This document shows, in pieces, positions 1 through 64,000 of a DNA stretch of 64,000 nucleotides. Under the pieces are notes generated by a model. That model was not told where the DNA came from. It saw only the letters and a list, made by a program, of their open reading frames with translations, and searched no databases. The DNA comes from Lotus japonicus. Lineage: Eukaryota; Streptophyta; Magnoliopsida; Fabales; Fabaceae. The position numbers were made by a program, and so were the translations under genes. The stretch's first letter is position 1, and every line of letters starts with the position of its first letter. The DNA lies in assembly GCF_012489685.1 (NCBI RefSeq), contig NC_080041.1, forward strand, positions 105,245,760 to 105,309,759, given 5' to 3'.

Positions 1-42
1 CAATTAAATTTGCATAATTACAATAAATGCTGGCCCACTGAT

Positions 43-89
43 TGTATGGTCAATTTTTTTTTTGTTTCTTTTGGTGCAATGTATAGTCA
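43..89 (-). repeat. Micro-retroposon footprint (target duplication around a short T-rich insert)
   Basis: Two near-identical 10-bp direct repeats (TGTATGGTCA at 43-52, TGTATAGTCA at 80-89) flank a 27-bp segment that on the minus strand ends in a poly(A) run. The form is that of a retroposed copy almost wholly 5'-truncated. One mismatch lies between the repeats, and no empty site is available here. Confidence 0.45.
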
Positions 90-182
90 CTTTTTATTAG
101 GTACCTGGCCAATTATTTTTTCTTTTTTACATCACAACAATATAATTATGGAGTTGTTAAAATGAGTTTAGTTGTTTTATTG

Positions 183-392
183 AGACCCTCACGGGTGGCA
201 CAAGTGGTGAATGTGCATTTTCTTAAGGGATTTCGCCTAGGCTTCTGGCCGGGGTTCAATCCCCACTAAGGTAAAAAATAATACATTTGTGGTTAGGTAC
301 ATCACTACCGTATCCCGAGCCAGATTAGTCACGTGTAACCCCTTTCCCCGTGGAAACTGGTTGCAAAGGAAAAAAAAATTTAAGACCCTCAC
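183..392 (+). mobile_element. tRNA-derived SINE with 10-bp target duplication
   Basis: Perfect direct repeats AGACCCTCAC (183-192 and 383-392) enclose a 190-bp body. An A-box-like TGGCACAAGTGG (196-207) and a B-box-like GGTTCAATCCC (253-263) form an internal RNA polymerase III promoter, and the body ends in an A-rich tail (about 368-379). The structure is that of a complete short interspersed element in the plus orientation. The family was not identified. Confidence 0.85.
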
Positions 393-1069
393 CAACTCTA
401 ATCATTCATACTACTATGTGACTGTAATAAATTATATTGACTAATGAAGTAAATACTAATAAAGTTCATGCATCCAACACCATCAAGTTCTTAAAATGAA
501 TTGAAAATTCCCATCTAATTTCTATCAACTTTAACCACTTAAGTTTAATACAATTCAATTATCAATGAAGGTGGATCCAGTGAAGGGTAGGGGAGGTTCT
601 GGCCTATCCCCTATTTAAACATATTTTACAGTGGTGTGTTGGTTTACCAAAACTTCTGTAATCACATGTAGTTTTCTTGAATAGGAATAAGAAAGAGCTA
701 CATTATCTCTCTTTTTAAATAGAAATTACAAATGATGTACAATTATTTGTGCAAGGGAGAATAAAAGTAAAGTACCAATACAATTGCAAAATCTCAAATA
801 ATTTAACTAATAGCATTCCCAATGTATAAGGAGTTGGAGTTAGGAACAGAGCACTCTGTATTCTGTCAGTTCAATCACAAATTAACTTTGATATAATGTT
901 AAAATACAAAAGGGAACAAAAATCTTATAATTACTTACTGTTATAAAATTACAGGGAAATGTTTGCATTGCAAATTTCATTTTAGACTTATTAGATATAT
1001 AACCTTTTTTAAGTTAAAATCTAAGGAGAAGATGGTGAAATATCAGTTAAGGTGGTACAATTATAAAAA
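393..1069. other. Intergenic, no gene seen
   Basis: AT-rich sequence between the SINE and the Helitron. I see no coding potential, tRNA or further element with defined ends. Confidence 0.6.
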
Positions 1070-1750
1070 CTAGACTTAGACCCCTGCGATGCGCGGACGA
1101 CACTATCACTTGACATTGATTGCAATGCAATTGTTATTATTGGATAGGCCGGTGTAAACAGGTTGTCGAATATATGGTTCTTAAAATCTAAACGATTTTA
1201 CTTAAAAATGAGGTAAGCTAAAATCCTTGTATCGCGAGACCCATTTATCACTGTTATAGTCGACTGTGATCCGATCACATTCGAGGATCACCGCCACTAC
1301 TGCCATTTTTATCACTAACTACTCATCTACAACTCAACCACCAGGTGAGTTTCAAGAGTTTTGAGATTTAGGTTGAAGAAGGAAAACATTTTCTAATTAT
1401 TTAATTTAATACTAAATCTTTCACATTGTAGTATTTAATAATTCGTTCATAAAATTGTTAATTGATACGTTTTTTTTAACATTATTAATTGATATGTTAC
1501 TAATACAACATTGTGAGTAATGATAGTTTAGTGTTGTGTGTTGTTACATAAGTGTGAAAACAGAAATTGTTTGAGAAGATGCAAGGACATGGTTTAGATT
1601 GCCACCTAGGATTAAAAGCTAACATGGAAGATTTATATAAAAGTAAAGAGATAATATGACATCGCTACAGCCCGCGCTTCAGAATTACTATATTATAATA
1701 GATATGACATCGCTACCGCCCGCGCTTCAGAATTACTATATTATAATAGA
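1070..1750 (-). mobile_element. Non-autonomous Helitron, minus strand
   Basis: On the minus strand the element starts TCTATTATAATATAG near 1750 and ends in CTAG at 1070-1073, preceded by a GC-rich hairpin (CCGCGCATCGCAGGGG). It sits between a host A (1069) and T (1751), the Helitron target rule. A second copy of the family at 26694-27333 is collinear over most of its length. No Rep/helicase ORF is present, so it is non-autonomous. The 5' terminus is tandemly duplicated: the last ~49 bp (about 1702-1750) repeat the preceding ~49 bp. Confidence 0.85.
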
Positions 1751-3250
1751 TAGATAGATAGATGTGCAGATAAGACGTATGAAGACATCGTGAGAAGAGT
1801 TAATAACATGATTGTTAGTCAAGTGGTAAAGATGGTAAAAAAGAACACTTATTGATATTGTTCAAAGCAACCTCATAATCAATAATATCCCACCGGACAT
1901 GACTATAAAGAATTCAACTGGTTTCGTTAATTTTGTTTGGTTTTAATGAGCCTTGTCATAGTTAGAGTCATGTTAAGATCTTTCCTTTCATTGGTCCCAA
2001 TTATTAACTTTCTCTTCATGAGCTTAGGTTTGGTATATGAAGTAGCTATTGTGACAATCTACTACAAAAATTAAATTAATAATAATTGTTGTACATATGA
2101 ATTTCTAGATATACAATTAATAAACGCATTTAGCTGTTTTGAACAGCCAAAAATTTGCATTCAGAAATAGTGACGGTCAAAAAGGGTCGTTAAATGCATA
2201 TGTCAATTGTATGTCTGAAATTTCCGGAGCATGTATCATAACTTATCTTTTCATTGTCCCAAATGAAGTTGATGCTCGGACATGGAAATTTACTCTTCCT
2301 TATGAGCTTAAAATTGTCTCATAGTGAAGTTCTGTGCTGGATGGATTGTGATGTCAACGACTTTTTGGCATGATCACAACATCCTAATTTTATGGAACTA
2401 GAAAGGAGAAGCTGGAAAAAATTCCATTTTGTTTGTCTTCAACAAATAAGCACATAAAAAATAGGGACTAATAGTTAGTGTCCCATGATAAACTTGAAGA
2501 TTAAAATTCACATAGTGGTCTAGGATATTAGGAGTCAAAGAGCATGGAAAAGTTACTGAGGCAACCCAATGAGTTGAATGCAGAGACAAAAAAAGGAAAC
2601 AAGATACTTGAATATAGAACTACATATGAGGCATGTCTTTGCACCTTAGAGATTCAAAAAGTGAACAATATATATATGATTGATTGAAGTGGCAAGGGTT
2701 GCAATTTACTGTGCGCAACCTCAATTGCTGACGTAAAATAACAAGTTTTGGACTCCCCGCGTCGGCATTGCGCCCGCAATTGTACCCTTTTCACCTTGTA
2801 TTTTTCTACAATTTCGTGATGCAGCAGCAAGCACAAATTAAAATCCTCCAAGTGGTACATGCTTAATTTCCTTTAAGTAATGACTCATATTTGAGTATAA
2901 TGTATGAAAAGAATCTGTTATGAGAGTTAGTCCCGTCATTATGTGAATCTTCCCCTACTAGGGTTGCCTTCTTGTGGAAAATACCAAAAAGAGATTCAAG
3001 AAGTGAAAGAACAAAATTTGGTAGAGACAGACACTCCACACAGAACTTAATTAAGCATGCCTAGTCTTTCTATTCTTACCAAAGCCACATTCCACCTATA
3101 GCTTAAAAGCTTCAGCCTCAAAAGCCTTTTTTTGCGTCATGTCCACCTGCATCTCTTCCCACTTTCAAACCTTTTCAAATTTGAGTTGAGTGGAGTGGCT
3201 TGAGCATCCACAACAAAATCCTACTCTTTTGAATTTCCAACTTATTCATC
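1751..3250. other. Intergenic and promoter-side sequence of the 3251 gene
   Basis: A GATA run (about 1747-1763) is followed by AT-rich sequence without convincing coding potential. Short ORFs here have no recognisable motif. The last few hundred bases before 3251 must hold the promoter and 5' UTR of the next gene, but I could not fix a TATA box or transcription start. Confidence 0.5.
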
Positions 3251-6200
3251 ATGGCCTACATAGCTGAACCATCTCCTTATAGTTCAAGGAGAAGAGATGA
3301 GTCAGAGTTCAATTTGAGAGAATGGGGAGTGAAATCTCGAATCAGCCGTGAGAACACCAAATCAAGAAGGTTCTCAGGATCTTACATGAGAAACATTAGA
3401 GAAGACACAAGGTCTTTTAGATCAAACGCAACCATTTCTAGCACTGCTTCTTCACCTGGTTATCCCTTTAAAGGTACATTTCTTTTTCACTCCATTTCAT
3501 AAAAGTTTCATCAATTTAACTTCCATTATATCTCAATTCTCAAATTCTCCCATTTCTTGCAGATGAAATTGATCCTTCAACATATTCTTTCACCAATGCT
3601 CTTAAAGGTATTAGTGAATGAACCACATTGATGATTAAGATATGAGGCTTATGGTTTTATATTACTCTTCTTTTCATTTTTTGCTAAATTGTTTTGAGTC
3701 AATTATATGATTGTTGATTGCAGCATTGCAAGCAAGGGTGACCTATAACAGTTGGGAATGCTTATCTCCAGATGGGTTTGCTTTAAATTCCAAGTGGAAT
3801 GAAGCAGAGAGGTACATATGCAATCCACTCTCAGGGGAGGTACCAATGGAGTGTTTATCTGCAAAAACTCTCCGTGCAAGATCATTTAGAAACTCATCAA
3901 ACAGAGTCACCATGTCTGCTCCTCTAGTTTATTCTTCAAGACACATACAAACAAAGCCTTCAACTTACACACAAGAAGATGTGGCTATTCAATTTCCAAT
4001 TCCAGGTTCACATACTTAATTAGCCACATTAGTTTTATATGTTTGAAAATCTCTATACAATTGATTCTAAAGGCAGAACCATTTTTGGAGAGGAGTTTCT
4101 ATTAGTAGCTTCTGTGTTTCAGAATTGATTCTGAGGAAATAAAAGTTGATCCTCTTGAGCTACTTCCCAATTCTACTTTGCTTCTTTATGCAGAAAAGAA
4201 GAGACGGGGAAGGACAAGAGATGTGGGTACTCAAAGCACACCTACCTATCTCAGTTCAAGTAGTCCAAGCCCTGCTTCAACTCCATCCATCATAGAGAGA
4301 TCAAAAACTGTAGCAACAGACTCACCTAATTCAAATGCCAAAACAAAATCTGAAGAAGAGGTATGTTCTCTGTATTTCTTTCTACATTCAAATTAATAAC
4401 AAGTTTGAATCAATTTATATTTCATCAGAATCAATGTGGTATTTAGAAGCTAAGTGTATGTTAGGATACACGGTAGAAAAATAGAGTGAAGATAAAATCA
4501 CAGTAAGATGCTATAAAAACTAAACGAAATTGTTTCTGTCTACTGTCTACTATGATTTTTACTTATCGTGATTTTCCATTTCTCTTTTATTTTGATTTTG
4601 TCTTTTTAATTTGGTCTTGAAACCATGAATGCCATTGAGTGAAGAGCAAAGAAAATACTAGGACTAAAGGAATTGCAAGTGTTTTAAAAAATACTATAGT
4701 AATTGTTGGTTCCACTTTTGTTGTGCATAATTAATTAATTCTCCTGTTGTTTGACAAGATATAAATTTTAGAACTATCTAAGGAAGTATCCAAAAGAAAT
4801 CAGACACTAACAAAATTCATCTTCATATCAGTTTTTCAAAATGAAAGAAAAGAAAGAGGAACTACCCCTGGGCCAATGGTGCGTTTTCCAAGATAAGAGA
4901 ATCATATCTAGATGTCATATAATTAGATTACAAGCTTATAAGGTGGGGCACTGATAGATACATTGTCCCTTTGTGTTTCATGTGCCTCTAGTTTTTGGTC
5001 CCTCCTCCACCGTGCTTTCATCCTAGCAGTTTGCTTTCCACTACACATGTAGTAGTTTGCACTTGTCTCTGTTGGTGAGAATCAATTTTCTGGTCATGAA
5101 AGTGGCATCTCAATTGAAAGAATCAAATTGTTCTTCTTTTTCCTTAGAGATGCTGGAGACAAAATGATAGGCTGTTCCCAAATAAACTCTCCAATACAAC
5201 CTAGTTATCTTTCTTGTAGCATGTTTGGATTGACGATGTACACACAATTCAAATCGACGTAACCTAATAAGGTAAATGTTGTACCTTATCTCTAAAAGTG
5301 ATTATGTGACTCTTAGGACAGACCTAAGTAATGGAAAATTGGGCAGTTGACCTCCAAGTGAAAAAAATATCTTAATAGATTAGTGTTTAAATATTGTTTG
5401 ACTCCCATAGATTAATGTCTTAATGTACTTAATATCTGTCGTTTACTCATCTAGTTCCGTATTTGTGATGTCTAATCGCAGAACTAAACACAAACATGAT
5501 ATTGAATGATTTTGTTGAGAAGTTTCATATTGATTATAGATAATCAAATAAGTCCTTATAGATGACATAACAACCCTCACCTCTAAGTGTTTTTAGGGTA
5601 GAGCTAGGTCTAACTCATATTCTAAAATAATATCAAAGTCAATTCTAAATAGGTTTAAAGAAGAGCAACCCTAATTTCTAGAGATTTTCACAAGTTGTAT
5701 TGTTAATTTTCAACCTAGCTCTTCCCTTTGTCTCATATGAAACCACTAAAGATTCTCTAATCAAAGTACATCTTCATATATGGGTACTTTTTTTATACAT
5801 TATATATGGGTACTTTAAAAATGCCTACTCACCAATCACCATCATACTAAGTAGTAAGTACTAATCCTTCATTAGGATAAGGAGTAGAGTTATAAAAGGG
5901 TACTACATTATAATTTATATAGCATAATATTAGACAAGCCCAGTATTAAAGCAATAATATCATCATAGAATAACCACATTAAGGAAATATTGCATGGGAA
6001 ACCGTGACTGTACATATGTACTTTGAATAGGGAGAACATTTTTAATTTAATAACAACAAAATTTAAAAGCAATGGGACTTGAATGACTACTTGTCCTTAT
6101 GTTCGAAAAAAAGACTACTTGTCCTTTTAATTTATATATTTATTTATATTTTGAAGATTAAAATGAAGGATAATATTTAAAAATATGCTTAAAATGGATT

Positions 6201-7103
6201 AAATAATTTGATTATGATAATAGCTATTTAAAAATTTGATATTAAATCGATTTAATTCATGTAATCATTTGCAATGATAAATAATTAAATAAAAACCTCA
6301 TAATGATTAAGTCCTTAATATTTTTATAAAGGTACAATTCAATTGATTTATTTGTGCATGCTGAATAATCTAGACGATCATACCAAAATGTGCACAGCAT
6401 GTTTGGATGTGTACCTATCACACGTCCCTAAGTACATTATTTCAAAAGTAACATATTGTAGTTATCATTCAATATGTTTAGAAGTAAAATCAAACCCACT
6501 TAAGATACACAGTTAGAAAATCGCGTGGACGGTAGCAACAATTCACTTAGCTTTTGTTGAGATCTTCTTTCTGTATTGTATTCTATATGCTTAATCTGGA
6601 CGAATATCTGCATTGTACCACTAGTCAATTGATTCAATTTACATCCTATATATAGCCTGTAAATGCTAGCATATAGCTTAGACCAATTTACCAAACTTGA
6701 ATCAACCTTTGGGTTAGTGAATTTGGTGACAAGAAAATCATGAGCGAATATTTCCCTACAAAAGATGACACATAGTTGAAGTGATCGATGTTGAATAATT
6801 TTTCCAAATATAGCAAATTTCTAAATGATTAATGTGATTGATTGAGAAGCTAGTAACACATCATACCATCCATGACATTGATGTGAGAGTGGAAATTAAA
6901 CGCATGTGCAGGTTGAGGTGAAAGATAACGAAACATGGGAGACAGGAGAAAATAACGAGTGGAGGAAGGAAGAGGAGCAACAATGCAAGCAAGGTGGTGG
7001 TTGCTTTTCATGGATGATGGTGATGAAGAAAAAAAGGCAGAGAGAGAGAAAAAAAGACAAAGAAGGAAGAACATCTTTCTCAATCACTTCAAAGGGTTGT
7101 TAA
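3251..7103 (+). CDS. Plant-specific basic protein of unknown function, five exons
   Basis: Predicted exons: 3251-3473, 3563-3607, 3724-4005, 4194-4360 and 6912-7103. All introns have GT/AG borders (phases 1, 1, 1, 0), giving a 302-residue protein. I know similar conserved plant proteins of this layout but cannot name a function. What can be seen is a basic, Ser/Arg-rich N-terminus; a well-structured central block encoded by exons 2-3 (DEIDPSTYSFTNALKA, then a Trp/Asn-rich stretch and MSAPLVYSSRHIQTKP); a Ser/Thr/Pro-rich linker in exon 4; and a C-terminus with GGGCFSWM followed by a Lys/Arg-rich tail ending SITSKGC. There is no signal peptide or membrane segment. The last intron is 2.55 kb and carries a micro-retroposon. 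The start is the first ATG of the open frame. The last exon is placed by frame, splice site and basic composition, so a missed small in-phase exon in that intron is possible. Confidence 0.8.
6085..6126 (+). repeat. Micro-retroposon footprint in intron 4
   Basis: A perfect 14-bp direct repeat GACTACTTGTCCTT (6085-6098 and 6113-6126) flanks only 14 bp: seven bases followed by seven A. This is a target-site duplication around an almost completely 5'-truncated, poly(A)-ended insertion. Confidence 0.65.
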
Positions 7104-8194
7104 AGAAAAAGTGATAAAGGGAGTAGTACATGCATGATGGGGTTGAGATTCTCTTTCATCACTTCCATTGTCTTTCACTTCAGCAATTTTTTTCTTTTAC
7201 AGTGCTTTACCTGAAATAGAAAAGTTAAGAGCAATTGCAATTATGAAGAGACGGACTATGATGAGTGTGTTTGTATGACACCAAGATTCTCTCATAGAAA
7301 AGTGTCACATGATATTTAGATGTTTGAATTTGGTGTCTATCTCCCACTTCATATATATATTGATGAATAGGTAGATCTCTATATTTATAAAAAGAGATAT
7401 AAATACAAAATTTTGCATGACATTGAGATGGTTCTTATTCATGTGTGTCATCTTTGTCTATGTCTGTATCTCTAATCTATGTATAGAGTGGTCCATTTTT
7501 TGTTAAATGGTGAGTGATGGTATATGTTGAGTTCCTCTTTGTGGTGAAAATTGGATGACAGCTTGGGGATCACGTGCATGCTTTGTTTGTGGCATTACCA
7601 CCCCCTTGGTCTTACTTGCAAGTCACAATTACAGAACAACTTCTCAAAATATTTACAAGTTTATTGATGCAAAATTTATCAAGTGATTATAATTTTTTTT
7701 TTTTGAACTTTAACAAGTCATTATAATAATATAACTAAAATGTTACGTGGGATGATATATAGTTCTTAAAGAGATAAATATGAATGGTTAGCGAATGTAT
7801 ATGTTATATGTTAGGTTATGTGAACATTTGTACAAAATTTATTAATGTGGTTGTCCACACATTTTGATTGAGAAAAAATAATAGAGGAAATATGGATCGT
7901 TTTAATGTTGCGACTAGAGTGAGTTCTTTTTTTATGTGAATCACTATGGTTCAATTACTGTTTTAAAGTAAATTATAAAAATGCCCATTTCAATTACAAA
8001 ACTTTTTCCTTCCCTTTTTTTTTCACTACCCCTCTTTGGTTGCTCGGTGAGCCTTGAGCCTCCCCTTCATCACCTCTATTGCACACTGTTGTCGTCCTTG
8101 TGAGCTCTTTGTTCAGATCTCGTCTAGGAACTCCGTGCAGGAGGAAGGAGGATGGAGCGGTGAGTCTTTATCCTCCATCGTCTTTGACCATTAT
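7104..8194. other. Intergenic, no gene seen
   Basis: 3' flank of the preceding gene and AT-rich sequence. Apart from the micro-retroposon at 7680-7727 I see nothing with defined ends. ORFs reading back through 6850-7100 on the minus strand are shadows of the last exon. Confidence 0.55.
7680..7727 (-). repeat. Micro-retroposon footprint
   Basis: Direct repeats of 14 bp with one mismatch (7680-7693 and 7714-7727) flank 20 bp that on the minus strand read TTAAAGTTC followed by eleven A. Same type as the other poly(A)-ended micro-insertions in this window. Confidence 0.6.
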
Positions 8195-8195
8195 C

Positions 8196-8232
<37 letters not shown>
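8195..8232. repeat. Compound (CT)n(AC)n microsatellite
   Basis: About ten CT units followed directly by about nine AC units. It abuts the target duplication of the neighbouring SINE. Confidence 0.9.
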
Positions 8233-8383
8233 TCTCCCTGTTTTTTTTATAAGCAAATGTTAGTTGTTAGTAATGTTCGTAAATTAGTCTTCCTCAGGGT
8301 TCGAACCCTGAACCCTTCACCATCCTTAACCCTTATGCCCCTAACTCTTACCACTTGAGCTATCCTTCGAGGACACCCTCCCT
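8229..8383 (-). mobile_element. tRNA-derived SINE, minus strand
   Basis: On the minus strand an A-box-like TAGCTCAAGTGG (8351-8362) and a B box GGTTCGAACCC (8298-8308) are followed by an A-rich tail (8241-8248, read as T on plus). Flanking near-repeats ACACTCTCCCT (8229-8239) and ACACCCTCCCT (8373-8383) are the target duplication. The body of ~132 bp appears full length. The family may be related to the SINE at 26.4 kb by its A-box start, which I could not test. Confidence 0.8.
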
Positions 8384-8829
8384 ATATTTTGGCTTCACCA
8401 CCTTCCTCAGCCACACCACCATGACAGAACCTCCCACCTTTGTCACTGTTCCTTCCGTCAAAACTATTTCCTACGGGCTTGGTAATCAATTTCAGAGTTT
8501 CTTTATGTTTTTCCTTCAAACATCACCCGATAGATGCAGCCTGATCATGTAGACCAAGTCGGAGACGTCTTTTGGCCCCATCATTGTTGTAACCAAATAT
8601 GATGATTTGGTGGATAAGAACAAAAGATGATGTGGTGGTTGTGGACATGTGAGTGAGATAAGGTTCCAGTGGGCAGTGGAGGTCGGAGGGTTTAGGTGGC
8701 TGTGGAGGTTTTGTGGCAGATCTGGAAGTTTTGGTGGTAGCGGTAGTGGTGGTTGGTTGAAGTTGGTGGCGGATCTGCACAAGAAGCTCGAAACAAAGGT
8801 TGAATGAGGTTGAGGAGGGGAGAGGGAAG
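8384..8829. other. Intergenic, no gene seen
   Basis: A G/T-rich stretch (about 8630-8830) gives overlapping minus-strand ORFs in several frames of low complexity (Pro/Thr/His-rich). Two frames are open only because of base composition. No known domain is visible. Confidence 0.5.
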
Positions 8830-9765
8830 GTGTTGGGTATTTGGATATCATGAGACATGAAATGCCAATAGGTTTTGATGAATTTGAAGTTGATTTCATC
8901 CGCGTCTCGATTTTTTCCCCCATCACAATCCCAAAGCACATCCTTGATTTCCTAAGACTCAAATTTAGCTGTCAATAACAACTTATCTTCCATAGAATTT
9001 TTTCTGAAAAATACATCGTCAACTCTTGGAACTTCCCACTTGTCCTCCTTAAATTTCTTTCCAAAGAATTCCCCAACCCACTTATTAACTAGTTCGGATT
9101 CCTCCTCGCACCTTCCCTCTATCTTCATTCCCACTAAATTATTGACTCGCCTTTCTCCAATTCTCGAGGGAATGAAAAATATTCCAATTCAAGTCGCCTT
9201 CTTTAATCCACTTAGACCTTATTTTTGACATGAAAGGGACTCCTTTAATCTAGAGACCTTCAAGAACTCGGCCAATACCTCTTTTCTTATTTTGAGCTCC
9301 GCGATACTAAGACTAACCTTGTTTTTTTTCAGGTCCGATTCTTCTGACAACTTCTCCAGTAGCTCTTTGTTTTTGCTATATATAAATTATATTCGCAAAC
9401 AATTCATGTTCCACACTTTCAAACGAGTTTTCAGGGATTCTAGTTTTTCTTTGAAAACATAGGCTCCTCAACCTTGAACTTGAATACCCTCCCAAGATTC
9501 TTCCACAAACCTCTGAAATCTATGATCCTCAAACCAACAATTGAGCACCCTGAAGGGCTTCAGGCCCCAATCCTAAGAAGTACACTGAACCAACAAAGGG
9601 TAATAGTTAGAGAATTCCCTATAAATTGCAAATTGGGCATAACTTGGTCATGCCAACAACCAGTCATGGAAAACAAAAAATCTATCAAACCTACTTATGA
9701 CCTGCCCATTAGGTCTGACCCAAGTGAATCGTTTCCTAGGTAGTGGAATACCCATAAGTTCCATA
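8830..9765 (-). pseudogene. Decayed L1-type LINE fragment (endonuclease end to early reverse transcriptase)
   Basis: Reading the minus strand from about 9765 downward in broken frames gives, in order: a C-terminal apurinic-endonuclease-like block (KRFTWVRPNGQVISRFDRFF), then WGLKPFRVLNCWFEDHRFQ, the spacer segment (LKTRLKVWN), and the start of the reverse-transcriptase region (EIKDVLWDCDGGKNRDADE, then FKFIKTYW near 8850). This is the typical order in plant L1-like ORF2. Several in-frame stops occur and the polymerase core is absent, so it is a dead internal fragment. Both ends are ragged and I found no target duplication. Confidence 0.75.
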
Positions 9766-9959
9766 TTGGTAGATGAAAGATTATTATTTTTTTTATTTTA
9801 GTCCCTCCATAACCCACAAAGAATTAAGAAAAAAAAAATTAAAAAAATCATAAAATTACACATGAGAAACAAATTAATGCACGATAAAAATCAATAGTTT
9901 GCTATTTTAAAAGGACCAAAAATTATTTAACCCATTAATATATGAAGTGAAAACCCTAA

Positions 9960-12660
9960 CTCAGTATACCCTGGCTTTCGTGTCTCTGCCTCTCACTCAC
10001 AGCTTCTCTTCCGTCGCCACCCTCCCTCCCTCCCAACCGCACCACCTCCCTCACCGCCTCACCTTTCGCCGGCGACCACGAAGGAGCTCTCCACCACCAA
10101 CAAGAAGGGTGAAATCCTTGTAAAGAGGAGCTCTCCAGTTCACCACAAACCAGGTTAATGCTATTTGTATATTGCTATTTTCATTGCTATTGCGCAGTTC
10201 TGTGTTACTGAATAATTTTGCATTTTAATTTTTGGGTGCGTGCTACTCTGGTTGTTTGTGAATGGGGTCATGAACTCTTTCCTTTCTGAATTTTTGATGT
10301 GCTTTGCTGCATTAGCTAATTAAGTTACTGGTAAATGAATTGATCATGAATTAGTTGCTTGCTGTTCCTGGGTAGATTGATTGGTTATTGGTGTTCATTT
10401 AAGAGGAGAATTCAACTTACTTTTGTTTATGTCATGGGTAGAAGAGTATTATGTTTGTGGGAGTGGATTTTGTATTTATATTATAAGCTAACTTGAGCAC
10501 TCAATTAGAGTTTGTGTGATTTTCATTTGAGTTTGATAATGGATTGCATGTTTGAGGATAAGAGGAATCGATATGCATGTTATTATTAAAAGGGGACAGT
10601 TTTATGTTTTTGTTGGTAGCCATCTGTGATGGGCTTGTTGGCATGGCCTTGTGGTTCTTACTTCTTACTCATGTTTAGCTCTCTGGCACACCCTAGAGTG
10701 ACTCTATATAGATAGATGGGAATGAATGGTTGGATCTCACTAATTTATCCACGATAATCTTTGACTATCGGTGCTATCTGTCACGTCAATTAATCTAATT
10801 TGCTAGCTGAGTGGAAGCATTTTTGTAGATCAAGTCATGATAGCTTAAAATAAATAACAAAGACGAGTAATGAGTTTTAGACCTATGCTTCAATTGTATA
10901 ATCAGGAGTATTTTTCTTATTATTCCATCTTGATTGCATATATATTTCTATGAGTTGTTTCTGGAAGTTTTTTTGATTTAGCTGTTCTTAAAGTGACTTA
11001 TTTTTGTGCAGATTGATTATTTGTGATGGAACACGGGTCGCACTCTGATGAGAGTAAATCAACATTTTCTCTGACAGATGAGGATCATACTTTTGCAAAC
11101 GCTATCAGATACTCCTTGAATCAAGAGTTAGTGATTTGCCATTTCTTGTGTGACGACCACTTTGTCCAGCATCTAGAGAATCCTTCTTAGCTTCATTGAG
11201 CTTCCTTTGTTTTTTATAATTTGGCGTTTGATTTAGTCATGTAGTCTACCGAAGTGTTATGATGTTTCAAGTCGTGTGGTCTTCTATTTGTCATGATATG
11301 ATAGAAAATGGAAATTTATTAAGGAGAGAAGTTTTATATTATAGCTAAAGGTGGATAGGATATACCTCAAACAGAAAATTCTAGATATAACAAGGAACAT
11401 GAGAAACTCTTCATTATAGTCTCAGTGCTTGAACCACTTGAGGGACATGTTTAGGGCTCTGAAGATGACCCTGCATCTGCCATGATTTTCAGTTTAGCCA
11501 TTCACCAAAGTGTAAATGTATAATGAATATCTATAAAAGGAACATGAGCTAGTTTTTTTGTGTGGAACAAATAAATTGATTGAAGATCCCCTCCCCCTTA
11601 TCCTTCAGGGAGATGAGAGCACTTGGGATATAATAAGAAGTCCCTAGTGATGTTGATTTTGTTTCTTTTGGTGGTGCTTTATCAATTACTTTATCGGCCT
11701 GTATGTTCTTGACTTCTTGTTAAGTATAGTTTGAATGATTTTCTTTGTTATACATAATATTAGAAACATATGTTATATCTTCCTTTTGAATAGCTCTATT
11801 TCTGTATATACTAAAATGAGAGGAACTTGTTAACGTTGTCTTGCAGTCCAAGAGTGACATTTTGTGGGTACAGCATTCCTCATCCTTCAGATAATCGTGT
11901 CAATATTAGAGTCCAAACAACAGGTAACATGCAATTTCACGGTGGATATAATGTGATTCCAATTCACTTATTTGCGCCATAATCTAGTGCCATAAACCTT
12001 TTTGTATTACAGTCATAAGAGTGTGTGCTTTCTTCACCAATTTTAAGTTTTTTTAGACAATCTTTATGTTCTATTGACCTTTTATTTTTTGCTTTTTGTA
12101 GATAATTTATATGGAGTTGAAAATTGGTAGCAGACTTTTTTAAGCTAGCTAATTCTATAACTAGCTTGTGATACTAAGAAAGTTCTCATGTCTTAGAATT
12201 CTTTGTTGAATTTGAGAAGCTTCGTTATGGAAGTTCTTGTATAAATGCACTGTAAAAGGTTTAGATAGTGCATCTCTAATGAATAATGGTTAAATTGTGA
12301 AACGTCTACAATTTTTTTTCTTCTTTTAAGTAGAAAACATTATAGGACAATGCTAGTGAGAATACACAATGAGGTAACGGTCGTAATTTAAAGCTTCTTG
12401 TTTGTGTTTCATTGTGGATAACAAGACTATTGATGCTTGCACTTATATTTTCAAATGATTCTTGTTATATCTAAACTTTGTCTCTTATGTTTGCAGGGGA
12501 ACCAGCCCGTGAGGTGCTAAAAGATTCATGTCAGCATATGATGCTTATGTGCCAGCATGTCAAGGGCACTTTTGATAAGGCGGTCAACGACTTTAAAAGT
12601 AAAAAGGGTGGGAAGGATATGGATATCGATTAGCGTATTAGTTGTAGTTTTATGTTAATT
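9960..12660 (+). CDS. RPAC2: DNA-directed RNA polymerases I and III subunit RPAC2 (AC19 type)
   Basis: Coding exons 11026-11126, 11847-11923 and 12497-12633 encode 104 residues. All borders are GT/AG. A non-coding first exon (about 9960-10153) is followed by an intron ending at 11011, just before the ATG at 11026. The protein has the RPB11/AC19 dimerisation fold signature: SLTDEDHTFANAIRYSLNQ in exon 1, then DPRVTFCGYSIPHPSDNR and NIRVQTTGEPAREVL. A C-terminal helix and an acidic/Lys-rich tail end DMDID. In the family this subunit pairs with AC40 to nucleate assembly of RNA polymerases I and III in the nucleus. Length suits the compact plant form. The gene appears intact and independent of its neighbours. 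Confidence 0.93.
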
Positions 12661-13572
12661 GAAGTTGATTTTGATGCGTATTGCTGGGAAAAAAATTCAG
12701 CACTACTAGAACACATACTTCACATCTTAGAGCATGAAACATGGCATCTCAATATTCTGATACATCATATTAAATGGCTTATTAAATTAAAAGTGAATGT
12801 TATTTGAAATTTTTTCGAAGTGGTAGAAATAACCTATAGACGGATTGTAACTTGTAATTTAACAACAATGATTAGAAGCTTCTGCAATGTATTAGTTTTT
12901 TCATCCTTTTCCCACACCTTGACATCAATGTCTACCATTTTTATTAAACTAGAGACTAATTTGATCTACGTTATGAATGTAATAAGATGAAATTGATGCT
13001 TTACTAATATTGTTAGTGTGCAACAGTGAAATTATAAAATTCGGTGTGTGCACCCTCAGCCATAGAGGCCTGCTTGCACCCTCCATCACCTCCATTGCCT
13101 ACACCCTCCACTAAAAATCATCCGAAAGAGGTCCAAAAGTAGAGAATATTATGCTGGTATATGAATATTTTCATTCCTTACTAACTTTTACTTTATTTTA
13201 ACAAAATACCCTTAATTAGTTGTTACAACTTATATATATACTGAGCTTGTTACATTAGAAATAGAGATAAGGTTTGTTATATAGTTTTTTTAATATTTTA
13301 GATTTGTATTATCTATAAAGATAGAGATAAAATTAGTTTATTATTATGCTAATATATGCATATTTGTTGCAAACACAAATCTTAGTCAACCCCTAAATTG
13401 CTCGATTTTGTTAAAGAAAATGTTTAAGCAACCCCTTAAATGGTATATTTGTTTGCTTTCACTTTCACTTACCCATTCTTCAACCATGCAATGCACCACC
13501 TATACTAACTTAATCTTCTAATTCTGAGTTCAATTACTACCCACACTTTCACACTCTCTCCAAGCACCAACC
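12661..13572. other. Intergenic, no gene seen
   Basis: 3' flank of RPAC2 and upstream region of the beta-propeller gene. A C-rich stretch near 13046-13110 repeats the motif CACCCTC several times. I could not assign it to an element. The last 60 bases before 13573 are CT/CA-rich leader-like sequence. Confidence 0.5.
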
Positions 13573-14667
13573 ATGAAAATCTCAATCTTCTTCTTCTTCT
13601 TCGTTTTCTTCTTTGTAATATTATTGGGCCCAAGCCCAATTCTCGCTCGGAGCGCTCACGTCATCAATTTCCGGTCACCGAACTTGTACCCAGAATCCCT
13701 CACGTGGGACCCACGAGCCCAGCACTTCCTCCTCGGATCCTACCGGCAACGCACCATCGCCGCCGTCTCTGACGCCGGCGTCGTCGAAACCTTCATCACC
13801 GACCCCTCCCTCCCTGACGGCGCCTCCATCCTCGGTCTCGCCGTCAATTCACCCCGCGACCGCCTCCTCGCTGTCGTCCACTCCCACCCTCCCCTCCCTC
13901 CGTTCAACGCCCTCGCCGCCTACGACCTCCGCACCCGCGACCGCCTCTTCCTCACCCCACTCCCCTCCGACGATGACCACCCCGCCGCAGCCAACGACGT
14001 CGCCGTCGATCACCACGGCAACGCCTTCGTCACCAACTCCGCCGGGAACTTCATCTGGAAGGTCACCGCCGACGGACACGCCTCGATCTTCTCCAGATCC
14101 CCGATGTTCTCGCCGGCAAACACACCTCCCGTTGACGGCGACATCAACCTCCTAGGGCTCAACGGGATCACCTACGTCAGCAAGGGTTACCTCCTGGTGG
14201 TGCAATCGAGCACCGGGAAGGTCTTCAAGGTGGACGCCTTCGACGGAACGGCGAGGCGCGTGCTGCTGAACGAGGACCTCGTCGGCGCCGACGACATCGC
14301 CGTGAGGGACGATGGCGTGGTGGTGGCGGTGTCGCCGGTGAACAAGCTGTGGTTCCTGAAGAGCCAGGATAGCTGGGCGGAGGGGGTGGTGTACGATCAG
14401 GTGGAGCTTGATTTGCGGCGGTTTCCGACGTCGGTGGCGATGGGGGAGAAGAGGAGGGTGTATGTGTTGTATGGGCACTTGAATGAAGGGAGGGTGGAGG
14501 GTTCAAAGAGGGAGAGTTTTGGGATTGCTGAGGTGAGATCAAAGAAGGAAGGGCAAGATGAGAATGTTTGGATTTTTGTTTTGATTGGTCTTGGAATGGC
14601 TTATTTCTTGTTTTGGAGGTTTCAAATGGGACAACTTGTCAAGAAAATGAATAACAAGATGAATTGA
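13573..14667 (+). CDS. SMP-30/NHL-type beta-propeller protein with signal peptide and C-terminal membrane anchor
   Basis: An intronless 364-residue protein. Residues 1-25 form a strongly hydrophobic signal peptide (a Phe-rich core, then LLGPSPILA). Residues ~30-325 are a six-bladed-propeller-like domain of the SMP-30/gluconolactonase/strictosidine-synthase-like superfamily. Blade-type motifs are seen: YPESLTWDPRAQHFLLGSY, NDVAVDHHGNAFVTNS, LNGITYVSKGYLLVVQSSTG and ADDIAVRDDGVVVAVSP. A second hydrophobic segment (~332-350, VWIFVLIGLGMAYFLFW) precedes a Lys-rich tail, suggesting a type I membrane protein facing the secretory lumen or apoplast. Superfamily members are metal-dependent hydrolases, but no substrate can be inferred. 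The ORF is far more GC-rich than its surroundings, which explains the many shadow ORFs in other frames. I chose the first ATG, which gives the clean signal peptide. Confidence 0.85.
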   Translation: MKISIFFFFFVFFFVILLGPSPILARSAHVINFRSPNLYPESLTWDPRAQHFLLGSYRQRTIAAVSDAGVVETFITDPSLPDGASILGLAVNSPRDRLLAVVHSHPPLPPFNALAAYDLRTRDRLFLTPLPSDDDHPAAANDVAVDHHGNAFVTNSAGNFIWKVTADGHASIFSRSPMFSPANTPPVDGDINLLGLNGITYVSKGYLLVVQSSTGKVFKVDAFDGTARRVLLNEDLVGADDIAVRDDGVVVAVSPVNKLWFLKSQDSWAEGVVYDQVELDLRRFPTSVAMGEKRRVYVLYGHLNEGRVEGSKRESFGIAEVRSKKEGQDENVWIFVLIGLGMAYFLFWRFQMGQLVKKMNNKMN

Positions 14668-15977
14668 TTTTTTACTATGGATTAGTCTCATGTCTGTCGG
14701 CTCGATGTTGGGAATGCCTTGGTACAACCATGAAAAGATCAATTTATTTTTTAGTTTTAATTTGTTTTGTAATCACTTTTGGATACTGGTTTTGAGGATG
14801 GATTTAGTTTGATGTTTCAGGTCTCAATGTAGTTTTGTTTTTCACATTGGGATTTTGGATTATGAGTGTAGTTTAAGCTTATTTATGCACATTGTATATG
14901 ATGGCAGTTTTGGCTAGATTGTTATAGCTAGTGTTGCATTGCTACTTGAATTTGGTGATTGCATTCTTTGCTGCTGCAAGCCTGCAAGTTTTGTCTCTTC
15001 TCTATCTGGTGCCCATTCTTCTCTATCTTGACAATGGATATTTCTAGTTAGGACTGACTTGTGGAAATGTGCTTAGTTATTGGTTTTGCATTGATGGGAA
15101 TGGCATGGTGTAGTGAGTTAAGTGATATCGGTTGAGTTAATGGAAATCTTAAAAGTAATTTGTTGGCAGAAAGAATAAACCAGATACAATGCCAGCTCTA
15201 ATTTTTGTATTGCTCTTGTTGAGCTTTTGGTTCTCTATTCATTAGTTTGCGAACATAGCATGAATTCTTGTGATAATTAAGCTTTTCATGTAGTTGAGAC
15301 CAGTAGGTGGGTATCTGGTTTGCCTCATGGGAGCTTCACTTCTTTTGAACTGTGATTTTATGATTTTAATGATGATTTTTAGAAAGCCTTTTATATGATT
15401 GTTCTTTGGAAAAATAGATATTGGCTAAATTATTTTTATTGAGCATTTAAAAACAGCTGTTGATGCCAGGATGAGTGTCCCTCCTGTTATTCACTTGACC
15501 ATACAGCTAATCAAACACTATGAGTGTATGTTTGAATAGTAGTTGAGTATAACATGATCAAACTATAAAAGAGTTTAGTTCACATTTTAACTTTAAGTGT
15601 GTGTTATCCAGTGCCAACAAATATCTACACACAACTTAACTACTTCAAGGCTTTTCTGTTGTTAAACTATATGAATAGATCAGAGAGTACTAATCGCTTG
15701 TTTCCTCTCCTTTCTCTGTCGAGAACAGAAGCATAAACTTTCTAGCATTAGCAGCATGTACGATCAAACTAGAATATTATGATATTATCCATATAGAAAT
15801 TGGCACAATGAACCAGAAAATTTTGAATTGTCAAAACTACTCGATGCTCAACAGGCTGGAATAACCAAGAACCATGCCCTACATCAGAGTCTACAAACAA
15901 CTAAACCAGTTTTTCTTTCACAAATATCTAAATAACTCAGAAAAGAAAAACATCAAGCAAAATTCTTCGAGACAGCT
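14668..15977. other. Intergenic, no gene seen
   Basis: 3' UTR region of the propeller gene, then the 3' flank of the convergently transcribed eL30 gene. No other coding sequence or element with recognisable ends. Confidence 0.6.
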
Positions 15978-17380
15978 TTACTGGTCACTGGGCAATGTCT
16001 TTATGATATCAGAATCACCTGAAAAATGAAAAAAACAAAGAAAATCAGAAACAAAAAACTAGTTTCCAATGTTAAGTAAAGAAAGTAATGAGAAGCATCA
16101 TATACCAGGATCGATAATGCTGAGGCAGCACACTCTGTAGTATTTGCCGCATGCAGTGCCCAGATCAACATTGTCTATGATAAACAATAAACACTTCGTT
16201 AAAAAATTTTAATTAAAAACATTAGGAGAGTTGATAAAGCGTGAGTATAATATAAATTCTACCACATCATTGCATTCAACAAACGAAGTCAGTCAGAAAA
16301 ATCACAGCACAACAAATATAATAGCAGGCACATATCAAAGTCAGCAACCCCTACAACAAGCATAATTATCAAAATACTTATTGCTGAATTGATAAAAAAA
16401 CAATTTTTTTTTGGAAAACTCACATACTTCTAAATAGTTTCAGATGCAGCTGTTGAGCTGTGTTAACCTGAAGCTGTTACAGCAATAACTATTTCTATCA
16501 AAGCTTATGTTCAGATTATATAAATTCATTTATGTCTTAACGCCCAAGTCCATTGAAACCAAGGTACAAGGTATGCTGGAAGACATTGACTCACATGACT
16601 TAAACTAATGTTTCTTTCTACATAATTGACATTTAAAATTAGACCATGACCATTGTTTACTTGCAACCATTATTCACCTAAGTGCCGTAAGACTCGAATT
16701 CACAAGAAAAGAAAAGCCTCAACAGGACAAACCATTGATCCCAATTCCCAACCATAGTATCCCAAGTTAAATCTAATAAGATTACATCAACCAAACACAT
16801 TTGAAGTCCATAGCCCCACATCACACCCCACAAGCAAGTTATTAAACTATCAAATGGATAAAAAAACCATTTGAAGAAAAAAGAGAAGAATGGCAATAGA
16901 TTAAGAACTTACTCCCATTGTAGTGATGAACTCCAACCTTTGCCAACATAGCATAATACTCAATCTCTGACTTCCTCAAAGGTGGGCAATTGTTGGCAAT
17001 GATAATCAGTTTCCCTGCAAGGAATTGAAGAACATTCAGAAATCATCATTCACTAACTACTAGCAAATCATTCAACAACAAAAGCTAAAAAAAAATACAA
17101 AACTCAGAGATCAGATCACTGTAAATAACAGAAAAGTAATATACCTTTGGAACTTCTCAGTGATTTGAGAACAGTTTTGTAACCTAGAGTATATTTGCCA
17201 CTCTTCATCACCAGAGCGAGCCTGTTGTTAATGCTCTCATGGGTCTTCTTCTGTAATCATTCATATACAAGAGGGGAAAGAAAATGAGAGAAACCAGTTA
17301 AAATCGAGTTGGGATCGAAAAACACTGAATCTGAAACCAATTGACAAAGGGAACCATGTTAACAAATCAACAACAGTGTG

Positions 17381-17419
<39 letters not shown>

Positions 17420-17443
17420 TACGGTTTTCTTGGCGGCAACCAT
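15978..17443 (-). CDS. RPL30: Large-subunit ribosomal protein eL30 (RPL30)
   Basis: Five coding exons on the minus strand: 17423-17443, 17145-17250, 16913-17014, 16106-16174 and 15978-16018. All have GT/AG borders and total 112 codons plus stop, the usual eL30 length. The sequence starts MVAAKKT, continues [55 protein letters not shown] and [20 protein letters not shown], and ends [10 protein letters not shown]. It belongs to the 60S ribosomal subunit in the cytosol, where family members lie at the subunit interface. The first exon codes only seven residues, and intron 1 opens with a long CT microsatellite next to the donor site. The gene looks intact. Confidence 0.96.
17383..17418. repeat. 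(GA)n microsatellite in eL30 intron 1
   Basis: About eighteen GA units on the plus strand. On the transcribed strand this is a CT run starting five bases inside the intron, after the GTACA donor. Such a run near a donor may vary in length between accessions. Confidence 0.9.
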
Positions 17444-17640
17444 TGTTGCTGGGTTGAGTGCAGAGAAGATGAACCCCCTAGTTCACGGTGGTGGTGAAAG
17501 CTGCGGCTCACGGTTTTGTGCTAGTTTGATTGGGCTGGATCTTTATTTAGAGCTTGGGCTTCATAAAATTCCTATATTGACAAAAGAAATTCAATTTTTT
17601 AATCGTTGTGCACCGCCGACGTAAAGAGTTTTATACATAC
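17444..17640 (-). promoter_or_regulatory. eL30 upstream region with site II-like elements
   Basis: The 200 bases before the eL30 ATG contain two TTGGGCT motifs on the plus strand (near 17529 and 17554), which read AGCCCAA on the gene strand. TGGGCY 'site II' elements are known in promoters of plant ribosomal-protein genes. Their spacing from the start codon fits a proximal promoter. This is motif-level evidence only. Confidence 0.5.
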
Positions 17641-18850
17641 ATCTAATTAAGTATTTTAAAATTAAATTTAGTTATGGCATGATAAATTAATGGATTCTAA
17701 TTGGATGACTGTGTTTTGATTGATTATCCATATTTTGTTAAGAATGTTGAGAGAGAGAGAGAGGGGTGAAGATATTGAAAAAAGTCGTCGCTCTTGAAAA
17801 TGTGGTTTAGTTTTATATTGCTTTTGGGATGATACATCACTACATGTGTCATCGAGTTATAATTCAATCGCACTTCCATTTCATTTACATATCTCTTTTT
17901 ATTTATTTTTCTCTTTTTGTTTTTAATTAAATTATCAGTCACATCTTTTACTTTCTCTCTCTTTGCATCACTCCATTCACACTTAAATGAAAGTGTAAAC
18001 AAAACTTTATCCATCACATGTGCACATAGTGATGGGGTACGTGAATCTTGTTTTTAGTCTGTTTCTTTAGCTGTTTCAGTGTGTTCATGTGATCTTAACC
18101 GGCCCTTGATTAAAATATACTCTAAATATACATTTTTGGAGCTAATTTATCAAATCGTTTTCATTGCCCCCTTCTCAGATTTTGTGAAATTTTGTACTTG
18201 CAAACAAGGGAATGGTTTGCCCCCTTCTCCTTCTCTTCTCCTCCCCTTCCTTAAATTGTAAGTTGGCCTTTTGTTAGAGTCAGTATTGCTTACTAACTAT
18301 AAGATCTAAATGAGAGAGACATGAATAATTATGCCCACAATGATTTTTTCCCCTCATTTTCATGCAATGCTAATAGAGCAGCACTCTTCTGTCAACATCA
18401 TTCAATAATCTTAAATAGGAAACAATTGGAGCCTTGTTCTTGATCTGATAGTCATGTGGCCTTCCTTTTCATATACCTGAAGTGACAGGTTCGGCAGCGC
18501 GAGTTGGACCTGGAGGTGTTTTGAGTCACCATCTCCTTGCTTGCTCCAAGTGGTAAACACTGCAATGCACCGTGTGGCACACCAATTCAGCGTTGACCAA
18601 CAAGCAAGCAACGATGAAGACGACCCAAAACACTTCCAGGTCTTTTAAATGCCACTCCTATACCGATACGGGGATTGCAAGCTTGGTAGTCAATGATTAG
18701 CAGAACAGATAAAATTGGCAGCGTGATACCCCTTGTGGTGATGAAGAGGAGATTGCACTTTTTTAACAAGAAATTCCTAAAATCAAGAGCACATTGAAAC
18801 CTAGAAAACCTGTATTTATCAGCAAACTGGCAAACCTGTATCCATAAACA
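17641..18850. other. Intergenic, no gene seen
   Basis: AT-rich sequence with a short GA run near 17746-17764. The stretch 18400-18780 is less AT-rich and has minus-strand ORFs of ~60 residues, but none shows a motif or splice structure I can defend. Confidence 0.5.
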
Positions 18851-19297
18851 AGTTACTATCTCACATCTCAGATTTCAAACATTTACTTTAGAAAACATCT
18901 GTTCTGTAGCCAAAATCTACAGCACTAACTTTTCTACTGTTTCCAGACACAGTTCTGCTATACAACTGGTTGCTTTGAATAACAGACTTTCTATTTCTAA
19001 AAAGAAAAAGGAATATAAAATGACAATGGAAGAAATTAAATGTACCAAAGCATACACACACACCATTGAGAACCAACACTGTTTTAGCAAGAGGTAGAGT
19101 ATGAGTCAAGTGATCAGTTCAGGAAGCATGTTGAGTATCTAAGTCAAGTGTCAACCATTTAAACATGTCCACTACATATATTTATATAGCCTTAAACTAA
19201 TTCCTAATAATATGTCCATAAAGGTTTTTGTCATCACAAACAAAATGCCAAGTCAGTACAAACCAAAAAACTCTTAAGATGAAAAGAACTAGCCAAG

Positions 19298-21225
19298 CTA
19301 GCCTATAATGCGTTGAAAGATGCTCTCAAGCTCCTTTACATAATCCTCAAGCACCTGTATTTCATCTGGCTGATTATTCTCACCATCAAGCAAACTTGTG
19401 GCCTTTGTAATTGCAGAACTGATCGTCTCCTTTTCTTTTGAGTTAAGCTTTGAATTAACATGATGATTCTTCAAAACTTTCCTCATCTTGTAAATGTAAT
19501 CATCCAAAGCATTCATTGCATTGGCTTTCTTAAGGAATTTCTTGTCCTCAGCCTGGAAACTGTCAGCTTCTTGAATCAATCTCTTCACTTCTTCTGTCGA
19601 CAGTCTTTCTTTGTCATTCTTACTACCAGAGGTTCTTTCTTCCGCAGAAACAGTTAGAATGCCATTTAAATCAATCGTAAAACTTATATAATGAGAATTC
19701 CCACGAGGAGCTTGAGGCAAGCCAGAAAGATTAAAAAAACCCAGCAAATTGTTATCACTGGCTCTTGCAGTCTTGCTCTCTCACCCTCATAAACCTTAAT
19801 CAAGACATGGGATTGGTTATCTTCAACTGTAACAAAATCTTTTGTCTTCTTGACAGGAATGGTAGTGTTCCTAGGAACCACCACAGACATGATATCTCCA
19901 ATTATCGCTGTACCAAGAGACTGCGGGATCACATCCAACAACACCAAGTTTGGAACATTCTTAATGCCTTCACTCAACAAAGCAGCCTGGACAGCTGCAC
20001 CATAAGCAACAGCCTCATCAGGGTTGATGCTCTTGCACAAATCTTTTCCATTGAAAAACTCCTGCAATAGCTGCTGCACTTTAGGAATCCTAGAAGATCC
20101 ACCAACAAGGACAACATCATGCACACTGCTCTTGTCCATCTTAGCATCAACAAGACACTTATCTACCATCTCCATACACTCTTCAAAAAGGTCCATGTTG
20201 ATTTCCTCAAATTTTGCACGAGTGATTGATGAACAAAAATCAATGCCCTCAAATAAAGAATCTACCTCAATGGTGGTAACAACAGTTGATGACAGTGTCC
20301 TTTTTTACCTTTCACATGCACTTCTCAACCTCCTCAAAGACTTAGCATTCCCCCTAATATCCACCTTTTTTTTCCTTTTAAACTCCTCTACAAAGTAGTT
20401 CACCATTCTGTTATCAATGTCCTCTCCTCCAAGGTGAGTATTTCCAGCCGTGGCCTTAACTTCAAATACCTTACCTTTAATTGTAAGAAGAGACACATCA
20501 AAAGTACCACCACCAAGGTCAAAGATGAATATATTCCGCGGTTTCTTACGATCATTTCTCTTGTCAAGGCCATACGCAATAGCTGCAGCTGTGGGTTCAT
20601 TGATTATCCGCTTAACATTGAGACCAGCAATAGCACCAGCATCTATAGTGGCTTTGCGCTGAGAGTCATTGAAATAAGCAGGCACAGTAATGACTGCATT
20701 CTTAACAGGTGACGCCAAATATGCTTCTGCAACCTCCCGCATCTTTGTGAGAATCATGGATGATATTTCCTCAGCACAAAGTTGCTTCTCCTGACCCTTA
20801 TACTTAACAACAATCATGGGTTTGTCATCAACACCCGCAATAACATTGAATGGCCATAAAACTATATCGTTTTTAATAATGAGATCACTATACTTCCTAC
20901 CAATTAACCTCTTAGCATCTGCAAATATAGTAATAATTCTCAATCATCATTTGTCATGCTTGAGTGTAAACATTTATAGGATGGTACTTAAGTTAGACAA
21001 TTTACCAAAGACAGTGTTCTCAGGGTTTGTAGCAGCCTGATTCTTGGCAGCATCACCAATCAACCTCTGTTCATCAGTGAAAGCAACAAAGGTGGGAGTA
21101 GTTCTGTTGCCTTGGTCATTGTGAATGATCTCTACTCTGCCTTGTTGCTCCTGCCAAACTGCCACACACGAGTAAGTGGTGCCAAGGTCGATTCCTATAG
21201 CACATCCCTCACCATTTTTGCCCAT
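19298..21225 (-). pseudogene. Hsp70 copy 1, pseudogene
   Basis: Exon 1 (21006-21225) codes 73 residues beginning [20 protein letters not shown]. The conserved intron 20919-21005 splits the Asp codon before [11 protein letters not shown]. Exon 2 runs from 20918 to a TAG at 19298-19300. Two lesions disable it. An in-frame TAA at 20305-20307 replaces the Ala codon after SACER. An 8-bp near-tandem duplication at about 19763-19775 shifts the frame after the segment YEGERAR. Otherwise the Hsp70 domains are recognisable to the lid, ending FQRIIG with no GGMP-rich tail or EEVD. A leader intron (about 21235-21887) is predicted from GTATG and TTAG borders. Unlike copies 2, 4 and 6 no clear TATA box is left upstream (about 21975-22040). 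Translation could yield at best a truncated ATPase fragment. Confidence 0.9.
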
Positions 21226-22241
21226 TCTTTCAATCTAACAAAACAAAGTGATCAAAAGAACAAGTTGATGCATGGGATAGTGAATGGCGTAAAGCTCAAC
21301 TTAAATATGTCTCATGTGACTATATGAGGATCAGACTTAGCTGAATATTTCTTTGAAGTAATTTGTCATGCTCCTAATTTAGAACCATTTAATAAACTCC
21401 ACTGTTATCCTAACTGCTAAACAACTCATCTTAGGTAGACCAGAGTAATTAAGAATTTTTCTTTGAAGAAATTTGAATCCTAATTATAAGTTAAGGAAAA
21501 TTGACTAATCAGTGGGTAGTTATTATTCTTAGAATATAGTACTTGAATCAGGTATAAGTAACTCTTCATAAAAACTAGCTTTGTTTATAACTTTGTTAAC
21601 CGCTACGATTCGACCCAGTTAGCACTCTTTCTAAGGTAGCTTCAAAATTGACTTATGATTAGAGGATAGCTAACCGCGAAACAAATGGACTTTAATTTAA
21701 GAATAGTTGTCATGAACCAACTATCTCAAGTGGTCTAAAATAGCACAATGTAGTTTGGCCTGTGCATTGTTTGCACAAACATAAAAGAATGTTCATGTGT
21801 CTTCTTCACCCTAAAGCTAAAAACTTAGATGTTTCATTCATGAAAACGTTAAAGAATAACAGAACCAAAATAAGGAACAAATCATACCACCAAAAGAGAG
21901 CAGCACACAGGGGAGACGGTGATCACTCGAGCAGCTTCGTGAGTTTGTTAGCGCAAAATACTGAAAATTAAGATGGAGAGTGACACTGGTTTCTTTTCTT
22001 TTATTTTTTTCTGAAACAGTTTAGTCTTTTCTTTGTTATAGATGATATCTTTGATATTCTGTTTATTCGTTACAGTTGAAATCTTGTTGTTTACATTTAG
22101 TTTTTTATGAAAACGGTACATTCAAAATTTTTAACATTTTTTTTGGTGGAAAATATTTCATTACGATAAGTGAATAGGGTTTCTCCAATTTGATAATTAT
22201 TTAAAATAAAACGAATAAAATGACATTTTTTAAATTTACAA

Positions 22242-22279
22242 GTACTTGTTGTTCGCCTAAAAAAAAATACTTGTTATTC
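22242..22279 (+). repeat. Micro-retroposon footprint
   Basis: Near-identical 12-13-bp repeats (GTACTTGTTGTTC at 22242-22254, TACTTGTTATTC at 22268-22279) flank GCCT plus a run of A. The same insertion occurs in the sister block (32076-32114). In block 5, near 57005-57025, the aligned sequence has a single uninterrupted copy, consistent with an empty site. Confidence 0.6.
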
Positions 22280-22305
22280 TAGTGGTAAGTGAGTTAGACT
22301 TTCTA

Positions 22306-22345
22306 AAAATAAGAGTGATATATTACCAAAAAAATAAGAGTGATA
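22306..22345 (+). repeat. Micro-retroposon footprint
   Basis: Two 15-bp repeats AAAATAAGAGTGATA (22306-22320 and 22331-22345) flank TATTACC plus A's. Shared with 32141-32179 in the sister block. Block 5 (near 57035) carries one copy only. Confidence 0.65.
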
Positions 22346-22380
22346 GTTCGTATTCCAAAAAAGATATTTGTTGTGAGTGC

Positions 22381-22680
22381 CTTTTTTTTTGAAATGGAGA
22401 GTCGTTTTCCAATGAGTCTCAGCTCCAGCATGCTCATGGGGCACTTGTTTTCCAGTACACTCCAAGGAAAACAAACGCCATTGCGGATTATTTAGCCAAG
22501 ATTGGCCTCGACCTTCAGTGTGGAGAACATTGGTATGACTTATCTTTTAGAGAATGCCACACCCTCTTATTGCAGGATGCTTGTCCTGATCCCCAACCCT
22601 CGTTTGGTCCTGTTCAGCCTTAGTGCTTGGGGTCTCTAATCCCATCCTTGTAAACAAAAAAAAAATGTCAATAACAAAAA
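22381..22680 (+). pseudogene. 5'-truncated LINE 3' end with RNase H-like tail
   Basis: The plus strand decodes to the C-terminus of the RNase H-like domain found at the end of many plant L1-type ORF2 proteins (FQYTPRETNAIADYLANIG in the sister copy, then LDLQCGEHWYDL). It is followed by a Cys/Pro tail, a stop and two A-rich runs. A collinear copy lies at 32215-32512. Block 5 lacks it and diverges just before the insertion point. This is a dead, heavily 5'-truncated LINE. Confidence 0.7.
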
Positions 22681-22740
22681 AAAAAGACTAGTAGGGAGTA
22701 TTTATTCCCCTTTTCATTTTAAATAGATATTTTCTAAATT

Positions 22741-22950
22741 GGTTAATCATCAAATTGGTCCCTGTCTTTGTAAGCATGTTTGAGATTGGTCCCTCCCCAG
22801 AAAATATTGTGTTAATCATCCCTACAATTGCAGCATGTTTGTGTCTAGTCCTCGCCGGAGGGTGGAGCTCCGGCGAGGTTGACGAGTGGCATCCCGGAGT
22901 TGACTTAGACCTCTGACTGGATTAATGATAAGATTACGTGAAATTTTAAA
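22741..22950 (+). repeat. Mutator-type terminal inverted repeat, solitary end
   Basis: Starts GGTTAATCATCAAATTGGTC and has the same internal order of phrases (a GTCCCTCCCC-like box, a TGCAGCATG-like box, then CTAGTCCTCGCCGGAG) as both ends of the 16-kb MULE at 32987-49118. No matching opposite end is found nearby, so this is probably a relic of a related Mutator-like element. It is shared with 32561-32760 and so predates the duplication. Confidence 0.55.
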
Positions 22951-23190
22951 AAAAATTAATTCAAAAAATAAAGAAATGTAATTATAATTAAATCCAAGTA
23001 ATTCCCTCAATCATATTTCACACCCGAAATCCCTAAATCAAAACCCCAAATCCCTAAATAATCAATGTTCTTCCAAATTCATCAAATCAATCTTGAGAAC
23101 CCATCATCTAAGGACAAAACCCTAATTCCCCCAAATATAATAATGAATAACAACAATCCAACATAATACTCCCATCATAGAAAAAATTAT

Positions 23191-23440
23191 GACATTGATC
23201 ATGATTGTAAGCAAGTAAGTTCAATTCTATCCTTTTGTATGAGTCATTGGAACTTGAGGTTAAGATACAAAAAATGTTATTGGAACTTGAGGACAAGTCC
23301 AAGCAGCTTGAAAGTCAGAAGAAACATAAGGCTAGGGATGCTAAAGATGAGAATGAAAAAGCTTAAAGCGGAGATTGCGCATTATGTGAGCAGCTAGAAG
23401 GAAAATAATTTTTTTTAGTACTGAGTTGGAACTCATGAAG
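23191..23440 (+). pseudogene. Degenerate coiled-coil exon fragment
   Basis: The plus strand decodes in shifting frames to a Glu/Lys-rich heptad-like peptide (LELEDKSKQLESQKKHKARD, then DENEK and, one frame over, LKAEIAHYV). The same fragment is at 49129-49370 and, longer, at 57820-58165. It looks like part of a coiled-coil gene caught in the duplicated unit. The parent gene was not identified. Confidence 0.45.
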
Positions 23441-23787
23441 TAAACAACCGAGGAATCTGAGACACAATGTTACAATTGAGAAAAGTGATTGGTACCCAAA
23501 TGCTATTTTCTCCATTAACATTTCATAATATCATCTACTATCCATCATTTTCCACTGTCATGTATTTTCATAGCATAAAAATGATTGACTTGAAGCTAAG
23601 GATTGTTTATGGCAGAGGGCCAAATACTGTCAGCACAAGCAAATTCATAAAACATTGTTGAATGTCTAAGTCAACCATTTAAACATGTCCACTAAATATT
23701 TATATAAACTAAAACTAATTCCTAATAATATTATAATAAAAGTATTTGTTATCATAGACAAAATGACTAGTCAGTACAAGCAAAGCT

Positions 23788-25742
23788 CTAATAAAATGAA
23801 GAGAACAAGTCAATCTTGGCTATAATGGGCTTAAACATGATCTCAAGCTCCTTTACATAATCCTCAAGCACCTGTATTTCATATGCCTTATTATTACCAC
23901 CATCAAGCAAACTTGTAGCCTTTGTAATTGCAGAACTGATCTTCTCCTTTTCTGCTGATGTAAGCTTTAAATTAATACAATCATTCTTCAAGGCTTTCTT
24001 CATCTTGTAAATGTAATCATCCAAAGAATTCATTGCATTGGCCTTCCTAAGGAATTGCTTGTCTTCAGCCTGGAAACTCTCAGCTTCTTGAACCAATCTC
24101 TTAATTTCTTGGGTCGACAGCCTCCCTTTGTCATTGGTTATGGTGATCTCATTCTTACTGCCAGTGGTTTTTTCCTTAGCGGAAACACATAGAATGCCAT
24201 TTTCATCTATAGCAAAGCATACATCAAAAGGATGGCCACGAGGAGCAGGAGGGAGGCCAGAAAGATCAAAGGAACCGAGCAAATTGTTATCACTTGCTCT
24301 AGCTCTCTCACCCTCATAAACCTTAATCCGGACACTGGATTGGTTATCTGCACTTGTCTTGTAACCGTGTGTCTTCTTTACAGGAATAGTAGTATTCCTT
24401 GGAATCACCACACTCATGATAGCTCCTTTTATCCAAATACCAAGAGACAGCGGTGTAACATCATAGAGCACCAAGTCAGGCACATTCTTAATGCCTTTGC
24501 TCAACAAAGCAGCCTGGACAGCTGCACCGTAAGCAACGGCCTCGTCAGGATTGATACTCTTGCACAGACTCTTCCCCTTGAAAAATTCCTCCAATAACTC
24601 CTGCACTTTCGGAATCCTAGAAGATCCACCAACAAGGACAACATCATCTACACTACTCTGGTCCATCTTAGCATCATTGAGGCACTTATCCACTGTCTCT
24701 ATACATTCTCTAAACATGTCAATGTTAAGTTCCTCAAACCTTGCACGAGTGATAGAGGAACATAAATCAATGCCCTGAAATAAAGAATCTACCTCAACTG
24801 TGGTACATGTAGTCCATGAGAGTGTCCTTTTCGCCCTCTCGCAAGCAGTTCTCAACCTCCTCAGGGCTTTAGGATTTCCACTAATATCCAATTTGCTCTT
24901 CCTTTTGAACTCCTCTACAAAGTAGTTCACCATTCTATTATCGAAATCCTCTCCTCCTAAGTGAGTATTTCCTGCAGTGGCTTTAACTTTGAAGTCCTTA
25001 CCTTCAATTGTAAGGAGAGACACATCAAAAGTACCACCACCAAGGTCAAAGATGAATATATTTCGCGGTTTCTTACAATCATTTCTCTTGTCAAGGCCAT
25101 ACGCAATAGCTGCAGCTGTGGGTTCATTGATTATCCGCTTAACATTGAGACCAGCAATGGTACCCGCATCTATGGTAGCTTTGCGCTGAGAGTCATTGAA
25201 ATAAGCAGGTACAGTGATAACTGCATTCTTAACCGGTGACTCCAGATATGCCTCCGCAATTTCGCGCATCTTTGTGAGAACCATGGATGATATTTCTTCA
25301 GCAAAAAGATGCTTCTCCTTACCGTGATACTTAACAACAATCATGGGTTTGTCATCAACACCCGCAATAACCTTGAATGGCCATAACATCATATCATTTT
25401 TTATAATGGGATCACTGTACTTCCTACCAATCAACCTCTTAGCATCTGCGTCAATAATAACAAATTCTCAACTATTTATCATTTGTCAGCAGGCTAGTAA
25501 AAAAAACAGTTGAAAATTTTACCAAAAACAGTGTTCTCAGGGTTTGTAGCAGCCTGATTCTTAGCAGCTAAACCAATTAACATTTGATCATCTGTGAAAG
25601 CAACATAGGATGGAGTAATTGGGTTGCCTTGTTCATTGTGAATGATGTCCACTCTGCGTTGTTGATCATTCCAAACTGCAACACACGAGTAGGTGGTTCC
25701 AAGGTCGATTCCTATGGCACATCCCTCATCCCTTTTGCCCAT
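23788..25742 (-). CDS. Hsp70 copy 2 (cytosolic Hsc70-like, EEVD-less), intact
   Basis: Exon 1 is 25523-25742 and exon 2 is 23788-25445. The intron (25446-25522, GT/AG) splits the Asp codon before AKRLIG, the position conserved in plant cytosolic Hsp70s. It encodes 625 residues. ATPase motifs: [10 protein letters not shown] (~11-20), catalytic-type Lys in DAKRLIGR (~76), [14 protein letters not shown] (~203-216) and [10 protein letters not shown] (~345-354). The linker reads [13 protein letters not shown] (~397-409), not the usual DLLLLD. The substrate domain and lid follow, ending KIDLFSSFY; the GGMP tail and EEVD are missing. Arch positions equivalent to DnaK 404/429 are Lys413 and Ser438. 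Predicted 5' leader intron 25752-26085. A TATA box lies at 26222-26228. Family role: ATP-driven protein folding in the cytosol; a specialised substrate range is inference. Confidence 0.93.
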
Positions 25743-26221
25743 TCTTTCAATCTAACAATCAAAGGAACAAGTTGATGCATGGGAATAATGAATGGTGTAA
25801 AGCTCAACTTTATGTGTCACATTAGAATCAGATTTAGCTGAATATTTCTTTGATGGAATTAATTATGCACCGAATTTAAAACCATTTAATAAACTCGATT
25901 TGTTATCCTAAGTGTTAAACAACTCATCTTAGGTATTAATCTTAGAATGTAGTATGGCCTGTGCATTGTTTGCACAAAAGAACGTTCATGTGAGTTCACC
26001 CTAAAGCTAAAAATTATGTTTCGTTCATGAAAACAATGATAACATAAAAGAATAACACAGAACAAAAATAAGGAACAGATCTTACACTAAAAGAACGCAG
26101 GGAGCAAGAGACAAACAGGGGAGACGGTGATCACTTGAGGGAGAAAGAGAGCAGTTTCGTGAGTTTGTTAGCGCAAAATACTGAAAGTGAAGATGGAAAG
26201 TGACACTGGTTTGGGTTTCTC

Positions 26222-26228
26222 TTTTATA
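26222..26228 (-). promoter_or_regulatory. TATA box of Hsp70 copy 2
   Basis: CTATAAAAG on the minus strand lies ~480 bases upstream of the ATG and just before a leader that contains a predicted intron. It is conserved at the same place in copies 4 and 6. I found no convincing canonical heat-shock element next to it. Confidence 0.7.
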
Positions 26229-26274
26229 GAAGAACTAGTACTTTTTTTTTTGGTCAACGAAGAACTAGTACTTT
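26229..26274 (-). repeat. Micro-retroposon in the core promoter of Hsp70 copy 2
   Basis: A perfect 16-bp repeat GAAGAACTAGTACTTT (26229-26244 and 26259-26274) flanks 14 bp that on the minus strand read GTTGACC plus seven A. The paralogous site in block 4 (about 52136-52150) has one uninterrupted copy, proving an insertion. It lies immediately upstream of the TATA box. Confidence 0.8.
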
Positions 26275-26391
26275 GACCCATTCATTTATGTTTTTTTTTT
26301 TGTGTGTTTGTGTGTTTTTTTAAATCTTTTTTTAAACATATTTTATGGATAAAAAGAAATAAATTTATTTTAGATCTAAGAATTCATAAAT

Positions 26392-26525
26392 TTGTATGTT
26401 TTTGTCCCTTTAGCATAGCTCAAGTCGCAGGAGCTGGGGGGGACATATAGGTTGGGTAGGGGAGGTCCGGGGATCGATCCCTGGCGAGTGCAATTTATCT
26501 TTTCTATGTAAAAAAAATTGTATGG
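26392..26525 (+). mobile_element. SINE with paralogous empty site
   Basis: A-box-like TAGCTCAAGTCGCAGG (26416-26431) and B box GGATCGATCCC (26471-26481) precede an A-rich tail at 26510-26517. TTGTATG-T-rich repeats flank the element (26392-26404 and 26519-26531). Block 4 near 52243-52258 has the uninterrupted target, so the insertion followed the duplication. Confidence 0.85.
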
Positions 26526-26693
26526 TTTTTTTTATTGAATGTTTTTGTTTTTTGTTTTTTTAAGGTGCTATTTTATTTTTATCTTTTGTACTTATTTTCG
26601 TAAATGTTTGAGTTGTGAGTTTTTTTATATCTATTGAATAATTTATTATAGGGATTTGAAGTGACATATATGTGCTAAAGAATAACTATTAAA

Positions 26694-27333
26694 CTAGAAT
26701 TAGACCTACGGGATGGGCGGACGACACTATTACTTGACACTGATTGCAATGCAATTGTTGTTATTGGATAGGTCAGTGCAAACAGGATGCCAAATATATG
26801 GTTCTTAAAATCTAAACGGTTTTACTTAAAACTGAGGCAAGCTAGGATCCTTGTATCGTGAGACCCATTTGTCACTGTTATAGTCGACTATGGTCCGATC
26901 ACATTCGAGGATCACCGCCGCTGCTGCCATTTTTACCACTAACTACTCATCTACAACTCAACCACCAGGTGGGTTTCAAGAGTTTTGAGATTTAGGTTAA
27001 AGAAGGAAAACATTTTCTAATTATTTAATTTAATACTAAATCTTTCACATTGTAGTATTTAATGATTCGTTTTTTAAATTGTTAATTGATACTTTTTTTT
27101 AACATTATTAATTGTTGTGTTACTAATACAATATTGTGAGTAATGATGATTTAGTGTTGTGTGTTGTTACAAAAGTGTGAAAACAGAAATTGTTTGAGAA
27201 GATGCAAGGACATGGTTTAGATTGCCACCTAGAATTAAAAGCTGACATAGAAGATTTATATAAAAGTAAAGAGATAATATGACATCGCTACCGGCCTACC
27301 GCCCGCGCTTCAGAATTACTATATTATAATAGA
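26694..27333 (-). mobile_element. Non-autonomous Helitron with paralogous empty site
   Basis: On the minus strand it starts TCTATTATAATATAG (27333) and ends CTAG (26694-26697). It is inserted between A (26693) and T (27334). Block 4 near 52396-52410 shows the unoccupied AT target in otherwise collinear sequence. It is collinear with the Helitron at 1070-1750 but has a single 5' terminus. No protein is encoded. Confidence 0.9.
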
Positions 27334-27434
27334 TGTTTCATGAAGTTCATGACAGCTTTAAGTCATCCCTAATATGTTAGATAGTTACCAACAACCAAAG
27401 CTGTCAATAATATGAGTACATTTTTAATAAAACC

Positions 27435-27636
27435 AAAATTATCGACATGTTTTTTTGTATAAACATCCGGTTTCGGTCACCCTTTGGGTGCCGTCATATT
27501 CGGGATTTAGTTACAGTTAAAGCTCTTCATCCCTCCCTCAAAATGTATTGTGTGGGGATCGAACCTGAGAGCTCTTCCCACACACTCAGCATGCGTTGCC
27601 AACTGAGCTACCCCTCTTGGGTAAAATATCTACATG
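27435..27636 (-). mobile_element. SINE, minus strand, with paralogous empty site
   Basis: On the minus strand an A-box-like TAGCTCAGTTGGCA (27597-27610) and a B box GGTTCGATCCC (27555-27565) are followed by a tail read as T's at 27450-27456. Repeats AAAATTATCGACATG (27435-27449) and AAAATATCTACATG (27623-27636) are the target duplication. Block 4 near 52508-52522 has the single target. Confidence 0.88.
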
Positions 27637-28998
27637 TGGTGTAGCAATAGAAAAACACTTCTCACAACAAAGGGCGGGAAATATTATTTGGTTATGTGAT
27701 ATGTTATGATTTTAGTTGGGTAAATTTAATGTGCCATTTCTCGAAATTTTCTGACGATGAAAAATGATGTTATTGTCGAAGGGGTGAAATACATGTGTGT
27801 ATTTCCCAACCCGATTCTAATTATAATCTTGTGATGTTTATGTGTGTGATCACTTGTACGAGGATGCATAAGAGTGGAGGGAAATTCAAATGCATTAGAA
27901 GTCAAGAGAGTGGTTAGGTAAATGAAAGTAACATAAAGTTACTTTTTGACTAAGCTACAGGACAGAACACAGAACAGGGAAAAAGACCGGAGGATTACTC
28001 TCTAAGTGAGGCATACGATTTAATCAACCCTTCATGAGGGAAGGTTAACCCTATGCATTAAGAGATTGTTAGTTTAAGCTAAGCTTCACATGCAAGTGAA
28101 GTGAAAATGATGGATATATATTGTTATATTTCATTCTGACTTCTTCCCACTGTTCTGGATAGTTTTGCCGGTTTGATGATTAGAATTTGTGCTCTCCTAT
28201 CATTTGGCCATGCTGCTTTTATCTGATTTTAGTATTTACATGATCTAATGTCGTTCTATGATTGTAGGTGCTGGTTCTAGGATAAAAATGCTCAACTAAG
28301 TGGGAAGAGATTAAAACCAACAAATCGGGACAAAGGTAATATATAGTAAAATCCTGAGTTTCCATTTCTTGAAATTAGACCTTTCTTTCAATCCAGACAG
28401 GAAGGCAGTGAAACTATACCTTAGTCAAATCTCAAATGTATTGAACTAATTAAGATTGAGTGACGATGCTAGATGGAAATAAAGTTGATGGTTAAGTTTC
28501 ATGCTCTAGTACTAGGCCATGTTAGGCTATGGTGTTATCTCCATTATGACAATGAAACAAAATTGAAGTTCTGTCTTCCATGTGTCTTTTGTTTTCCACA
28601 GTAAATAACATTATAACAACAATACAATACTCCCATCATAGTAAAAATCATGAAGAAAACAATTGAGGAATCTGATACAATGTTACAATTGAGAAAAGTG
28701 ATTGGTACCCAAATGCAATTTTCTCTATTAATATTTCATAATATCATGTACTATCCATCATTTTCCACTGTAATGTATTTTCATAGCATAAAAATAATTT
28801 ACTTGAAGCTAAGGATTGTTTATGGCAGGGCCAAATACAGTCAGTACAAGAAAATTCATAATACATTATTGAATTTCTAAGTCAACCATTTAAACATGTC
28901 CACTACATATTTAAATAAAATTCAACAATTTTCTAATAATATTAGAAAAAAGGTTTTCGTTATCAAAGACAAAATGACTAGTCAGTACAAGAAAAGCT
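27637..28998. other. Inter-copy spacer of the Hsp70 array
   Basis: Collinear with 52523-53082 and 54988-55218, except that about 170 bases at 27830-28003 are absent from block 4. The right part (28620-28998) is the 3' flank of Hsp70 copy 3, matching 23440-23787. No independent gene is seen. Confidence 0.6.
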
Positions 28999-30965
<1,967 letters not shown>

Positions 30966-32075
30966 TCTTTCAATCTAACAAAACAAAGTGATCAAAAGAA
31001 CAAGTTGATGCATGGGATAGTGAATGGTGTAAAGCTCAACTTAAATGTGTCATGTGACTATATGAGGATCAGACTTAGCTGAATATTTCTTTGAAGTAAT
31101 TTGTTATGCTCCTAATTTAGAACCATTTAATAAACTCCACTGTTATCCTAACTGCTAAACAACTCATCTTAGGTAGACCAGAGTAATTAAGAATTTTTCT
31201 TTGAAGAAATTTGAATCCTAATTATAAGTTAAGGAAAATTGACTAATCAGTGGGTAGTTATTATTCTTAGAATATAGTACTTGAATCAGGTATAAGTAAC
31301 TCTTCATAAAAACTAGCTTTGTTTATAACTTTGTTAACCGCTACGATTCGACACGGTTAGCACTCTTTCTAAGGTAGCTTTAAAATTGACTTATGATTAG
31401 AGGATAGCTAACCGCGAAACAAATGGACTTTAATTTAAGAATAGTTGTCATGAACCAACTATCTCAAAAAAAAAAAAAAAGACTTTAAAGACATTGTAAC
31501 CCTGACTAAACTTTTAGAAATAGTTTGTTAATAACATGATATTAGAGTTTTATGATCAAATGGTCTAAAATAGCAGAATGTAGTTTGGCCTGTGTATTGT
31601 TTGCACAAAAGAACGTTCATGCGTCTTCTTCACCCTAAAGCTAAGAACTAAGATGTTTCCTTCATGAAAACATAAAAGTATAACAGAATCAAAATAAGGA
31701 ACAAATCATACCACCAAAAGAGAGCAGCACACAGGGGAGACGGTGATCACTCGAGCAGCTTCGTGAGTTTGTTAGCGCAAAATACTGAAAGTTAAGATGG
31801 AGAGTGACACTGGTTTAGTCTTTTCTTTTCTTTTTTCTGAAACAGTTTAGTCTTTTCTTTGTTACAGATGATATCTTTGATATTCTGTTTTTTCGTTACA
31901 GTTGAAATCTTCTTGTTTACATTTAGTTTTTTATGAAAACGGTACATTCAAAATTTTTAACATTTTTTTTGGTGGAAAATATTTCATTACGATAAGTGAA
32001 TAGGGTTTCTCCAATTTGATCATTATTTAAAATAAAAGTATAAAACGAATAAAATGACATTTTTTTAATTTACAA

Positions 32076-32179
32076 GTACTTGTAGTTCCCCTAAAAAAAA
32101 TGTACTTGTGGTTCTAGTGATAAGTGAGTTAGACTCTGTAAAAATAAGAGTGATATATTACCAAAAAATAAGAGTGATA
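32076..32179 (+). repeat. Two micro-retroposon footprints (sister copies of those at 22.2-22.3 kb)
   Basis: First: repeats GTACTTGTAGTTC (32076-32088) and GTACTTGTGGTTC (32102-32114). Second: AAAATAAGAGTGATA at 32141-32155 and 32165-32179. Both insertions were inherited through the duplication. Confidence 0.6.
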
Positions 32180-32210
32180 GTTCATATTCCAAAAAAGATA
32201 TTTGTTGTGA

Positions 32211-32512
32211 GTGCCTTTTTTTTTAAATGGAGTGTCGCTTTCCAATGAGTCTCAGCTCCAGCATGCTCATGGGGCACTTGTTTTCCAATACACTCCAAGG
32301 GAAACAAACGCCATTGCAGATTATTTAGCCAACATTGGCCTCGACCTTCAGTGTGGAGAACATTGGTATGACTTACCTTTTGGAGAATGCCACACCCTCT
32401 TATTGCAGGATGCTTGTCCTGATCCCCAGCCCTGTTCAGCCTTAGTGCTTCGGGTCTCTAATCCCATCCTTGTTAACAAAAAAAAACGTCAATAACAAAA
32501 AAAAAGACTAGT
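32211..32512 (+). pseudogene. 5'-truncated LINE 3' end, sister copy
   Basis: Collinear with 22381-22680. The fragment is open for 94 codons and ends in a Lys-rich run, with the RNase H-like C-terminal motif NAIADYLANIGLDLQCGE. The ATG is not a genuine start. It is an element relic, not a host gene. Confidence 0.7.
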
Positions 32513-32560
32513 AAGGAGTATTTATTCCCCTTTTCATTTTAAATAGATATTTTCTAAATT

Positions 32561-32760
32561 GGTTAATCATCAAATTGGTCCCTGTCTTTGTAAGCATGTT
32601 TGAGATTGGTCCCTCCCCAGAAAATATTGTGTTAATCATCCCTACAATTGCAGCATGTTTGTGTCTAGTCCTCGCCGGAGGGTGGAGCTCTGGCGAGATT
32701 GACGAGTGGCATCCCGGAGTTGACTTAGACCTCTGACTAGATTAATGATAAATTACGTGG
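32561..32760 (+). repeat. Mutator-type terminal repeat, sister copy of 22741-22950
   Basis: Same start and internal order as the copy in unit 1. Lies 226 bp left of the large MULE, whose own terminal repeats are related but distinct. Confidence 0.55.
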
Positions 32761-33464
32761 AATTAAAAAAAATTCAAAAAATAAATAAATGTAATTATAA
32801 TTAAATCCAAGTAATTCCCTTAATCATATTTCACACCCCAAATCCCTAAATAATCAATATTCTTCCAAATTCATCAAATCAATCTTCAGAACCCATCATC
32901 TAAGGACAGAACAGAACCCTAATTCCCCCAAATAAAATAATGAATAACAACCATCCAATATAATACTCCCATCATAGAAAAAATTAGGGTTAATGGTCAA
33001 ATTGATCCCCGTGTTTGTAGTGACTTTTGATTTTAGTCCCTCACCGGAAAAAACTTGCCGATATCACCCTGCAGTTACAAGCATTTTGGTTCTAGTCCTT
33101 GCCGGAAAGGTACGTGGACACATGGCTTGCTGACTGAATTAATGAATCATATGTGAATTTTATTTAAAATAAATGATTTTTTAAACCCCAACATTTAATT
33201 AACCCCAAAAGTAACTCAAAACTTAATTAAACCCCAAAATTACTCAACCCATAATCTGAAACCCAGCAACAACATCCCTCTTCCTTCATCCAAACCAACA
33301 TAGAAACCCAGCAACCCAAGAACCCATCCCCTCTCCCTTCATCCAAAACTAATGTGAACACCAACAACAACATAAACGTACACCAACCCTCAACCTTCAC
33401 CAACAACCTCACAATTAATATGAACACCACTCAATAGGCACTACCAGAAAACAGTCATTTAGCG

Positions 33465-33850
33465 ACGGACCAAATCGGTCGCTAAATGGGCTAAATCGGT
33501 CGCTAAAACCGTTAGCGACCGATTTTGCGACTGATTTTTGCTGGTTGGTATTTCACTCGTCGCTAAATGTTGCGACCGATTTAGCGACCGATATAGCGAC
33601 GGACTTGTAGCAACCGATGTAGCGACGAAATTTAGCGACTGAATTAGCGACAGAATTTAGCGACTGCATTAGCGACGGAATTTAGCGACCGCATTAGTGA
33701 CGGAATTTAGCGACAGAATATAGCGACAAAATATAGCGACGGAATTAGCGACGGTTTCAGCTATAATATAGCGACGGAATTAGCGACAGATTTAAAAAGT
33801 TAGTGATGAGTTCAGTGACGGTAATAAATATAAAATTAACAAAAATAATC
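33465..33850. repeat. CACTA subterminal repeats, left
   Basis: More than a dozen degenerate copies of TAGCGACNGA in both orientations, typical of the subterminal binding region of CACTA elements. Matched by 39190-39535 at the right end. Confidence 0.85.
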
Positions 33851-34107
33851 AGTTTTGTGACAGATTTTTTTAGTGTTAAAAATATGAATATAACCATAAT
33901 CATCATTGAATCATCACAAAACACACAATCTTAACATATCCACCTAAATTCATCATTGAATCATCACAAAAAGTATACCATGAACTACTTAAACTAGTCT
34001 AGTAGATTACTATTACATTAAACATAGTCTATTACATTAAATATAGAAACAAAGCTTGACAAAGTTTTCATGGAAAAACACCAAGATCCTCCTCATTCTC
34101 TGACTCA

Positions 34108-35760
34108 TCAGTTTCTAACTCCTCTTGGGGTTGGCATTGGTGGTTGTTGCATCCTTTCTTCCATCATTTGTTTTACCATTCTTTGAGTCTCCTCCATAAT
34201 AGTGTTTCTCAATTGATCAAATTCTGATCTTCTTACCCATTCAGATGATGAAGAACATGAGCCATGATATTGTTTATTGATAACAGTGGACTCCAATCCC
34301 AACCCATATATTCTACCCTTTTTCATGCCAGCCACATCACGCCACACATCTAGCTCACTTGGCGGAGGAAGATTTTGCTCAGATGCTCTTTGCGTCCTAT
34401 CTTCCATTTCACGCACATATGCACCCTGTTAGCAAGAATTAATTACAATAAAATCAACCATGAATTCTCTTTTACAATACCTAACCTACATTTACCATAA
34501 TTTCAAGCACAACCTTGTATGAGAAACAAAGACAAAAACACTAAAAATGTCACAAGAGCCCAACCAATCCATAAATATTTGTCCTATAGACTAGTCCAAT
34601 GCAATTCATGTATACTAAATTAAAGAAGAGTTTAGCATATCATACATCTACATGCTCTGATTTCTTGTCCACAAATGTACCATCCTTGCGTTGATGTGTA
34701 GAGCGAAACAAGTCTAGTGGAGAAGGGTTGAATCCATTTTTCTTCATCTAAAACAAGTACCAAAAAATTAGGACAATATCATTTATATCTAAATTAAGAG
34801 AATACACTACAAGAGAAGAATCTTAACCAAATTGTCTCTATGTTGAGATGTTGTGATAGAGCCACCAATGTGAAGGGTCCCTCCAAATCCTTCACGATCA
34901 GATGCCCGATTTGCCTTTGCTTTGACACTTTTCTCCTTGAACTTCGGAGTTTCCCAATGATCACATAGCCCATTCCATACATGATCTCCAAGCCACCTTG
35001 GCTTCTTCTGATCTCTATGAGCCTTACTCAAACTATCTTTCATCAGTTTTTGACCTCGAGATTCAAAGTTATTTCTAGCCCATATAGCATCAGGTGGACA
35101 AACAGAGTATTTCTTCTACAATAAATACAAGTAAAGTTAGATAAAATTGCATACATAGTGATAGTAGATCAAACTTGATAATTTACATTGAAATATACCA
35201 TGAACTCTCCAAACATCATAGTTCTCCTATTTTCTGGTATCTTCCTCCATGTTGGCCATGGTTCATTATAATAACTTCGAAAGATATCAGTGATGGCATT
35301 AGCAGCAGGATGCGAAGGTAAAAACCTAAAAACACGACATGTAAACAATTAAAGGTATACTAAAAGTACTCAAAATAACTTATACAAAATAATGCATACC
35401 CTTCTCCATCAAGGTTGAATGTAGGTTTGCAATCATTTGATCCATTTTCAGATGGTGAGACATTGGTGGAATCTTGTACATTGGTGGAAGGAGTTGATTG
35501 AGTTGGTGAGACATTAGTGCAATCTTGTACCACATTAGGAGTTGGTGGGACATTAGTGGAAGGAGTTGATTGAGTTGGTGGGACATATGTAGAAGAAGTT
35601 GATTGACTTGGTGGGACATGAGTTGTCATATGTGATGACATTGCAACATGTGTTGAAGCTGAAGTTAGAATACCATTGTGAGTTAGCCCCTTTGAATGCT
35701 TTTTAGATGATTTTCCTCTTAGAGTTTTGGTTTTGCCTCAATCTTTGTCAGACATCTGCA
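34108..35760 (-). pseudogene. CACTA second gene (TNPA-like, Transposase_24 type), multi-exon remnant
   Basis: Minus-strand segments in order: a Thr/Pro/Ser repeat region (PPTQSTPSTN repeats, ~35641-35400); ANAITDIFRSYYNEPWPTW with RKIPENRRTMMFGEFM (~35330-35200); the segment from KAHRDQKKPRWLGDHVWNGL to RASDREGFGGTLHIGGS (~35040-34810); a short FVDKKSEHVD exon (~34740-34650); and the C-terminal exon 34108-34430 (ELDVWRDVAGMKKGRIYGLG). These match the plant En/Spm-type Transposase_24 layout, with introns between. Exon borders were not all fixed, and intactness is uncertain. Confidence 0.75.
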
Positions 35761-35876
35761 TTATTTGTAAAGGATAGAGCATTAGTATATTTAAGGAAAA
35801 ATTATACGAGCTATAATATTACAATTAAAATAAGTACAATTTGTTACCTCACATAAGAAAAACATAATGCCACATT

Positions 35877-36985
35877 CTAATTATCATCATTTGAAGATGT
35901 ATATTCATTCTCATTCTCATTCTCATCCTCATCCTCATCCTTATCCTCATCCTCATCCTCATCCTCATCCTCATCCACTTCCTCATATAAAGCTTCATCA
36001 TCTCTCAAGTGACCATCTAGCTCTTCATTTGAAACCGGGTCCACATGAGTTGTTGTATCTTGAAATGCAAACTCCAATGCATACCGATCATCAACTGTAC
36101 CCATTGGTTTGGTTTTAGTAACAACCCACCAATCAACTTTTTCTTTTATGTGTTTTGGGTAAGGCATGTAGTACACTTGAATCGCATTTGTTGCAAATAT
36201 GAAAGGGTCATATTTTGAATACCTTCTAGAACGATGAACCTCCACAATGTCATATTCTTTATTAACCTTCATCCCACGATTGATGACAGAATCAAACCAT
36301 TCACAGTTAAATAACACTAATTGTTTGATTGGTTCACCTGGGTACTCTAGCCGCAAAATCTCTTTAAGGACACCATAATAATAGTGTTCATCCTCTTCAT
36401 CATCACCCTCAACACAAACTCCAGAATTGATGGTTTTCTTATTGAAAGTCCACTCTTCTGTATGAAACTTAAAACCATTGACAAAGTAAATAGGCCAAGT
36501 CTCCACCTTTTTCTTAGGACCCCATGCTAAATGGTGTAATAACTGATCTATTACCATGTTATTTCTATCATGAACCTATCATTAAGCATAAACTCATTAG
36601 AATTTATATTACACAAACATAGGTTTAACTTGTGCAATATTAACTTAAAAGAACACGACACTTACATACGATCGAAACCAAGTTGGAAACTCAGATGCAG
36701 TAAGACCATCAATATCAGCTTGAGAGATATTTGGAAAGGTTGCCACCAAGTGTTGCTCAAAGAATCTAACAATGGTCACTATATTATTTAATGTTTCAAT
36801 CATTATGACTAAAAGAATGATCAAAATACAAATAAACTTACATACTTTATATATGGTTTAACTTCGTCACAGTTAAGTAGGATATGCAAATGGGCAGCAT
36901 GTAATTCCATATCATTTAAATACCGACTCTTACAAGTTCCATGCGATCGGCCGGGATGATTGAAGATAGATAAATTTCGTTCCTG
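35877..36985 (-). pseudogene. CACTA TNPD-like transposase, C-terminal fragment
   Basis: The minus strand from ~36985 encodes the segment RNLSIFNHPGRSHGTCKSRY and ELHAAHLHILLNCDEVKPYI, then ATFPNISQADIDGLTASEF, separated by introns. The 226-codon terminal exon (35877-36557) holds the DUF4216-type region (VLFNCEWFD, VHRSRRYSKYDPFIFATNA, PFIFATNAIQVYYMPYPK) and an Asp/Glu repeat tail. The catalytic core that should lie upstream is missing, replaced near 36990 by unrelated sequence. Confidence 0.8.
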
Positions 36986-37456
36986 CTTGGTTTGATATGT
37001 TATATTGAATCATTATAGCTTCCGGCTTAGTTTGATATTAATGATGATCACAACCATCATAGCATAGCACATGATGTGGTTTGGAACACGCCCAAGCTGC
37101 CCATTTAGAAGGCTATATAAAATGACCAAGGACAGTACCCAAGTACACAAAATTCAACTTAAAGCATGTAATGATAATGAAGCAGATTATCAAACATTTT
37201 TAGGATTAGGATTAGAGATCAGTTCACCAGTCACAACAAATTAAAGAAAAGTGAAACTATTGTTTGGTATATTGACCTGAGAGAAGGGGCAAAAACCAGA
37301 CCAGAAAGACAAAAGATTAAACTCTGGTGAAGACATGAGTAGCTAAAGATAGTTCTAAAGACGACGGGGTGCCCGCATAATATTGCAGCCCAGAAAAAAT
37401 AAAATTCAGACTCAGACATGCCTGATACACCCATCTGCAAGTAGATTATTACCTAC

Positions 37457-37556
37457 CTAAGAAACAAGCTAAAGCCATGCCAACCATGCCACCTCCAACG
37501 ATAGCAATATCATATTCTGGAATGCTTTTGCTTATACTCTGCTTCTTCCCATGCTC
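37457..37556 (-). pseudogene. Captured exon of a COQ6-like FAD-dependent monooxygenase
   Basis: A 100-nt exon on the minus strand is bordered by a TAG acceptor and a GTAGGT donor. It reads a Lys/Ser-rich lead and then YDIAIVGGGMVGMALACFL, the dinucleotide-binding GxGxxG of flavoprotein monooxygenases. The wording is closest to the plant ubiquinone-biosynthesis hydroxylase COQ6 as I know it. No further exons of the enzyme follow before the transposase fragment, so only the first FAD-binding piece was captured. A possible exon 1 lies around 38650-38698, ending at a GTATGA donor. Assignment to COQ6 rather than another UbiH-type protein is inference. Confidence 0.65.
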
Positions 37557-37559
37557 CTA

Positions 37560-38688
37560 CACAATTTCCAGACCATAAATTATGCAATTCTCATTGGCAA
37601 ATCATTAACTTTCAGCACAAGTTGTTATTATAATACAAAAATACACAAAAACAAAAAAAAAAAGAGTATGTGAGAAGTGATGACAATGGACAAAGATTAT
37701 GAAGAAGATAAGGTACCAGTGATATTAATCACAATCACCACTTCAATCAATATGACAAAAATAAAGTACAGGAAGAAAAATCAGAAGTAAAACCTATGTT
37801 ACAAACCTATATAAAAAAGTGGAGAAAAGAAGGCCATGTCACATACTTTTCCCTTTACTTTTCTGGTCAGTATTAACCCGAGTTTGTTATTCAGGATAGG
37901 GAGGGCAGGTTGCTAAACTAAATAATGATTCAGTTATGTGTTAGCCCATAGAATTTAATGATCAGGGGAGTGAGGGTTAGTTGACCAATTTAATAATAAC
38001 CGTGATATGTGTTAAATTGCTAATCCATAAAGCAGCTACCATGGGAGTAAAGGCAATTGCCCAACTTAATAATGATTCTGGTATGTGTTAAGTTAACCCA
38101 TAGAGACACTTACTTCCTGGTGTGACGTTGAGATGCACAAATTTGGTGTTTAGTTTTGGTTTGCGGTTGATTTTGCCTTAGTTGTACCTTGACACACTAA
38201 GGCAAAATTGATGCGAAATAAATTTGAAACCAGAAACTATTTGATACACTTTGTACCTCTTGTTGAGAGACAATTTCCAACTAAAAGTCAAGTCTTATAC
38301 AAGCAGTGTCAATCAAATCAAGAGGTGTTCTTCACTAGTTTTCTTATGTTGAATTTCTCCCCAACAAAACATGGTGTTTGAATGAAAAGAAAGGCAAGTT
38401 ATAACAAGAAGACCCCAGTCACACAAATAGCAAGAATTATGTATCAGTTCAAGTTACAAATCAACACTTCAAGTCACAGAGTTTCCAAGCACAAGAGTGG
38501 ATTTGTAAGAAATAGGATTTACTTACATCATCGAATCCCTCATCCTCATCCTCCTCGACCTTTTTCTCTTTCTATTCGTGACCTGTAAGAGAAGAGAGTG
38601 AGCGAGAGCAGGATGCGAGAGTAAAGAGAGCCAAAAAGTAAACTCATACCAAGATGAAGAGGAACCCTAACGATGGAGGTTCGCGCGG
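37560..38688. other. Probable captured intron and leader of the COQ6-like fragment
   Basis: AT-rich sequence without transposase similarity, bounded by the FAD-binding exon and a CT-rich, leader-like stretch (38480-38690 on the minus strand). It fits an intron plus 5' exon of a host gene inside the CACTA. No independent coding sequence. Confidence 0.4.
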
Positions 38689-38970
38689 CTTCGAGAAGGG
38701 ATTTGGGTTTGGCACCCCACCTATTGGGTTTGGCACCCCATGTATTCAATACGGAAATTTAATTTCCGTTTTCAAAACGGAATTTAAAATTCCGATTTGT
38801 TTTTTATATGCAATGAACGGTTGAAAATGTGCCACATATGCTAAAATACATAACGGTTTTTTAATTTCCGTTTTTTTCGTATTAAAATCGGAATTTAAAT
38901 TCCCGTTTTTAATAAAGTGGGGTGCGAAACCCAATAGGTGGGGTGCCAAACCAAATTCCCCTTCGAGAAG
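38689..38970. mobile_element. MITE with 8-10-bp target duplication
   Basis: Direct repeats CTTCGAGAAG (38689-38698 and 38961-38970) flank 262 bp. The ends are inverted repeats: GGATTTGGGTTTGGCACCCC on the left and the inverse of GGGGTGCCAAACCAAATTCC on the right. The phrase GGGTTTGGCACCCCA is repeated at each end, so each terminus has an internal duplicate. TSD length is ambiguous (8-10), leaving hAT or Mutator origin open. Confidence 0.8.
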
Positions 38971-39087
38971 AGAGTGAGCGAAAGAGAGTTGAGAAGCAGA
39001 GGGTCTGATTTGGTAGATTGACAATGAGTTTTGATAAGATTAGGGTTACATTTTATTCATTAATATATATATTTAACGCAAACACAA

Positions 39088-39168
39088 CAAAGGAAGCTAA
39101 ATAGCTCAACTGGCAAGTCTTGGCTATTATAGTTGTGGACCTGGGTTCGAATACATTTTTTCAAAGGA
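39088..39168 (+). mobile_element. Very short tRNA-derived retrosequence inside the CACTA
   Basis: CAAAGGA repeats (39088-39094 and 39162-39168) flank 67 bp with a tRNA-like A box (TAGCTCAACTGGCAAG) and B box (GGTTCGAAT), ending in a short T run. It is too short for a tRNA with intact acceptor stem and is probably the head of a SINE or a retroposed tRNA 5' fragment. Confidence 0.5.
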
Positions 39169-39189
39169 TACTTTGTGTATTATATTTAT

Positions 39190-39535
39190 TATACTTTTTA
39201 GCGACGGAAACGCCGGTCGCTAATTTAGTCGTCGCTAAATCAGTCGCTAAATATTCAGTTGCTAATACCGTTGCTACTTTGTTTATTATTTTTGCTATAC
39301 TTTTTAGCGACGGAATTGTCGGTCGCTAATATAACCGTTGCTAATTCAGTCGCTAATAGCGACGGATTGTTCGGTCGCTAACACAATCTGTCGCTAATTC
39401 AGTCGCTACATCTTTTTATTATTTTTATTCTACAAATTTAGCGACCGAAATGTCCGTCGCTAAATAATCAGTCGCTAAATCGGTCGCTAATAAGTCAGAC
39501 TTGAAGTATGACCAAAATATCAAGGATTCCGTTGC
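39190..39535. repeat. CACTA subterminal repeats, right
   Basis: Dense TAGCGACGGA and GTCGCTAA-type motifs in both orientations, mirroring 33465-33850. Confidence 0.85.
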
Positions 39536-39780
39536 AAACTCGGTCGATTTTCTGGTAGTGAGGAATACCAAAAGCAACGACAACCTCACAAACCCATAAC
39601 CCGTACAGTCTTTTTTTTCTCTCTTTGATATTGGGGAAAAAACATAACTATACCTAAATTGTACCAATTCAAAATACAATATGAGCATTGAAAAACACAG
39701 AACGGCTTGGGATGAGAATTTTGTGAATAACCTCTATTAGAGTACTATATAGTTTCTGATAAGTAACTGATAAGTTACCA

Positions 39781-39825
39781 CACTCAATAGGAATACCAAA
39801 AGCAACGACAACCTCACAAACCCAT
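39781..39825 (+). other. Filler DNA copied from flanking MULE sequence
   Basis: These 45 bp (starting CACTCAATAGGAATACCA) duplicate the MULE sequence found at 33428-33438 joined to 39564-39598, i.e. the state before the CACTA inserted. They bridge the broken 5' LTR and gag. The pattern is that of templated filler at a repaired double-strand break. Confidence 0.8.
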
Positions 39826-42800
39826 GAACGCAGTCGAGAATCCTGTGTATCTTGTTTGGGAGCAGCAAGATTCTGCTCTATTCACATGGCTTCTCTCCTC
39901 GCTCTCGCCATCGGTGCTTCCTACGGTGGTCAATTGCACTCAGTCGTGGCAGATCTGGGAGGCGGTGCTCGATTTCTTCCAAGCGCACTCACTGGCGCAG
40001 AGCACGCAACTCAGATCTGAGTTGCGATCCATAACCAAAGGATCGAAGAGCACATCGGAATATCTCAAACGCATCAAATCGATCGTGAATGCGTTGATCA
40101 CCATCGGCGATCCCGTCACCTATCGCGAGCACCTTGAAGCTGTCTTCGATGGACTTCCCGATGACTATAGTCCTCTCATGACGATTGTTTACAATCGTGA
40201 AGCTCCGACTTCTGTTTCGCAAGTTGAGGCGATGATTATCACACATGAAGCGCGCCTGGATCGCACTCGATCTCGTCAGTTGAATGTGAATCCGCCTTCA
40301 GCGCTTTTGGCTCAGGCTGCGCCGCCACCAGCGCCTCCGCCAGCCCCGTCGCCCGCGACGACTGAAGCGAACTATGCTTCCAGTTCTCTGGATTCTTCCT
40401 TTGATGATCACTCTTATGAAGATCGCAGTGATGATCGCAACCGTGGTGGTTACAATGGACGTGGCGGTGGTCGCAACTCTCGTGGTGGTTAGGGTGATGG
40501 ACGTGGACGTGGTAAAGGAGGTAATCGCAGTGTTCAGTGTCAAATTTGTTATAAATATGGTCATGATGCAAGTATTTGTTATCATCGCGGTTCCTCTTCA
40601 GCTTCTACTGGAATGGTTGGTGGATATGGCATGAATTTTCCATTCAATATGCCTAATATGTCTGTGCCTTCTCCTATGATGCCTCAGTTTGGTTTTTCAC
40701 CTTTCTATGGCATTCCACAATTTGGCACACCTACACAGTTTGGTCACCAAGCTGGTTCTAGTTTTGGCCAACAGTTTGGTCCTGGTTTCTTCTAAGGCCA
40801 AGGCTCTGGCATAGGACTTCCCTCTCAGCAGTTTGGATTTGCTTCTGCTCCTGGTTCACAGTGGAACAATGGAGGTTCACAGTTTTCTGGTGGAGGCCAA
40901 AGGCTTGCAAATTCTACAACCAGGCCTCCTCAAGCTATGCTCACTGGTCTACCTTCATCAGTTGGCACATCCTCTGCTGCAGCTAATCTTAGCACCTGGT
41001 TTCCTGATTCTGGTGCAACTCACCTTGTCACAAATGATGCTTCTGTGCTTTCTGACAGTGTTTCACTTACGGGTAATGATCATATTCTTATGGGGAATGG
41101 ACAAGGTTTGCCTATTCTCTCTATTGGTTTACCTTCCTTTCCTTCTCCTTATCACACCAACACCACACTTACTCTTAGTAAACTTCTCTTAGTTCCAGAT
41201 ATTACCAAGAACCTTGTTAGTGTTAGCAAATTTGCTAAGGATAATAATGTCTACTTTGAATTTCACTCTTCTTATTGTGTTGTCAAATGTCAGGAAACTT
41301 CTAGGGTTCTCCTTCGAGGTAGTGTTGGTCCAGATGGCTTGTATATCTTTGAAGGCATGCATACTCCCAAGCAACCTTCTGTCAAAGTGTCTTCAGTTCC
41401 CTCAGCTGTTGTTTCTTCAGTCCCATCTGTTGCTGTTTCTTCTACTTACTCTACTGTTTTACCTAAGTCTGATGTATCTAGCACTAGTAGTACTTCTCTT
41501 GTATGTCCAACCTCTTATGGTTTGTGGCACTCTAGGTTAGGACATTCTCATCATGAGGCTTTCCATTCTGCTTTGACTTCTTGTAATATTCCAGTACCTA
41601 ATAAAGCAAAATTTCAAGTTTGTTCAGCTTGTTGCCTTTCCAAGTCTCATAGATTACCTTCTGCTACTTCTACTACTGTCTATAATACACCATTAGAACT
41701 TGTTTTTGCTGATTTATGGGGACCTGCATCCCTTGAATCATCTAGTGGTTTTTCCTATTTCCTTACTTGTGTAGATGCCTATTCTAGGTTCACTTGGATT
41801 TTTCCCATGAGAAGGAAATCTGATACTTGTTCTACTTTTCTCCAATTTCAAGCCATGGTTGAGTTAAAGTTTGGTGTGAAACTTAAGTCTGTTCAAACTG
41901 ACAATGGCATTGAGTTTAAGCCTCTTACCTCTTACTTTACAAAGTTAGGTATTGTTCATAGGCTTACTTTTCCTTACACACACCATCAGAATGGTAGTGT
42001 GGAAAGGAAGCATCGCCATATTGTAGAAACAGGTCTCTCATTGCTTGCACATTCTCATTTACCCTTTCAATTTTGGGATCATGCTTTTATGGCTGCCACA
42101 TTTCTTATCAATAGACTGCCCACTTCTGTTTTGGGGAATGTAAGTCCTTATTTCAAGCTGTTCAAGACTAAACCTGATTACAAGCTTCTGAAGGTGTTTG
42201 GTTGTGCTTGCTTTCCCCATCTCAGGCCCTACACACACTCAAAGTTGTCTTTGAGGTCTAAGGAGTGTGTGTTTATTGGGTACTCTTCATCTCATCAAGG
42301 ATATAAGTGCTTGGATAGTGATGGAAAGATTTATGTGTCCAGAGATGTGGTGTTTGATGAATTTAAGTTCCCTTATTCTGACAAGGCTTCTCCTCCTCCA
42401 AGTTCTTCTGCACCAGGTATCACTTTTGCTATACCAATTGTGCCTGCTGGACCTACTGTTATCCCCACTCAGCTAACTACAACAGTACCTACTACTTCTG
42501 TTAGTGCATCTCCTCAGCATTCAGCTTCAGAACAGCAGAGTCCTGTCCAGTCTCCACTGGTTTCTCAGGCTTCTTCAGGGCACTCTCAATCTGTTCCACC
42601 TGTGCAACCATTAGGTTCTTCACCTCCACCAGCTGGGAATGCTCATCCCATGCAGACAAGGTCTAAATCTGGCATTGTGATGCCTAGATTGTTTCCTACA
42701 TTGCTACTAACTCAAGCAGAACCTACAACAGCCAAGCAGGCTCTCAAGGACCCCAAATGGCAGGCTGCCATGCAGGCATAATTCGATGCATTGATGGCCA

Positions 42801-44269
42801 ACAACACCTGGACTTTGGTTCCCATTCCCAAGGACAGACAACCTATTGGCTGTAAATGGGTTTTTAGAGTCAAGGAAAATGCTGATGGCTCTATCAATAG
42901 GTATAAGGCCAGACTTGTGGCCAAGGGCTACCACCAAGTTAAAAGTTTTGACTACTCAGAGACCTTTTCTCCAGTAGTCAAACCCGTTACAATAAGAATA
43001 ATCCTCTCTTTGGCTATTACCAAGCAGTGGCACATCCACCAGCTTGATGTGAACAATGCATTCCTCAATGGTGCACTCCAAGAGGAAGTCTACATGACTC
43101 AACCCTCTGGTTTTCTACATTCAGACAAGTCCCTAGTTTATAAACTAAATAAAGCCCTCTATGGACTAAAACAGGCTCCTAGAGCTTGGTTTGAAAGGCT
43201 GAAAGCAGCCTTGATCAAGTATGGTTTCAGTCCTAGTAAATGTGATCCCTCTTTGTTCACATTCCATACAAAGGGCAGCTGCATCTACATTCTTGTTTAT
43301 GTAGATGATATCATCATTACTGGAAATTCCTTGCCTTTTGTTCAGAAGATAGTTCAGAATCTGAATTCAGAATTTTCTTTAAAGCAGTTGGGCAAACTTG
43401 ATTATTTTCTTGGTGTTCAAGTCCATCATTTGCAGGATAGATCCTTACTCTTGACTCAAACGAAGTATATTCATGATTTACTTGAGAGAGCTGATATGGG
43501 TGAAGCTAAGGGGATCTCTACTCCCATGATTGGTGGTGCAAAGTTAAGCAAGTATGGGTCTGATTACTTTGCTGATCTTACTCTATATAGGTCCATTGTA
43601 GGGGCCTTGCAATATGCTACTCTAACCATGCCAGAGATTAGCTTTGCAGTAAATAAAGTTTGTCAATTTCTCAGCCAGCCTTTGGAGGACCATTGGAAGG
43701 CTGTCAAGTGCATACTTAGGTACCTAAAGGGTATTATTCATCATGGCTTACATCTGAAACCCTGCTCCTTGACTTCTCTTGTACCATTGCTGGCATTTTG
43801 TGATGCAGATTGGGATTCAGATCCTGATGATAGAAGGTCCACTTCAGGGTCCTGTGTGTTTTTTGGCCCTAATCTCGTGTCTTGGAGTTCTAAGAAGCAG
43901 ACCTTGGTTGCTAGGTCTAGTACAGAGAAAGAATACAGAAGCTTGGCAAATACCTCTGCTGAACTATTGTGGATACAATCTCTTCTTCAAGAACTTAAAG
44001 TTCCCTTTACTCCTCCAAGAGTTTTCTGTGATAATATGGGTGTTGTAGCCTTGACTCACAACCCAGTTCTTCACACCCGCACCAAGCACATGGAACTTGA
44101 CATTTTCTTTGTGAGAGAGAAAGTTCTTAACAAGTCCCTCTTTGTGCATCATGTTCCTTCAGAAGATCAGTTAGCTGATATTTTTACCAAGGCCCTTGCT
44201 CCAACTTGCTTTGCTCATCTTTGTTCCAAACTCCATGTGGTTGAGAAAGAACTTTCTCAACCACCTTGA
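39824..44269 (+). pseudogene. copia gag-pol, 5'-truncated with three in-frame stops
   Basis: One continuous frame is interrupted by TAG at 40490-40492, TAA at 40793-40795 and TAA at 42779-42781. Domain order: gag remnant (UBN2-like) with the zinc knuckle CQICYKYGHDASIC (~40541-40582); protease DSGATHLV (~41006); GAG-pre-integrase HHCC region (LWHSRLGH to CSACCLSKSH); integrase D,D,E (FADLWGPA, VQTDNGIEF, NGSVERKHR); reverse transcriptase with YVDD (~43300); and RNase H (CDADW, STEKEYRS). This order (integrase before reverse transcriptase) defines Ty1/copia. It cannot make a full polyprotein: the start of gag and the leader are missing. Apart from the stops the frame is otherwise open. Confidence 0.93.
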
Positions 44270-44282
44270 GTTTGAGGGGGCC

Positions 44283-44539
44283 TATTAGAGTATACTATAT
44301 AGTTTCTGATAAGTAACTGATAAGTTATTGCTGTGAAGTTAGCTATCCTAGCTGTCAAGATTAGTTGTTAGTATAACAGAGTTAGTTGTTAAGCTTAGCT
44401 GTCAAGCTGAGCTGGCATAACAGAATTAGTTAGCTTCTTATGCAAGCTTGTTATCTCTCTATAAATAGAGAGATTATCAATTGTACTATTCAGTTTTACA
44501 ATCAATGAAATTCAGTTAAACATTTCAGCATTTTCAACA
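44283..44539 (+). repeat. copia 3' LTR
   Basis: 257 bp starting TATTAGAGTATACTATATAG (a TG-to-TA change at the first dinucleotide) and ending TTTTCAACA. Contains a TATA-like CTCTATAAATAGAGAG near 44456. Confidence 0.88.
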
Positions 44540-44761
44540 ACCTCATCACGATAGTAGCCAAAAAATTTACTTCCATCATTACGAAACAAACACAAACAGT
44601 TGGAGCAAGGAAGGTTCGATGGAGCAAGGAAGAAGGAAGAAGAGAAAGGGACGACCGATGGAGGTGGTGCGCGCGGCGGCGTGCGTCTGGACGTGCCTCC
44701 ACCATCGTGTTCAAAATCTCAGATCTGCCACCCCCATCAATTAAATCCCTAACTTCCTCCT
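44540..44761. other. MULE interior between copia and solo LTR
   Basis: Native MULE sequence including a GA-rich and GC-rich stretch (44605-44710). No coding sequence is supported. Confidence 0.6.
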
Positions 44762-47700
44762 TGTAACGCCCCGAATTTTGGGGGTCACCCTAGTAACCTG
44801 ATAAAATAAATATGCAATGTTTTCCAAAAGGATTTATAAAGCGAATATATTTTTTTCTTTTAAAATGTTTTCAAAACATGTAATGCCTACTCCCGACAGT
44901 AAATAGAACCTACATCACGCCTTGAACATGGCAAGTTCCCGAATGCATGAACGAAAGGACACAACTACAAATCTAACGAATAAAATCAGATCCAACAAAG
45001 AATCTGTTATGCCACGACACCATAATCCGACCTACTCCCTACGATCTCCTCACCGGGGAACCGCAGGAAAGCGATACATCGGAACCTACCCAAAACTCAA
45101 ATGCAAATTCCTAAAAATTACTAGGCAAGCTTAAACCAATAACGGTAAGCCCTCTAACCCAAGGCTCTAGCCTTAAACCCGACTCTACTCTTCATGTCTT
45201 CCACTAATCTTCAAGTCTTCAGCTCCGACTCGTACAAAGGTCAAGCTTCATCGAGGGTTCTCCATCGCCTAATAGCGTTAAGCGCCCAAACAACAAGTAG
45301 CAAATAGAAAGGGTTAACTCCATGCCATTACCACGTATGAAAGAGAAAAGCATGCTATTCAGATATAAGTCCATAACGTGGCACATAAGCTAACAACCTA
45401 ATTCAAGATAAATGACGACATATATTCAACTATATAGATTTAAATCAACTATCAACAATATTTCTACTCAGATATCAGCAACTTTAACAACATATATATA
45501 TTAACTCAGATATCAACAACTTAACAATGTAACATTTATTCAGACATCAACTTAACAACATATATACCACAAATAGATAAACTAACAATATAATCCAAGA
45601 TAGATATCAATAGGAGCAGCAACATAGAATTAGACCAGATATAAACAACTTCAACAATATATAATCAAATCATATGACAATAACCTCAAATCAGATATAA
45701 ACGATATCACAACATATCATTAAATCAGATATAAACAAAATCACATCAAATCAGATATCAACAACTTTAACAATATAACATCAAATCAGTTATCAACCAA
45801 AACATCAGAAGCAAATATTATTGCCCTATAATGCAACTATATGCTGCAACCAAAATGGATTGATCAATAATGTCTCGCAAGACGGGACAGAGCGAGGAAC
45901 GGACTCCCCTGAACTATCACCAAATAGCGCCCATGAAAGACGGGACAGACGGAGAACGGACTCCCCTGAATGCCACTTAATAACGCCCATGAAAGACGGG
46001 ACAGTTATGTGAAAATATCCACTCCACTGCCACTTAATAACGCCCATAAAAGACGAGACAGTCATGTGAAAATATCCACTCCACTGCCACTTAATAACGC
46101 CCATGAAAGACGAGACAGACGGAGAACGGACTCCCCTGAATGTCACTTTATAACGCCTCGAAAGACGGGACAATCCCGTGGGACAAACCTACCTCATTGC
46201 CACTTCAAGCAAACCAAAACATCTCATCCAACTCAATGGTCACTCAAACAACAATCTCAAATTCAATAATCAAATCAACATAATCACATGTTATTCATAT
46301 TATCAACAAACATACGTCTCATCAAAATGCATACTAACTCAGCTCACTAGTTCAACATAACAACAATCAAGGTATCAACAATAACCATGTCTTATCCACT
46401 AGAAAGCAGTAATGACAGAAACTAGAAAACGGCCGAAGCCTCTCAGAAAACGGAGACACACGTCTCAATAAGTTCACTCGGCCGAAGCCTCCAAAAAACA
46501 TTTTCCCAGTTCAGCAAAACAATCAAAATCAAATACCAATCAATATAAACATCTTCATCTCAAACGCAGGCAGTGCGATAAAAATAGGCAAGACTCAAAG
46601 ACACTCTAAAGCTGAGTTACCCTTACCTTAGCCAATTTCTCCATCCAAGCTCAACATCCCAGTCCAATCCAAAATAAAGCTCCCGAACTTAGCAAGTTCC
46701 CCGGGCGTCTTCTCAGTTGTGAAACCTCACCAATTGCTCCAAAGTCTCTTTCCTCAGCTCAACTCGTTCCAAACCTTAAGCAAAGTATCATTGCTTAGTC
46801 GCTAAGAGACAATACAACTAACAACACTATCAAAACCCGAAAAGAAGCTTTCGAAGCTCTAGAGTTTGACATTTAGGCACGAATGGACAATAAGACATGT
46901 TTTCGCTAAAACGCGCATAACTCGATCTACAAAACTCGGAATGACACGAAACCACGGCCAAAATTTCGACAACAGAAAGGGCTACGCTATGGCTCAGGCC
47001 ATACTAACCCAAAAATTATTTTTGGACATGGTACAACTCCAAAAAAATTCGGCTACTTTAGAAAATAGGGCTTCCGAACTTTTTCTTCGATCTAATTTAA
47101 TTCCTACGTATTCGTAGGTGATATCTAGGCTAGGGAAACTCTCAGAAATATTTAACGACTGAAAATACGACTTAGGGGTATTTTGGTCAAGAATTAATGA
47201 CCAAAAACTCAAAATTGAAATTCTGAAAAACAAAATTGATGGGGTTGTTCACAACGACATTTATAGCACTTAATCTCAAGGGTACTAAGCTTGGTTGCGA
47301 ATTTTTGATAATAAAGTAAGCACATGTGGAGAAAATGGGTTTTTAGTCAGTTTTTCAGATCTACGACGACTCGGTGAAAATCCGAACGATCCGACAGTGA
47401 TTATAGCATGTTAGGTTGCAGTAGAAGATAGTTGGAAAGAAAAATCGAGGTAATCAGACATTTTTACAAAAAGCTCAAAACTTTGAGCACAGAAATAGAT
47501 AGAATAAGCCGACAGAAAGCAGAAATAGAAGTAAGATTAAGCATTCTTACCTCTGAGCCTACGCGTAGCTTCCGAAATCAGAACGATCGGGCAAGAATTG
47601 AAAAAGCTCTGCTCCACTCTCTCTTTCTCTCTCTCTCTCTCTAAGCTTCGGCCACTTTGGGAGAAAATGAGATATTTTCTCATTTTTTTCCCTTTTTATA

Positions 47701-48415
47701 GGAGAGGGGAAAATCCGAAAAATCGATATTTCGCGGTTCCGGTCATTTTGGTACTTTCATCTGCTGATAAAAATTGAGTATTCAGCGACAGAATGTCGAA
47801 ACTCAAATCAAGGTTCTTTTAATTGAGGAAAACGTCTCAAAGACGGTGTGAGTCGATTTATGCCGAAAAACTACTTTTTGCAGTCGACGTCGGATGGAGA
47901 AACTTCCTTCTGAAGAAATGTCGCAATTGCTGAAAGAATTGTGCGGATGGAAACTTCATTAGAAGCTCCGAATAGAAAAACTCTTCATTCAGGGTCTTAA
48001 TTAAAGTCCCCGAGAAGTTAAAGTCTAGCTTCGACGAACTTCCGGGAAGCAAAACCTAACAAGCGTACAGTCCAGGGTTTCGTATCGAAACATTGGTCAT
48101 GGGAAAAATACCTAGAGATTCTTATTCTCCCTTCCATTCTAAAATTCTCTTAAACAGTGCTCTAGGAGCGGATATAGCCTTTTTCGGACACTCTCGATTG
48201 TAGTCGGGTGCGAATATGGCTTGTGCTATTACTTAAGCTGACTACAGTGTCAACCTTAAACATAATTTGAACTTAATTATTATACAAATAGTTTTCGTGA
48301 CTCGTAATAGGATTCGAGTCATGAAAATAACATAAAACAATAAAATATAATTACTTAATTAATCAACACGACGAAAGTAAATAAATAATCTAATTATTTA
48401 ATTCGGGGTCTTACA
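44762..48415 (-). mobile_element. Solo LTR, 3.65 kb
   Basis: Starts TGTAACGCCCCGAATTTT and ends AATTCGGGGTCTTACA, short inverted TG..CA-type termini. It is flanked by a perfect 5-bp duplication CTCCT (44757-44761 and 48416-48420). No gag or pol similarity lies inside, so it is a solo LTR of a family with unusually long LTRs (as in Ogre/Tat-like elements) rather than a full element. A TATA-like CCTATAAAAAGGG on the minus strand (about 47692-47704) suggests minus orientation. Confidence 0.75.
45875..46165. repeat. Tandem repeats within the solo LTR
   Basis: About five imperfect units of ~60 bp, each containing AACGCCCATGAAAGACGGGA or a close variant and a block ending CTCCCCTGAA or ATCCACTCCACTG. 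Two sub-types alternate. They create in-register ORFs on both strands that are not genes. Confidence 0.85.
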
Positions 48416-49118
48416 CTCCTCCACAATCCTTCTCTGATTCGAGTCTCCAACAAGAACCCCTTCACCGATCTGGATCTCCAGCCTTCAAATGTTGGTTTGG
48501 ATGAAGGGAGACTGGGAAAGGGGATGTTGTTACTGGGTTTCATATTGTGGGTTGGGTTGGGGTTTAATTTAGTTGTGTTACTTTTGGGGTTAATTAAGTG
48601 TTGGGGGTTTTTAAAAAATCATTTTTAATTTATGAGGAAGGATGCTGCTTCATATGTTAGGATAAAGCTTTCTTTATTTGATGGTGGATAATGAAGATGG
48701 AGATGAAAAGGTTGAAGGTGGAGGATGGAGATGAAGATGGTTGTTGGAGGATTATATTTATTAATGTTAATTTGAGATTTAAACATTTTTTTTTTCACGT
48801 TAGAGATTTAAACATGTTTAATTCTTAAGTTTTAATTCATGAAGAAGGATTTTCTTGTAATTTCAATTTTTAGTACATAATTTTAATTTTAATTAATTTT
48901 TAATTACATGGCTGAAAAAAATAAATAAATCAAAATGATGTGGATAAAGCCACGAAAGCTCTGGCCTGCCACTCAGCCTCCTCGCCGGAGCTCCGCCCTC
49001 CGGCGAGGACTTGAACCAAAATGCTTGCAACTGCAGGGAGATATCGCCTAGTTTTTTCCGGGGAGGGACTAAAATAAAAAATTACTACAAACACAGGGAT
49101 CAATTTGACCATTAACCC
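48416..49118. other. MULE right arm
   Basis: Right terminal inverted repeat with an extra ~270-bp AT-rich piece (about 48640-48910) absent from the left arm. It contains one micro-retroposon. No gene. Confidence 0.7.
48774..48815 (-). repeat. Micro-retroposon footprint in MULE right arm
   Basis: A perfect 13-bp repeat GAGATTTAAACAT (48774-48786 and 48803-48815) flanks 16 bp that on the minus strand read TAACGTG plus nine A. Confidence 0.65.
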
Positions 49119-49128
49119 AAAAAATGAT

Positions 49129-49370
49129 GACATTGATCATGATTGTAAGCAAGTAAGTTCAATTCTATCCTTTTGTATGAGGCATTGGAACTTGAGGTTA
49201 AGATACAGAAAATGTTATTGGAACTTGAGGACAAGTCCAACCAGCTTGAAAGTCAGAAGAAACATAAGGCTAGGGATGCTAAAGATGAGAATGAAAAAGC
49301 TTAAAGCGGAGATTGCGCATTATGTGAGCAGCTAGAAGGAAAATAATTTTTTTTAGTACTGAGTTGGAAC
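49129..49370 (+). pseudogene. Degenerate coiled-coil exon fragment, sister copy
   Basis: Nearly identical to 23191-23440. The peptide LELEDKSNQLESQKKHKARD and the frame-shifted KLKAEIAHYVSS are visible. Same interpretation as in unit 1. Confidence 0.45.
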
Positions 49371-49725
49371 TCATGAAGTAAACAACCGAGGATTCTGAGA
49401 CACAATGTTACAATTGAGAAAAGTGATTGGTACCCAAATGCTATTTTCTCCATTAACATTTCATAATATCATCTACTATCCATCATTTTCCACTGTCATG
49501 TATTTTCATAGCATAAAAATGATTGACTTGAAGCTAAGGATTGTTTATGGCAGAGGGCCAAATACTGTCAGCACAAGCAAATTCATAAAACATTGTTGAA
49601 TGTCTAAGTCAACCATTTAAACATGTCCACTAAATATTTATATAAACTAAAACTAATTCCTAATAATATTATAATAAAAGTATTTGTTATCATAGACAAA
49701 ATGACTAGTCAGTACAAGCAAAGCT

Positions 49726-51680
49726 CTAATAAAATGAAGAGAACAAGTCAATCTTGGCTATAATGGGCTTAAACATGATCTCAAGCTCCTTTACATAATC
49801 CTCAAGCACCTGTATTTCATATGCCTTATTATTACCACCATCAAGCAAACTTGTAGCCTTTGTGATTGCAGAACTGATCTTCTCCTTTTCTTTTGAGCTA
49901 AGCTTTAAATTAATACAATCATTCTTCAAGGCTTTCTTCATCTTGTAAATGTAATCATCCAAAGAATTCATTGCATTGGCCTTCCTAAGGAATTGCTTGT
50001 CTTCAGCCAGGTAACTCTCAGCTTCTTGAACCAATCTCTTAATTTCTTGGGTCGACAGCCTCCCTTTGTCATTGGTTATGGTGATCTCATTCTTACTGCC
50101 AGTGGTTTGTTCCTTAGCGGAAACAGTTAGAACCCCATTTTCATCGATAGCAAAGCATATATCATGACCATTTCCGCGAGGAGCACGAGGAATGCCGGAA
50201 AGAACAAAGGAACCCAACAAATTGTTATCACTGGCTATTGCTCTCTCACCCTCATAAACCGCAATCAAGACACTGGTTTGGTTATCTTTCACTGTCATGT
50301 AACCCTTTGTCTTCTTGACAGGAATGGTAGTATTCCTAGGAATCACCACACTCATGATATCTCCTTTTAGTGATGTACCAAGAGACAGCGGTGTAACATC
50401 GGAAAGCACCAGGTTTGGGACATTCTTAATGCTTCCACTCAGCAAAGCAGCTTGGACAGCAGCACCATAAGCAACAGCCTCATCAGGGTTGATGCTCTTG
50501 CAGAGATCCTTCCCCTTGAAAAATTCCTGCAATAACTCCTGCACTTTGGGAATCCTAGACGAGCCACCAACAAGGACAACATCATCTACACTACTCTTGT
50601 CCATCTTAGCATCATTGAGGCACCTATCCACTGTTTCTATACATTCTCTAAACATGTCCATGTTAAGTTCCTCAAACCTTGCACGAGTGATTGAGGAACA
50701 GAAATCAATGCCCTGATACAAACAATCTACCTCAACTGTGGTACATGTAGTCGATGAGAGTGTCCTTTTGGCCCTCTCGCAAGCACTTCTCAACCTCCTC
50801 AGGGCTTTAGGATTTCCACTAATATCCAATTTGCTCTTCCTTTTGAACTCCTCTACAAAGTAGTTCACCATTCTATTATCGAAATCCTCTCCACCTAAGT
50901 GAGTATTTCCTGCAGTGGCTTTAACTTTGAAGTCCTTACCTTTAATTGAAAGGAGAGACACATCAAAAGTACCACCACCAAGGTCAAAGATGAATATATT
51001 TCGCGGTTTCTTACAATCACTTCTCTTGTCAAGGCCATACGCAATAGCTGCAGCTGTAGGTTCATTGATTATCCGCTTAACATTGAGACCAGCAATGGTA
51101 CCCGCATCTATGGTAGCTTTGCGCTGAGAGTCATTGAAATAAGCAGGTACAGTGATAACTGCATTCTTAACAGGTGACTCCAGATATGTCTCAGCAATTT
51201 CGCACATCTTTGTGAGAACCATGGATGATATTTCTTCAGCAAAAAGATGCTTCTCCTTACCGTGATACTTAACAACAATCATGGGTTTGTCATCAACACC
51301 CGCAATAACCTTGAATGGCCATAACATCATATCATTTTTTATAATGGGATCACTGTACTTCCTACCAATCAACCTCTTAGCATCTGCGTCAATAATAACA
51401 AATTCTCAACTATTTATCATTTGTCAGCAGGCTAGTAAAAAAAACAGTTGAAAATTTTACCAAAAACAGTGTTCTCAGGGTTTGTAGCAGCCTGATTCTT
51501 AGCAGCTAAACCAATTAACCTTTGATCATCTGTGAAAGCAACATAGGATGGAGTAATTGGGTTGCCTTGTTCATTGTGAATGATGTCCACTCTGCGTTGT
51601 TGATCATTCCAAACTGCAACACACGAGTAGGTGGTTCCAAGGTCGATTCCTATGGCACATCCCTCATCCTTTTTGCCCAT
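49726..51680 (-). CDS. Hsp70 copy 4 (cytosolic Hsc70-like, EEVD-less), intact
   Basis: Exon 1 is 51461-51680 and exon 2 is 49726-51383, with the same intron position as copy 2. It encodes 625 residues. ATPase motifs are conserved ([41 protein letters not shown]). Flanks and the N- and C-terminal parts are almost identical to copy 2. The substrate domain differs strongly: after DVTPLSLG it reads TSLKGDIMS where copy 2 has IWIKGAIMS, and GYMTVKDNQ where copy 2 has GYKTSADNQ. The linker is NLVLSDVTP. The C-terminus is KIDLFSSFY with no GGMP tail or EEVD. Predicted leader intron 51690-52023; TATA box at 52128-52134. The unusual localisation of changes relative to copy 2 suggests selection or conversion within the domain. 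Confidence 0.93.
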
Positions 51681-52127
51681 TCTTTCAATCTAACAATCAA
51701 AGGAACAAGTTGATGCATGGGAATAATGAATGGTGTAAAGCTCAACTTTATGTGTCACATTAGAATCAGATTTAGCTGAATATTTCTTTGATGGAATTAA
51801 TTATGCACCGAATTTAAAACCATTTAATAAACTCGATTTGTTATCCTAAGTGTTAAACAACTCATCTTAGGTATTAATCTTAGAATGTAGTATGGCCTGT
51901 GCATTGTTTGCACAAAAGAACGTTCATGTGAGTTCACCCTAAAGCTAAAAATTATGTTTCGTTCATGAAAACAATGATAACATAAAAGAATAACACATAA
52001 CAAAAATAAGGAACAGATCTTACACCAAAAGAACGCAGGGAGCAAGAGACAAACAGGGGAGACGGTGAGTTTGTTAGCGGAAAATACTGAAAATGAAGAT
52101 GGAGAGTGACACTGGTTTGGGTTTTTC

Positions 52128-52134
52128 TTTTATA
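52128..52134 (-). promoter_or_regulatory. TATA box of Hsp70 copy 4
   Basis: CTATAAAAG on the minus strand, positionally equivalent to 26222-26228. The region lacks the micro-retroposon found upstream of copy 2. Confidence 0.7.
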
Positions 52135-53082
52135 GAAGAACTAGTACTTTGACCCATTCATTTATGTTTTTTTTTTTGTGTGTGTGTTTTTTTAAAGTTA
52201 TTTTATGGATCTAAATTTATTTTAGATCTAATAATTCATAAATTTGTATGTTTTTTTATTGAATGTTTGTTTTTGTTTTTTTGAGATGCTATTTTATTTT
52301 TATCTTTTGTTTTTTCAAATGCTCGATTGATGAGTTTTTTTTATGTCTATTGAATAGTTTATTATAGGAATTTAAAGTGACATGTATGAGCTAAGAATAG
52401 CTATCAAATGTTTCGTGAGTTTCTGACAACTTTAGGTCGTCCCTAATACGTCGGATAGTTACCAACAACCAATACCGTCAATAATATGAGTACATTTTTA
52501 ATAAAACCAAAATCATCTACATGTGGTGTAGCAAAAGAAAAGCACTTCTCACAACAAGGGGCGGGAAATATTATTTGGCTATGTGATATGTTATGATTTT
52601 AGTTGGGTAAATTTAATTTGCCATTTCTCTAAATTTTCCGCCAATGGAAAATGATGCCGTTGTCGAAGGGGCGAAATACATGTGTGTATTTCCCAACCCG
52701 ATTCTAATTATAATCTTGTTACCATCTAAGTGAGGCATAAGATTTAATCAACCCTTAGATGAGGGAAGCTAGGTTAACCCAATGCATTAAGAGATTGTTA
52801 GTTTAAGCTAAGCTTCACATGCAAGTGAAGTGAAAATGATGGATATATATCGTTATATTTCATTCTGACGTATTCCCACTGTTCTGGATAGTTTTGCTGG
52901 CTTGATGATTAAAATTTGTGCTCTCCTATCTTTTGGCCATGCTACTTTTATATGATTTTAGTTTTTACACGATCTAATGTCGTTCTATGATTGTAGGTGT
53001 TGGTTCTAAGATCAAAATGCTCAACTAAGTGGGAAGAGATTAAAACCAACAAATCAGGACAAAGGTAATATATAGTAAAATC

Positions 53083-54987
53083 TGTTGGGAAATAACACAG
53101 CTGAAGAAGTAAAATAAATCAGGAGCGCAATCAACAACACAAGAATATAACGTGGAAACTCCAAAATCGGAGAAAAAACCACAGCCGTTGTCAAAACCGA
53201 CAACCAGAGAATAAACACTATGTGAAAATTGTTACAACACATAGACTTCACTCTCAACCACCCCATAACCCTGGTACACCCACACTCTCCAAAGTAAATA
53301 TTTGAACTACATCTCACAATACTCTAAAACAAGAGCATAAGAGAAAAAGAAAACACAAATATAAACTTAAAGTGTTTTCAGGTGCTACATGTTTGGTGTT
53401 TTGGTGTGTTGAAACAAGGAGCCTAAGATCCCTATATATAGTCTTGAACCCTCCCACCCCTCACTAATCTAAGCGATGTGGGACTTCTCCAAGATGCATA
53501 ACTTGATCTTTTTTCTCCTTCATTAGCAATGTGGGACTTACATTGCAATCAACTCCAACAATCTCCACCTTGATTGTAATGACCTTCAGTCTTCATTGTC
53601 TATACCGACAATCATTGTCTTCACCGACAAACATAATTTTCATTGTCTATATACCGACAAATTAAATTATCATACTCCACCATAAAAGAGTACACTACAC
53701 TTGGAACTAAACCATTCCAAGAATTTTCTTCACTTGGAACTAAACCATTCCAAGAATTTCCACATGTCGAAACCTTGTTGAAAATTTATGGTGCAACTTC
53801 CATGTTGGCTTACTCCGGAAGTTCATCAGCCATCGACATAACCACGTACCTTGCATCAATGCCAACCAATGCCCGCACGCTATCACCACACACCTTGCAT
53901 CTATATCAACCAATGCCCGTGTGCCACCTGGACAATCTCATGCCCAGAACGCCTTGTGTAATCATGATTGCATCAACTCCTCCATCACAGCATCATCACA
54001 GCTGCATACCGACTGTAAACCGTGCACCAGGTTGGTTCCTAACTTGAACCTCCCAAAACAGCACTTCACAATGTCACACTTCTTCAGCACCTTCGCAATA
54101 CCACACAAAGTGATATCCATCGAACCGGAAGCTCTGATACCACTTGTTGGGGGAGACAGGGGAGCCCATGGGCCGAGGAGCAAGACACCAAGAGATCTTG
54201 GACACCACATCTTAACCCAAAACCTTAAGGCATTAGGTTTATGGGTCACATCTCTTATAAAGTCTTCTTCTCACCCACACTTAACCAATGTGGGACTCCA
54301 ATTCCGCACTTGAATTCTCAACAATCTCCCCCTCAAGTGCGAGTCACCTCCACATTATCATGGCCCCCCTCCGCGGAAGCTTATCCACTCTTGCACCGCC
54401 GTTCACTTCACCGCGTCAACGGAACCCGCCGCCTAGCCACACCGCTAGGAAGACTTTCGACACAAGGAGTCGTAACCATGGCTACACCAACCATCGGCTC
54501 TGATACCACTGTTGGGAAATAACACAGCTGAAGAAGTAAAATAAATCAGGAGCGCAATCAACAACACAAGAATATAACGTGGAAACTCCAAAATCGGAGA
54601 AAAAACCACAGCCGTTGTCAAAACCGACAACCAGAGAATAAACACTATGTGAAAATTGTTACAACACATAGACTTCACTCTCAACCACCCCATAACCCCG
54701 GTACACCCACACTCTCCAAAGTAAATATTTGAACTACATCTCACAATACTCTAAAACAAGAGCATAAGAGAAAAAGAAAACACAAATATAAACTTAAAGT
54801 GTTTTCAGGTGCTACATGTTTGGTGTTTTGGTGTGTTGAAACAAGGAGCCTAAGATCCCTATATATAGTCTTGAACCCTCCCACCCCTCACTAATCTAAG
54901 CGATGTGGGACTTCTCCAAGATGCATAACTTAATCTTTTTTCTCCTTCATTAGCAATGTGGGACTTACATTGCAATCAACTCCAACA
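53083..54987 (-). mobile_element. Young non-autonomous LTR element with composite interior
   Basis: Two 478-bp LTRs (53083-53560 and 54510-54987) differ at only two positions I can see. The 5-bp duplication AAATC flanks it (53078-53082, 54988-54992), and block 2 near 28355 has the empty site. On the minus strand a primer-binding site TGGTATCAGAGCC follows the 5' LTR (54509-54497), complementary to initiator Met-tRNA as usual. A purine tract precedes the 3' LTR (AAGGTGGAGATTG, 53573-53561). The 949-bp interior codes for no protein. Confidence 0.92.
54145..54323 (-). repeat. Foreign 179-bp LTR embedded in the element
   Basis: Begins TGTTGAGAATTCAAG on the minus strand (54323) and ends CTCCCCCAACA (54145). 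Upstream of it on that strand lies a purine tract GAGGGGGAGAT (54334-54324). Downstream is another primer-binding-type sequence TGGTATCAGAGCTTCC (54143-54128). It is a complete LTR of a different family with its own PPT and PBS on the outside, as in a tandem or recombinant cDNA. Confidence 0.75.
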
Positions 54988-55217
54988 AAATCCCGAGTTT
55001 CCATTTCTTGAAATTAGACCTTTCTTTCAATCCAGACAGGAAGGCAGTGAAACTATACCTTGCTAGTTGGAAATAAAGTTGATAGGGTTAAGTTTCATGC
55101 TCTAGTACTAGGCCTGAATAGATATTGCCCAAGCGAATGAATCTATGATCATTGTGAAATATTCTCCATTAGAATTATGACAATGAAACAAAATTGAAGT
55201 TTTGTCTTCCATGTGTC

Positions 55218-56056
55218 TTAAAGTAGTTCACCATTCTATTATCGAAATCCTCTCCTCCTAAGTGAGTATTTCCTGCAGTGGCTTTAACTTTGAATTCCTT
55301 TCCTTTAATTGTAAGGAGAGACACATCAAAAGTATCACCACCAAGGTCAAAGATGAATTTCGCTCTTCCGCACAATAAGTTCTCTTGTCTAGGCCATATG
55401 CAATGGCTGCAGCTGTGGGTTCATTGATTAACCGCATAACATTTTGACCAGCAATGGTTCCAGCATCTATGGTGGCTTTGCGCTGAGAGTCATTGAAATA
55501 AGCGGGCACAGTAATAACTGCATTCTTAACGGGTGACTCCAGATATGCCTCAGCAATCTCCCGCATCTTTGTGAGAACCATGGATGATATTTCCTCAGCA
55601 AAAAAGTGCTTCTCCTTACCGTGATACTTAACAACAATCATGGGTTTGTCATCAACACCCGCAATAACCTTGAATGGCCATAACATGATATCATTTTTTA
55701 TAATGGGATCATTAAACTTCCTACCAATTAATCTCTTAGCATCTGCATAAATATTAACAAATTCTCAACTATTTATCATTTTTCCAGCTTAATGTAAACA
55801 TTTAGAGTAGGGCAGTAAAAAAGTTGAAATTTTTACCAAAAACAGTGTTCTCAGGGTTTGTAGCAGCCTGATTCTTAGCAGCTAAACCAATCAACCTTTG
55901 ATCATCTGTGAAAGCAACAAAGGAAGGAGTAATTGTGTTGCCTTGTTCATTGTGAATGATGTCCACTCTGCGATGTTGCTCATTCCAAACTGCAACACAC
56001 GAGTAGGTGGTGCCAAGGTCGATTCCTATGGCACATTTCTCATCTTTTTTGCCCAT
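55218..56056 (-). pseudogene. Hsp70 copy 5, 3'-deleted pseudogene
   Basis: Exon 1 (55837-56056) is intact. Exon 2 starts at 55742 and remains alignable to about 55218, where it joins abruptly to sequence that in block 2 lies upstream of the next copy (near 28600). The deletion removed about two thirds of exon 2, its 3' flank and part of the spacer. In addition, four bases are missing near 55355 (within NIFIFDLGG), which shifts the frame, and one Gly of the GGG motif reads Asp. Nothing functional can be made. The 5' flank resembles copies 1 and 3. Confidence 0.93.
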
Positions 56057-57059
56057 TCTTTCAATCTAGCAAAACATAGTGATTAAAAAATACAAGTTGA
56101 TGCATGGGAATAATGAATGGTGTAAAGCTCAACTTTATGTGTCACATGAGAATCAGACTTAGCTGAATATTTCTTTGAAGGAATTTGTTATGCACCTAAT
56201 TTAGAACCATTTGATAAACTCCACTGTTATCCTAAGTGTTAAGCAATTCATCATAGGTAGACAAGTGTAATTTAGATATTTTCTTTGAGGAAATTGGAAT
56301 CCTAATCAGTGGCCAGCTTTGTTTATAAACTTTGTTAACCGCTACGAATCTACGCAGTTAGCACTCTTTCTGAGGTAACTGTAAAATTAACTTATGATTA
56401 GAGGATGGCTAACCTGGAAACAAATGGAGTTTAAAAATAGTTGTCATGAACCAACTATCTCAAAAGGTTACATTATAGAAATAGTTTGTTAATAACACTA
56501 TATTAGAGTTTTATAATAAAGTGGTCTAAAATAGCACAATGTAGTTTGGCCTGTGCATTGTTTGCACAAACATAAAAGAATGTTCATGTGTCTTCTTCAC
56601 CCTAAAGCTAAAAACTTAAATGTTTCATTCATGAAAACGTTAAAGAATAACAGAACCAAAATAAGGAACAAGTCATACCACCAAAAGAGAGCAGCACACA
56701 GGGGAGACGGTCACTCGAGGGAGAAAGAAGCAGCTTCGAGAGTTTGTTAGCGCAAAATACTGAAAATGAAGATGGAGAGTGACACTGGTTTAGTCTTTTC
56801 TGTTACAGATGATATCTTTGATGTTCTGTTTTTTTTTGTTAAAGTTGATATCTTGTATTTTACATTTAGATTTTTATGAAAATGGTATATTCAAAATTTT
56901 CATTTACATTTTGTTTCGTGGAAAAAATGATAGGGTTTCTCCAATTTCATAATTATTTAAAATAAAAAGAATAAAATGGTATATTCAAAATTTACATTAT
57001 CAAAGTTGTTGTTCTAGAGATAAGTAAGTTGGAAATGAGAGCGATAGTTCAAATTCCGA

Positions 57060-57360
57060 AAAAGATATATGTTGTGAGTGACATGAATTTGCAGAAAAAA
57101 TTAAAATATTACATCGGTTTAAAATTTAAAGTTTAAACTGCCAGAAAACGAAATAGTCTGCCGCAATATTCCATCGGTTCTGCAACCCCCGCGAGACCAC
57201 GTGTCCACGTCCACTGTAGTATTGACACTAAACTCAAATCACGCTCAACTATTACACTGAACTATCTTTATTTGGTTATTTGTCAAACTAAACTTCAATC
57301 TCACTCACAAATTACACTCCACCCCATTTATCCTATCATTGGCCGTGTTGATTTTATTAT
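57060..57360. other. Unit 3-specific spacer sequence
   Basis: Diverges from units 1 and 2 just where those carry the LINE. No coding sequence, and I see no defined element ends. Confidence 0.5.
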
Positions 57361-57819
57361 CAAAATGCTCTAGTAGGTGGGAACTGGGAAGAGATTAAAA
57401 CTAACAATTTGGGATCACAAGTAATATATAGTCAAATATTGTGTTTCCAGTTCTTGAAATTAGACCTTTTGTTCAATCCAGATTGGAAGGCACTGAAATT
57501 AGACCTTTAGTCAATCTATTCAACTAATAAAAAATGAGTGAAGATGCTAGTTGGAAATAAAGTTCATAGGGCAAGTTTCATGCTCTAGTATCTGTCCTGA
57601 ATAGATATTGCCCAAGGGAATGAATCTATTATCATCATGAAATGTTCTTCATTAGAAATTAGAATGGTTGAAAATGGTGGCTATGATGTTATTATCTGCA
57701 TTAAGACAATGAAACAAAAGTTCAAGTCTTGTTTTCTATGTGTCTTTTTCCAGTTTTTATAGAATAATGAATAACAACAATCCAATACTCCCTAGAATTT
57801 TTTTTGACATTCTCATGAT

Positions 57820-58165
57820 TGTAAGCAAAGTAAGTTCAATTCTCTATCCTTTTGTATGAGTTATTGGAACTTGAGGACAAGTTCAGAATTCAGATACACA
57901 AAAATGTTATTGGAACTCGAGGACAAGTCAAAACAGCTTCAAAGTTGGAAGGAATTTAAGGATAGGAATGCTAACTCTGGGAATGAAAAGCTTAAAGTGC
58001 AGATTTCACGCATATGAGGAAAGTAGAAGGAAAAGAAATTTGTAGAACTTCAACAACTTCTTTCTGGAGAAGGAAAAGGAACTCCAGACCAAAATTGTGG
58101 AGCTGGAAAGAAAATTGGAGAAATTAAATCAGACCATTGCTTCACAGAAGGTGCACTCATACTGA
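57820..58165 (+). pseudogene. Degenerate coiled-coil exon fragment, longest copy
   Basis: Shifting plus-strand frames give LELEDK, KNVIG, NEKLKVQIS, KFVELQQLL and KELQTKIVELERKLEKLNQT, with a GTGCAC donor-like end after ASQK. This shows the parent exon encoded a long coiled coil. It is broken by several stops and shifts. The parent is unidentified. Confidence 0.5.
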
Positions 58166-58461
58166 GTAATTTTGAGATTATTTTCCTATACTTCTCAAAT
58201 AAGCTTAGAGTTACAAGTTAACAACAGTTTCCCAAAAATCAATTCTGCTATGCAGCTAGCTGTTTTGAATAACGACTTTCTATATACAAAAAATGAAATG
58301 AAAAGAAAATGACAATGAAGGAAATGTACTTTGCATGCAACACAAACACTCTGGAGAACAAACACAAATTTAGCAAGAGGTAAAGTATGAGTCAGGGGAA
58401 CAAGTCAGGACGCATGTCGAGTGTCTAACTCAACCTCCACCACATATATTTATATAAACTT

Positions 58462-58526
58462 CCGGAACGAATTCACGGCCGTATCACTGACCGGCTATTA
58501 CTAGCGATTCCGGGGGCTTCATGTAG
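58462..58526 (-). other. 65-bp plastid 16S rRNA-like fragment
   Basis: On the minus strand it contains GGAATCGCTAGTAAT, GCCGGTCAG and GTGAATTCGTTCCGG in the order found near the 3' end of plastid small-subunit rRNA; the mitochondrial version differs at the middle block. It replaces the stretch AACTAATTCCTAATAAT-like sequence present 3' of the other copies. This is a nuclear insertion of plastid DNA, probably filler at a repaired break, with a few mismatches to my recollection of the plastid gene. Confidence 0.7.
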
Positions 58527-58589
58527 AACTTATTATAATAAAGGTTTTCGTTATCAAAGACAAAATGACTAGTCAGTACAAGCAAAGCT

Positions 58590-60566
58590 CTAATAAAATG
58601 AAGAGAACAAGTCAATCTTGCCCACAATTGGTTTAAACATGCTCTCAAGCTCCTTTACACAATCCTCAAGCACCTCTATTTCCTTTGGCTTACTATTACC
58701 ACCATCAAGCAAATTTGTAGCCTTTGTGATTGCAGAACTGATCTTCTCCTTTTCTGCTGATGTAAGCTTTAAATTAATACAATCATTCTTCAAAGCTTTC
58801 CTCATCTTGTAAATGTATTCATCCAAAGAATTCATTGCATTGGCCTTCCTAAGGATTTGCTTGTCTTCAGCCTGGAATTTCTCAGCTTCCTGAATCAATC
58901 TTTTAATTTCTTGGGTCGACAGCCTCCCTTTGTCATTGGTTATGGTGATCTCATTCTTACTACCAGTGTTTTTTACCTCAGCAGAAACAGTTAGAATGCC
59001 ATTTTCATCAATAGCAAACCATACATCAAATGGGTGACCACGAGGAGCACAAGGAAAGCCAGAAAGCCTAAAAGAACCCAAGAAATTGTTATCTCTTACT
59101 CCAGCTCTCTCACCTTCATAAACCTGAATCAGGACACTGGATTGGTTATCTACACCTGTCTCGTAACCCCGCGTCTTCTTTACAGGAATAGTAGTATTCC
59201 TTGGAATCACCACACTCATGATATATCCTTTTGCCACTATACCAAGAGACAACGGCGTAACATCTGACAAAACCAAGTTTGGAACCTTCTTAATGTCTCC
59301 ACTCAGCAATGCAGCCTGGACAGCAGCACCATAAGCAACAGCCTCATCTGGGTTGATGCTCTTGAATAGATCCTTCCCATTGAAAAACTCCTGTAGTAGT
59401 TGTTGCACTTTTGGAATCCTAGAAGATCCACCCACAAGAACAACATCATGCACTTTACTTTTTTCTATCTCAGCATCATTGAGGCACCTATTCACTGTCT
59501 CTATACATTCTCTAAACATGTCCATGTTAAGTTCCTCAAACCTTGAACGAGTGATTGAGGAACAGAAATCAATGCCTTGAAATAAAGAATCTACCTCAAC
59601 TGTGGTACATGTAGTCCATGAGAGTGTCCTTTTCGCCCTCTCGCAAGCAGTTCTCAACCTCCTCAGGGCTTTAGGATTTCCACTAATATCCAATTTGCTC
59701 TTCCTTTTGAACTCCTCTACAAAATAGATCACCATTCTGTTATCGAAATCCTCTCCTCCTAAGTGAGTATTTCCAGCAGTGGCTTTAACTTTGAATTCCT
59801 TACCTTTAATTGTAAGGAGAGACACATCAAAAGTACCACCACCAAGGTCAAAGATGAATATATTTCGCGGTTTCTTACAATTAGTTCTCTTGTCAAGGCC
59901 ATACGCAATGGCTGCAGCTGTGGGTTCATTGATTATCCGCTTAACACTGAGACCAGCAATGGTGCCCGCATCTATGGTGGCTTTGCGCTGAGAGTCATTG
60001 AAATAAGCCGGCACAGTGATAACTGCATTCTTAACAGGTGACTCCAGATATGCCTCAGCAATCTCGCGCATCTTTGAAAGAACCATGGATGATATTTCCT
60101 CAGCAAAAAGATGCTTCTCCTTACCATGATACTTAACAACAATCATGGGTTTGTCATCAACCCCCGCAATAACCTTGAATGGCCATAACATCATATCATT
60201 TTTTATAATGGGATCACTGTACTTCCTACCAATCAACCTCTTAGCATCTGCATCAATAATAACAAATTCGCAACTATTTATCATTTGTCCTGCTTAATGC
60301 AAACATTGAGAGTAGGGTAGTAAAAAAAAACAGTTGAAAATTTTACCAAAAACAGTGTTCTCAGGGTTTGTAGCAGCCTGATTCTTAGCAGCAACACCAA
60401 TCAACCTTTGATCATCTGTGAAAGCAACAAAGGAGGGAGTAATTGGGTTGCCTTGTTCATTGTGAATGATGTCCACTCTGCGATGTTGCTCATTCCAAAC
60501 TGCAACACACGAGTAGGTGGTGCCAAGGTCGATCCCAATGGCACACCCCTTGTCTTTTTTGCCCAT
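58590..60566 (-). CDS. Hsp70 copy 6 (cytosolic Hsc70-like, EEVD-less), intact
   Basis: Exon 1 is 60347-60566 and exon 2 is 58590-60247, with the conserved intron in the Asp codon. It encodes 625 residues. ATPase motifs are as in copies 2 and 4 ([42 protein letters not shown]). The linker is [13 protein letters not shown]. Arch region: IVAKGYIMS and GYETGVDNQ, giving Lys and Gly at the DnaK 404/429 equivalents. The lid ends [13 protein letters not shown] tail and EEVD are absent. Predicted leader intron 60575-61033 with a GTAACA donor; TATA box at 61151-61157. The upstream ATG within the intron frame (near 60284) is not the start: the spliced frame begins at MGKKDKGC. Confidence 0.93.
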
Positions 60567-61150
60567 TCTTTCAATCTAACAAAACAAAGTGATCAAATTA
60601 AAAGAACAAGTTGATGCATGGGAATAATGAATGGTGTAAAGGTCAAATTTATGTGTCACATGAGAAACAGATTTATATGAAATTTCTTTAAAAGAATTGT
60701 TATGCACCTAGTTTTTTAACCATTTAATAAACTCCACTATTAACCTAAATGTTTTGTACATCAGAAAGATAAACTACAGATCTTTAGGATTGATTACTTC
60801 CCCTCCCTAATTCATATGTCCATCAACTCTTACCCCTTAGTTATCATTTAGGGACGTTAAACAACTCATCTTAGGTAGACTAGTGTAATTAAGATATTTT
60901 CATTGATAAACATTTATATCAATGGATATTATTCTTCTTAGAATAATGTAGTTCTAAATTTGAGATGTTTGGTTGATGAACACAATGATAACATAAAAAG
61001 AGAAACGGAATCAAATTAAGAAATAAATGTTACCAGGAAGCAACCACTCACACAGAGGAGACGGTGTCTTGTGCCGTGATCAGTCGACGGAGAAAGAGAC
61101 TAGCTTCGTGAGTTTGTTCAGATGGAAAGTGACATTGGTTTGAGTTTTCC

Positions 61151-61157
61151 TTTTATA
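61151..61157 (-). promoter_or_regulatory. TATA box of Hsp70 copy 6
   Basis: CTATAAAAGG on the minus strand, followed by the same CACTTTCCATC-type leader seen in copies 2 and 4. Confidence 0.7.
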
Positions 61158-61787
61158 GAGATTTTTTTATTTTTTATTTTTTATTTCTTAATCTCATTGG
61201 ATTAAATAATAATATTTTAAAAAACTAACAAACTGATAAGATTCCACATTCCATAATCGATAATTAATTAATTATTAATGCCTTGATAATTTTGCATTCA
61301 ATTTATCTTCTAAGTGTAACAAAACAGAATTAAAAAATCTTGCATTCAATTTAAGTGGTTGAGTTACTGATTAGTGGATATTATACCTGCGTTCCACGAT
61401 TTACTTACAATATTTTTAAACATTTATATAAATTACTATAGTTTAAATTATTATAGTTTCATTTTTTTTAAAAGTCAATTTTAAGTTGATAAATGTTGTT
61501 ATTTAATGTAAGTAGTTGAATGCATTCCTCTTGCAACCAAAAAAAATGTAAGTAGTTGAATAATTTTTTATTATACAAATATTTTTAGTTTGTAATTTTA
61601 TTGTTTAATATATGTATTACAAAGAAAATTTGATGTTTTTTTTGCTTTATTTAATGGATCCTCGAACTTGAATGAAAGCAAATGCGTTTTCCAAAAAGAG
61701 GTATTGATTTGGTACAATGCTTTTAATAGAATGCAATACTTATGTTTTTCTTACGTATTTAATGTTAAACTCAAGTATGTTTTACAC

Positions 61788-61788
<1 letters not shown>
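61158..61788. other. Intergenic, AT-rich
   Basis: Nothing beyond the micro-retroposon at 61505-61561. Confidence 0.6.
61505..61561 (+). repeat. Micro-retroposon footprint
   Basis: A 16-17-bp perfect repeat AATGTAAGTAGTTGAAT (61505-61521 and 61545-61561) flanks about 23 bp: GCATTCCTCTTGCAACC plus A's. This is the longest insert of this type here. Confidence 0.7.

Positions 61789-61791
<3 letters not shown>

Positions 61792-61837
<46 letters not shown>
61792..61837. repeat. (AT)n microsatellite
   Basis: About 23 uninterrupted AT units. Confidence 0.95.
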
Positions 61838-61841
<4 letters not shown>

Positions 61842-62058
61842 AGTAGTCAAATAAACAGAAATTTAGATTGCTTCGGTCAGGCATGTTCGGTTTGCCCATT
61901 TTTTGTTTTCAATTTCAAAGAAACATAAAGTAAATTTTAAAACATTTTTGGTTGATATTTAGAAAATGTTTTTATCGAAAATGTTTTTTATAATATGATA
62001 GAAACATACAAAAAAAAAAAGGTTTTCAATGAAAATGAAAAAAGTTGTCACCATTACC

Positions 62059-62705
62059 TAGGGGTGTTCGCGGATTGGATTGGATCGGTTTTGAGGAGAA
62101 AAATCATCCGATCCGATCTCATCGGTTTTATGATTTTGTCATCCAATGGAGTTTTTACTAAATTCAAATCCGATCCAATCTATAGCGGTTTGGATTGGAT
62201 TGGATTATTCGGTTTTTGTTTCACTTTTTTATATTTTGAAATTGTGTTGTATAAATTTTAAAAATATATAATATATGATACATAATTTATAACATTAATA
62301 TAACATTCATAAATTATAACATAGTAACAAATTTTTAAATTATGATTATAATTGTTTACTTTGATGCATGTATATAGTTCAAATAATTACTTGAATTTTT
62401 TTTATTAAAACGTAATTTTATAAATAAGCATGTGTGATATAATCAATATATAAACAATAAATATGTACTATGTAAGTGTAAATGGAATGATATATGTATA
62501 ACTAAAAGTATACATATTTGTGAATGTTCGGTTTGGATTGGATTGGTTCGGTTTTGGAATTCAAATCCGAAATCCGATCCGATCCAATAAATAATTTCGA
62601 TTTTTTCAATTTTCAGTCCGTTCGATTTTCGGTTTGATTGGATTTCGGTTTTTTTGGATCGGTTTGTCGGTTTTGTTTGGATTGGTTCGGTTATGAACAC
62701 CCCTA
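62059..62705. mobile_element. MITE-like element rich in GGATTGGAT/CGGTTT motifs
   Basis: Ends TAGGGGTGTTC and GAACACCCCTA are perfect 11-bp inverted repeats. Next to them are imperfect direct repeats ACCATTACC (62050-62058) and GACATTACC (62707-62715). The arms consist of degenerate GATCGGTTTGGATTGGAT-type repeats in inverse orientation around an AT-rich centre. It is a widespread kind of plant MITE and carries no gene. Confidence 0.7.
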
Positions 62706-62715
62706 CGACATTACC

Positions 62716-64000
62716 AATGCCACCATCCCAAAAGCCTATACAACCCTACGCCCGCCATAAACCGTCTAGTCCTTACATTCTAGCCCATTCAACCGCCCTT
62801 GTGCTATGTCATCTTGGCGGTTTGGTCCATGATAGAACCTGATTTTTATTGATAGAGAACCCTAATTCCCAATTGAAAACTAGGGAGAGATATAAGAGAA
62901 TGGGATACGAAACGCCCTTCCAAACCTCATAGAGATCCACTCCTCTCTCTACCCAATTCCCAAACTGAATACAAAGATGATTCACTCTCACCCTAACTCT
63001 CTTATTTATAGTCTCATTCCCTAACTAACTCCCAAACCAAATAACTAATTCTTAACCTCCAACAGATACGGGTACCTATCAATCCAGCATACAAGCAACA
63101 TGGGCACGTCTTTCTATTATGGCAAGGGGTTTCACCTAGTCCAGATCTCAAGGCGCGTCTTTCTACTCATCCAACCACTATTTTGGAGACTTTTCTATCT
63201 CTTCTTCCCTAACCCATGGCTTTAAGAATCTTTTGTTGCATGGCTCGGCAACTATTCTAGAGAAATCATTATGGCGTTGTGGCTACCCCAAAGGCTATCC
63301 TAGAGAAAACAACCTAAAAGAATCACACAAAAGAATCATTCTGGAAAAGGGTGAGTGCCTTTCTTCATTCATTTCTTCACTCAGAGCAATGCAACACAAA
63401 AGAATCATACAAAAGCTAAATACATTTAAAAAGAAAAATCCAACTTGTTTCTGGAGACTTAGCTTGCTCAAGATGAACTACTCAACCGCCTTGGGGAGAA
63501 TCATAAAACCCACTATGGTAAGAGCTTCTTTGACATCAGACTCAATGTGTTATTTGAGTGGTTTACAAATTAAGAGTATTAGAGGTGAAACTACAACAGA
63601 AATGATACTGAGTAATGCATAAAATGCTATTAATATGTTTTCTTTCAAGTAATTTCAGACTATAGACTAAAGAGCCAAGTTTTTGGTATTGTTCTTGCTT
63701 CTCTCCATTACAAGGGATTCCCATGCATGCACAAAGTTTTGGTAACCCAGACTGAGTGAAGAATTATTAACCCATGAGAAAATCAACTTGCTGAGAAGGT
63801 AGCATGGGCTAGTCCTGTTTGTTAAGTTTCAAATTTCTGAGTTAAAAGTGTCTCAAACAAATATTTTGGGTCAGTTTGAATGACAAAACAACCAAACATA
63901 TTGCAGGCACACAATAGAAAAAGGAAGTATACAAGCCACAGTATGATATCAAAAGGTTCAATGGCATGATCTTTGAACATAATTTTAAAGTTGAGGGCTG
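62716..64000. other. Right edge, no gene supported
   Basis: A 129-codon open frame at 63233-63622 has no motif, odd composition and no splice context, so I leave it out. The segment 62820-63060 is C-rich with phrases like GAGAACCCTAATTCCC on both sides and might be an unrecognised repeat. Confidence 0.4.

What the first reader, a model, noticed from the sequence alone, without database searches (positions are those of the whole stretch)
23788..60566. Tandem Hsp70s with diversified peptide-binding arch
In DnaK, residues 404 and 429 close an arch over bound peptide; canonical cytosolic Hsc70 has Ala/Tyr there. Aligning through DVTPLSLG and the DNQ motif, the array has Lys/Ser (copy 2), Lys/Val (4), Lys/Gly (6), and in the pseudogenes Phe/Ser (3) and Ile/Val (1). 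Neighbouring contact positions also vary: 401-403 (IWI, TSL, IVA), 406 (A, D, Y) and 427 (K, M, E). The ATPase motifs and flanks are almost unchanged. Between copies 2 and 4, several substitutions fall within about eight bases at the arch codons (24428-24436 versus 50366-50374) while the adjoining 24 bases are identical. I infer a chaperone family diversifying its substrate cleft.
Basis: partly seen in the sequence, partly recalled or inferred. Interest (0 to 1): 0.86.

Follow-up and report, generated by a model that had tools for sequence, protein, structure and literature searches.

The report
Plant Hsp70s with hypervariable peptide clefts
A large tandem family of Hsp70 chaperones in the legume Lotus keeps its ATP-driven machinery almost unchanged while residues that touch the bound peptide change under positive selection, a pattern familiar from immune recognition molecules and unexpected in a housekeeping chaperone.

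Summary
Confirmed and extended. The window is Lotus japonicus. It holds six tandem Hsp70 copies: 2, 4 and 6 intact (625 aa, no EEVD tail), 1 and 3 broken, 5 truncated.

The copies belong to a cluster of at least 35 Hsp70 loci over 1.66 Mb. Across 58 non-Lotus relatives, 9 of the 10 fastest-evolving of 618 sites lie in the published DnaK peptide cavity (30 SBDbeta sites; P=4e-12). In 29 Lotus paralogues with open exon 2, omega at 13 cavity sites is 2.09, against 0.27 for other SBDbeta sites. With a free synonymous rate at those sites, beta still exceeds alpha (p=1.9e-5); for the two arch codons alone, alpha is 0 and beta 3.8 (p=1.5e-5). Interleaved codons have low synonymous divergence, which speaks against local hypermutation. 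Gene conversion moved a cleft-bearing cassette between copy 4 and a locus about 200 kb away.

Striga shows the same hypervariable sites; EEVD-tailed Hsp70s do not. Six loci in the same cluster encode Hsp70-NB-ARC-TIR fusions, suggesting, without proving, an immune driver. Client specificity is inferred, not shown.

The parts
19275..21225 (-). copy 1, Hsp70 pseudogene (stops at codons 278, 617, 620; +8 nt at codon 455; 18-nt deletion near 505)
23788..25742 (-). copy 2, intact; exon 1 25523-25742, 77-nt intron 25446-25522, exon 2 23788-25445; 625 aa ending LFSSFY; identical to NCBI Lotus protein P0002
24127..24501 (-). copy 2 linker and SBDbeta (codons 389-513), the cassette with divergent history
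24427..24438 (-). copy 2 codons for DnaK 401-404 (Ile Trp Ile Lys), loop L1,2
24349..24369 (-). copy 2 codons for DnaK 424-430 (His Gly Tyr Lys Thr Ser Ala), loop L3,4
28999..30965 (-). copy 3, Hsp70 pseudogene (stop at codon 155; frameshifts at codons 88, 217, 488)
49726..51680 (-). copy 4, intact, 625 aa; backbone close to copy 2, SBDbeta shared with L019 (the gene of P0023)
50365..50376 (-). copy 4 codons for DnaK 401-404 (Thr Ser Leu Lys)
50287..50307 (-). copy 4 codons for DnaK 424-430 (Lys Gly Tyr Met Thr Val Lys)
55220..56056 (-). copy 5, Hsp70 fragment ending after codon 249, with a 4-nt deletion at codon 202
58590..60566 (-). copy 6, intact, 625 aa; exon 1 60347-60566, exon 2 58590-60247
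59229..59240 (-). copy 6 codons for DnaK 401-404 (Ile Val Ala Lys)
59151..59171 (-). copy 6 codons for DnaK 424-430 (Arg Gly Tyr Glu Thr Gly Val)

Best explanation
These are non-canonical cytosolic-type Hsp70s, part of a large birth-and-death tandem family. The ATPase domain, linker aspartate and pocket floor are kept by purifying selection, while side chains lining the peptide groove are driven apart by positive selection. Interlocus gene conversion homogenises backbones and exchanges SBDbeta cassettes between loci. The genome therefore carries a repertoire of ATP-driven clamps with different peptide specificities. Shown here: open genes, cavity-restricted hypervariability, dN/dS above 1 at those sites, and the conversion mosaic. 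Inferred: that the proteins are made, that they cycle on peptides, that their clients differ, and that the driver is biotic (pathogen or other foreign proteins or peptides).
For: (1) Site rates on an NBD-only tree of 58 non-Lotus relatives: 9 of the top 10 of 618 sites lie in the 30-site DnaK SBDbeta cavity list; within SBDbeta, 10 of 10. (2) Fixed-site codon tests in Lotus, with sites chosen without Lotus: omega_HV 3.05 for copies 2, 4, 6 (p=1.6e-4), and above 1 in 10 of 10 pairwise, tree-free comparisons, 9 of 10 at p<0.01. (3) 29 Lotus paralogues: 13 cavity sites omega 2.09; alpha free 2.04, beta 4.83, p=1.9e-5 (closely alike with 30). (4) FEL on 32 paralogues: 8 of 10 positive SBDbeta sites lie in the cavity (Fisher 1.6e-4), against 5 of 309 positive in the NBD and 3 of 92 in the lid; 403, 404, 429, 430, 439, 458, 407 and 425 recur with four trees and without L014. 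(5) The 30 interleaved codons of 409-449 have low synonymous divergence. (6) Cassette exchange: copy 4 against L019 differs at 8 of 840 bases in codons 216-495 and 6-15 per 105 outside. (7) The same HV15 sites vary in Striga: pairwise difference 0.729 against 0.234 interleaved; 109 EEVD-tailed SBDs give 0.081 and 0.054. (8) SBD model pLDDT 85; best PDB matches include peptide-bound Hsp70 SBDs.
Against: There is no expression, protein or binding evidence. Two of the six window copies are broken and a third is truncated. The EEVD tail is absent and the lid is less constrained (omega 0.46 in 32 paralogues; 0.73-0.89 in the window copies), which would also fit decay. Of 526 FEL tests only site 403 survives a strict false-discovery cut; the rest of the case rests on pooled tests and enrichment. 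Two sites outside the cavity (388 and 491) are also FEL-positive with every tree. Sites 402, 427, 437, 424, 401 and 472 have high synonymous rates too, so their positive selection is not shown individually, and 424 and 437 are negative with the NBD tree. In the window copies alone, a 2.5- to 2.9-fold local rate with omega 1 could not be rejected; it is rejected only with the larger set. Conversion violates the single-tree assumption.
Confidence: 0.8

Rival explanations
1. Relaxed constraint: after duplication and loss of EEVD the proteins no longer chaperone, and the cleft drifts.
For: Broken copies in the window; weak constraint on the lid; no EEVD.
Against: NBD omega 0.198 and non-HV SBDbeta omega 0.265 in 32 paralogues; cavity sites exceed 1 rather than approach it; strictly alternating pattern, with 428 Thr, 431 Asp, 438 Ile and 440 Val kept beside hypervariable 427, 429, 430, 437, 439; 50 of 125 SBDbeta sites under purifying selection at p<0.1.
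Confidence: 0.08
2. Local hypermutation or import of divergent DNA by conversion, without selection on the protein.
For: SBDbeta dS exceeds NBD dS between copies 2 and 4 (0.22-0.28 against 0.08); conversion tract; window-only data allow omega 1 with a faster local rate.
Against: Interleaved codons in the same stretch show low synonymous divergence, pS 0.045-0.185 among copies 2, 3, 4, 6 (0.09-0.28 in pairs with copy 1); with 29 paralogues the 13 cavity sites have alpha 2.04, no higher than the background 2.30, and beta 4.83.
Confidence: 0.05
3. The variable surface is real and selected but does not bind client peptides; it is a docking face for a co-chaperone or other partner, or an interface that pathogen proteins attack.
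For: 439, 458, 402 and 437 may lie on the outer face of the sheet (recalled topology); cavity membership comes from simulations with five inhibitor peptides (PMC4408060); pocket-floor residues 426, 436 and 438 are fairly conserved.
Against: The set includes both arch residues and 403, 407, 425; 472, a pocket residue in human HSP70 (PMC4110032), is also hypervariable.
Confidence: 0.17
4. Immune-repertoire reading (a special case of the best explanation): the array is an arms-race locus in which cleft variants bind or sense foreign proteins, and Hsp70-NB-ARC-TIR fusions of the same cluster are signalling versions.
For: Six Hsp70-NB-ARC-TIR loci among the 35 in the cluster; birth-and-death, conversion and positive selection at contact sites.
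Against: The fusion-type loci have near-canonical clefts and lower variability (HV15 0.362 in 7 loci against 0.779 in 32); no infection or expression data; the same pattern occurs in the parasitic plant Striga.
Confidence: 0.35

Closest known systems
Canonical cytosolic Hsc70/Hsp70 (HSPA8, HSPA1A, Chlamydomonas HSP70A, plant Hsc70)
   Same: PF00012 over the whole protein; ATPase motifs, linker and SBD fold; about 55% SBD identity to plant Hsc70s
   Different: EEVD missing; arch not Ala/Tyr; one residue shorter near the PRG-P motif; 15 SBD positions hypervariable, several of them shown under positive selection
HscA, specialised Hsp70 with an altered arch (PMC8215388 passages)
   Same: arch residue changes linked to narrowed substrate specificity
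   Different: HscA has large residues at both arch positions and one known client; here dozens of paralogues have different arches
MHC peptide-binding groove (recalled, not tested)
   Same: conserved frame, contact residues under positive selection, multigene family with conversion
   Different: unrelated fold; no presentation partner known; ATP-driven; paralogues compared here, alleles not examined
Plant NLR clusters (recalled)
   Same: tandem birth-and-death, conversion, diversifying selection on contact surface; six fusions with NB-ARC and TIR in the cluster
   Different: copies 2, 4 and 6 carry no NB-ARC or TIR
Soybean HSP70 sub-families (PMC4585176, passages)
   Same: 61 soybean genes; a class with nine soybean members and none from rice or Arabidopsis; Glyma07g26550 is 633 aa, the length of P0039
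   Different: the words 'positive selection' and 'EEVD' do not occur in its main text; the passages seen do not discuss the cleft

Membership tests
Hsp70 (PF00012) | profile match across NBD, SBDbeta and lid | tested here: met
   632.5-646.9 bits for the exon-2 products of copies 2, 4, 6
Hsp70 (PF00012) | ATPase loops and linker aspartate kept | tested here: met
   DLGTT, E181-P-T, DLGGGT, GGS and D402 invariant over 40 aligned proteins (non-canonical legume, Striga and EEVD-tailed)
Hsp70 (PF00012) | SBD fold | tested here: met
   SBD model pLDDT 85; top Foldseek hits 6zhi, 4po2, also 1dkx; overall TM only about 0.5 with large rmsd, which I put down to a different placement of lid and sandwich
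Canonical cytosolic Hsc70 | C-terminal EEVD | tested here: not met
   proteins end LFSSFY
Canonical cytosolic Hsc70 | arch Ala404/Tyr429 | tested here: not met
   K/S, K/V, K/G in copies 2, 4, 6
Canonical cytosolic Hsc70 | chaperone activity | not testable with these tools
   no assay
Positively selected recognition repertoire | dN/dS above 1 at ligand-contact sites with a constrained frame | tested here: met
Positively selected recognition repertoire | different ligands bound by different members | not testable with these tools
   needs binding assays
NLR immune receptor | NB-ARC with TIR, CC or LRR in the same protein | tested here: not met
   no such domain in the exon-2 products of copies 2, 4, 6; NB-ARC and TIR present in six other loci of the cluster

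The most novel reading that the evidence does not exclude
Eudicots have used Hsp70 as the scaffold of a germline-encoded, groove-diversified peptide-recognition repertoire, in outline like MHC, built by tandem duplication, conversion of cleft cassettes and positive selection on contact residues. Some cluster members are wired to NB-ARC and TIR signalling domains. It may have arisen more than once: Striga, Asteraceae, Quercus, Fragaria and Oxalis carry divergent clefts of their own.
Probability: 0.3. Interest if true: 0.97.

Novelty: new variant of a known kind. Interest (0 to 1): 0.86.

Why it matters
The Hsp70 peptide groove is a textbook example of a conserved, promiscuous binding site: 109 EEVD-tailed SBDs show one to three residues at each of the 15 hypervariable sites, against 7 to 19 in 178 non-canonical SBDs from the first two searches. 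Finding it under positive selection, in dozens of paralogues per genome, would make Hsp70 specificity an evolvable trait. It would provide a natural library of groove variants for working out the specificity code, and it raises the possibility of chaperone-based recognition of foreign peptides in plants. The Hsp70-NB-ARC-TIR genes in the same cluster give a direct way to test an immune role.

Tried and rejected
Full-length AlphaFold model of copy 2: SBDbeta poorly modelled (block pLDDT down to 35), not used; replaced by the SBD-only model. No peptide complex could be modelled, so cavity membership comes from a published list for E. coli DnaK (residues within 0.5 nm of peptides in simulations). 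The seven lid residues of that list were not mapped.

First FEL run: the null fit failed at some sites (very small p where alpha was nearly equal to beta); those per-site p values were discarded and recomputed. The domain omegas and pooled tests are kept. The first free-scale fit had not converged for three sequences; it was repeated with many starts. L014 has a garbled stretch in codons 463-484, so the final tests were repeated without it.

In 'canonical' was defined by residues at 402, 403, 404 and 429, so low variation at those sites was built in. One search repeats the comparison with the EEVD tail as the only criterion.

Heat-shock elements: no perfect three-unit HSE within 1.3 kb of any of the six start codons, so heat induction was not pursued.

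'Legume-only' was my working idea until searches showed non-canonical clefts in Striga, Quercus, Centaurea, Bidens, Fragaria, Cannabis, Turnera, Oxalis and Jatropha. One origin or several is unresolved: the deep nodes of the tree are weakly supported and long branches may attract.

Nodulation or NCR peptides as the driver: considered and set aside, because non-nodulating lineages share the pattern (inference).

An rRNA-like stretch downstream of copy 6 was checked by Rfam and against E. coli genomes with no match.

Paper searches (all ten used) showed no title or abstract start describing cleft hypervariability in plant Hsp70s. This is a library of open papers only and no claim of absence in print is made.
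Full report
WHAT IS THERE. The window is from Lotus japonicus: the spliced product of copy 2 is identical to NCBI protein P0002. Six Hsp70 copies lie in tandem on the minus strand. Copies 2, 4 and 6 are open over 625 codons, with a short intron after codon 73. Copy 1 has stops and indels, copy 3 a stop and three single-base frameshifts, and copy 5 stops after codon 249, near a small direct-repeat element. The intact proteins lack the EEVD tail and end LFSSFY. The five clustered substitutions between copies 2 and 4 sit at 24432-24437, in the codons for 401-403.

HOW BIG THE FAMILY IS. A whole-genome search places the window at C1:105245760-105309759. By my count of that list, 35 Hsp70 exon-2 loci lie between C1 105.27 and 106.93 Mb. 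This is a lower bound, since 52 of 245 candidates were scored and copies 1, 3 and 5 are not listed. Of the 35, 24 have divergent clefts (3 in the window; L009-L019, L023 and L030-L038, fetched and read), 3 have canonical clefts (L003, L004, L025), 7 are of a fusion type (L020-L022, L026-L029) and 1 (L024) is another form.

WHICH POSITIONS VARY. From the 120 listed proteins plus copies 2, 4 and 6, 18 canonical-like proteins and 31 outside 500-660 aa were left out and 4 duplicates or isoforms dropped, leaving 70. Site rates were estimated on a tree from the NBD only. With Lotus removed, 58 proteins remain; those with a named organism are legumes, some come from unnamed sequence. The ten fastest of 618 sites are DnaK 430, 425, 437, 427, 429, 404, 458, 439 and 472 plus one site in the C-terminal lid. 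Nine of the ten are among the 30 SBDbeta residues of the published cavity list for E. coli DnaK (PMC4408060, Table 4, section read), hypergeometric P=4e-12; within SBDbeta it is 10 of 10 (P=6e-7). The fifteen fastest SBDbeta sites (HV15) are 401-404, 424, 425, 427, 429, 430, 437, 439, 458, 462, 464 and 472. All but 462 and 464 are in the list. Some neighbours hardly vary: in the set of 70, 428 is Thr in 69, 431 Asp in 70, 438 Ile in 65.

POSITIVE SELECTION IN THE WINDOW. HV15 was chosen without Lotus and then tested in Lotus. With my own GY94 code, omega at HV15 is 3.05 for copies 2, 4, 6, 3.33 with copy 3 and 2.97 with copies 1 and 3 (one-sided p=1.6e-4, 2e-6, 2e-6), against 0.195-0.235 for other SBDbeta codons. 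In pairwise tests without any tree, omega_HV is above 1 in 10 of 10 pairs, 9 at p<0.01; the weakest is copy 4 with copy 1 (1.62, p=0.13). If HV15 is given its own rate, omega 1 with a 2.5- to 2.9-fold rate cannot be rejected from these few sequences. Against that, the 30 interleaved codons of 409-449 have pS of only 0.045-0.185 among copies 2, 3, 4 and 6 (0.09-0.28 in pairs with copy 1), and relative to them omega_HV is 6.6-9.5 (p=2.4e-5 or lower).

THE LARGER DATA SET. I then used 32 Lotus paralogues (copies 2, 3, 4, 6 and 28 of the 40 loci fetched). The rest of those 40 were left out as canonical-cleft or fusion-type (L020-L022, L025-L029), too divergent (L024, L042, L044) or duplicate (L031); L001-L008 and copies 1 and 5 were not used. 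Omega is 0.198 in the NBD, 0.265 in SBDbeta outside HV15, and 0.46 in the lid. FEL finds 10 of 125 SBDbeta sites with beta above alpha at p<0.1; 8 are in the cavity list (Fisher 1.6e-4): 403 (4.7e-5), 429 (1e-3), 430, 404, 439, 407, 458, 425. The other two are 490 and 491. The NBD has 5 of 309 and the lid 3 of 92. The two HV15 sites outside the cavity, 462 and 464, are under purifying selection.

ROBUSTNESS. Dropping copy 3 and L012, the two with stops inside codons 76-599, and using four different trees leaves the same eight cavity sites positive; 388 and 491, outside the cavity, are also positive each time, and 424 and 437 turn negative with the NBD tree. Dropping L014 as well (29 left) changes little. 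For the 13 cavity members of HV15 omega is 2.09; with the synonymous rate free, alpha is 2.04 (background 2.30) and beta 4.83, p=1.9e-5. For 404 and 429 alone omega is 1.66 (p=0.0055); with the synonymous rate free, alpha is 0 and beta 3.84, p=1.5e-5. Individually 402, 427, 437, 424, 401 and 472 are not shown, because their synonymous rates are also high. Only 403 would survive a strict correction over 526 sites. Exon 1 of the outside loci was not checked for integrity.

CASSETTE EXCHANGE. Copies 2 and 4 differ at 0-6 of 105 bases per window outside codons 356-495 and at 15-20 of 105 inside. Copy 4 and L019 (the P0023 gene; about 200 kb away) differ at 8 of 840 bases in codons 216-495 but at 6-15 of 105 on either side. 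Copy 2's SBDbeta is closest to L015 and L016 (96% and 94%), while its NBD and lid are closest to copy 4. Copy 2 and P0011 (L016) still differ at 8 of 15 HV sites but at 3 of 30 interleaved and 3 of 80 other SBDbeta sites.

BEYOND LEGUMES. The last protein search reached Striga. Thirteen SBDs from 11 Striga proteins (P0201 dropped for coverage) differ pairwise by 0.729 at HV15, 0.234 at interleaved and 0.205 at other SBDbeta sites. The 109 SBDs of EEVD-tailed proteins give 0.081, 0.054 and 0.093. Divergent clefts also occur in Quercus, Centaurea, Bidens, Fragaria and Cannabis and in Turnera, Oxalis and Jatropha. A tree without SBDbeta gives legumes, Striga, Asteraceae and Fragaria each their own well-supported clade and puts Oxalis among canonical genes with weak support. 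Deep branching is unresolved.

MECHANISM. PMC8215388 (passages) states that 404 and 429 form the arch, that replacing either modulates DnaK specificity, and that eukaryotic cytosolic Hsp70s have Ala and Tyr there. PMC4110032 (passages) lists the human pocket residues. Here the pocket floor (426 Tyr/Phe, 436, 438) is largely kept, while the rim, arch, flanking strand and pocket residue 472 vary. The likeliest reading is an Hsp70 whose clamp and ATP cycle are intact but whose peptide preference differs from copy to copy. The binding part is inference. A biotic driver is suggested by six loci of the same cluster (L020, L022, L026-L029) in which Hsp70 NBD and SBDbeta are followed by NB-ARC and TIR domains in one open frame. 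Those have near-canonical clefts, so the link is by neighbourhood only.

STANDING. Membership in Hsp70 is met. Membership in canonical Hsc70 fails on EEVD and on the arch. I rate this a new variant of a known kind, with strong sequence evidence and untested function.

Noticed in passing
L020, L022, L026, L027, L028, L029 (G000 C1 105.78-106.67 Mb): Six long open frames (872-957 aa) encode Hsp70 NBD+SBDbeta followed by NB-ARC and C-terminal TIR domains, with the Hsp70 lid cut short; they lie in the same Hsp70 cluster. L021 looks like a shortened relative without them.
   Followed up: partly
window about 53082-53560 and 54509-54990: A 300-base core repeated at 100% identity 1427 bp apart, like the ends of a small non-autonomous LTR element, lying beside the truncated copy 5 that ends at 55220.
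   Followed up: no
window 39791-44269 (+): Copia-type retrotransposon frames: gag, integrase and RVT_2, between copies 3 and 4.
   Followed up: no
window 35880-36575 (-): DUF4216 frame; DUF4216 often goes with CACTA-type transposons (recalled).
   Followed up: no
window 58455-58540 (-): About 70 bases in the 3' flank of copy 6 look like the 3' end of a plastid-type 16S rRNA (recalled resemblance); Rfam and E. coli searches gave no match.
   Followed up: partly
copies and relatives, DnaK position 392 region (c2 residue 401): The linker residue just before the near-invariant Asp (VLLL-D in DnaK) varies in the family (LVLYD, LVLSD, LVLLD, LVLFD, LVLQD), which might alter interdomain signalling.
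   Followed up: no
P0017 against copy 6: The NCBI isoform X2 of copy 6 lacks a stretch inside exon 2 (about 30 residues of the NBD), perhaps a cryptic splice or an annotation artefact.
   Followed up: no
P0001, P0003, P0004, P0005, P0008, P0009, P0010, P0022, P0032, P0189, P0190, P0192, P0264: Public gene models carry two Hsp70 substrate domains in one protein of 740 aa or more, perhaps fused neighbours, so tandem arrays in other plants may be mis-annotated.
   Followed up: partly
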